Shown here: one piece after another, positions 1-33,899 of the stretch | How positions within the stretch are numbered: position 1 is the stretch's first letter | How the letters are laid out: each line of letters begins with the position of its first letter | Assembly: GCA_027621555.1 (NCBI GenBank) | Contig: JAQCBJ010000018.1 | Location: 1 to 33,899 of the forward strand | Source: Bacteroidota bacterium | GTDB lineage: Bacteria; Bacteroidota; Bacteroidia; Flavobacteriales_D; Sanyastnellaceae | Direction: 5' to 3' | Length of the DNA stretch: 33,899 nucleotides | Notes under the pieces: model-generated | What the model was told of the DNA's origin: nothing | Databases searched by the model: none | Seen by the model: the letters and a program-made list of their open reading frames with translations, nothing else | Program-made: the position numbers and the translations under genes

Positions 1-16
1 AGGAAGAGCCTGGAGG

Positions 17-84
17 ATCCGCATCGGCAACACGGTGAACACGCGGCAACGCGAGGGACCCAGCCGATGCGGATTTCTTTTTTT
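17..84 (+). terminator. Intrinsic terminator with a nested GNRA hairpin, end of an off-window transcript
   Basis: The 12-base arm at 17-28 is the perfect reverse complement of 63-74, and a T-rich tail follows at 75-84. The 34-nt loop holds a second perfect hairpin, CGCG-GCAA-CGCG at 42-53, with a GNRA tetraloop. It is followed by the tRNA-Arg promoter, so it must end a transcript that begins left of the window. The upstream gene is cut off. A frame ending with TGA at 36-38 is open from base 1 but too short to identify. The size and nesting would also fit the 3' end of a structured noncoding RNA. Confidence 0.7.
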
Positions 85-105
85 GACGAGAATTTGGCGG
101 GGGCA

Positions 106-136
106 TTTGGTGGGGAAGAAAGCCTGTCTATCTTTG
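106..136 (+). promoter_or_regulatory. Promoter of the tRNA-Arg gene
   Basis: TTTG at 106-109 and TATCTTTG at 129-136 are 19 bp apart. This matches the primary-sigma promoter consensus of Bacteroidota (TTTG, 19-21 bp, TAnnTTTG) in every fixed position. The tRNA starts about 33 bp downstream. It is the best two-part promoter in the window and serves as the internal standard for the other calls. Confidence 0.8.
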
Positions 137-168
137 CCCCCCGATTCACCGTAAGGTGAGGGTGGAAC

Positions 169-242
169 GGCTCTGTAGCTCAACTGGATAGAGCACCTCA
201 CTACGGATGAGGAGGTTTGGGGTTCGAATCCCTACAGGGTCA
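169..242 (+). tRNA. tRNA-Arg (anticodon ACG)
   Basis: A full cloverleaf can be drawn. The acceptor arms are GGCTCTG (169-175) and CAGGGTC (235-241), with A at 242 as discriminator. The D stem is GCTC/GAGC and the anticodon stem CCTCA/TGAGG. The anticodon loop CTACGGA gives anticodon ACG, normally modified to ICG to read CGU, CGC and CGA. The T arm carries TTCGAAT between TGGGG and CCCTA. The 3' CCA is not encoded. A promoter lies upstream and a strong terminator directly downstream, so it is transcribed alone. Confidence 0.95.
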
Positions 243-249
243 CGAAAGA

Positions 250-280
250 AGCCCGGTTGCACAAGCAACCGGGCTTTTTT
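250..280 (+). terminator. Intrinsic terminator of tRNA-Arg
   Basis: A perfect 11-bp stem (250-260 with 265-275) closes a 4-nt ACAA loop and is followed by a run of six T. It begins 8 nt after the tRNA. Confidence 0.95.
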
Positions 281-695
281 GTGCCCGCCAAGTCTGAGTT
301 CACTCAAGCGCAGGCAAGGCACAAAAAAGCCCTTGGACTGCGCAGCAGTCTCGGGCTTCATGCTCGGGCACAAGCCCCCGCACCAGGGATCACATCGTAA
401 TCCCTCCGGCGTCACTTTTCGACAAAACCTGTTTCCCACTCGAGGCGGGTTTTTCTTGCCCCAGCTTGCGGGAAATACCAGTTTTTGATGAATTCTCGGT
501 GTGGGCATTATCGAAACTGACGAAGAAGAAGCATTGTTTGGTATTGTTGTCAAATGGGAAAAAGTGGCGCCCATTTTGGCCTTCAGGAAAGCGTAACCCT
601 CGGTGACTCGCTCGGATCCGAACGCGAGAAAAACCATCGGCAGGAACAAATGCAAGACTGATCTGGAATACGGCATGGACAAGAACTAATGAACG
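281..695. other. Region without a convincing gene
   Basis: About 415 bases between the tRNA terminator and the TM2 gene. The open frames here on both strands read through the tRNA or the terminators and have no recognisable product. A 31-codon GTG frame at 501-596 has no supporting signal. The only clear element is a minus-strand terminator at 322-359. A weaker hairpin (AACCTG with CGGGTT, followed by T's) lies around 426-462 on the plus strand. Confidence 0.5.
322..359 (-). terminator. Minus-strand intrinsic terminator, no identified gene
   Basis: Read on the minus strand, AAGCCC-GA-GACTGC closes a TGC loop with GCAGTC-CAA-GGGCTT and is followed by a T run. The plus strand has no T run on its 3' side, so termination is directional. 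No credible minus-strand CDS lies at its upstream side (360-690). It may end an unrecognised small RNA or catch antisense transcription. Confidence 0.65.
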
Positions 696-962
696 ATGGA
701 CACTCCAAAAATGCGGGCATACCAAAATGACGCGTGTGACATCACGACGACGTGGTTGCTTTTCCTTTTCTTCGGTTGGTCCTACGGTTCAATGGGAAGA
801 ACTGGCCTCCAAATGTTGTACTACATCACATGTGGCGGCTTTGGCCTGTGGACATTGATTCGCTTATTCACCCTGAATGATGCCATCAAAGAATACAATC
901 GAGGTGTCGCGGCACGTGTGGGAATGGACAATCAGGAAATGGCCGCTTTGGGGCTGATGTGA
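696..962 (+). CDS. TM2 domain-containing small membrane protein
   Basis: An 88-residue protein with the TM2 fold: two membrane segments around residues 18-30 and 38-58, joined by a short turn with the typical GSMGRTGLQ pattern and ending in the ...LWTLIRLFTL motif. TM2 proteins are small inner-membrane proteins of poorly known function, and the family call rests on the hydrophobic pattern and the conserved G-x-x-G-R-x-G turn. The ATG at 696 is used because it begins the longest frame and leaves a short soluble N-terminus before the first helix. No promoter -7 element sits next to this start, unlike many genes in the window. No partner gene is adjacent; the next gene has its own promoter. Confidence 0.8.
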   Translation: MDTPKMRAYQNDACDITTTWLLFLFFGWSYGSMGRTGLQMLYYITCGGFGLWTLIRLFTLNDAIKEYNRGVAARVGMDNQEMAALGLM

Positions 963-994
963 GGTGAGCTGCGTCGACCTTTAACGCTCCCCGA

Positions 995-1027
995 TTTGGG
1001 CTTTTACATAATTATCATGTATATTTA
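995..1027 (+). promoter_or_regulatory. Promoter of the dockerin-like gene
   Basis: TTTG at 995-998 and TATATTTA at 1020-1027 are separated by 21 bp. This is the Bacteroidota pattern with one mismatch in the last -7 base. The start codon is 19 nt further on. Confidence 0.55.
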
Positions 1028-1046
1028 AGGCTCCAAATCTGAACTC

Positions 1047-1715
1047 ATGCGCACCATTTTCTTCACGCTCTTGCTCACCCTCGCAGGAGGGGTAGGGGCC
1101 CAAACCACCCAGCCCTTCCAACCCGACGCCAACGGCGACGGCCTCGTCAACGTGGACGACTTGATGACCTTTTTCACCGTCTACAACACCCAATGGGGGC
1201 CCGACTTGACGGTCGCGTGCGACTACCAAGGCACCTCGTTTGAGACCTTGTTCGCCGACCTCATCAACGGCGACAGCCAAATGGATTCACTGTACTTCGC
1301 GTACAGCATCTACGACAGCGCGGTGGTCTACATGCCTGAATGCCCGGATCCCATCACCGTGTACAACCTCGTTGAGCGCAGCGGCGTCATCACGTCGTTT
1401 GAACACGTGACGTACCCCGACGGACGCATTGCGTTGACGTCAGGTCAGGAAATCGACAGCTTGTACGTCTTCTTTGATTGGCGCTACAACCCCACGTACG
1501 GCGTGTACTCCCTGGAGTTTGGGGACGCGGCCATTGTGGCAGAGTCGGCGCCGTTCTTCGACGGCCTGTGGCACTACGCCAACGACCACATCGGACTGCC
1601 CTTGCCGACGACGTGGACGCTCGACGAAACGGGGATCCACTTCCCGGCCTATTCAGGCACGATGAATCAGTACGGCGACTTCCAGTTTGTCCCGTACTGG
1701 AGCGCCGCGGAGTAA
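1047..1715 (+). CDS. Secreted protein with an N-terminal dockerin-like calcium loop
   Basis: A 222-residue protein beginning with a Sec signal peptide (about residues 1-18, cleavage near GVGAQ). Residues 27-46 read DANGDGLVNVDDLMTFFTVY, which has the D-x-N-x-D-G-x-V-x-x-x-D-L spacing of a dockerin or EF-hand calcium loop. The remainder is acidic and aromatic-rich with no family I recognise. The same type of loop follows the signal peptide of the FISUMP protein at the other end of the window, so this short N-terminal module is probably a recurring piece of the secretome here. No C-terminal secretion domain of the type IX system is evident. It stands alone: the downstream gene is convergent, 27 bp away. 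Function unknown; export and calcium binding are inferred. Confidence 0.75.
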   Translation: MRTIFFTLLLTLAGGVGAQTTQPFQPDANGDGLVNVDDLMTFFTVYNTQWGPDLTVACDYQGTSFETLFADLINGDSQMDSLYFAYSIYDSAVVYMPECPDPITVYNLVERSGVITSFEHVTYPDGRIALTSGQEIDSLYVFFDWRYNPTYGVYSLEFGDAAIVAESAPFFDGLWHYANDHIGLPLPTTWTLDETGIHFPAYSGTMNQYGDFQFVPYWSAAE

Positions 1716-1742
1716 GTCAGTCTTGACGGAAGCACCCCGGAA

Positions 1743-3185
1743 TCAGGGGGAAGGGAGGTGGCGGTCCAGAAGCGCAACCAGCGCTGCGCACGTCGCGGCG
1801 CCGAGTTCGAGTTCCCGCTTGTGGACGTTTTCCCAAACGTCCTGACTCGTGTGGTGAAAGTCGAAGTACCGCTGACCGTCCGGCACCAGCCCCACCAGCA
1901 CGGGACGGGGTTCCAGTTCCTTCAACGGGCCGATGTCCACGCCGGACCCGCCCCGTCCGAAGTAGTGAAGGTTGTAGGGCTCGAGCATGTCGGCCCAGGA
2001 CCGAACAAGCGCGACCGGATCGTCCGTCGCGTCCATGCGCACGCCCCGAGGCACAAACCCTCCGGCGTCGGACTCCATCGCGGCCACGTGGCGCAAGCCC
2101 GCCTCGTGTTCTTCGCCCGCCACACGCGCGTATTCCTTGCCGCCCCGGTTGCCGTTCTCTTCGTTGATGAACAGCACAAACCGCAGCGTGCGCCGCGGGG
2201 CGTACCCCACGGCATTCAGGGCCCGCAACGCCTCGATGGTGTGGACGATGCCTGAGCCGTCGTCGTGCGCGCCCTCGCCAATGTCCCACGAATCGAGGTG
2301 GCCCCCGAGCGTGATGATTTCGTCAGGCCGTTCCGTGCCACGCCATTCGCCCACCACGTTGCCTTGCACGACCTCCCCGAGGTCCTGGCAGTTCATGCGG
2401 TAGCTGACCCGCACCTCCTCACCGCGCTCAGGAGCGGAGGCCACCGCGCGGGCGAGCATGGACGCGTCGACCGTCGAGACGGCCGCTGCAGGGATGCGCG
2501 TGATGCCGTCTTCGTAGCCCATGGCCCCAGTGTGCGGCACCGTGTCGAGCGCGTGGGTGAGGGAGCGCACCAGCACGCCCTTCGCGCCGGCCTTGGCCGC
2601 GGCAATGGCTCCTCGTCCGCGCTGGTCCCAGGCTCCGCCGTAGGCTGCGCCGGTGTTGATCAGCAGCGGATCCATGGGGCGGTTGAACAGCACGATGTGC
2701 CCGGTGGCGTCAAGCGTGTCGAGGGCGTCGAGGTGCTTGACCACAAGGAGGGGGCCTTCGAGCCAATCTTCGCCAGGGGTGGCCACGGAGCCGCCAAGGG
2801 CGGTGATGCGCAGTTCTTGGGCTTCTTGGCCCGGAAGCGTCGCGCTAGCTTCGGCGACGTCGCCGCGCGTCCACGACGGAACCGTTACGGGCATCACGTA
2901 GGCCGTGTCTGCCCCGGACGCTTGCAACACCTGCCGTCCCCATTCGATGGCCTGGTCTGCGCTCGGCGAACCGCTCAAACGGTGCCCGATGTCCTTGCAC
3001 AGGACGCGCAGGTTCTCGTGGGCTTCTCCGTGCGCCAGGACTTCGTCGAAGATGGCTCGAACGAGGGCGCTGTCGGTGGGCGCGGTTTGGGCTGAAGCAG
3101 GAGCCACAATCCACCCAGCGACAGCAAACATCCACAACAGCGTCGCGAACCGCGCGAACCATTGAAAAGGGAGAGAGGCATTCAT
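1743..3185 (-). CDS. M28 family zinc peptidase, carboxypeptidase Q-like
   Basis: A 480-residue exported peptidase with a signal peptide of about 32 residues ending in ASAQ. A PA-type insert spans roughly residues 135-255. The M28 catalytic domain follows with likely zinc ligands H296 (GGHLDSWDIG), D308 (AHDDGSG), E343 (NEENGNRGG), D373 (ESDAGG) and H444 or H445 (FDFHHTS); E342 would be the catalytic base. Such enzymes remove amino acids or dipeptides from peptides outside the cytoplasm. A longer in-frame reading to 3407 was rejected because the ATG at 3185 begins the signal peptide and has a promoter -7 box only 5 nt upstream. It is head-to-head with the methyltransferase gene, with 38 bp between start codons. 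Confidence 0.93.
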   Translation of the reverse strand: MNASLPFQWFARFATLLWMFAVAGWIVAPASAQTAPTDSALVRAIFDEVLAHGEAHENLRVLCKDIGHRLSGSPSADQAIEWGRQVLQASGADTAYVMPVTVPSWTRGDVAEASATLPGQEAQELRITALGGSVATPGEDWLEGPLLVVKHLDALDTLDATGHIVLFNRPMDPLLINTGAAYGGAWDQRGRGAIAAAKAGAKGVLVRSLTHALDTVPHTGAMGYEDGITRIPAAAVSTVDASMLARAVASAPERGEEVRVSYRMNCQDLGEVVQGNVVGEWRGTERPDEIITLGGHLDSWDIGEGAHDDGSGIVHTIEALRALNAVGYAPRRTLRFVLFINEENGNRGGKEYARVAGEEHEAGLRHVAAMESDAGGFVPRGVRMDATDDPVALVRSWADMLEPYNLHYFGRGGSGVDIGPLKELEPRPVLVGLVPDGQRYFDFHHTSQDVWENVHKRELELGAATCAALVALLDRHLPSP

Positions 3186-3190
3186 GGGAC

Positions 3191-3198
3191 GAAAGGTA
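3191..3198 (-). promoter_or_regulatory. -7 promoter element abutting the M28 peptidase start
   Basis: On the minus strand this reads TACCTTTC, one base off TAnnTTTG, and ends 5 nt before the ATG. Transcription would start at, or within a few nt of, the start codon. Confidence 0.5.
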
Positions 3199-3223
3199 GC
3201 GGGATGTGCCCGAACTTGGCCGC

Positions 3224-3832
3224 ATGAACATGTGGGACGAGCGCTATCGAGCGCATGAAACGGTGTACGGCACGAAGCCGAACGTGTTTTGGGCGAGCCA
3301 GCTGGGAATGCTGGCGCCCGGGTCTGTGGCGTTGCCGTGCGACGGCGAAGGCCGAAACGCCGTCTGGGCTGCCCACCAGGGATGGGACGTGTGGAGTTTC
3401 GACGCAAGCGAAGTGGGCGTGAAGAAGTCGCACGAACTGGCTGACGCCCATGACGTGCACATCGCCTGCGAGGTGGGCGACGCGTTTGCGGTGGAGCCGG
3501 GCCAGCAGTTCGATGTGGTGGGCTTGGTTTTCGCGCACATGCCGGAGCCGCGACGCGCCGAATTTCACCGCCGGGCTTGGTCGTGGGTGAAGCCCGGAGG
3601 CCACCTCATCGTGGAGGGCTTTCACAAGGACCAACTCGGCTTGACGTCGGGCGGCCCCAAGGACCTCGCGATGCTTTATTCGGAGACGACCGTGCCGGAC
3701 GACGTGTTGGTGAAGCAGGGGGAAGGGCGCGTGCTGTGGCAGGCGCGGTGTGAGCAAATACTCGACGAAGGACCGTTTCACCAAGGACGCGGCATCACGT
3801 GCCAGTGGGTCCTCCAAAAGGCCGGCGCATGA
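3224..3832 (+). CDS. Class I SAM-dependent methyltransferase
   Basis: A 202-residue soluble protein of the small TehB-like or Methyltransf_25 type. The N-terminal WDERY...YGTKPN motif is characteristic. The glycine-rich SAM loop is at about residues 35-45 with the variant LPCDGEGRNA instead of the usual LDLGCGEG. An acidic residue follows in FDAS (residue 60), and the post-I motifs DVVGLVFAH and VKPGGHLIVEGF are present. The substrate is not evident. The ATG at 3224 was preferred over GTG 3206: homologues begin close to WDERY, and GAACTTGG (3212-3219), a weak -7 look-alike, sits 4 nt before this ATG. Its TGA overlaps the ATG of the Smr gene (ATGA), so the two are probably translationally coupled. 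Confidence 0.88.
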   Translation: MNMWDERYRAHETVYGTKPNVFWASQLGMLAPGSVALPCDGEGRNAVWAAHQGWDVWSFDASEVGVKKSHELADAHDVHIACEVGDAFAVEPGQQFDVVGLVFAHMPEPRRAEFHRRAWSWVKPGGHLIVEGFHKDQLGLTSGGPKDLAMLYSETTVPDDVLVKQGEGRVLWQARCEQILDEGPFHQGRGITCQWVLQKAGA

Positions 3833-4440
3833 ACACCTTCAAGCCCGGCCAACGCGTCAAGTTCCTGAATGACGTCGGTTCCGCCACGGTGGTCCGAGTC
3901 GACGATGACCAAGTGGTCGTCACGGACGAGGATGGCTTCGACCGGACTGTGGCGGCAAACGAGCTTCTGGCCGCGCCCGACCCCGAGGCGGAGGCCAAGA
4001 GCTACGGGGACACGGTTCCCGATTTGGCCAAACTGCTCGCGCAAGAGGTGGGAGAGAAGCGCATGAAGGAACTCCAAAAAGACTTTGAAGTGCGCTACCA
4101 AAACACCCAGGCCACCAGCATGGCTCGCCGCGATGCGCACATGGAGGTCGACCTGCACATCCACGAGCTCGTCGACGACCAACGCGGCTTGCCGGACCGC
4201 GCCAAGCTCGCCATCCAAATGGATCACTTCGACCGCATGATGGACATCGCCAAGCGCGAGAAACTTCGTCGGATCGTCTTCATCCACGGGGTCGGTCAAG
4301 GCGTGCTTCGTCACCAAATTCACACCACGCTCGAGCAACATCACCCCGATTGCACGTACCGCCAGGGCGACCCGCGCAAGTACGGCTCGGGAGCCACGGA
4401 AGTGTGGTTGGGGCAAGGGGCTTGGCGCCGTCCGGAGTAG
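3829..4440 (+). CDS. DUF2027/Smr domain protein
   Basis: A 203-residue protein. Residues 1-50 form a small beta-rich module (FKPGQRVKFLNDVGSATVV) like the DUF2027 N-terminus of Bacteroidota Smr proteins. Residues 107-198 are a Smr domain with the hallmark DLHIHEL (108-114) and HGVGQGVLR (153-161) motifs. Smr domains, also found at the end of MutS2, are nicking or RNA-cleaving nucleases. The D-L-H and H-G-x-G motifs kept here suggest an active domain. The start codon overlaps the methyltransferase stop, giving a two-gene operon. It ends 2 bp before the stop of the convergent gene, leaving no room for a terminator between them. Confidence 0.9.
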   Translation: MNTFKPGQRVKFLNDVGSATVVRVDDDQVVVTDEDGFDRTVAANELLAAPDPEAEAKSYGDTVPDLAKLLAQEVGEKRMKELQKDFEVRYQNTQATSMARRDAHMEVDLHIHELVDDQRGLPDRAKLAIQMDHFDRMMDIAKREKLRRIVFIHGVGQGVLRHQIHTTLEQHHPDCTYRQGDPRKYGSGATEVWLGQGAWRRPE

Positions 4441-4442
4441 GA

Positions 4443-5315
4443 TTACTCGCCGTCTTCCGGAGCCGCGTCCTTGGCGCCACCTGAGGCGGCGTTCGAGTCG
4501 GCCTTTTCCTTCATCTCCTTCGCGACTTGGTTGATGTCGCGCCCGGGGACCTGCATCCACAGGTTGGGGGCGTCCAAGTTGAATTGCGCTGCGGCATTCA
4601 GGGTCACGAGTTCCATGGCGTGGGGAAGGGTGCCGCTGTCATCAGCAATGCCCCATTCAACTTTGAGCGGAACGCCCTCTGGCAAGATGACGTTTCGCAG
4701 CACCCTTTGGGGACGGTATTGCATCCATCCGGAGAACGCCGCGCGGAACGCAGCGAGTTGGTCTGGGTTGAACTCGAATGCGTTCACATCCGCCACCCAA
4801 ACGACCACGCGGTCCTTGCCTTCTTTTCCTGAAAATGCCAAACAAGGGTGACCCATGACCTCTATGGCTTCCAATTTCTTGTCGGCCTTCAAGATGCGAG
4901 GAGTCGCAGGTTCTTCCTCGGACCAATACCCTGCCATGGTCATCATTTGGGGCGACATGAAGGCCCCTTCCTGGTTTTCCAGGCTGACGGTGGCAAGAGG
5001 CGAATCGGGGCCCTTGACCAGGGTGTAGTTCCCCTGACGGTCCAATTGGTCCGTCCACATCAGGATGCCTTGCTCGGATTCCCAACGGATTTCTCCGACC
5101 GTTGTTCGCCCCCCTTGGGTCACGTTGCACGCCAAGTGACCTTGGAAGGAGAGAGGCGCGTCAGCGAGTGGCATTTGGGTGAGCCTCATCAGCTCTTCCA
5201 TCATTTCAGCACCGGTGACGTCGTTCTTGAGGTCAGGGGTTTGGGAGTGCATGGCGCCAACCCAACAGAGGGTCAAGCCGGTGAAAACGGGGCGGAGGAA
5301 TGCGGTCAAGTTCAT
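4443..5315 (-). CDS. Secreted protein of unknown function, DUF4412-like
   Basis: A 290-residue protein with a signal peptide (about residues 1-25, cleavage after MHSQ). The mature part alternates beta strands, with tracts such as LSFQGHLACNV, GEIRWESEQGILMWTD and a late helix followed by an acidic Ala/Gly/Asp tail. The layout, a short repetitive beta domain reporting on a small-molecule or lipid-like ligand, resembles the periplasmic DUF4412 proteins of Bacteroidota, but that is a loose resemblance. The start at ATG 5315 is supported by the signal peptide and by TATCTTGG 5 nt upstream; the longer open frame to 5708 has no features of a protein start. It lies 47 bp downstream of another secreted unknown on the same strand. 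Confidence 0.75.
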   Translation of the reverse strand: MNLTAFLRPVFTGLTLCWVGAMHSQTPDLKNDVTGAEMMEELMRLTQMPLADAPLSFQGHLACNVTQGGRTTVGEIRWESEQGILMWTDQLDRQGNYTLVKGPDSPLATVSLENQEGAFMSPQMMTMAGYWSEEEPATPRILKADKKLEAIEVMGHPCLAFSGKEGKDRVVVWVADVNAFEFNPDQLAAFRAAFSGWMQYRPQRVLRNVILPEGVPLKVEWGIADDSGTLPHAMELVTLNAAAQFNLDAPNLWMQVPGRDINQVAKEMKEKADSNAASGGAKDAAPEDGE

Positions 5316-5320
5316 CCCCA

Positions 5321-5328
5321 CCAAGATA
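5321..5328 (-). promoter_or_regulatory. -7 promoter element abutting the start at 5315
   Basis: Minus strand TATCTTGG matches TAnnTT plus the final G of the consensus and ends 5 nt before the ATG. Confidence 0.5.
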
Positions 5329-5362
5329 CGGCGAACGACCTGGGTGCGGAGAACGGCAACCT

Positions 5363-6256
5363 TTAATTTCGGCTGCGGCGGCGGGAGGGATCCCGGTATT
5401 CTCGAGGGGAATTGCCTTCCGTGTTGCGCACCTCCGTGTCGAGCACGAGGTGCCAGCGCCCCTTGCGCCATTCGAGCGCGTCGTAGCTCAGGGTAGGGCC
5501 GTAAAAGGCATACTGCCCTTGGAAGGACGGGTCCTCCGGGGCAAGGTGGTCCATGACGATGCGGCCTGATTCTTCCTCTTTTTTGAGGGTGGCTTGAACC
5601 GCGTCCGCGTAGGTGAGCACCAAGCGCTTTTGGAGGCCTTCGGGCAATTCGAAGCGGGGGGACCCAAACCGAACCCGCCCGTTCCGAGGCTCGACGGTCT
5701 CGATCCACTTTTGGGTGGTGAGGGCGTCTGCGCCGTCCCAGACGAGGAACGTGTACACCGGCTGTTGCTTGTCATAGGTGAGCACCCCGTCGTAGTAGAG
5801 GCCGCCTTGCCAGCGGTCGTGGCGGTGCATGCGTCCAAGGTCGCGCGTGTTGGCTTCAGGGTCGTGGGTCAGCATCGTCCACGTGTACCCGAGATCGGTG
5901 CCGGGGGCGGCATGCACGACCCACCCGCCGTACCGTTGGGTGCGGTTGTCCAGTTCCACGTTCCACGTGAACATCACCATGCGGTCGGCGCCTTCGCCGA
6001 GGTCGACCACGGCGTTGTTGAAGTTCTCCCATTCGACCTCCAGCATCTTGCCCGCGGCAAGGGCCTCGCTCCACAGGCTCTGCAACTGGTCGTGCAGCGC
6101 CAAGCGATCTTCCTGCGTGCGGGCTTGGGCCAGGCTTTGATGGGTTGCGGAGGCGCGCGCGAGCTCGGGGGTTTGGGCCCACGCCCAGGAGGTCGCGACG
6201 AGCAGCGCCAAGCCGAGGCCTGCGCGAACGGATGCGAAGCGGTTCAGGGAAGTCAT
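5363..6256 (-). CDS. Secreted protein of unknown function
   Basis: A 297-residue exported protein; the signal peptide covers about residues 1-27, ending WAWAQ. The mature protein begins helical (residues 28-75, TPELARASATHQSLAQART) and continues as a tryptophan-rich beta domain with MVMFTWNVEL, YGGWVVHAAPG, WQGGLYYDGVLTYD and YTFLVWDGAD. I recognise the pattern as a recurring Bacteroidota periplasmic unknown with no assigned activity. The C-terminus is strongly basic (DPSRRRSRN). Start chosen at ATG 6256, which opens the signal peptide; the frame extends to 6355 but only through the ferredoxin 3' end. It lies 31 bp behind the ferredoxin gene with no promoter visible between, so it may be co-transcribed with it. 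Confidence 0.75.
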   Translation of the reverse strand: MTSLNRFASVRAGLGLALLVATSWAWAQTPELARASATHQSLAQARTQEDRLALHDQLQSLWSEALAAGKMLEVEWENFNNAVVDLGEGADRMVMFTWNVELDNRTQRYGGWVVHAAPGTDLGYTWTMLTHDPEANTRDLGRMHRHDRWQGGLYYDGVLTYDKQQPVYTFLVWDGADALTTQKWIETVEPRNGRVRFGSPRFELPEGLQKRLVLTYADAVQATLKKEEESGRIVMDHLAPEDPSFQGQYAFYGPTLSYDALEWRKGRWHLVLDTEVRNTEGNSPREYRDPSRRRSRN

Positions 6257-6287
6257 GTGCTTCTCCAACGCAGAAACGCGTCGGTTC

Positions 6288-7722
<1,435 letters not shown>

Positions 7723-7731
7723 TTTTGCAGC

Positions 7732-8931
7732 ATGATGGAACCTCGGAATCGAACACGTTTGGCGTGGATGTGGACAAGCCTGGCCGTGGCATGTGGCGTG
7801 GTCGTCTCGAGTTGCAGCACTGAGGTGGACCTGACGGCTCCCTACGACAGCTTGCCCGTGGTGTACGGCCTGCTTGAAGTTGAGGCCGACACCCAGTGGG
7901 TGAAGATCAACCGGACGTGGCTGGGGGAAGGAAGCCAGTTGATCGCCGCCCAAGTGGCGGACAGCTCGGAGTACCCTGCCGGCGCCATCGATGCCCGAAT
8001 CGTCGAACTCATCCCATCCAGTACTGGCGGGGTGGTGGGCAACGAATTGCCGACAGGGCGGGAGTGGACCTTGCGGGACACGCTTGTCGACAACAAGGAA
8101 ACGTCGGGGGCCTTTTTTGGGCCTTTGCAACGCGTGTACTTCGCGTCAACGCTCACGGAGCCCTTGCGCGACGACATGCTGTACCAGCTCGTGCTCGAAT
8201 TGCCCGACGGAAAGACCGCGCAGGCGACCACCACCATGGTGGAATCGAGCGCAGGATCCATCAACCAGCCTCCGCCCAACCTCCCCAACTACAAGATGGG
8301 ATTCGCGGCGGTGAACCCCAACGGGTCGGCGACTTACCCCAACTTCCCGTTCAAGTGGACAACCTCTCCGGGAGCGAGCTTGTACACAGCGTCGCTTGTG
8401 GTGCACGTGGAAGAGCGCTACTACGCCGACGACGCGTTGACCCTGCTCGACAGCTCGCGCGACCGCACGGTGACCATTCCCGTGGGAACCCGGAAGGTGA
8501 GCAACCTCGACGGCTTTCAAACCATCGACGAACCCTTCGACGGGGAGCGGTTGTTCACGGAGTTGAGCACGCGTTTGGAGGCCAATCCTCGCATCCGCCG
8601 TGTGCTGGGCCGCTACGACGCAAACTACCAATTGGAACGCGCGTTCGACTTTGAGCTTCAGGTGGCGAACCAGGATTTGGCCATTTTCCTCGACGTCAAC
8701 GAAACCAGCGGCAGCATCGTTCAAGACCGTCCGACGTGGACCAACATTGAAGTGATTGCGGCGGATGGAACACAGCTCGGTGGCATTGGCCTGTGGGGAT
8801 CGCGGACCACGTTAGGCGTGTACGGTTTAGGTTACTCCAAGCAAACCATCCAGCATTTGCAAGAGGGGGACCTCACCGCGGCGCTGAACTTCTGTTCGCC
8901 CAGCCCGTTGAGTGACTACAGCTGCGATTGA
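7732..8931 (+). CDS. Surface or periplasmic lipoprotein, DUF4249-like
   Basis: A 399-residue lipoprotein. The N-terminus has a basic region, a hydrophobic stretch and the lipobox VSSC with the lipidated cysteine near residue 28, followed by STEVDLTAPYD. The mature start (ACID-DL...PVVYGLLEVEADTQWVKINRTWLG) and the mixed beta pattern resemble DUF4249 proteins, which in Bacteroidota are often encoded next to TonB-dependent receptors. No receptor gene is present here, so this copy is an orphan. ATG 7735 immediately follows and could equally be used; the promoter element ends 4 nt before 7732. A hairpin 54 bp downstream may be its terminator. Confidence 0.8.
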   Translation: MMEPRNRTRLAWMWTSLAVACGVVVSSCSTEVDLTAPYDSLPVVYGLLEVEADTQWVKINRTWLGEGSQLIAAQVADSSEYPAGAIDARIVELIPSSTGGVVGNELPTGREWTLRDTLVDNKETSGAFFGPLQRVYFASTLTEPLRDDMLYQLVLELPDGKTAQATTTMVESSAGSINQPPPNLPNYKMGFAAVNPNGSATYPNFPFKWTTSPGASLYTASLVVHVEERYYADDALTLLDSSRDRTVTIPVGTRKVSNLDGFQTIDEPFDGERLFTELSTRLEANPRIRRVLGRYDANYQLERAFDFELQVANQDLAIFLDVNETSGSIVQDRPTWTNIEVIAADGTQLGGIGLWGSRTTLGVYGLGYSKQTIQHLQEGDLTAALNFCSPSPLSDYSCD

Positions 8932-8984
8932 TCCCAGGCGAGGGCGGAAATGCCCAATCCAATGTGAACATGTTCTCGTGAGCC

Positions 8985-9008
8985 TGCCCTGAGAAGGGCA
9001 TGGTTTTG
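8985..9008 (+). terminator. Possible terminator of the lipoprotein gene
   Basis: TGCCCT-GAGA-AGGGCA (8985-9000) forms a 6-bp stem with a GNRA loop, followed by TGGTTTTG. The T tail is broken, so this is only a candidate. The tail also resembles a -7 element (one mismatch) for the next gene. Confidence 0.4.
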
Positions 9009-9022
9009 AGCAACTTGGAGTC

Positions 9023-9460
9023 GTGGAACATGCATTGACAAGCTCGAGCGATCGCGCCACCTACGAATGGTCTTCAGGCATGTGTGTCGTCAGGCACAAC
9101 GCGAGGCACATCCTCGACGAAGGAGCGGCACGGCGTGTGGAAGAAGAGCGGCAAGCCCTATGCCCCGATCACAGCGGAACGGTGCTGCACATCGTGCCTT
9201 CCGACATCGACGTGTTTGACCAAGACGTGTTGTCGTTTTGGATGACCCCTGAAGCGTCCGACGCGGTGGTCGCACGAGCCGTGGTGGTTCCTTCAGGCAT
9301 CACCGCCTTGAGGCACCGCATCCGGTGGATGTTCTTCTCATCCGAGGTCGCGTTCCAAGTGTTCCGCAACCCTCAAGTCGCCAAAGGCTGGCTCATCGAC
9401 TGCTGGCTTCAAGACCAGGAAGCCAAGCTGGAGACGGCTCAGTCTTCAGCGTCCCTCTGA
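9023..9460 (+). CDS. Small STAS/SpoIIAA-like (DUF7793-like) protein
   Basis: A 145-residue soluble protein. The order of elements fits small SpoIIAA-like proteins of Bacteroidota: an N-terminal strand region with HNARHILDEGAARRVEEERQAL, a central TVLHIVPSDIDVFDQDVLSFWM in the place of the usual 'lvD' strand, then ARAVVVPSGITALRHRIRWMFF and a terminal FRNPQVAKGWL helix. In the family this last part reads roughly as a membrane or partner-binding helix followed by A-x-x-WL. No signal peptide. GTG 9023 gives the frame; ATG 9080 (residue 20) is an alternative that keeps the whole domain. Its 3' end overlaps the tamB 3' end by 22 bp tail-to-tail. Function unknown; a regulatory or scaffold role is inference. 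Confidence 0.65.
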   Translation: MEHALTSSSDRATYEWSSGMCVVRHNARHILDEGAARRVEEERQALCPDHSGTVLHIVPSDIDVFDQDVLSFWMTPEASDAVVARAVVVPSGITALRHRIRWMFFSSEVAFQVFRNPQVAKGWLIDCWLQDQEAKLETAQSSASL

Positions 9461-12400
9461 CGCCACGGCCACTTCCAATCAAACGACTTGTGCCATCGGA
9501 TGCCAACGCCTTGGCTCGTGGAGTTGGCGGATTGGGTGGCGGAGGTTTGGGATTCAGAATACCCCGTCAAATCAAGGCCTTTCGCCTCGTTGAGGTGGTA
9601 GTTGACCCGAATGTTTTGCAGCCTGGCCTCGCCGAGCGCCTCTTGGGTGATGGCGCTTGATCCCAACGCGCCTTCCACCTCCAGCTTGTCTTGCAGGAAG
9701 GATGCTTTCAGTGCGAGTTGCAAGGCGTCCTGGTTGTCGGAAAGGTCCGGATTCAAGCTGCTCGTGGCGTCGTAGCTGATGCCAACTTCCACGTCCTCGT
9801 TGATCTTGCTCAGCCAGCGCGAAAGCTGGGAAGTCACCATGTCGATGCTGTATTCCTGCAACCCGTTCGCGCCCAGTTGCAGGGTGTTGAAATCGGTCGG
9901 CATGAATTCCTGCAAGCTCAACAAGGCGATGGCTTGGTTGGTGCGGTCGTTCTCGTCGACCAAGGCGCTGGACAGGGCTTCGGCCACAAACCTGTCCGCC
10001 TTAGGCGCTTCGAGGTCGAAGGAGATGTTGGGCTTGAGCATGGGGCCGCGAAGGTGGAGCACGACGTCGATGGTCTCGTTTCGCATTCCGCCGCCGGAAC
10101 CGGTGCCAATCAGCGGTTCCACGTTGGCCCGAGTGGTGTAGACGGCGTCCAGGTCGAGCGTGCCTTCGTACGGGTCGCCGTTCCAGAACAGCGTTCCTCC
10201 TTCGCGCGCGACGAATTCCTTGCGCAGGAACTGCCCCAGGGCAAAGTCGTATTGCCCCTCCACAACCCGCAATTCCCCGTTGAGCGTCATGCGTTCCCAA
10301 TCTTCCAGAACAAAGTGGATGTTGCCTTCCGTGTGGCCCACGATGTTGGCGTTGTTTTCCTCGTCCATCACCACGGTCACTTCGGCGGCAGGGAGCGCTT
10401 GAATCTTCAGGTCGAGGGTGACGCCCAAATCGGAAGTCGGTGTTTCCACAGCGGTTTGAGTGACATCGAGCCGCTTGAAGTGCACAAACTCATCCCACCC
10501 GTCGTCCGATTCTGTGACCAAGGAAATGTGGAATTTCGTCGGGGCGTCGGCCACCACGTCGCCTTCGATGGTGATGTCGTGGTTCCAGTACATGACGTCC
10601 ACGGCTCCTCGTCCGTACAGGGACCCAAAAACAGGGGCCCCCGGAGTGCTCGGCAAGTCCATGATCAGGAGGTTTTCCTGTGCATCCACGATGCCGACGT
10701 TGAGGTTCCAGTCCTGGTACGCGTCGTGGAACAACGCTCCATCGACACGGGTGGTGATCCCTCGCGCGTCGGACAGCAGGAACCGGTCGAGGTAGATGCC
10801 GTCCGGCTCCACCACGAATCCGCCGGACCCGCCAAAGGAGGTGCCGAGGCTCGGGACAAACGCCTGCACGTCGGTGAGCATGCCGGAGCCTGAGATTTGG
10901 GGTAAAGTCAGCAACCCCTCGGCTTGCAGCGCGACATCGACAGTGCCTTGCAGACGCGCGGCGCTGCTGTCCATCCACGGTTGGAACCAAGAGAGCGGAA
11001 CGTGGTTGGCCTCCAAAGTGAGCCTTGGGGAGGCCAAGGTTGCCGGGTGGATGACCCCTTCAGACTCGAGGAAACACCGTTCCTCCGGATTGGAGGCGCT
11101 GACCGAAGTGAAGACCAAATCGTTACGCCATGCTGCCGACCCCTGGAATTCAGGCAATCGTATGTGTTGGTATTGAAACCCCATGGCGTCCAAGTCCACA
11201 GAGGCCGTCACTTCGGAGGATTCTCCTTGCCACTCGATGCTTCCTTTGAGAGACACACCGTCCAAGGAAAGGTCCGGGTCGAACTCTTCCGCCAGGTCTT
11301 GAAGGTGCGTAAAACTCCCGTAGAACCCGAGGGATTGGCCGAAAGATCCAAGGCTTCTGGATTGGAAGACCAGCTCGCCGCGCTGTCCTTTCAGTCGCCA
11401 AAAAGAGGGAAGGGGAGCGGACAACGGCGCCGTCCATTTCAACGGCGTTTCAGCGAGGACCAAGCGATCGAATCCGGCTGGGATTTCGCCCTGGTGCGCC
11501 ATCCAACTCCAAGGCGCTGAGGGGGTCTTGCCAGGCGTTCCTTCCACCGCCCACTCTGCCACAGTGCCTTGCCCCATGTCCGCGGCGAGGTTGGCGAACC
11601 AGGACGTGTCCGCATGGATGTCAAGCGACACCATGGCGGGGGCGCCGAGCGGCCTCGAATCCGGAGTTTCCACCGAGATGTTGGCGTACAGGGTCGAGCG
11701 AAATCCTTGAACGGTCACGTGCGTGGAGTCCAATTCCAATCCTCCTGCTTTCCATCGCGACACGGAGGCCTGTCCTTGAAGGCCTCGAGGGCCGCTGCGC
11801 AGCGTCGCAACGGCCGTGTCGTTGAACGTCACGCTTGGGAGGATGTGCCGGGTGAGGCCGTTGTCCGGGGCGAACGTGGCTTCCGCTCGGAGGTTGGGCC
11901 AGTTCGTGGGTTCCCTGTTGGAGGCTTGCTTCAAGGCTCGGGACCACTCCGCTGGGGAGCCGAGACCGCGCATGGAGGCTTCGATGCCCGCCCCGATCAC
12001 CGAGGCGCGCCATCGCGGAAGGCCTTCCTCGAAGTCCAACCGTCCCGTGCTTCGCAACGTGTCGTCGTCCAACGCGGCTTGGAGGGCCCATGTCCCCGAG
12101 TTGAACGTGGCGTTGGTGTGCACGCGCCCCCAAACATCAAGTGGAGAATCGATGCCTGTCGACGCTGGCATCCGAGGCAGGGAAGCGCGCAAGGTCACCG
12201 TCGAGTCCTTCCACTGAGCCGAAGCCCTCCAAGCCACGTCTGCGCTGTCTTGTTGGGCCTCGATGTCCCAAACACCGGCCTGAACGCGCGCGGAGGCGAG
12301 AACGAGGTCGGTCGGCGACTCCACCCATTGGGGCCAGCGTTGAATCTTGGCGGAGCCCGACCAGTCTTCAGACAAGTGGGTGGCAAGCGCCAGGAGGGAG

Positions 12401-13482
12401 CTTTCCGATTGGACTTGCCCCTCCAGCGCGAGGGTTGGGCCGCCGTTCAGGCTCCAACGTGCTGTGGAGGCATCCCCTTGGATTCGCAGGTTCAATTCGG
12501 CGACAGGCAAGACGGTTTGAGCAGGTTGAGGCAGGTGAGAAGCTCCGAGTTCCACCGCCCATGCCGAGGGGCTTCCCATCCCGGTTGCCTTCAGCCAATC
12601 CGGCCCGGTAAGGTGGGCTTGCCAACGCGAGGAATCGACATCCCACGAAGCCAACGACGAGTCGCCTTCCAACTCCCAGGCCGTCCACAACTCACCTTGA
12701 CCCACAAGGTCCGCCCAGGGTCGAAGGTCGTCCCACCGAAGTTCCAAATCTCCGTGCCCCGACACCTCTGGCCAGGCCAAGTCTCCCGCAAATCGAACAC
12801 CTGGCAAGTTCAAACCTCGGCTTTCACAATGCCACCCCTCAGGGCTCCATGCTCCGCCGAGGTGCGATGCGCGAAGCACCACCGTGTCGGGCAGTTCGGA
12901 CGACATGGCGTAGGCTCCAGAAAGCTGGAGGGCGGGAAGCGTCACTCCGGTCGCTCCGAGTGCCAACCCTTGGATTTCTCCCTCGCGGAGGACCGCTGTG
13001 GCCATGGAGTCGGCGTCCACATGGATGGAGTTCCATTCCAGCATCTCCGCGTGAAAACCCGCCAAGAACGCTGGCCAAAGGTCATGCCATTGGGGAGCGG
13101 GCAACGTGTCTGAAGGATTGGCGACGTTGCGAGCCACAACGCGCAGATGCCCCAAGTGGAGGGATTCGATGCGAATCGAGTCTTGGGTCCACTCTGGATG
13201 CCCCAGTTGCAAGGTGTCGGTGGTGATGGACAGTCCCGATTCCGGGTCTTGCCAACGGGGGTTGAGCAGCGTGATTTGACCTTGTTGAATCTCCCACACC
13301 ACACGCTCCACTTGGCCCACTTGTCCTGCGCTTCGAAGCAGGGCATTGACTCCCAGCGTGAGCCAAAGATCCTTCGTCAAGGCCAGGAGCATCACGACGC
13401 TCAACATCACGCCCAAACCAAGGCCAGCACGCCGTTTCCAGCGGGAGGGAGAGGTGGGGGGATTGGCGTCTTGGGGCTTCAT
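9439..13482 (-). CDS. tamB: Translocation and assembly module TamB
   Basis: A 1347-residue envelope protein. One N-terminal membrane helix (about residues 20-45, LGLGVMLSVVMLLAL) is followed by a very long periplasmic beta-helical region of repeated short amphipathic strands. It ends with the conserved C-terminal TamB/DUF490 domain, seen here in the GRGAVDVMYWNHDITIEGDV, LPAAEVTVVMDEENNANI, LNGELRVVEGQYDF and EGGTLFWNGDPYEGTLDL tracts. AsmA-like bridge proteins of this type carry phospholipids to, or help assemble proteins in, the outer membrane. The ATG at 13482 was chosen because the helix follows shortly; the frame continues to 13659 only through the tsaD 5' region. Divergent tamB and tsaD are a recurrent arrangement in Bacteroidota. 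No TamA partner is adjacent. Confidence 0.92.
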   Translation of the reverse strand: MKPQDANPPTSPSRWKRRAGLGLGVMLSVVMLLALTKDLWLTLGVNALLRSAGQVGQVERVVWEIQQGQITLLNPRWQDPESGLSITTDTLQLGHPEWTQDSIRIESLHLGHLRVVARNVANPSDTLPAPQWHDLWPAFLAGFHAEMLEWNSIHVDADSMATAVLREGEIQGLALGATGVTLPALQLSGAYAMSSELPDTVVLRASHLGGAWSPEGWHCESRGLNLPGVRFAGDLAWPEVSGHGDLELRWDDLRPWADLVGQGELWTAWELEGDSSLASWDVDSSRWQAHLTGPDWLKATGMGSPSAWAVELGASHLPQPAQTVLPVAELNLRIQGDASTARWSLNGGPTLALEGQVQSESSLLALATHLSEDWSGSAKIQRWPQWVESPTDLVLASARVQAGVWDIEAQQDSADVAWRASAQWKDSTVTLRASLPRMPASTGIDSPLDVWGRVHTNATFNSGTWALQAALDDDTLRSTGRLDFEEGLPRWRASVIGAGIEASMRGLGSPAEWSRALKQASNREPTNWPNLRAEATFAPDNGLTRHILPSVTFNDTAVATLRSGPRGLQGQASVSRWKAGGLELDSTHVTVQGFRSTLYANISVETPDSRPLGAPAMVSLDIHADTSWFANLAADMGQGTVAEWAVEGTPGKTPSAPWSWMAHQGEIPAGFDRLVLAETPLKWTAPLSAPLPSFWRLKGQRGELVFQSRSLGSFGQSLGFYGSFTHLQDLAEEFDPDLSLDGVSLKGSIEWQGESSEVTASVDLDAMGFQYQHIRLPEFQGSAAWRNDLVFTSVSASNPEERCFLESEGVIHPATLASPRLTLEANHVPLSWFQPWMDSSAARLQGTVDVALQAEGLLTLPQISGSGMLTDVQAFVPSLGTSFGGSGGFVVEPDGIYLDRFLLSDARGITTRVDGALFHDAYQDWNLNVGIVDAQENLLIMDLPSTPGAPVFGSLYGRGAVDVMYWNHDITIEGDVVADAPTKFHISLVTESDDGWDEFVHFKRLDVTQTAVETPTSDLGVTLDLKIQALPAAEVTVVMDEENNANIVGHTEGNIHFVLEDWERMTLNGELRVVEGQYDFALGQFLRKEFVAREGGTLFWNGDPYEGTLDLDAVYTTRANVEPLIGTGSGGGMRNETIDVVLHLRGPMLKPNISFDLEAPKADRFVAEALSSALVDENDRTNQAIALLSLQEFMPTDFNTLQLGANGLQEYSIDMVTSQLSRWLSKINEDVEVGISYDATSSLNPDLSDNQDALQLALKASFLQDKLEVEGALGSSAITQEALGEARLQNIRVNYHLNEAKGLDLTGYSESQTSATQSANSTSQGVGIRWHKSFDWKWPWRQRDAED

Positions 13483-13496
13483 GACCTTGGGGGTGT

Positions 13497-13504
13497 CCAA
13501 GATA
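13497..13504 (-). promoter_or_regulatory. -7 promoter element of tamB
   Basis: Minus strand TATCTTGG, one base from consensus, 14 nt before the tamB ATG. Confidence 0.45.
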
Positions 13505-13525
13505 GGCGCAGCAAAAGATGCGCCA

Positions 13526-13533
13526 TAAATTTG
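13526..13533 (+). promoter_or_regulatory. -7 promoter element abutting the tsaD start
   Basis: TAAATTTG is a perfect TAnnTTTG ending 6 nt before the tsaD ATG at 13540. No TTG is present at the expected -33 position. Confidence 0.65.
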
Positions 13534-13539
13534 TCGGCA

Positions 13540-14589
13540 ATGAATCGGAGAGAGGAACCCTTGGTGTTGGGCATTGAGTCGTCCTGCGACGACACTTCCG
13601 CGGCCGTCATTCGGGGCAACGTGGTCCTGAGCAACGTGGTGGCCAACCAAGCCCTTCATGCAGAGGTGGGGGGCGTCGTTCCGGAATGGGCGTCACGCGC
13701 TCACCTTTCCAAGATTCATCCCGTGGTTCAGGCCGCCCTTGTGAAGGCTGAAGTTCAGGCGTCCGAGTTGGATGCGGTGGCGTACACGTTGGGCCCGGGG
13801 CTGCAAGGCTCCCTTCACGTGGGGTCGTCTTACGCGAAGTCGCTCGCCTGGGGGCTTGGCATCCCGAGCATTCCGGTCCACCACATGCGGGCGCACATTC
13901 TGGCCCATGTGCTCGAGCCAGGCCCCATTCCGTCGTACCCCTTTTTGTGCCTGACGGTCAGTGGGGGGCACACCCAATTGGTTCGGGTCGATGACCCTCA
14001 ATCCATGAAGGTTTTGGGCCAAACGTTGGACGATGCCGCCGGAGAGGCCTTCGACAAAGTGGCCAAACTCATTGGGCTTCCTTACCCGGGCGGTCCCGTC
14101 GTGGACAAGCTTGCGGCGCAAGGCCAGTCGGATGCGTTCGCTTTTTCGCGTCCTAAAATGGATGGCTACAACTGGAGTTTCAGCGGATTGAAAACCCAGG
14201 TGTTGCACTTTCTGCAGAAGGAGCAGGCCGCCGATTCTTCCTTCGTGTCTCGGCGCAAGGAGGACATTTGCGCCTCTGTTCAGGCGGCCATCTTGGACAT
14301 GTTGATGGAGCCGTTGATCCGAGCCACACGCGAAACAGGCATTTACGAAGTGGCGATTGCAGGAGGCGTGAGCGCCAATTCAGGACTGCGAGCCCGCTTG
14401 AAGGAAGCTCAGGAGGAGCATGGCTGGGTGGTGCACATTCCGCCCATGGCCTATTGCACGGACAACGCGGCCATGATTGCTGCTGTTGGTTGGTTGGACC
14501 ACCTCGAGGGGCGCCAAGGATCCTTGGATGCCGCCCCGTCACCGCGCCTTCCCGAGCTCACGACGTTGGCAGGCGAGCCGGCAACGTGA
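13540..14589 (+). CDS. tsaD: tRNA N6-adenosine threonylcarbamoyltransferase TsaD
   Basis: A 349-residue cytoplasmic enzyme that transfers the threonylcarbamoyl group made by TsaC onto A37 of tRNAs reading ANN codons, acting with TsaB and TsaE. It opens with LVLGIESSCDDTSAAVI, and the metal-binding H-x-x-x-H is H115/H119 in VHHMRAHILA. SGGHTQLV (141-148), DDAAGEAFDKVAKLIGLPYPGG and the C-terminal AIAGGVSANSGLR and DNAAMIA motifs are all intact. Length is normal. The start is ATG 13540, right after a perfect promoter -7 box; the open frame runs upstream to 13147 but that is antisense to tamB. Its 3' end overlaps the convergent kinase gene by 32 bp. Confidence 0.98.
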   Translation: MNRREEPLVLGIESSCDDTSAAVIRGNVVLSNVVANQALHAEVGGVVPEWASRAHLSKIHPVVQAALVKAEVQASELDAVAYTLGPGLQGSLHVGSSYAKSLAWGLGIPSIPVHHMRAHILAHVLEPGPIPSYPFLCLTVSGGHTQLVRVDDPQSMKVLGQTLDDAAGEAFDKVAKLIGLPYPGGPVVDKLAAQGQSDAFAFSRPKMDGYNWSFSGLKTQVLHFLQKEQAADSSFVSRRKEDICASVQAAILDMLMEPLIRATRETGIYEVAIAGGVSANSGLRARLKEAQEEHGWVVHIPPMAYCTDNAAMIAAVGWLDHLEGRQGSLDAAPSPRLPELTTLAGEPAT

Positions 14590-15385
14590 ACGTCGTTTCC
14601 GTGCTCCAAGGAGGGGCCGCGCGGGCAACCTGAACCGAGGCGTGTGGATGAAGGGCGTGCAGCCGGTCACGCGTAATGGCCAAACCCATCGACGCGCGTC
14701 GCTTTCGAGTCGATGTCGACGTTGAATGGGGAAGGCCCACCCCGTTGTCGTGCACGTGAACGGAGATCCAAGGGTCTCGTCGCGTTGAATTCAGTGTTTG
14801 AACGGTGATTTCAAGAGTGGGGTTGGCGGGCATCTCGGCAAACCCATGCCACAGGGCATTTTCGAGCGCAGGCTGGAACAGCAGCGCGGGAACTTCGGTG
14901 TCGAGGTTGACTTGGCCGAGGATGTTCACGCGCCAGGCCACCGAGGTGCCGCGTCGGGAGGACTCGAGGTGCACGTACTCCTCCAAAGAGGCCAACTCCT
15001 TCCTCAAGCTGTGAGAAGAGGAAGCAGCGTCGGTCCAGTGCTTCCTCCACAGGTGAACGAACGAAGCGAAGCAGTCTCGTGCTTGGTCGTGCTTGGAATC
15101 CGCCCAAAGCCACTGCACCGAAGAGAGTGCGTTGAACATGAAGTGCGGGCTCAATTGCATCTGAAGCGTCTGGTGCTTGGTGCGTTCCCGTTGGTCGTGC
15201 ACGTCCATGTTTTTGGCGGCAATCCCAGCGCTGTCCTTCAGGCGTTGGTGCCTTTCAAGCCAGGAGAGGGAGGGCGAGCGAGGGAGTTCTGGCACGCCGG
15301 GGCGGCGCCTTTTCGAGCCCCGGCCCAGACCATAGCCCAGTCCCGTGCCGACGGCAAACCCCAATACCCACCATGGCCAAGTCAT
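14558..15385 (-). CDS. LytS/YehU-type sensor histidine kinase
   Basis: A 275-residue kinase with one N-terminal membrane helix (residues 4-22) and a basic stop-transfer. The His_kinase domain starts with the signature QMQLSPHFMFNALSSVQW, H81 being the expected phospho-acceptor. The ATPase part shows ALLFQPALENALWHGF (N box) and VHVHDNGVGLP with a later RRASMGLAITRDRL (G boxes). The sensor portion is minimal, so any stimulus is probably received through the membrane helix or a partner. A LytTR-type response regulator would be expected next to it but is absent from both flanks. ATG 15385 is preferred over the TTG at 15394; TACCTTGA lies 5 nt upstream. Confidence 0.92.
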   Translation of the reverse strand: MTWPWWVLGFAVGTGLGYGLGRGSKRRRPGVPELPRSPSLSWLERHQRLKDSAGIAAKNMDVHDQRERTKHQTLQMQLSPHFMFNALSSVQWLWADSKHDQARDCFASFVHLWRKHWTDAASSSHSLRKELASLEEYVHLESSRRGTSVAWRVNILGQVNLDTEVPALLFQPALENALWHGFAEMPANPTLEITVQTLNSTRRDPWISVHVHDNGVGLPHSTSTSTRKRRASMGLAITRDRLHALHPHASVQVARAAPPWSTETTFTLPARLPTS

Positions 15386-15390
15386 GGTCT

Positions 15391-15398
15391 TCAAGGTA
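15391..15398 (-). promoter_or_regulatory. -7-like element abutting the LytS-type kinase start
   Basis: Minus strand TACCTTGA keeps the TAnnTT core and ends 5 nt before the ATG. Confidence 0.4.
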
Positions 15399-15453
15399 AA
15401 GACCCTCCCAGATATCGCCTGAAACCAGAGGCAGGAAATTCAGGAACGTCGGC

Positions 15454-16998
15454 TTATTCTTCGTCGTTGAAGGCGTGGCGAAGGGCCGTTTTCAAATTCC
15501 GGCAGTACTCCTCTTCCAACCAGCTTCGGTAGTTGGGGGTCGCCTTGGCGATGCACTTGGCGTACTGCTTGACGCGGTATTTCACGTCGTCGACGAGCAA
15601 ATCCACCAACTCCACTGCATCCCAGTAGTCTTCGGAGGCGTAGCGAATGATCTCGACGTGCTGGTCCAGGCTGCGGCGGATGGCCTCTTTGGGACGAAGC
15701 CCTTCGCGCGTGACTTCCACATACGCCTCAGCCATGTCAAATTCGGTGATCGGTCCGCCCTCGAAGCGCTTCGCCAAGTCGTCGGGCATCTCGTAGATGA
15801 ACTCGTTCTCAATCTCCTCGTCGGTGTAAAGGCCGTCGATGTAGGACTGGGGCGATTTGAAGATGTCGTGCCAATTGATGTGGGCGTCCCACAACCCAAA
15901 CCGACGCGCGTTGTTCCCCAAATCGATGACCGTGAACTCCTTCTTGTTCTTCAACACCCGCGATCCGCGGCCGATCATCTGGTGGTACAGCGTCAACGAC
16001 TTGGTCGCACGGTTCAAAATGATGGTCTCCACCGTCGGCTCGTCAAAGCCTGTCGTCAAAATGGACACGGAGGAGAGCACCGCGTCGGGTGTTTTCTGGA
16101 ACCACTCGAGGATGTCCGCGCGTTCCTTTTCGCTGTGGGTGTTGTCGAGGTGCATGCACGGATACCCCTCTTCCGCAAACATGGCCTGCACCTGCTTGGA
16201 GGTGTTGATGCCGTTGTTGAAGATGAGGGTCTTGGTGCCTTTGGCCTTCTCCTCGTAGGCGTAGAGGAGCTTCTCTTGCATGAGGAAGTTGCCGTAGAGC
16301 CGCTCCGACGAACTGACGGTGTAATCGCCATTGATGCCCACCTTCAGAGCCCGAAGGTTGACGTCGTAGCTGTAAGTGCTGGCCTTGGCCAAAAAGCCTT
16401 GCCCCACCAAATTCCCGATGCTCTCCCCAACAATCAGCTCCGCGTAGTTGTCGTGGAGCGGCAACTTGATGTTGCTCGAGAGGGGAGTGGCGGTGACGCC
16501 CAAGAGGATTTGAGGTTCGAAGTGCTTGAAAAGCTTCCGGAAGCTGTTGTAGTGCGCCTCGTCCACCACGATCAATCCCAAGTCGGCAAACTCAATGCGT
16601 TCGTCGTTGAGTCGGTTGTTCAGCGTCTCAACCATGGCAACAAAGCACCAGTGGTCCTTGCTGTTTTCGAGCTCTTTGACCTTGCTGTTGATGATCTTGT
16701 TGGGCACGCCGATCTCTGTGAGCTGGGAAGAGGTTTGGCCCAAAAGCTCGATGCGGTGCGTCAAAATCAGCACCCGCTTGCCCGTCTCGAGGATGTAGCG
16801 CTTCGCCAATTCCGAGAAAATCACCGTTTTCCCGCCACCCGTGGGCAGCTGGTAAAGCAGGTTGTAGCCCTCGGGAAATTTGCGGATGCGCCCCATGATT
16901 GTCTCGATGGCATCTGCTTGGTAGCCATAGAGTTCCTTCCCTTTTTTGCTTTTCAGGCGTTCGGCAACCTTTTGGTCGATGGGAAGGGCTTCGGTCAT
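15454..16998 (-). CDS. DEAD/DEAH-box SF2 helicase, RadD/YejH-like
   Basis: A 514-residue ATP-dependent helicase. Motif I is PTGGGKT (52-58), motif Ia LTHRIEL, motif II DEAH (146-149), motif III TATP (169-172), and the second RecA fold ends with QMIGRGSR (motif VI). The shape, a compact helicase core followed by about 130 residues with no known domain, fits the RadD-like group implicated in DNA repair; no Zn-binding cysteines were noted in the tail. ATG 16998 (MTEALPIDQ) is chosen over the TTG at 17025. A perfect TATTTTTG promoter element ends 24 nt upstream. It is divergent from ung, which hints at a DNA-repair neighbourhood, but this is inference. Confidence 0.9.
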   Translation of the reverse strand: MTEALPIDQKVAERLKSKKGKELYGYQADAIETIMGRIRKFPEGYNLLYQLPTGGGKTVIFSELAKRYILETGKRVLILTHRIELLGQTSSQLTEIGVPNKIINSKVKELENSKDHWCFVAMVETLNNRLNDERIEFADLGLIVVDEAHYNSFRKLFKHFEPQILLGVTATPLSSNIKLPLHDNYAELIVGESIGNLVGQGFLAKASTYSYDVNLRALKVGINGDYTVSSSERLYGNFLMQEKLLYAYEEKAKGTKTLIFNNGINTSKQVQAMFAEEGYPCMHLDNTHSEKERADILEWFQKTPDAVLSSVSILTTGFDEPTVETIILNRATKSLTLYHQMIGRGSRVLKNKKEFTVIDLGNNARRFGLWDAHINWHDIFKSPQSYIDGLYTDEEIENEFIYEMPDDLAKRFEGGPITEFDMAEAYVEVTREGLRPKEAIRRSLDQHVEIIRYASEDYWDAVELVDLLVDDVKYRVKQYAKCIAKATPNYRSWLEEEYCRNLKTALRHAFNDEE

Positions 16999-17022
16999 GG
17001 TGTGGAATCGAGTGGGAAAGCG

Positions 17023-17030
17023 CAAAAATA
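17023..17030 (-). promoter_or_regulatory. -7 promoter element of the helicase gene
   Basis: Minus strand TATTTTTG is a perfect TAnnTTTG. With a 24-nt leader it is one of the few leadered starts in the window. Confidence 0.6.
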
Positions 17031-17106
17031 CCCCCTAGATTGGCCCATTGAAAGCCTGAGGCGGAAGAACCCCGCACAGGTTTTCCACAAACCTTGCAAA
17101 TTCGAC

Positions 17107-17817
17107 ATGCCCTTGAACCCTCCACGTTGGCCTCAACCGCCTGACCCTTGGCGGGCGTGCTTGCCGGAGTGGAGCCTGTCTGGGGATCATCCAGAGCACG
17201 GTCCTTGGGTCGAGGAACTCGTTGAATTGGACCGACGTGGGCAACTGTGCCCGCCGCTCAACCAGGTGTGGCATGCGCTGGAACGCACCGCGCCGGAAGA
17301 GGTGCGCGTGGTGTTGCTCGGCCAGGATCCGTACCACGGGATGCGTCAGGCCCATGGTTTGGCCTTCAGCGTGGCGGACCCGCTTCTGCCTTGGCCGCCC
17401 TCGTTGCGCAACGTGTTCAAGGAGCGCGCTTCCGATTTGGGACTCCCCTTGGAGCGAACCGCCAACCTTCAGGACTGGGCGGGCCAGGGCGTCCTGATGC
17501 TCAACGCCGTGCTCACCACCCAAATGGGAAAGGCCGGCGCGCACTCAGGAAAAGGGTGGGAAGAGGTCGTGGCGGCGGTGCTTCACGAAGCCATGGCGCT
17601 GAACGAGCGGCTGGTGTGGATCTTGTGGGGTCGGCCGGCACAAGCCTTGCACCAGCGTGCATTGGACGAAGTGGGAGGGGTGCGGAGCCAAGACGTGTGC
17701 CTGGCTTCTCCCCACCCGAGCCCGCTTTCTGCGCACCGTGGATTTTGGGGGTCGCGACCGTTCAGCCGCACCAACGAGGTCCTTCAATCGTGGGGGCAGC
17801 CTCCCTTGGAGTGGTGA
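17107..17817 (+). CDS. ung: Uracil-DNA glycosylase, family 1
   Basis: A 236-residue base-excision repair enzyme that removes uracil from DNA. The water-activating loop GQDPYHG is at residues 72-78 with D74 as catalytic Asp. The uracil-binding stretch continues as AHGLAFSV, the specificity segment is VLMLNAVLTTQMGKAGAHSGKGWE, and the minor-groove intercalation loop HPSPLSAHRGF begins at H203. All key residues are present and the length is normal. The start at ATG 17107 gives the usual short N-terminal extension. The upstream part of the same frame (to 15475) is antisense to the helicase and is not coding. It ends 4 bp before the convergent WD40 gene. Confidence 0.98.
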   Translation: MPLNPPRWPQPPDPWRACLPEWSLSGDHPEHGPWVEELVELDRRGQLCPPLNQVWHALERTAPEEVRVVLLGQDPYHGMRQAHGLAFSVADPLLPWPPSLRNVFKERASDLGLPLERTANLQDWAGQGVLMLNAVLTTQMGKAGAHSGKGWEEVVAAVLHEAMALNERLVWILWGRPAQALHQRALDEVGGVRSQDVCLASPHPSPLSAHRGFWGSRPFSRTNEVLQSWGQPPLEW

Positions 17818-17821
17818 GCCC

Positions 17822-18679
17822 TCACAAGTCCCAAACCTTCAGCATCCGATCGTCCCCGCCGGTTGCAAGCTGTGCGCCCGCGGCCCCACCAAGGGCCAAG
17901 GCGTTCACGGATCGCGCATGCGGCCGATCGAGTTTGCCAAGCGGCTCCAGGGTGTGCACGTCCCAGGCTTTGACGTCTTTGTCGCGACCTGCAGTCCAAA
18001 GGACGTCTCCGCAACGCACCCCGCGGTACACCGCGCTTTGGTGGATAGGCAATTCCAACACGCGCTCTTCGCCACGGAAGACCACCAACTTGCCGTCTTG
18101 CCCACCGCTGATCACCGCCTGTTTCTCGGGAAGGTGAATCGCCCAGTAGCAGCTGCGTTCGTGCGCCTGCCTCGTTCCCAAGACCGTTCCGTTTTTGGAG
18201 AGAATGGCCCAACCCCCTTGACCACCCGCCACAAGTAGGCCTTGAGGATGGGAGGAGATGCCTCGAATTTTTCCCAAGTCCGTGGACACGGTGTTCACGA
18301 CTTGCATGCCGTTTTCGTCACGCTTCCAACGGTTGAGTTGCCCTTGGCCGTCTCCCGTCCAAAGCATGCCTTCGTCGTCGGCAAAAAGGGAAAACACAGG
18401 GGCTCGGTGAACGTGTTTCGCGGAGTGGGAGTCTCCCCATCGGCCGAGAACCTCGCCCGTGGCGTTTCCCGCGACCACGCCTCCGTCCCACGTGGACACG
18501 GCATAAAACGGCGAGGCGTGATGAAAGAGGGCCTTGCCGTGATCGCCGCCCGGTGCCCAGGTCGCAACCACGCCGTCGCCCCCGGCAGTGCACCACGAGC
18601 CCGTGGCATCGCACCAAGCCGCGTCGTAAATCGCACCGCTGTGTCCTTGCAACCGAGCCGAGGGAGAGGAGGGGAGCAT
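17822..18679 (-). CDS. WD40 repeat protein
   Basis: A 285-residue protein made of about seven beta-propeller blades. Recognisable units are LQGHSGAIYDAAWCDATGSW, SPFYAVSTWDGGVVAGNATG, HRAPVFSLFADDEGMLWTGD, KIRGISSHPQGLLVAGGQGG, RSCYWAIHLPEKQAVISGGQ, SAVYRGVRCGDVLWTAGRDK and ARSVNALALGGAAGAQLATG, ending KVWDL. No signal peptide, so the propeller is probably cytoplasmic and acts as a protein-binding scaffold. No catalytic domain is fused and no partner can be named from context. The ATG at 18679 is supported by TATTTTCG 4 nt upstream. It is divergent from a 25-residue membrane peptide candidate, 50 bp between starts. Confidence 0.9.
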   Translation of the reverse strand: MLPSSPSARLQGHSGAIYDAAWCDATGSWCTAGGDGVVATWAPGGDHGKALFHHASPFYAVSTWDGGVVAGNATGEVLGRWGDSHSAKHVHRAPVFSLFADDEGMLWTGDGQGQLNRWKRDENGMQVVNTVSTDLGKIRGISSHPQGLLVAGGQGGWAILSKNGTVLGTRQAHERSCYWAIHLPEKQAVISGGQDGKLVVFRGEERVLELPIHQSAVYRGVRCGDVLWTAGRDKDVKAWDVHTLEPLGKLDRPHARSVNALALGGAAGAQLATGGDDRMLKVWDL

Positions 18680-18683
18680 GGTG

Positions 18684-18691
18684 CGAAAATA
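18684..18691 (-). promoter_or_regulatory. -7 promoter element abutting the WD40 gene start
   Basis: Minus strand TATTTTCG, one mismatch to TAnnTTTG, ends 4 nt before the ATG. Confidence 0.5.
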
Positions 18692-18717
18692 GGGAGCGAC
18701 CCGACGAAAAATGGTCG

Positions 18718-18725
18718 TATGTTGC
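18718..18725 (+). promoter_or_regulatory. -7-like element abutting the 25-residue ORF
   Basis: TATGTTGC keeps the TAnnTT core and ends 4 nt before ATG 18730, the spacing seen at other genes in the window. Confidence 0.4.
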
Positions 18726-18729
18726 GGTC

Positions 18730-18807
18730 ATGCAAGTGATTTGGATTCTGACTGCCGTTTTGATTGTGACCTTGTTCATTCAATACCGCCGACGCCTCAA
18801 GCGCTGA
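18730..18807 (+). CDS. Candidate 25-residue single-pass membrane peptide
   Basis: The frame encodes MQVIWILTAVLIVTLFIQYR followed by RRLKR. A hydrophobic helix of about 17 residues fills the N-terminus and five basic residues follow, the orientation expected for a small inner-membrane protein with its C-terminus in the cytoplasm. It sits in the otherwise free 154-bp gap between the WD40 gene and hisS, and its ATG has a TAnnTT element 4 nt upstream, the same signal as at proven-looking genes nearby. No ribosome-binding site. The stop is 25 nt before the hisS start. Homology cannot be judged at this length, so the call rests on the promoter, the composition and the clean helix. Confidence 0.5.
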   Translation: MQVIWILTAVLIVTLFIQYRRRLKR

Positions 18808-18818
18808 CGGAGTTGGCC

Positions 18819-18826
18819 TAATTTTG
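18819..18826 (+). promoter_or_regulatory. -7 promoter element abutting the hisS start
   Basis: TAATTTTG is a perfect TAnnTTTG ending 6 nt before the hisS ATG. No TTG is seen at the -33 position. Confidence 0.65.
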
Positions 18827-18832
18827 GGGGCC

Positions 18833-20227
18833 ATGAGCAAACCATCGATCCCGAAGGGCACACGTGATTTTGGACCTCGAGCCATGGCTCGTCGTCAGTG
18901 GATGTTTGACACCCTGCGTCGCGTGTTCGAATCGCACGGGTTTGTCCCCATCCAAACCCCCTCGTTTGAGAACCTGTCCACGCTGACGGGGAAATACGGC
19001 GAGGAGGGCGACCAGCTCATCTTCAAAATCCTGAACAACGGAGATTATTTGGCCAAAGCCGACGAGGCGGCGCTCGCGCAGAAGGACAGCAAAGCCTTGA
19101 TCGCGAGCATCAGCAAAAAGGCCCTCCGCTACGACTTGACGGTGCCCTTCGCGCGCTTTGTGGTGATGAACCGCAACGAATTGACGTTTCCGTTCAAGCG
19201 GTACCAAATCCAAAACGTGTGGCGCGGTGATCGCCCCGGAAAAGGGCGCTACCAAGAGTTCACGCAATGCGATTGCGACATCATTGGTTCGGAAAGCGAT
19301 TTGTGCGAACTCGAATTGGTTCAGGTGTTCTCTGAGGGGCTCACGGCGTTGGGCGTCCCGGGGTTTCGCATCTTGATCAACGACCGCAGGGTGCTTCAAG
19401 CCCTGGCCGAAGCGGGAGGCGTTGCAACCGACCAATTTGCGGATTGGACCGTGGCCGTGGACAAGCTGGACAAGGTGGGGGTGGAAGGGGTGCTGCGAGA
19501 AATGGAGCAACGCGGGTTGCCGTCCTCGGCCGCCGACCAGTTGCCCGAGCTCGTGAAGCTTCGCGCCTTGAGCTCCGTGGACGAGGTGGTTGCTGCTCTC
19601 TCGGCGCACCTTGCCGACTCGGAAACAGGGAAGGCCGCATTGGAAGGATTGAAGGAACTCCTCCATCGTGCCACCGCTTCAGGGGTTTCGGCCGACGCGT
19701 TGGTGTTGGACCCCCTTTTGGCGCGCGGCTTGGATTACTACACAGGCGCCATTTTCGAAGTCGCGGTTGAAGACGCCCCGATCGGCAGCATTTGTGGCGG
19801 CGGACGTTACGACGACTTGACGGGAATTTTTGGGTGGTCAGGCATGAGCGGTGTGGGCATCAGTTTTGGCGCAGATCGCATCGAGGACGTCTTGAACCAC
19901 TTCAACGCTTGGCCCATGCTTTCGAGTGACGGGTTGGACGTGATGGTGGTCCAGATGGACGGCGGAGACGTCTCCCGAGAAATCGAGGTGAGCCATCGCT
20001 TGCGGGCCGAAGGACTTTCTGTGGAGCTCTATCCGGATGCGGCGAAGCTGAAAAAGCAATTCAAGCACGCCAACGACCGAGGAGCGCGTTGGACCGTGGT
20101 GATCGGAGAAGCGGAATTGGAGTCGGGCAAATTGGCCCTGAAAGACATGGAGGGTGGAGAGCAATGGACGGTGACGTTGGAGGAGTCCATCCAGCGAATT
20201 CAGGAGGGCATGGACGCCCACGAATAA
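18833..20227 (+). CDS. hisS: Histidine-tRNA ligase
   Basis: A 464-residue class II aminoacyl-tRNA synthetase that charges tRNA-His. It begins KPSIPKGTRDFGP, with the motif 1 helix following. Motif 2 is FKRYQIQNVWRGDRPGKGRYQEFTQCD, the histidine-specific HisA region is LDPLLARGLDYYTGAIFEV, and motif 3 is GVGISFGADRIEDVL. The C-terminal anticodon-binding domain spans about 365-464 (LDVMVVQMDGGDVSREIEV to LKKQFKHANDRGARWTVVIG). A helical insert occupies residues ~200-285, as in the Bacteroidota/eukaryote-like branch. ATG 18833 is fixed by the -7 element 6 nt upstream. It is essential and single-copy in most bacteria. The 3' end overlaps the convergent gene by 28 bp. Confidence 0.97.
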   Translation: MSKPSIPKGTRDFGPRAMARRQWMFDTLRRVFESHGFVPIQTPSFENLSTLTGKYGEEGDQLIFKILNNGDYLAKADEAALAQKDSKALIASISKKALRYDLTVPFARFVVMNRNELTFPFKRYQIQNVWRGDRPGKGRYQEFTQCDCDIIGSESDLCELELVQVFSEGLTALGVPGFRILINDRRVLQALAEAGGVATDQFADWTVAVDKLDKVGVEGVLREMEQRGLPSSAADQLPELVKLRALSSVDEVVAALSAHLADSETGKAALEGLKELLHRATASGVSADALVLDPLLARGLDYYTGAIFEVAVEDAPIGSICGGGRYDDLTGIFGWSGMSGVGISFGADRIEDVLNHFNAWPMLSSDGLDVMVVQMDGGDVSREIEVSHRLRAEGLSVELYPDAAKLKKQFKHANDRGARWTVVIGEAELESGKLALKDMEGGEQWTVTLEESIQRIQEGMDAHE

Positions 20228-20847
20228 GTCGTTGCGTGAGCGCCATGTGCTTGGACGACGAGCCCCACTTTGCCAGGCACCAAGGGAAACCTCTCGGGCA
20301 TTTTGTTCGTGATTGAAAGGTTAATCAGTTGGTTGATAATGTTTGGTGCAAGGCATTTGCAATCAATAAGTAAAACATCGCTTTTGTGAAGTTTTTTAGC
20401 AGGCTCTAGGCCTTGGAGGAAGCACAAGGTCTGGTGCACTTGTTGGGCCACAGGTTGGAAATCGCCCCACGGCAAAACAGGGGTGCGCCCGACGTCAATC
20501 AGCAGCCTCAAACTTTTGCTCATGGACGAGAGAAGACGCTCCACGCGGTCGATTTCTTCGGGGTCAGAATCCACGTTGCACGCGTGCATTTCGTGTTGCA
20601 CCCGCAGCAGCATCCAGGCCACCCCTTCACGGAGCTGAAGATGCTGATCAAGGTGGGACGACTCGGCCGTCAAGCGCTTTTGGTGCTCGGCCAATTCTCC
20701 CAAACGCATGCTGACGTTTCGCGCGTGTTGAAGTCGTTCTTCCAACAAGCCCAAATCTGGAGCCGGACCCTCGATTTTTCTCTGCCTACCCAGCCACCAG
20801 CCCAATCCCAAACCTGCGGCCATCCCTAAAAACAGGCCAGCCGTCAT
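20200..20847 (-). CDS. Degenerate histidine-kinase-like membrane protein
   Basis: A 215-residue protein I cannot assign firmly. Residues 2-20 form a membrane helix (AGLFLGMAAGLGLGWWLG) with a basic stop, like the start of the LytS-type kinase at 15385. Residues 34-75 are coiled coil. Residues 72-120 (LREGVAWMLLRVQHEMHAC ... SKSLRLLIDVG) align by eye with the dimerisation helices of NarX-like kinases, and NIINQLINLSITNK (169-182) with an N box. The ATP-binding glycine boxes are missing and the chain stops about 30 residues later, so it should not be an active kinase. Its ATG overlaps the meaB stop (ATGA), implying translational coupling. Codons for residues 149-186 are strikingly AT-rich compared with everything around them. 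Confidence 0.65.
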   Translation of the reverse strand: MTAGLFLGMAAGLGLGWWLGRQRKIEGPAPDLGLLEERLQHARNVSMRLGELAEHQKRLTAESSHLDQHLQLREGVAWMLLRVQHEMHACNVDSDPEEIDRVERLLSSMSKSLRLLIDVGRTPVLPWGDFQPVAQQVHQTLCFLQGLEPAKKLHKSDVLLIDCKCLAPNIINQLINLSITNKMPERFPLVPGKVGLVVQAHGAHATTYSWASMPS

Positions 20848-21899
20848 CTTTTCCAGTCTGTCGGAAGCTTCACCCAGGCTCGGGCCGCGGAGTAGGGGCT
20901 TGATCGGCCTTCCACGACCTGACGCTCCAAGTCCTCCCAAGCTTCAGCCTTGTGGTGCATGTGGGCTTCGATCAGCAGTTGGCGTGCGTGCCGATGCATG
21001 GCGTCGAGCCGTTGTTGGTCGCGTTGCGTTTTCCACCATCCGGAAGCCGTCCATTCCTCACGAAGGTTGAGGATGCGCGTCCACAAGTCTTCGTGGCCTT
21101 CGCCCGTCAGGCTCGAAAGCATCAGCACATCGGCTGTTTGTCCGGAGGGCGGAGTGGGCAAGACGTGAAGGGCCTGTCGGTACGCGTTGGCGGTGTCTCG
21201 GCAGGCCGGCATGCGGTCCGCTTCTGCTTTGTGGACCAACAAGAGGTCCGCCATTTCCACCACCCCTCGCTTGATGCCTTGAACGTCATCGCCGGCGCCG
21301 CCGATGAGCATCAGGGCGAAGACGTCCACCATGCTCCGGACGGCCACCTCGCTTTGCCCCACGCCGACCGTCTCGACCAAGATCAGGTTGAAGCCGGCGG
21401 CTTCGCACAATTGGATGGCTTCCGAGGTGGCGCGCGAGACGCCGCCCAGAGTGGAGGAGGCTGCCGAAGGACGCACAAACGCCTCGGGGTGCTTGGAGAG
21501 TTCGGTCATGCGGGTTTTGTCCCCAAGCAGAGAACCTCCCGTGCGCTGGGAGGAGGGGTCCACAGCGAGCACCGCGACTTTCCAGCCTTCGGAAACGGCT
21601 CGCAGCCCAAACCGCTCAATCAGCGTGCTTTTTCCCGCTCCCGGAATGCCTGTAAATCCAATCCGAAGGCTTTGGTCCGAGGCGGGGAGCTCGGCGAGAA
21701 GGGCTTCGATGTGCGGTTGCTGGTCCGGCAAACTGCTCTCTACCCACGTGATGGCTTGCGCCAGGGCTTCTCGTTTGCCCTCGCGTACAGCCTCTGCAAG
21801 CGTCTGTGGCGTCCACGATTGTGCCCCTCGAATGGACATGCGAGCGGCGTCGCGGGCGCGCTTTTTGGCATCTTGCTTTCCCTGGTTGGTGGAGGCCAT
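20844..21899 (-). CDS. meaB: MeaB/ArgK family P-loop GTPase, methylmalonyl-CoA mutase chaperone
   Basis: A 351-residue G protein that protects and reloads the B12 cofactor of methylmalonyl-CoA mutase. Walker A is GIPGAGKSTLIERFG, followed by the family-specific AVLAVDPSSQRTGGSLLGDKTRM and RPSAASSTLGGVSRAT, the ETVGVGQSEVAV switch, and LLVHKAEAD in place of the NKxD motif. A helical N-terminus (residues 1-70) and C-terminal dimerisation arm are present. No mutase gene lies in this window. ATG 21899 (MASTNQGKQDAKKR) is used; TATCTTCC lies 4 nt upstream. The frame continues to 22397, but this is antisense to the divergent gene. The stop overlaps the next gene's start. Confidence 0.95.
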   Translation of the reverse strand: MASTNQGKQDAKKRARDAARMSIRGAQSWTPQTLAEAVREGKREALAQAITWVESSLPDQQPHIEALLAELPASDQSLRIGFTGIPGAGKSTLIERFGLRAVSEGWKVAVLAVDPSSQRTGGSLLGDKTRMTELSKHPEAFVRPSAASSTLGGVSRATSEAIQLCEAAGFNLILVETVGVGQSEVAVRSMVDVFALMLIGGAGDDVQGIKRGVVEMADLLLVHKAEADRMPACRDTANAYRQALHVLPTPPSGQTADVLMLSSLTGEGHEDLWTRILNLREEWTASGWWKTQRDQQRLDAMHRHARQLLIEAHMHHKAEAWEDLERQVVEGRSSPYSAARAWVKLPTDWKR

Positions 21900-21903
21900 G
21901 TTC

Positions 21904-21911
21904 GGAAGATA
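21904..21911 (-). promoter_or_regulatory. -7-like element abutting the meaB start
   Basis: Minus strand TATCTTCC keeps the TAnnTT core and ends 4 nt before the ATG. Confidence 0.4.
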
Positions 21912-21947
21912 CGTGAAAGGGCATGCTCCGAGGCCGGGAACTGCCCG

Positions 21948-21954
21948 TACTTTG
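21948..21954 (+). promoter_or_regulatory. -7-like element abutting the start at 21960
   Basis: TACTTTG lacks one spacer base of TAnnTTTG but otherwise matches, and ends 5 nt before the ATG. Confidence 0.35.
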
Positions 21955-21959
21955 TGGAC

Positions 21960-22715
21960 ATGCGTGTTGCGTTGACCGTCGTCGTTTTTTCCCTCGGACT
22001 GAACCTTGGGCTGATGGGAATCTCTTGGGCCCAAACCGCCTGCGACAGCGTCATCGTCATGTCGGGGTCGGTCTCCGACGAGTCGGGCCGCTGGGTGCCG
22101 TCTTCGATGGTCGTGAATCGGAGAACGAGTGCGGGGGAGTTTGTGGGCAGCGACGGCGAGTTCCTCTTGCGCGCGTGCTTGGGGGATACGCTGGTGTTTG
22201 GGGCCGTGGGCTACCACACCCAAGAGCGCGTGGTGCAGAGAATGGAGCGTTGGGAGATTCGGTTGCGCGTCCTGCGCGTGGAGGTCGGAGCGGCGGAGGT
22301 CATTGCGCCGAGAACGCTTCAGGAAATCGTGCGGGACATTCAGGCGCTTGGCTACCAAGAGGAAGATTTCCGGGTGTCGGGAATCAACGCGCTTCAAAGC
22401 CCCATCACGTTCCTGTACGAAACGTTTTCACGCGAAGCCCAAAGCCGCCGTCTCGTGGCCCAAATGGAAAACGACGATCGCCGCAGGGACCTGTTGCAGG
22501 AGCTGTTCACCAAGTACGTGGACTACGACATCGTGGAACTCGAACCCTGGGAATTCGAGGAGTTTGCCCGCTTTTGCGATCCTGGAGAGGACTTGCTCCA
22601 ACAGTGGTCCCAGTACGAGTTCATTCTCTACGTGAAACAGCGGTACCAATTGTTTCGGATGATGCCCCGAGAATTGCCTGCCAAAGAGATGGAATACCAC
22701 CTCGACGACGATTGA
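21960..22715 (+). CDS. Secreted protein with carboxypeptidase-regulatory-like domain
   Basis: A 251-residue exported protein with a signal peptide of about 24 residues ending SWAQ. Residues 30-105 form a small beta-sandwich (MSGSVSDESGRWVPSSMVVN ... LRACLGDTLVFGAVGYHTQE) of the CarboxypepD_reg-like type that precedes many TonB-dependent receptors. Here no receptor barrel follows; instead there is a helical domain (residues 112-251) rich in charged residues, ending in an acidic tail. Stand-alone proteins of this form are frequent in Bacteroidota and have no assigned function. ATG 21960 is used because the signal peptide begins there and a promoter-like element abuts it. It is divergent from meaB with 60 bp between starts. 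Confidence 0.82.
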   Translation: MRVALTVVVFSLGLNLGLMGISWAQTACDSVIVMSGSVSDESGRWVPSSMVVNRRTSAGEFVGSDGEFLLRACLGDTLVFGAVGYHTQERVVQRMERWEIRLRVLRVEVGAAEVIAPRTLQEIVRDIQALGYQEEDFRVSGINALQSPITFLYETFSREAQSRRLVAQMENDDRRRDLLQELFTKYVDYDIVELEPWEFEEFARFCDPGEDLLQQWSQYEFILYVKQRYQLFRMMPRELPAKEMEYHLDDD

Positions 22716-22735
22716 TTCCGCTCAAGCTGTCCCGG

Positions 22736-23041
22736 TCAGTCCACCAAGTAACTGAGCTGCAGGTACAGCACAAACCACTTGAACAGCATGCCGGCCACGC
22801 ACAGGCCTACGCCAGCGACGCGTGGAACTTGCCACTTCTCGTCGATGCGGTCGTAGCGGATGACGAGGTCCACGAACAGCGCAGCAACCGCGATGAGTTC
22901 CATGATGTTGACCACAGATTGCACTTCCCCCATGGCGTCGCGCCATGCCCGAGAGCGGTCCGTCAGGTGAGCCAAGAAGAAGGCCCCGTTGTACGTCAGC
23001 AGCAGAGCGAGAATGCCATTCAAGAGCCTGTGAGGAGTCAT
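22736..23041 (-). CDS. Small integral membrane protein of unknown function
   Basis: A 101-residue protein with three predicted membrane helices near residues 5-25, 45-62 and 74-97, separated by short charged loops (HLTDRSRAWRDAMGEVQ and RYDRIDEKWQVPR). No signal peptide or known motif is visible. The start at ATG 23041 is well supported: a perfect TACTTTTG promoter element ends 5 nt upstream, whereas the longer frame to 23071 would run through that promoter. It is divergent from a tiny lipoprotein gene, with 82 bp between starts. Confidence 0.75.
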   Translation of the reverse strand: MTPHRLLNGILALLLTYNGAFFLAHLTDRSRAWRDAMGEVQSVVNIMELIAVAALFVDLVIRYDRIDEKWQVPRVAGVGLCVAGMLFKWFVLYLQLSYLVD

Positions 23042-23046
23042 GAATC

Positions 23047-23054
23047 CAAAAGTA
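23047..23054 (-). promoter_or_regulatory. -7 promoter element abutting the start at 23041
   Basis: Minus strand TACTTTTG is a perfect TAnnTTTG ending 5 nt before the ATG. A TTG lies 16 bp upstream, slightly closer than the usual 19-21. Confidence 0.65.
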
Positions 23055-23088
23055 CACTTGCGCCTGTTCACAATGTGGGTGAAAGGGG

Positions 23089-23119
23089 TTGACTTTCTCT
23101 CTTTTTTGGTTCACTTTAG
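23089..23119 (+). promoter_or_regulatory. Promoter abutting the small lipoprotein start
   Basis: TTG at 23089-23091, 20 bp, then CACTTTAG at 23112-23119 (two mismatches to TAnnTTTG), ending 4 nt before ATG 23124. Confidence 0.45.
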
Positions 23120-23123
23120 TGAC

Positions 23124-23267
23124 ATGAAAACCCGTCAACTTTCCATCTTCGCTTGGCTCCTCGGAGCAGTGATGGCTGCCGCAACTTTGGCCTCTTGTTC
23201 CACGCAAGGACACCAAACGTGCAGCGCGTACCAGCAGGTTCAGCCTGCGGCGCAGCCTTCTCGCTGA
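23124..23267 (+). CDS. Small lipoprotein, 47 residues
   Basis: A basic start (MKTRQ), a hydrophobic stretch and the lipobox LASC put the lipidated cysteine at residue 25, leaving a mature chain of only 23 residues with a second cysteine in QTCSAYQQ. Bacteroidota encode many tiny lipoproteins with a C-x-A-Y motif whose role is unknown. The 82-bp divergent region upstream carries a plausible promoter, and a perfect hairpin with a T run 85 bp downstream, inside the convergent MBOAT gene, would end its transcript. All three signals agree that it is a genuine gene despite its size. Confidence 0.7.
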   Translation: MKTRQLSIFAWLLGAVMAAATLASCSTQGHQTCSAYQQVQPAAQPSR

Positions 23268-23271
23268 TTCG

Positions 23272-24903
23272 TCAGAATTGCCAATAAATGAACGGCTTGT
23301 GGTAGCTTGAACTGCACCACACCGCCAGTGCCGTCGTGGCACACCAAAAACACCACGTCGCCCACATCGGGAGTGACGTGGTTTTTTTGTGCAGGATGTT
23401 GCGCCAAGGTTGTGGGAGCCAGTGCAAGGCGTACCCAAAGACGAGCAGCGCCACCCCAGCGAGGTAGGTGGCGTCCCACACCATGTTCATCGGCGAAGGG
23501 GGCGAAAGCTGAAGACGTTCCCAAAGGAGAGACGCCGTGCCCCACGCGTCTTCCGGGTGGGGAGCGCTTGTGGTTTCATCCCAAGCGATCAAGGATCCTG
23601 CTCGAAACCAAATGCGGGCGAGCACTACGGAGTGGAAAGTCACGAACCAGCCAAGAGCACGCATCCATGCGTTCGAAGGCCTGCTTGGGATCAGGACCCA
23701 AGCGGCCAACACGGCTCCGTTCAAGGCGCCCCACATGATGAAGTTCAGGTGGGCACCGTGCCAAAGCCCACCTACGAGCATGACGAGAAAGACGTTCATT
23801 GCGGTGGCCATCTTCTTGTGAAAGGCCGTGGACATCAGCATGGAGGCCGTTACGAGCAACGCGACACCCGCCACCACCAACCCGCCGCCCAGCTCACCCC
23901 ACGACCACGCCACACCCGCGAGGCCTGCCAAAGCGCAACAAGCGGTGAACGCGCTCACGTTCCGATTTCCCCCAAGAGGGATGTAGAGGTAGTCTTTCCA
24001 CCACGAAGACAGGGTCATGTGCCACCGACGCCAAAAGTCTGACGGCGAAGTCGCGCGGTAAGGGAACCGGAAGTTTTCTGGCAATGCGATGCCGAGAAGC
24101 CCGGCCATGCCTTTGGCCATGTCCGTGTACCCGCTGAAATCGGCGTACACCTGAAGGCTGTATCCGTACAAGGCCAACAGAACTTCCCACGAAGCCCAAT
24201 CTGTGGGGTGATCAAACACGGGGTCAACCAGCCATGCCCCCACGAGATCGCCCAACACCAATTTCTTGAGGAAGCCTGAAAGGATGAGCTGGACGTGGCG
24301 CGCATCCTCCCTCTTGGAAGCGATCCAATGCGTTGATTCGAGTTGAGGAAGGAACTTTTTGGCCCTCACGATGGGGCCCGCCACGAGCTGAGGAAAGAAC
24401 GTCAGGTACGTGGCAAAGGACAACAGAGAAGCCGGACGATCGACGGTGCCGCGATGCACATCAATCAAGTAGCTGATGGCCTGAAACGTGAAAAAGGAGA
24501 TGCCCAGCGGCAGCATCCAACCTTCAAGTCGCCACGCGCTAGCGTCCAAGGTCAGGGTGGAAGGCGGGATCCATTCTGCGATGAAGTACGCGTATTTGAA
24601 GGTGGCCAACATCGCCACGTTGAGCGCAACGCCGACCGCCGTGCACAGCGACCTCATACGCCCTGTCATGCGATGGATGGTTTGCGCAGCAACGTGGTTC
24701 AGGAGCACGGAAACCACCAAGACCCAGACCAGATGTTGCGCCACCCACACGTAAAACCCAAGGCTGAAAGCGAGGAGCAGGGCTTGGCGCAGGGCGGGTT
24801 TGGCCGTGGATTTGGGCCACCTCGCTTGAACGGCTGCCACCAAGAGAAAGACGGCTGCGAAAGCGGCCCAAAATCCGAGGCTCGTAAACGTGACGGCGTT
24901 CAT
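23272..24903 (-). CDS. MBOAT family O-acyltransferase (AlgI/PatA-like)
   Basis: A 543-residue polytopic inner-membrane enzyme of the DltB/AlgI/PatA type that moves acyl groups, usually acetyl, across the membrane for transfer to an envelope polymer. Core motifs are PLGISFFTFQAISYLIDVHRG, TFFPQLVAGPIVR, YADFSGYTDMAKGMAGLLGI, FWRRWHMTLSSWWKDYLYIPLGG and the catalytic-histidine motif GGLWHGAHLNFIMWG. Its ATG overlaps the stop of the SGNH gene (ATGA). With that gene and the LysM gene it forms a tightly coupled operon that resembles an alginate- or peptidoglycan-O-acetylation pair. The polymer acylated is not known. The last 40 codons contain a terminator hairpin read from the other strand. Confidence 0.93.
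   Translation of the reverse strand: MNAVTFTSLGFWAAFAAVFLLVAAVQARWPKSTAKPALRQALLLAFSLGFYVWVAQHLVWVLVVSVLLNHVAAQTIHRMTGRMRSLCTAVGVALNVAMLATFKYAYFIAEWIPPSTLTLDASAWRLEGWMLPLGISFFTFQAISYLIDVHRGTVDRPASLLSFATYLTFFPQLVAGPIVRAKKFLPQLESTHWIASKREDARHVQLILSGFLKKLVLGDLVGAWLVDPVFDHPTDWASWEVLLALYGYSLQVYADFSGYTDMAKGMAGLLGIALPENFRFPYRATSPSDFWRRWHMTLSSWWKDYLYIPLGGNRNVSAFTACCALAGLAGVAWSWGELGGGLVVAGVALLVTASMLMSTAFHKKMATAMNVFLVMLVGGLWHGAHLNFIMWGALNGAVLAAWVLIPSRPSNAWMRALGWFVTFHSVVLARIWFRAGSLIAWDETTSAPHPEDAWGTASLLWERLQLSPPSPMNMVWDATYLAGVALLVFGYALHWLPQPWRNILHKKTTSLPMWATWCFWCATTALAVWCSSSYHKPFIYWQF
23352..23388 (+). terminator. Intrinsic terminator of the small lipoprotein gene, inside the MBOAT CDS
   Basis: ACCACGTC (23352-23359) pairs perfectly with GACGTGGT (23375-23382) around a 15-nt loop, followed by seven T. 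It lies 85 nt past the lipoprotein stop. The other strand also has a T-rich stretch next to the hairpin, but there it is coding sequence of the MBOAT gene. Confidence 0.6.
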
Positions 24904-26240
24904 GGGCGCATGGCTTTCCATTCCACGTTCAAGGCCCACTCGAGTCGGGTCGCGATTTCACGCGCTCCGCGGCGGGTGAAATGCACGTGGTCGTCCGACG
25001 CCCAGCCTTTTCGCACCCATTGAGCCATGCTGCCAGGGCCTCCCATGACGGCTTGGACATCCCAATACAGCGCGCCTGCTTCCCAAACGGCCTCTTTCAA
25101 CGCCCCAATCACCCAAGGCAAGCCGGGGTAGGTGGATTGCGACGCTCCCATGTCCGAGGGCCCCACAAACACCACAGGCACGCCAGGAAATTGGCCGCGC
25201 AGGAAACGAATGTTGGTGGCCATGTGACGCGCGTAGGTCCTCGCCTCAGCAGCTGAACCGACACCGGGAACGGCATTGCCGCCGTATTGAAGCACGATCA
25301 AGGAAGGAGGGTGGGCTTCGCGAAGGGCGTCCCAATGCGCTTGGTCGACGTTGTCAAACAAGGTTCCTGAAGCCCCACGCATGGGAAGGTTGTGAACCAG
25401 GACGCCCGATTCCGACCCCAAAAACACCCCGGTCGTCGTGAGGTCGGCAAAGTCGAATCGCAACGGCGCCCGTTGGCCTGGGTGGCGCCAGCCTTGGGCC
25501 TTGGCGTGTACGGCCACGAGATGGCGGTGTGCCTCGCTTTGCGTCCAGAGCAGGGCGGAGTGCGAGGTGTCGGTGAGCCACACTTCGCTCACGTTCCAGG
25601 CCCCGAGGGAAGCGGAAGATTTGGTCGCGCCTTGAACGCTCCATTGCACCGTGTCGGTAGCCGTGTTGGTCGCGAAAAAGGGAAGGCGCATCGCGTCACG
25701 TGATTTTCCACGGCCAAAACCCGCCTCGCGGACAAGCGTGCCGCGTTGGGATTCGAGGGTGGCGGTGGTTTGGGCGGGCGTGTTGGGGAGGACCCAACCT
25801 GGACCGCGGCCCCCGAAGCGCTCCTGCCAGGAGGCGCGTATCAGGCCTGTGATGCGGTCGCCCTCGATTTGGCTGTCTCCCCAATGGTAGACTTCCACGC
25901 GGCGAGATTTCGCACGCTCCAGGCGTTGGAAAAAACCGTGTAAGGCAAACCAGGCCGAGGTGTTTCCGGTCAACGCCCAGGCTTCGGGCAAGTTGTCGGC
26001 GACGCTGTCCAAGAAGGCCAAATCACGTGCTTCGCGGTTCGCGAAGGCCAGGGGGCTTAACTCGTCCAACGTCCCGAGATCCCCTTGGGGAAGGGGCTTC
26101 AAAGGGCGGGGGTGAAGTGGGGCGACGATGGATTCGACAGGCTGCCAAGGCGGTGTCGGGGACACGTTGGCCCAAACCCACCAGATCCCGACCAAGCTTC
26201 CCCACATGAAGAGCCACTGGAACCAAGGACGAGCAGCCAT
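24900..26240 (-). CDS. Membrane-anchored SGNH/GDSL hydrolase-like protein
   Basis: A 446-residue protein with an N-terminal membrane anchor (about residues 9-26) and an extracytoplasmic SGNH fold. Block I is YHWGDSQIEGDR with nucleophile S123; the block III region is VLQYGGNAVPG; block V is SDDHVHFTRRGA near the end, giving the Asp-His pair. In AlgX, PatB and related proteins such a domain accepts or removes acyl groups delivered by an MBOAT partner, and the partner is encoded directly downstream with overlapping stop and start. It therefore is probably the transferase half of an envelope O-acylation system. Its ATG overlaps the LysM stop by one base (TGATG). Confidence 0.88.
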   Translation of the reverse strand: MAARPWFQWLFMWGSLVGIWWVWANVSPTPPWQPVESIVAPLHPRPLKPLPQGDLGTLDELSPLAFANREARDLAFLDSVADNLPEAWALTGNTSAWFALHGFFQRLERAKSRRVEVYHWGDSQIEGDRITGLIRASWQERFGGRGPGWVLPNTPAQTTATLESQRGTLVREAGFGRGKSRDAMRLPFFATNTATDTVQWSVQGATKSSASLGAWNVSEVWLTDTSHSALLWTQSEAHRHLVAVHAKAQGWRHPGQRAPLRFDFADLTTTGVFLGSESGVLVHNLPMRGASGTLFDNVDQAHWDALREAHPPSLIVLQYGGNAVPGVGSAAEARTYARHMATNIRFLRGQFPGVPVVFVGPSDMGASQSTYPGLPWVIGALKEAVWEAGALYWDVQAVMGGPGSMAQWVRKGWASDDHVHFTRRGAREIATRLEWALNVEWKAMRP

Positions 26241-26938
26241 CAACGGGGGGAAGAGAGGTTGGGAATGAGCAAGGGCGTGCCGGGTTGGAGGTTGTCCCAC
26301 ACGTCATTTTTGTCCCCCAAACACGAGGGGGGGACGTTGTACAACCGGGCGATGCTGTACACCGTTTCCCCCGGTGCTACCACATGCACTTGAGGCATGT
26401 CGAGGTTTTCCATCAGGCGCATCCCCGTTCGCACGGCCACGGCCCATTCGTCGAGTGAGATTTGGCTTCCGCTCCATTGATGGGCACGAGTCATTGCTTC
26501 CGAAGCCGTCATGCCAGGTGTCGCCCATCTCCAAGCCTTCTTCAAGTCCAATGGCCATGTCGAGACGTACGGTGTCGACGTCATGGACCAAGCGGCGAGG
26601 TGCACTGCGCTTGGGGGTAATCCCAGTCGGTTGGCCTCGGCTTGCAGCTCCGTGAAAGTATGGACATGCTTGGACCACACCCCTTGCAACTTGGCAAAAT
26701 TGCTTGCTCGCCACATGTTCATGGCTTGCATGACGTTGGGCCATTGTTCTTCCCAGCTTACTTCCCATGGGTCAAGCGGGCGGATGTCCGCACGAAAAGC
26801 CAAAGGCTGTTCCGGGCAACTGCCACCCACCGACGGGGACTGCCCCAAGGCAATGGAGGAGGCACTCCCTAGGAGCAACAGCAGGCTGATGGATCGATAA
26901 ATCCGACCTATCGAAAAAAAAGGACAATCGAAGGGCAC
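26240..26938 (-). CDS. Exported LysM protein with a possible degenerate transglycosylase-like domain
   Basis: A 232-residue exported protein. The signal peptide covers about residues 1-33. Residues 184-226 (VHVVAPGETVYSIARLYNVP ... GTPLLIP) are a LysM domain that binds peptidoglycan or chitin-like polymers. Residues 100-160 (EANRLGLPPSAVHLAAWS...) loosely recall the lytic-transglycosylase helix pair, but the catalytic Glu-Ser is replaced by Met-Thr, so an inactive wall-binding role is more likely. It is the first gene of the LysM-SGNH-MBOAT operon and could guide acylation to the cell wall. GTG 26938 is the only start giving a full signal peptide. TACCTTTA (26959-26966) is a candidate promoter 20 nt upstream. 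Confidence 0.8.
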   Translation of the reverse strand: MPFDCPFFSIGRIYRSISLLLLLGSASSIALGQSPSVGGSCPEQPLAFRADIRPLDPWEVSWEEQWPNVMQAMNMWRASNFAKLQGVWSKHVHTFTELQAEANRLGLPPSAVHLAAWSMTSTPYVSTWPLDLKKAWRWATPGMTASEAMTRAHQWSGSQISLDEWAVAVRTGMRLMENLDMPQVHVVAPGETVYSIARLYNVPPSCLGDKNDVWDNLQPGTPLLIPNLSSPR

Positions 26939-26958
26939 GTCGACAACAATTCAGAGGT

Positions 26959-26966
26959 TAAAGGTA
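26959..26966 (-). promoter_or_regulatory. -7 promoter element of the LysM operon
   Basis: Minus strand TACCTTTA, one mismatch to TAnnTTTG, 20 nt before GTG 26938. Its outer two bases are shared with the opposing -7 element of the hybrid kinase. Confidence 0.45.
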
Positions 26967-26972
26967 TTTTAG
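26965..26972 (+). promoter_or_regulatory. -7 promoter element abutting the hybrid kinase start
   Basis: TATTTTAG, one mismatch to TAnnTTTG, ends 5 nt before ATG 26978. Confidence 0.5.
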
Positions 26973-26977
26973 GCAGT

Positions 26978-28645
26978 ATGGAACGTCCGCGATTGTCCTC
27001 GGAGGATTCTTCACGCTTGCTGACATTGCTTGAGGAAAACTTGCAGGGTCATCAAGTGGTGTTGGAGCAAATCAAAGCTCTGCAGGAGAGTGAACACAAG
27101 TACAGGTCGATTTTGGAAGAACTCGACATTGGGTACATGGAAGTGGATCGCGAGGGCAACATAATCCGAGTGCATCCCCGATTTCTTTCCATCACGGGAT
27201 ACAGAGAGGCCGACTTGCTTGGCAAGAATGGCAACGTCATGTTGGACGAGGAGGGCAAGGCTCTCATGGCCGAAATCGTAGAATTGCGAAAAAAGGGGTT
27301 GGCCAACTCCTACGAATTGCCGGTTCGCCATCGGTTGGGCCATCGGATTTGGCTTTTGATCACAGGAGCACCTCTCAAGAGTTTGTCAGGTGAGGTGCTC
27401 GGCTCGGTGGGCATTCACTTCGACATCACAGAACGGAAGGAACTGGAAATGGAAACCAACCGGGCGTTGGCGTCGGAAGCGTTCGCCCGAAAACGAGAGC
27501 GCAACTTGTTGATGAAGATGAGCCACGAAATTCGTACGCCCATCAACGCCATCAACGGAATGTTCCACTTGATGAAGGATGTGCCTCGCACGCCCGAGCA
27601 AGAGGCGCTTTGGCAGGGGGCAATGCGGGCTTCCAAGATGCTCCGTCAAGTGGTGGACGACGTGTTGGATTTGTCCAAATTGGAAATAGGACAACCCACG
27701 GTGAAGCGCACCAAGGTCAACGTGGTCGAAGTCACCTCAGGCATTGCGAAAATGCACCACCTGCTTGCCGAGGAAAAGGGGGTGTTCTTGAATTGCGGTT
27801 GCCGCTTGGAGGAAAAGCGTCGGGTCATCGACGTGGACAAATGGTTGCAGATCTTGACCAACTTGTTGGGGAACGCCATCAAGTTCACGGAGAAAGGGGG
27901 CGTCACCTTGGACATTTGGGAGGACCCCCAGAGGCCCGATTGGATTTTTGCGGAGGTTGCGGACGAAGGGCCAGGCATCCCCGAAGCCCTTCGTGAAAGA
28001 ATCTTTGAGCCTTTTGGATTGAGCCCCGGCGAGAATGTGTTCGATGAGGTTCGGGTGGACGCCGGAACCACAGGTTTGGGGCTTTCGATTGCGCGAGAAT
28101 TGGCTCGGCTGCTCGGTGGGGACCTGTTGTTGATGCCTTCAGCGAAGGGGGCGAGGTTTGTGCTTGAGATGCCGGCTCCGACTTGGGTGGAAGCCGACAA
28201 GGAGGGCTCTGCAGGGGCAGTCTCCGATGTGCGGGATGAGGGCGGTGTGCCGCTTTGGGATGGAGAGGGGATGACGGTGCTCCTTGCCGAGGACAACGAA
28301 ATCAACGTGCTCTATGCGCGAGCTCTTTTCCAGAGATGGAGCGTGGATGTGGACGTGGCTGCGGATGGCATTGAAGCGTTGGAGTGCCTGGGCAAGCGAG
28401 ATTACGACGTGGTGCTTTTGGATGTCCAAATGCCCAACCTGGATGGACTGGCCACGTTGCGCCGCATCCGTTCCAACGAACGCGCCACGGGAGTGGCGAG
28501 CCTTCGTCCCGTCTACATGGTTACGGCGTTCGCGGATGACGAGACACGGCAGGAAGCGGAACAGGCGGGGGCAACGGGGTTTGTGACCAAGCCCTTCGGA
28601 CCTCAGGTGATGCTGGATGTTCTCAAGGCTGTTCGAGCAAAGTGA
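26978..28645 (+). CDS. Hybrid sensor histidine kinase: PAS, HisKA, HATPase, receiver
   Basis: A 555-residue soluble hybrid kinase without membrane segments. A coiled coil at 10-40 leads into a PAS domain (41-155, YRSILEELDIGYMEVDREGN to GIHFDITERK). HisKA carries H183 in MSHEIRTPIN. The ATPase has N299 in LLGNAIKFTEKG, VADEGPGIPEA (G1) and GTTGLGLSIARELA (G2). A linker leads to a receiver domain (431-555) with acidic D439, phospho-acceptor D482 in LLDVQMPNLDG, and K538 in VTKPFG. All catalytic residues are intact. The cytoplasmic PAS suggests sensing of an intracellular cue such as redox or a small ligand. No output regulator or HPt gene is adjacent. It is divergent from the LysM operon with 39 bp between starts. 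Confidence 0.95.
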   Translation: MERPRLSSEDSSRLLTLLEENLQGHQVVLEQIKALQESEHKYRSILEELDIGYMEVDREGNIIRVHPRFLSITGYREADLLGKNGNVMLDEEGKALMAEIVELRKKGLANSYELPVRHRLGHRIWLLITGAPLKSLSGEVLGSVGIHFDITERKELEMETNRALASEAFARKRERNLLMKMSHEIRTPINAINGMFHLMKDVPRTPEQEALWQGAMRASKMLRQVVDDVLDLSKLEIGQPTVKRTKVNVVEVTSGIAKMHHLLAEEKGVFLNCGCRLEEKRRVIDVDKWLQILTNLLGNAIKFTEKGGVTLDIWEDPQRPDWIFAEVADEGPGIPEALRERIFEPFGLSPGENVFDEVRVDAGTTGLGLSIARELARLLGGDLLLMPSAKGARFVLEMPAPTWVEADKEGSAGAVSDVRDEGGVPLWDGEGMTVLLAEDNEINVLYARALFQRWSVDVDVAADGIEALECLGKRDYDVVLLDVQMPNLDGLATLRRIRSNERATGVASLRPVYMVTAFADDETRQEAEQAGATGFVTKPFGPQVMLDVLKAVRAK

Positions 28646-28675
28646 AAAAAAATCTTCGACGAATCGCTTCAAGGT

Positions 28676-28705
28676 TTCGATTAATTATGTAAATTAGGAA
28701 TCGAA
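28676..28705. repeat. AT-rich inverted repeat, possible operator
   Basis: TTCGATT (28676-28682) is inverted as AATCGAA (28699-28705), with the inner AATT repeated on both sides. It spans a candidate -7 element TAAATTAG (28690-28697). A third TTCGA half-site lies at 28655-28659. The arrangement would suit a dimeric repressor site or a weak hairpin; which one is not decided by sequence. Confidence 0.4.
28690..28697 (+). promoter_or_regulatory. Candidate -7 element upstream of a short terminated leader
   Basis: TAAATTAG is one base from TAnnTTTG. A start near 28703 would give an approximately 80-nt RNA ending at the terminator at 28747-28783, or a leader read through into the SRPBCC gene. Confidence 0.35.
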
Positions 28706-28746
28706 GGTCTACCTGAAAACATGGAGGACCTCGTTGTGAATCGTAG

Positions 28747-28783
28747 TGGAGCACCGGCAACGGCGGGTGCTCCATTTTTTTTG
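28747..28783 (+). terminator. Intrinsic terminator between the hybrid kinase and the SRPBCC gene
   Basis: TGGAGCACC (28747-28755) pairs perfectly with GGTGCTCCA (28766-28774), followed by eight T. It is 102 nt downstream of the kinase stop and 65 nt upstream of the SRPBCC start. It either ends the kinase transcript or acts as an attenuator for the next gene. Confidence 0.85.
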
Positions 28784-28847
28784 CATCGAGTCGAGGCCTG
28801 TGAAGAATGGTGTTGAACCTCAAGGGTGCGAGGAGGGTTACCCCGGC

Positions 28848-29312
28848 ATGCACGAACTCCGTACTTCCTTGGTTCTTCCCATCTCGCTCGACGAGGCGTG
28901 GTCGTTTTTCAGCGTTCCCGACAACTTGGATGACATCACCCCTGCAGACATGGGATTCGAAATCTTGACCAAGAACGAGAAGCGCACCTACGCAGGCCAA
29001 ATCATCCGCTACCGCGTGCGCCCATTGTTCAACCTGCCGATGACGTGGGTGACGGAGATCACGCACTGCGAAGACCGGAAGTACTTCGTGGACGAACAGC
29101 GCTTCGGTCCGTACGCGATGTGGCATCACCAACACCATTTCAAAGAGGTGGAAGGGGGAGTCCAAATGGACGACATCCTGCACTACAAGCTCAAGGGAGG
29201 CAAGCTCGGCGCATGGCTCACGGGTTGGTTGGTCCACGGCCGGGTCAAGGCCATTTTTGTGCACCGTTCCAAGGTGCTTCTGGAGCGATTCGGCGGGCAA
29301 GACCTCGGTTGA
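28848..29312 (+). CDS. SRPBCC (START-like) ligand-binding family protein
   Basis: A 154-residue soluble protein of the Bet v1/START fold. It shows the usual start of a beta strand, two short helices (SLDEAWSFFSVPDNLDDITP) and a curved sheet including YAGQIIRYRVRP and TWVTEITHCE, followed by DEQRFGPYAMWHHQHHF and the long C-terminal helix. Relatives such as the CFEM/coenzyme-binding-like proteins bind hydrophobic ligands, but no ligand can be named. It has one of the few Shine-Dalgarno-like sequences in the window, AGGAGG at 28831-28836, 11 nt before ATG 28848, and no -7 element beside its start. This suggests translation from a leadered transcript that has to pass the terminator upstream. Confidence 0.88.
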   Translation: MHELRTSLVLPISLDEAWSFFSVPDNLDDITPADMGFEILTKNEKRTYAGQIIRYRVRPLFNLPMTWVTEITHCEDRKYFVDEQRFGPYAMWHHQHHFKEVEGGVQMDDILHYKLKGGKLGAWLTGWLVHGRVKAIFVHRSKVLLERFGGQDLG

Positions 29313-29342
29313 GCAGAGCGCAGGTGCAGGTCGCTTGTTGCC

Positions 29343-29807
29343 CTATTGGCAGAGCACGTTGGCAGCCCACGCGGCCATCAGCAGGTCCGGCTTGACCTTC
29401 GAATCGAACCCGAGCGAAGTGATGTAGCCCGAGCTGGCGCTCACCAGTTTGTGACTCGCGTATTTGCTGTCGCTGTTGAAATCGAGGTCGATTTGGTGCA
29501 CGCGCAAGTTGCACTCTGCGAGGATGAGGTTGGCCAGAGCCACCGACCGCTCTGTCTCTCCCCAAAGCTTGGTCCACATGTCGAGGATCTTCGGCACGCG
29601 TTCGCGTCGGTAGATGACGTGGGCTCCGTTGTTGGGGAAGCGGAAGACGACGGTCGTGACGTAGACGGTGTGCCGCTTGTGGTTTTGGGAGTCGCATCCC
29701 ACGTGGACTTGAACGTCGGATTCGCTGGTCATGGCGGTGATGTACTCGCACACGTCGTGCTTCAACCTTCCGCCCATCACCGTGAATTTCCTGTGGCTCT
29801 CGTCCAT
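29343..29807 (-). CDS. YkuK family RNase H-fold protein (DUF458)
   Basis: A 154-residue soluble protein of the DUF458/YkuK family, which adopts an RNase H-like fold. Landmarks are VHVGCDSQNHKRHTVYVTTV with the first acidic residue D49 of the putative active site, VFRFPNNGAHVIYRRERVP, and IDLDFNSDSKYASHKLV, which supplies further aspartates near residues 115-122. Activity has not been established for the family; a nuclease role is inferred from fold. ATG 29807 is used rather than TTG 29837; a TAnnTT element (TAGCTTGA) lies 5 nt upstream. It lies directly behind the terminator of the metalloprotease gene and thus has its own promoter. Confidence 0.9.
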   Translation of the reverse strand: MDESHRKFTVMGGRLKHDVCEYITAMTSESDVQVHVGCDSQNHKRHTVYVTTVVFRFPNNGAHVIYRRERVPKILDMWTKLWGETERSVALANLILAECNLRVHQIDLDFNSDSKYASHKLVSASSGYITSLGFDSKVKPDLLMAAWAANVLCQ

Positions 29808-29812
29808 GGCGT

Positions 29813-29820
29813 TCAAGCTA
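29813..29820 (-). promoter_or_regulatory. -7-like element abutting the YkuK-like gene start
   Basis: Minus strand TAGCTTGA keeps the TAnnTT core and ends 5 nt before the ATG. It is 15 bp downstream of the preceding gene's terminator. Confidence 0.4.
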
Positions 29821-29835
29821 GGAAGGGGAAAGGCC

Positions 29836-29864
29836 AAAAAAAAGCGGGGCCGGGGCCCCGCTTT
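29836..29864 (-). terminator. Intrinsic terminator of the metalloprotease gene
   Basis: On the minus strand a near-perfect palindrome AAAGCGGGGC.../...GCCCCGCTTT (29841-29864) with a short GC loop is followed by a run of eight T. It lies 72 nt past the metalloprotease stop. Confidence 0.92.
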
Positions 29865-29935
29865 CGCGTCTTATGCACATTCTGTGGACGAACCGCGAGC
29901 CGCCAACGCTCGCCTTGTCCGTTCTTGACGATTTG

Positions 29936-32569
29936 TTAACGGTCCAGCGCCACGTCGATGAGGTGACGCACGTGGGCGCGGTGCGCTCGGGTCAGGCCGT
30001 CGGGCGACGAAGCGTCGCGTTGCTGGCGATCGATGCGGCGGAGCTGGGCCAAGACCACGCTCTGTGCCACGCCATTCAGTCGGCTCTTGTCATCGAGCGA
30101 CTTGATCAACGCCTCGACGTACATCAACTGCAAGCCCTGGCGGTAGGTGTTGACGGACGAACGGAGGTCGGCCTTGAAGATGGCGTCGGTGAGGTCGTCC
30201 ATGTACTCGGCCAAATCGTAGGTGTTCCCGTACAGTCCGCTGTCCAGAACGCGCATCAGTACGTTGGGGTGGACGAGGTGCGACAGGGCGCCTCGCTGCG
30301 CTCCGGCCACGCGGGCGTGAACCTTAGGATCCTCGCCGCCACCAAAGAACCCAAACCCGCGACGCTGCGCTTGCAGGTAGGCCAAGACGTCGGCCTGCGC
30401 TTCAAACGCGTTCGGCGCGAACGCGTAGGTGCTCAAGGCTTTCATCGCGGCTTTTTGGTCGGCCTCCGACACGGGGGTGTAGGGCGCGGCGCCGTCGAGC
30501 TGCGCCGGGGTGGCGCGGTTGTAGCGGACGCCGCCGATTTGGCGCGTCATCACACGCAGCTGGGTGGCGTATTCGCCGGTCAAGGCGTAGTACGCACGAA
30601 GCACCTCTTGATGGCTGTCCACGCCCGGCGCGAAGTTCTCGACGAGGGAGGGGAGCAGGTCGTTGACGAGCTCGCAACGCTCGGCGGCGTACGCGACCGG
30701 ATCGCTGCTCAAGTCGTAGATGTTCACGTCGGGGTTGATGCCACGTCCCGTGCTGCGCATGTCGTCCGCGTCGTTGCCAAACTGCAGCAGCGGATCCGTC
30801 GAGCGCTCCAAAATCGCGCTCAACCGCGCCGCTTCCGCGTCGGCATCGTCAAGCCCCACGCTGTAGCCGTAGTCAATGACCCACTTGTCGTAAGGGCCTG
30901 GGCTGTCGTCGTAGAAGCGCGTTTGCTCTGACTTGTTTCGGGCAAAGTTGATGGACGGGTATTCCATCACGGAGTTGCACATGCCGTTTTCCGCCACCTT
31001 GGCGGCGTCCTTGAGCTCGTCAGGGCTGAGCATCGTGCTGGCGTGCATGTTGTGGCTCATGCCAAGGGTATGACCAACTTCGTGCAGGACGAGGCGGTGA
31101 AGGGTTTGCCGCACAAACTCCGCGTGCTCTTCGTCGGTGAAGCTGTACGCGCGCATGGCGGCCGCGGCCAAGAGGCTGTTGCGTCCCATCACGGTGCCGG
31201 CGTGGCAGCGGCTCATTTGCTCGGCAAAGACCTCGCGCGCGGAGCGATTCTCAAGCTCGGTGTCGAGCTCGGCGTACTCCTCGTCCATGGCCTCTTCAAT
31301 CATGCCGGCCTTGGAGAAGACCTCAGCGCGCCACAGGCGACCGACCATCCCGCCGTACTCGAGCATGATGTCCGCGCCGAGGATCTCGCCAGTGCGGGGG
31401 TTCACGAAACTGGGGCCGTATCCCGAGAACGGGGGAGAAGGAGAGGCCGTCCAACGCAGCACGTTGTAACGGACGTCGCCGGCGTTCCAATCGGCGTCGT
31501 CGGGCTGGATCTTCACCACCACAGCGTTCTTGAATCCGAGCGGTTCGAACGCCTGGTTCCACTTCTCGACGCCCGCCTTGATGATGGGGCGGAATTCTTC
31601 GGGGGTTGTGTTTTCAATCCACCACGTGATGGGCTCCACCGGCTCCGACATCGCCGCAGACGGGTCCTTCTTTTCGAGGCGCCACCGGTGAATCATGTCG
31701 CGCCAAGGGGCTGCGCTGACGCCCGTCAGGTCGTCGACTTCCGTGGTGAAGAACCCGATGCGTGGATCGTCCGCGCGCGGCGTGAATCCGTCCTCTGGCA
31801 TGGGCAACAACGCATGGCGGTAGCCCACCGTCACGTAGCGGCCGTCCTCAAATTCAGGACCGCCGACGCTTGGGCTGCCGTTGTCGTACACGTAGTCCAC
31901 GGACAATTCCGTGTTCTTGGGGTAGTTCGCGACGTACACCACCTTGCTCTTCGACTTGCTGAGTTTGCCCAACGCCGACTTTCCGCCAGGGCGTGAAGGG
32001 GGCTTGATCATTTGCAAGTCTTCGTTCAGGAAGAGGGCGTCCGCAGAAATCACCACGCCGGTGCTGTCCTCGGCTTCAATCTTGACGCTGGCGAGGATGG
32101 GGGTGTTGAGGTTGGCGTCGGCCGCTTTGCTCAAGGCGTTGGCCGGGTCCACATGGAAGTTGGTGTTCTCCGCATGCACTTCCAATTGCCCAAAATGCCG
32201 GTGAAACGTCACCACTTTGCTCCCGCGGTAGCTCCCGCGGAAAAACCCGCTCGACACCACGCCGTCCTCGACTTGCGAGAAGTAAATGAATTCATTGTCC
32301 ATGGCGGTCGCGGGCACGTGCAGGTACATGTCCCCCTTGACGGTGTCTTGGTAGAGGTTGAACAGGCCTTCTTCGATGCGGAAATCCTTGGTGAATTCCG
32401 ACACCGTCTTCAGGTCGTCCTTGCCGCCTTTTTTCTTGCCGTCCACCTGTTCGGTGTCGCCTTTTTTGCCCTTCTTTTTCTTGCCTTTTTGGGCCAAACC
32501 TTCTGCCGGCGCGAAGCTCAGCAGGGCCGCGGCGAGGGAGAGTGCCGCCCAACGTGCAGTTCGTTTCAT
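29936..32569 (-). CDS. Exported zinc-dependent metalloprotease (DUF5117/DUF5118 family)
   Basis: An 877-residue exported protease with a signal peptide (residues 1-26, ending GLAQ) and a strongly basic low-complexity stretch (KGKKKKGKKG ... GKKKGGKDD) just after it. An N-terminal region with FRGSYRGSKVVTFHRHFGQL matches the DUF5118/5117 part of this Bacteroidota family. The zinc site is LVLHEVGHTLGMSHN, the H-E-x-x-H-x-x-G-x-x-H metzincin motif, with the downstream Met-turn likely NSVMEYPSINF. The rest is helical. Such proteins are periplasmic or surface proteases of unknown natural substrate. ATG 32569 is supported by the signal peptide and by TACCTTGT 5 nt upstream. It has a strong terminator 72 nt downstream. 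Confidence 0.92.
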   Translation of the reverse strand: MKRTARWAALSLAAALLSFAPAEGLAQKGKKKKGKKGDTEQVDGKKKGGKDDLKTVSEFTKDFRIEEGLFNLYQDTVKGDMYLHVPATAMDNEFIYFSQVEDGVVSSGFFRGSYRGSKVVTFHRHFGQLEVHAENTNFHVDPANALSKAADANLNTPILASVKIEAEDSTGVVISADALFLNEDLQMIKPPSRPGGKSALGKLSKSKSKVVYVANYPKNTELSVDYVYDNGSPSVGGPEFEDGRYVTVGYRHALLPMPEDGFTPRADDPRIGFFTTEVDDLTGVSAAPWRDMIHRWRLEKKDPSAAMSEPVEPITWWIENTTPEEFRPIIKAGVEKWNQAFEPLGFKNAVVVKIQPDDADWNAGDVRYNVLRWTASPSPPFSGYGPSFVNPRTGEILGADIMLEYGGMVGRLWRAEVFSKAGMIEEAMDEEYAELDTELENRSAREVFAEQMSRCHAGTVMGRNSLLAAAAMRAYSFTDEEHAEFVRQTLHRLVLHEVGHTLGMSHNMHASTMLSPDELKDAAKVAENGMCNSVMEYPSINFARNKSEQTRFYDDSPGPYDKWVIDYGYSVGLDDADAEAARLSAILERSTDPLLQFGNDADDMRSTGRGINPDVNIYDLSSDPVAYAAERCELVNDLLPSLVENFAPGVDSHQEVLRAYYALTGEYATQLRVMTRQIGGVRYNRATPAQLDGAAPYTPVSEADQKAAMKALSTYAFAPNAFEAQADVLAYLQAQRRGFGFFGGGEDPKVHARVAGAQRGALSHLVHPNVLMRVLDSGLYGNTYDLAEYMDDLTDAIFKADLRSSVNTYRQGLQLMYVEALIKSLDDKSRLNGVAQSVVLAQLRRIDRQQRDASSPDGLTRAHRAHVRHLIDVALDR

Positions 32570-32574
32570 GACGG

Positions 32575-32582
32575 ACAAGGTA
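32575..32582 (-). promoter_or_regulatory. -7-like element abutting the metalloprotease start
   Basis: Minus strand TACCTTGT keeps the TAnnTT core and ends 5 nt before the ATG. Confidence 0.4.
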
Positions 32583-32627
32583 CGTTGGCCTTGGCCATGG
32601 CAGGCAATGTCGGTACGCCGCATGTCG

Positions 32628-32635
32628 TATCTTGG
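32628..32635 (+). promoter_or_regulatory. -7-like element of the FISUMP gene
   Basis: TATCTTGG is one base from consensus and 17 nt before the ATG at 32653. A second, weaker match, CAACTTGA at 32641-32648, sits at the 4-nt spacing typical for the window. Confidence 0.35.
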
Positions 32636-32652
32636 GAAGACAACTTGACGCG

Positions 32653-33795
32653 ATGAGGCGCATTCTTCTTCTTTCGACGCTCGCCTGCCTTGCGGGCGCA
32701 CTTTCCGCCCAAACCTCGTGCCCCAACCCCTACGACGGCAACGGCGACGGGGCGGTGACGATCAACGATTTGCTGGACCTGCTGGGCCTGTTTGGCGATG
32801 CGGACACGGACCAAGACGGAATTTGGGACAGCGTGGACGCGTGCGTGGACACCGGCGCGTGCAACTACTCGGCCGAGCCCACCGAACCGTGTGCCTACAT
32901 TGATGTTCTGGGCATCTGCGGCGGGGGCTGCGAGGGGGATGGCGACGGCGACGGCATCTGCGATGACGTGGACACGTGCGTGGGCGACCTCGACGAATGC
33001 GGGGTGTGCAACGGCCCCGGCCCGATAGAAATCGTGATCGAAAGCATCACCATTCTATACGACAGCGTGTTTTTGCCACAGCTAGGTGAGTGGTACGTTT
33101 ACGAATACGGCGCCGACACGACCTTCACCAACACCTGCGCGCCTTACTTCGGCGACTTCGGCGACCCCGTGTCCTACCAAGGCTACGACTACGCCACGGT
33201 GCTCATCGGCGATCAGTGCTGGTTTGCGGAAAACCTCCGGAGCGAGAATTACGAGAACGGCGACGCCATCCCTTCGAACCTGAGCGATTCCGAGTGGCAA
33301 AACACCACCTCAGGTGCGGTGGCGGTGTACGGAGAGGGAAGCAGCACTTGCTACAACTACAGTCCCGACGGTGACGCGTGCGACGAGGCATGGTCGCTGA
33401 ACGAGTACGGCCGCCTGTACAACTGGTACGCCGTTGATGACGCGCGCGGCCTTTGCCCCAGCGGCTGGCACGTTCCCACGGACGGGGAGTGGACGGTGAT
33501 GACGGACTTTTTGGGCGGAGAATCCGTCGTTGGAGGCCAAATGAAAACGGACTACGGTTGGTACAACGGTGGCAACGGCACGAATTCGAGCGGTTTTTCA
33601 GGTTTGCCGGGCTGCTTCCGCAGCTCCGTTGGCTACTTCGACTTCGCTGGTTACTACGGATACTGGTGGAGTTCCTCGCCCAATGGCTCCGGCGCATGGG
33701 ACCGAGGCTTGCTCTACGACCTCGCGGTTGTCTACCGCAACGTCAACCCTCAACGCACCGGGTTTTCCGTTCGTTGCGTCCGGGATGCCGAGTGA
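32653..33795 (+). CDS. Secreted FISUMP-domain protein with dockerin-like N-terminus
   Basis: A 380-residue exported protein. The signal peptide spans about residues 1-20 (LAGALSAQ). Residues 26-48 form a dockerin-like calcium loop (YDGNGDGAVTINDLLDLLGL). Residues 50-125 are short Asp- and Cys-rich calcium-binding repeats of the thrombospondin-3 type (DTDQDGIWDSVDACVDTGAC, GDGDGDGICDDVDTC). The C-terminal half is a FISUMP domain, the Fibrobacter succinogenes major paralogous domain: VLIGDQCWFAENLR, GRLYNWYAVDDARGLCPSGW, HVPTDGEWTVMTDFLGG, and the terminal GFSVRCVRD. FISUMP proteins are extracellular and of unknown function, linked to large surface-protein families in Bacteroidota and Fibrobacterota. 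No C-terminal sorting domain is visible. Confidence 0.9.
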   Translation: MRRILLLSTLACLAGALSAQTSCPNPYDGNGDGAVTINDLLDLLGLFGDADTDQDGIWDSVDACVDTGACNYSAEPTEPCAYIDVLGICGGGCEGDGDGDGICDDVDTCVGDLDECGVCNGPGPIEIVIESITILYDSVFLPQLGEWYVYEYGADTTFTNTCAPYFGDFGDPVSYQGYDYATVLIGDQCWFAENLRSENYENGDAIPSNLSDSEWQNTTSGAVAVYGEGSSTCYNYSPDGDACDEAWSLNEYGRLYNWYAVDDARGLCPSGWHVPTDGEWTVMTDFLGGESVVGGQMKTDYGWYNGGNGTNSSGFSGLPGCFRSSVGYFDFAGYYGYWWSSSPNGSGAWDRGLLYDLAVVYRNVNPQRTGFSVRCVRDAE

Positions 33796-33829
33796 GCGAA
33801 GCGAGCGAGTGTTAATCTCTTAACTCTTG

Positions 33830-33895
33830 GCCTTGCGCAGCAAGGCTCGAGGGCCTGAGCTAGAGCAAGTTGAACCTGAAGCGGCGCGAGCCGCT
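33830..33895. repeat. Two consecutive hairpins, REP-like
   Basis: GCCTTGC-GCA-GCAAGGC (33830-33846) and AGCGGC-GCGA-GCCGCT (33880-33895) are perfect inverted repeats with short loops, the second a GNRA loop. They follow a GAGCGA repeat at 33791-33810 just after the FISUMP stop. Neither has a T run, so they are not classical terminators. The window ends here, so it cannot be seen whether the pattern continues. Confidence 0.45.
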
Positions 33896-33899
33896 CCTC

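Follow-up and report, generated by a model that had tools for sequence, protein, structure and literature searches.

In this work we ask whether the genes of an uncultured Flavobacteriales bacterium are transcribed into mRNAs that begin at, or very close to, the start codon, as is known to happen in other bacteria and in archaea. The question was raised by a stretch of 33,899 nucleotides (positions 1 to 33,899 of contig JAQCBJ010000018.1, assembly GCA_027621555.1; hereafter the window), in which an initial annotation, made from the letters alone, had listed the core TAnnTT of a Bacteroidota-type -7 promoter just upstream of 13 start codons. The source genome is a draft bin of 2.12 Mb with 4.97% contamination. 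Distances are given from the end of the octamer to the ATG unless the six-letter core is named; an octamer gap of 4-6 nt corresponds to a gap of 6-8 nt for the core.

Promoter boxes at gene starts in the window

All 13 listed octamers were located at the positions below, each on the strand that codes for its gene, with 4 nt to the ATG in four genes, 5 nt in seven and 6 nt in two. A spacing of 4-6 nt, as first described, is thus correct for the octamer, while the six-letter core ends 6-8 nt before the ATG. Among three further sites that had been called weaker, the one at 21948-21955 carries the exact core, while the other two do lack it.

3191-3198, minus strand: -7 box TACCTTTC, 5 nt from the ATG of an M28 peptidase gene (1743-3185, minus)
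3212-3219, plus strand: weak variant GAACTTGG, 4 nt from the ATG of a methyltransferase gene (3224-3832); exact core absent
5321-5328, minus strand: -7 box TATCTTGG, 5 nt from the ATG of gene 4443-5315 (minus)
7720-7727, plus strand: -7 box TAATTTTG, 4 nt from the ATG of gene 7732-8931
13526-13533, plus strand: -7 box TAAATTTG, 6 nt from the ATG of tsaD (13540-14589)
15391-15398, minus strand: -7 box TACCTTGA, 5 nt from the ATG of a LytS-type histidine kinase gene (14558-15385, minus)
18684-18691, minus strand: -7 box TATTTTCG, 4 nt from the ATG of a WD40 gene (17822-18679, minus)
18718-18725, plus strand: -7 box TATGTTGC, 4 nt from the ATG of the 25-aa ORF
18730-18807, plus strand: conserved 25-aa microprotein ORF upstream of hisS; hydrophobic, with a basic tail
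18819-18826, plus strand: -7 box TAATTTTG, 6 nt from the ATG of hisS (18833-20227)
21904-21911, minus strand: -7 box TATCTTCC, 4 nt from the ATG of meaB (20844-21899, minus)
21948-21955, plus strand: -7 box TACTTTGT, 4 nt from the ATG of gene 21960-22715; exact core
23047-23054, minus strand: -7 box TACTTTTG, 5 nt from the ATG of a gene for a 101-aa membrane-like protein (22736-23041, minus)
23112-23119, plus strand: weak variant CACTTTAG, 4 nt from the ATG at 23124; exact core absent
26965-26972, plus strand: -7 box TATTTTAG, 5 nt from the ATG of a PAS/HisKA/receiver hybrid kinase gene (26978-28645)
29813-29820, minus strand: -7 box TAGCTTGA, 5 nt from the ATG of a YkuK-like gene (29343-29807, minus)
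32575-32582, minus strand: -7 box TACCTTGT, 5 nt from the ATG of a met-zincin gene (29936-32569, minus)

Profile matches were obtained for the M28 peptidase (Pfam Peptidase_M28, 1.1e-21), TsaD (3.6e-94), the LytS-type kinase (His_kinase, 3.4e-15), HisS (TIGR00442, 4.9e-110), MeaB (6.8e-87), the YkuK-like protein (PF04308 RNaseH_like, 3.6e-20) and the met-zincin (DUF4953 Met-zincin, 5.8e-73), while the product of 21960-22715 reached CarbopepD_reg_2 at 4e-5, short of Pfam's curated cut-off. The protein of 4443-5315 has no match in Pfam or NCBIfam and the 101-aa protein none in Pfam; the name DUF4249-like given earlier to 7732-8931 was not borne out by Pfam and NCBIfam searches, which returned no match. 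By eye, the N-termini of the M28 peptidase, the met-zincin and the protein of 4443-5315 resemble signal peptides directly after the chosen start, and Met1 of TsaD is the sole Met within its first 60 residues.

These starts had been chosen by eye, and chance, or a choice of start codons to suit the motif, has accordingly to be weighed. The earlier estimate that a core would occur by chance at under 1% of starts is right, because A and T make up 19.7% and 20.2% of the window. A search of both strands of the whole window for TAnnTT followed by 6-8 nt and ATG returned 14 matches, namely the 13 listed and the start at 21960, and all 14 coincide with predicted gene starts; Markov-1 resamples of the window (n=300) gave a mean of 1.6 matches anywhere and a maximum of 7, and in the original sequence each of four control sets of spacings gave 1 to 3 matches.

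The boxes are also retained in orthologues. Among pairs with at least 45% identity and an alignment reaching residue 1-4, genes called leaderless by the model described below had TAnnTT at a core gap of 6-8 nt in 22 of 28 pairs (from 14 genes, of which 10 have an orthologue that carries the core), and the other genes in 0 of 41; the start codon is shared in 28 of 28, a figure partly built in, because the filter requires alignment to residue 1-4. Around individual genes, orthologues of the WD40 gene in L002-L005 and L008 (48-54% protein identity) carry TAnnTT 6 nt from the ATG, those of the 101-aa protein in L003-L008 (61-70% identity) keep both start and core, and the YkuK-like gene keeps the core in L002, L005, L006 and L007. 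The 25-aa ORF shows 61 codon differences summed over 7 relatives, just 3 of which alter a residue, and its box in L002-L007 reads TATGTT at an identical gap. Promoter boxes so near to starts also point to very short genes such as this one. Peaks at single loci of the hisS region were taken as a lead, and pooled groups only were relied upon, because each locus holds few genes and the orthologues are shared.

A positional peak strongest at the first genes of transcription units

The sharp genome-wide peak that the initial annotation had predicted is present in the 528 kb (about a quarter of the genome) on which the positional analysis was run. Upstream of 663 near-start ATGs, TAnnTT occurs 47 times at a core gap of 6 nt and 21 times at 7 nt, against a mean of 2.65 per position at gaps 13-60, while internal in-frame ATGs gave 5 of 3051 at the two gaps combined. 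The gene caller is crude (a first pass over the window missed tsaD and meaB), and the fitted model may be biased towards starts preceded by a good box; the peak nevertheless persists with coding signal as the sole weight on starts (n=412; 24.3 and 11.5 versus about 1.4 per position). Whole-genome octamer counts, which need no gene calls and cover two fixed spacings only, gave 60 octamers before ATG at gap 4 and 4 at gap 12. With these counts and the orthologue pairs, we take chance or start-codon choice to be refuted as the source of the pattern, with a probability close to nil.

To estimate the fraction of leaderless starts, a model was fitted that was seeded from TAnnTTTG. The resulting matrix is less strict (.54 for the first T,.90 for the second-position A,.94 and.97 for TT, a mixed seventh position,.59 for the last G, and G at only.08 and.03 in the two H positions), and can be summarised roughly as TAHYTTBG in IUPAC code; it conforms to the -7 box TAnnTTTG or TAHHTTTG of Bacteroidota sigma-A (sigma-ABfr) promoters apart from the weak first T and the mixed seventh position. 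A free-matrix EM on shifted upstream windows was discarded as a null, because it converged on its own T-rich matrices, at fractions of 0.23-0.53, and was replaced by a matrix fixed from real starts, then by held-out halves and a generic matrix.

Over all 412 genes the fitted fraction is 0.435 (bootstrap 0.389-0.491). Divergent genes form the strongest test group, because they must own a promoter, and in the 126 of them it rises to 0.652 (0.53-0.763), compared with 0.228 in the 135 genes lying at most 30 nt from a co-directional upstream gene. Held-out halves of the divergent genes gave 0.70 and 0.68 against 0.00-0.18 in twelve shifted controls; halves of the close co-directional genes still gave 0.11 and 0.35, and shifted controls ran high in the smaller co-directional groups (up to 0.43 at 31-80 nt behind the neighbour and up to 0.24 beyond 80 nt). 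By this model-based estimate, more than half of the genes obliged to own a promoter would start leaderless. Sites in the 126 divergent genes fall 3-5 nt from the start in 44 cases, 6-8 nt in 12, 9-14 nt in 1, 15-24 nt in 9 and 25-34 nt in 6.

Transcription signal or translation signal

Taken together, the sequence patterns make it highly probable that the octamer is a Bacteroidota-type -7 promoter element, mostly with 4 or 5 nt between it and the start codon, and hence that these mRNAs would be leaderless. The proposal of the initial annotation thus gains support from a peak that marks gene starts specifically, is highest at divergent genes, recurs in orthologues and is spaced as in Flavobacterium johnsoniae promoters, from which the RNA 5' ends would follow.

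A competing reading treats the octamer as a translation signal, such as a non-Shine-Dalgarno (SD) ribosome or Kozak-like site, in leadered mRNAs whose true promoter lies further upstream. It draws on the want of SD sites in Bacteroidota, on initiation in F. johnsoniae being tuned by bases near the start (PMC6847099, as excerpted here) and on the model fraction at close co-directional genes lying above zero. An RNA-level ribosome signal was rejected, however, on the untranslated tRNA genes: TAnnTT[TC]G lies at most 70 nt upstream of 9 of 10, the tenth being the second of a tandem pair, and the octamer therefore acts in transcription. This set comprises 8 genes from the source genome and 2 from one genome of its genus, because the 46 named loci that were searched hold no tRNA gene. 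The concentration at divergent over close co-directional genes speaks against a translation signal as well, and divergent genes have few sites further upstream (30 between 15 and 79 nt, with about 11 expected from the coding background). Moreover, the starts of 15 of 63 divergent pairs are at most 50 nt apart, leaving little room for two leadered promoters; in the window, the M28 peptidase and methyltransferase genes diverge with 38 nt between their starts. We therefore consider a translation signal very unlikely.

The promoter reading may also be qualified by leaders of 1-10 nt, such that the mRNAs are not truly leaderless. Among the 141 leaderless calls the gap is 6-8 nt in 22, and hisS and tsaD, at gap 6, are better explained by a 1-2 nt leader than by no leader; orthologues of hisS in L002-L008 have the box at gap 5 or 6. 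By contrast, the gap is 4 or 5 in 111 of 141, equal to the promoter-to-start distance in F. johnsoniae, and gaps of 9-14 nt are nearly empty, making short leaders as a general account improbable. Immediately before the start stands a C in most sites, 63 of 79 with gap 4 and 30 of 32 with gap 5, which fits A as +1 in both classes; C at -1 is not a clean mark of transcription start, however, because it also precedes 151 of the 271 remaining starts. At the distance of a -33 element (TTTG), the base composition of the 141 sites shows no motif by eye, and this element was dropped as added proof.

For the exact transcription start, operon coupling and mode of ribosome binding, we infer the following. 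RNA polymerase would start at the A of AUG, or no more than about 2 nt away, producing an mRNA without a leader, which the ribosome would take by its 5'-terminal AUG without SD pairing. Operon-internal genes, being mostly not leaderless and without SD excess, would probably rely on translation of the preceding gene. An SD core was found before 4 of the 141 leaderless calls and 20 of the 271 others, compared with 18.4% and 8.5% in a control stretch, and SD use by the remaining genes was rejected for want of any excess. The genome's own 16S rRNA was not found in the assembly; among 41 family genomes searched, 9 had a match, 8 of them full-model, and CCTCC is retained in 7 of these 8. Protein bS21 is present, with Tyr at residue 54, which we take to be the pocket residue. 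The anti-SD tail is reported to be hidden by Bacteroidota ribosomes, and our findings bear on how such ribosomes locate start codons. The promoter box doubles as a good start-codon marker, and in such genomes start codons may be wrongly assigned by gene finders that look for a ribosome site upstream.

Distribution among relatives and comparison with known systems

The gap preference peaks in the source genus and its near relatives, is found family-wide and in parts of other families, and is absent or weak elsewhere. Generic-matrix fractions of all genes are 0.39 in the source genome, 0.45 in its genus, 0.58 in L002-L008 and 0.24 in other f1 genera, and fall through Crocinitomicaceae-like loci (0.16), two f33 genomes (0.14), G262 (0.13) and samples of f9/f10 (0.10), f3-f5 (0.10) and f6-f8/f11/f12 (0.06) to 0.04 in Chryseobacterium and Moheibacter (0.042, 100 genes). 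The 15 divergent genes of the last group gave 0.534 by the model and 0.008 by exact cores; we take the former as noise from few, partly orthologous genes, yet it counts against a clean contrast. A second peak at a core gap of 9 (24.1) in relatives L009-L045, L063 and L074 suggests a leader of 2-3 nt at some repeated orthologous site. Cultured Lishizhenia tianjinensis, positive at one locus (2 sites), was rejected as an example on whole-genome counts: gap 4 gave 111 against 97 for the reversed-pattern control, and gap 12 gave 88 against 85.

Such a spread might mean that the trait is ordinary for the order and that the clade is not set apart. Gap-4 excess per genome is 69.6 in f9 (30 genomes) and 71.3 in f10 (3), that over the reversed pattern is 50-77 in four Chryseobacterium genomes and thus as large as the 48 of the source genome, and f33, outside the order, favours gap 4 in 8 of 8 genomes (329 and 86 in sum). 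These other groups, however, also possess leadered sites, of which the clade has hardly any: gap-12 excess per genome is 0.0 in f1, compared with 28.0 in f3, 21.7 in f9, 20.0 in f13 and 41-55 in the four Chryseobacterium genomes. Given also the fall in model fractions from L002-L008 to Chryseobacterium and Moheibacter, and the mostly leadered mRNAs measured in F. johnsoniae and F. psychrophilum in the accounts cited below, an ordinary trait of the order is unlikely. A broader proposition, on which we are evenly divided, is that the whole family, mostly uncultured Flavobacteriales, uses leaderless initiation as its main transcription-unit start, that loss of SD contact made the leader dispensable, and that the habit arose more than once, perhaps separately in a few other Bacteroidota lineages such as f33 and G262.

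The initial annotation had also held that such reliance on leaderless initiation is not a standard description for this phylum, with which the literature mostly, though not wholly, agrees; the trait belongs to a clade rather than one genome and occurs in some other lineages. We read clade-level leaderless initiation as something of a known kind that would occur within a phylum described mainly as leadered. An in-silico survey (Zheng 2011, PMC3160421), in the part drawn on here, reported one genome with leaderless genes, at 2.4%, among 37 from Bacteroidetes/Chlorobi, with averages of 19.2% in Actinobacteria and 39.4% in Deinococcus-Thermus. The TA-led genes of the latter two groups resemble the present system in that a sizeable fraction of genes has a promoter-like box directly ahead of the start codon; in the source genome, however, the box has the TAnnTTTG form of Bacteroidota, and there is no SD-led class as the usual alternative, since its other genes also lack an SD excess. 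Within the phylum, B. thetaiotaomicron differs, with about 3.7% of 5' UTRs below 10 nt (PMC7366714), and F. psychrophilum shares the TAnnTTTG box, at -12 to -5, but has few leaderless mRNAs (5.5%; PMC9723704), as far as these excerpts go. The natural comparison is with F. johnsoniae, in which, according to the excerpted report (PMC6847099), a TAnnTTTG box lies 4 or 5 nt from the transcription start, the -33 element is much less evident and SD sites are lacking, as in the source genome. There, however, 87% of predicted leaders are longer than 10 nt, the mean being 33 nt, and leaderless mRNA was excluded as an explanation of the start-codon finding, whereas in the source genome our model would put the start codon of over half of the divergent genes where transcription is expected to begin. 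The two thus share a promoter type and the want of SD sites, and would differ in whether a leader is present.

Promoter boxes at gene starts

The draft genome that holds the window, a 33.9-kb contig, comprises 2.12 Mb and 129 contigs (92.45% complete, 4.97% contamination) and has uncultured Flavobacteriales and 'Crocinitomicaceae' genomes as its closest named relatives by hisS, at identities of at most 78%. The initial annotation had reported a TAnnTT promoter core just before the ATG of at least 13 genes. All 13 sites were recovered on the right strand, with the full octamer (TAnnTTTG type) ending 4 nt (4 genes), 5 nt (7) or 6 nt (2) before ATG; between the end of the six-letter core and ATG there are thus 6-8 nt, which corrects the 4-6 nt originally given for it. 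TAnnTT-N6..8-ATG occurs 14 times on both strands of the window, at these 13 sites and at 21960, compared with a chance mean of 1.6 and maximum of 7 (first-order Markov, 300 resamples), and control spacings of TAnnTT before ATG yield 1 to 3 matches each. Independent support for several of the starts comes from tsaD, in which Met1 is the sole Met within residues 1-60, and by signal-peptide-like N-terminal stretches, as judged by eye, in the M28, 5315 and met-zincin genes.

The alignment of gene starts that the initial annotation had proposed was run on 528 kb and gave a sharp TAnnTT peak at hexamer gaps (core end to ATG) of 6 and 7. The sample comprised the window and 41 further stretches (~549 kb in total, the first 528 kb serving for this count), with gene starts from a simple codon-usage gene caller. 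Among 663 near-start ATGs, 47 carry the core at gap 6 and 21 at gap 7, against a background mean of 2.65 per gap over gaps 13 to 60, and internal in-frame ATGs carry it at gaps 6 and 7 combined in 5 of 3051 cases. In a control run the starts of 412 genes were weighted by coding signal alone, leaving the motif unable to choose the start, and the pattern TA[ACT][ACT]TT still gave 24.3 (gap 6) and 11.5 (gap 7) vs ~1.4 per position. Counted over the complete genome without gene calls, TANNTTTG stands 4 nt before ATG 60 times and 12 nt before it 4 times, its reversed-pattern control giving 12 and 6, respectively.

A short ORF upstream of hisS was also noted:
18730-18807, + strand: 25-codon ORF, peptide MQVIWILTAVLIVTLFIQYRRRLKR
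The encoded peptide is hydrophobic, ends in a basic tail and has no Pfam or NCBIfam match. A box of its own precedes the ORF at octamer gap 4, the ORF shows 3 residue changes among 61 codon differences across 7 relatives, and a search with the tail pattern located it or a close variant before hisS in 29 of the 44 related loci examined.

Promoter identity and the predicted leaderless fraction

In the available portions of the published studies, the -7 element of F. johnsoniae is given as TAHHTTTG, 4 or 5 nt from the transcription start (PMC6847099), and that of F. psychrophilum is placed at -12 to -5 (PMC9723704). Leaderless genes were called with a two-class model fitted to the genome (box at offset 2-8, or none), and in the 141 calls the box lies exactly 4 nt from the start codon in 79 and exactly 5 nt in 32. 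A C directly precedes the start codon in 63 of the former and 30 of the latter, and is also frequent at other starts (151/271). Of 10 tRNA genes (8 of this genome, 2 of one genome of the same genus), 9 have TAnnTT[TC]G in the 70 nt before them, at distances of 10 to 55 nt; the exception follows another tRNA gene as the second member of a tandem pair. Upstream of the 141 calls no -33 element is apparent, and in F. johnsoniae, according to the portion available, it is likewise far less evident than the -7 element (PMC6847099). SD cores are enriched neither before leaderless starts nor before other starts. Start codons lie at most 50 nt apart in 15 of 63 divergent pairs (38 nt in the M28/methyltransferase pair).

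The model assigns 0.435 of 412 genes to the leaderless class (bootstrap 0.389-0.491). For divergently oriented genes, whose own promoter is obligatory, the fraction is 0.652 of 126 (bootstrap 0.53-0.763), with 0.70 and 0.68 when each half of the data was held out from training. For co-directional genes it is 0.228 of 135 at up to 30 nt behind the upstream gene, 0.571 of 55 at 31-80 nt and 0.433 of 81 further behind. Shifting the same matrix 8 to 38 nt further upstream gave 0.00-0.18 for divergent genes and up to 0.43 in the smaller co-directional groups. With a generic matrix, whose fitting was not confined to this genome, the fractions were 0.39 of all genes and 0.61 of divergent genes. When boxes exceeding a set score are counted in divergent genes, 44 lie at 3-5 nt, 12 at 6-8 and 1 at 9-14, with 30 at 15-79 nt vs ~11 expected by arithmetic from the background rate. 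Since the gene caller is crude, the leaderless fractions are to be taken as roughly 0.4 of all genes and 0.6 of divergent genes. The observation is confirmed and the proposal of widespread leaderless starts is supported, the transcription start being inferred from promoter geometry.

In a separate observation, rpsU (bS21; G000:C65, near 1505-1663, - strand) has an octamer, TATTTTTG, well upstream of its start, as do three relatives with a similar octamer (L085, L087, L088); judging from this arrangement, the gene seems to retain a leader and may be one of those obliged to stay leadered.

Conservation and distribution among relatives

Orthologues were compared in one same-genus genome and seven near relatives, retaining 85 pairs with at least 45% identity and an alignment reaching residue 1-4 of the start in this genome. 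For leaderless calls the start codon is at the same place in 28/28 pairs (14 genes), and TAnnTT stands at gap 6-8 in 22/28; 10 of the 14 genes have it there in one relative or more. For other genes the start is shared in 41/57 pairs, none of the 41 having the core at gap 6-8; at gaps 20-38 it occurs in 8/41 of these vs 0/28 pairs of leaderless calls. The WD40 gene keeps its core in five relatives at only 48-54% protein identity, and the hisS box has an octamer gap of 5 or 6 in the hisS loci L002-L008 and is shifted or lost in many more distant relatives. Around hisS in L009-L045, L063 and L074, TAnnTT peaks a second time, at a hexamer gap of 9 (24.1 weighted sites, divergent genes); this is probably a single orthologous site counted repeatedly, with a 2-3 nt leader.

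Across the order, every row of 120 genomes was counted.

By family, mean per-genome excess relative to the reversed pattern, for TANNTTTG-N4-ATG (gap 4) and for gap 12
f1 (own family), 31 genomes: gap 4, 57.5; gap 12, 0.0
f10, 3 genomes: gap 4, 71.3; gap 12, -5.0
f9, 30 genomes: gap 4, 69.6; gap 12, 21.7
f4, 8 genomes: gap 4, 31.2; gap 12, 2.9
f8, 4 genomes: gap 4, 21.5; gap 12, 19.2
f3, 30 genomes: gap 4, 21.8; gap 12, 28.0
f13, 6 genomes: gap 4, 8.3; gap 12, 20.0
Remaining eight genomes, six families (family means): gap 4, -6.0 to 61.0; gap 12, -8.0 to 59.0

The ratio varies inside the own family: the three genomes of the own genus have 197 occurrences at gap 4 against 13 at gap 12, and genus g29 has 53 and 50. 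Among named genomes, PL36329bin_36 has 48 and 1, four Chryseobacterium genomes have 123-142 and 113-136 (excess over the reversed pattern 50-77 and 41-55), and Lishizhenia tianjinensis has 111 and 88; the exact-octamer number at gap 4 in this genome is therefore not unusual, and it is the near-emptiness of gap 12 that is. Among 158 phylum-wide rows, read by eye, the gap-4 preference is absent in many, and present in all eight members of group f33, which falls outside the class (G176, G206, G233, G248, G252, G260, G283 and G291; sum 329 vs 86 at gap 12), and in G262 of f15, outside the order (80 and 19). In sampled stretches the model fractions are only 0.14 of all genes and 0.28 of divergent genes for two f33 genomes, and 0.13 and 0.23 for G262. 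From these counts and fractions, the trait is strongest in the own genus and those next to it, common throughout the family and present in part of the order, and it possibly arose repeatedly; the preference in f33 and G262 may reflect independent origins of leaderless starts.

Several features of individual records were noted alongside. The 16S anti-SD core reads TCTCC, not CCTCC, in G097 (L244; genus g4, own family), which clearly prefers gap 4 (87 vs 17 at gap 12), and CCTCC is kept in 7 other family members. The 16S match stops near model position 873-902 in four draft genomes (L115, L116, L117, L248), at a contig end in L115 and L117 and a run of N in L116, probably an assembly or masking break. 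The titles of L041 (67% G+C), L058 and L053, Chryseobacterium gleum or Sphingomonadales, look doubtful on sequence grounds, their hisS ranking among uncultured Flavobacteriales and Crocinitomicaceae bins.

Relation to known leaderless systems

The published passages considered, some of them from PMC3155529, report leaderless genes in 1 of 37 Bacteroidetes/Chlorobi genomes, at 2.4% (PMC3160421), 5.5% of mRNAs as leaderless in F. psychrophilum (PMC9723704), and about 3.7% of 5' UTRs as <10 nt in B. thetaiotaomicron (PMC7366714). The excerpts of PMC9581028 give the FCB group AT-rich non-canonical ribosome sites and predict that in 21.6% of bacterial species up to 40% of transcripts lack a leader; those of PMC10783764 describe Bacteroidota as SD-scarce and, in one sentence, link leaderless mRNA to Flavobacteriia without the anti-SD core; and PMC4535381 reports, in its accessible text, that a consensus ribosome site is absent from many Bacteroidetes genes. 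The portions available of PMC3160421 and PMC4535381 do not show, for Bacteroidetes, a statement for which they are cited elsewhere. Among the matches listed (titles and abstracts, with subscription papers and preprints largely outside), none reports mostly leaderless first genes for any clade of Bacteroidota. The mechanism belongs to a known type, and the novelty lies in how far it reaches in a clade whose relatives, where studied, have leaders, and in a genome that is without SD excess at its other genes.
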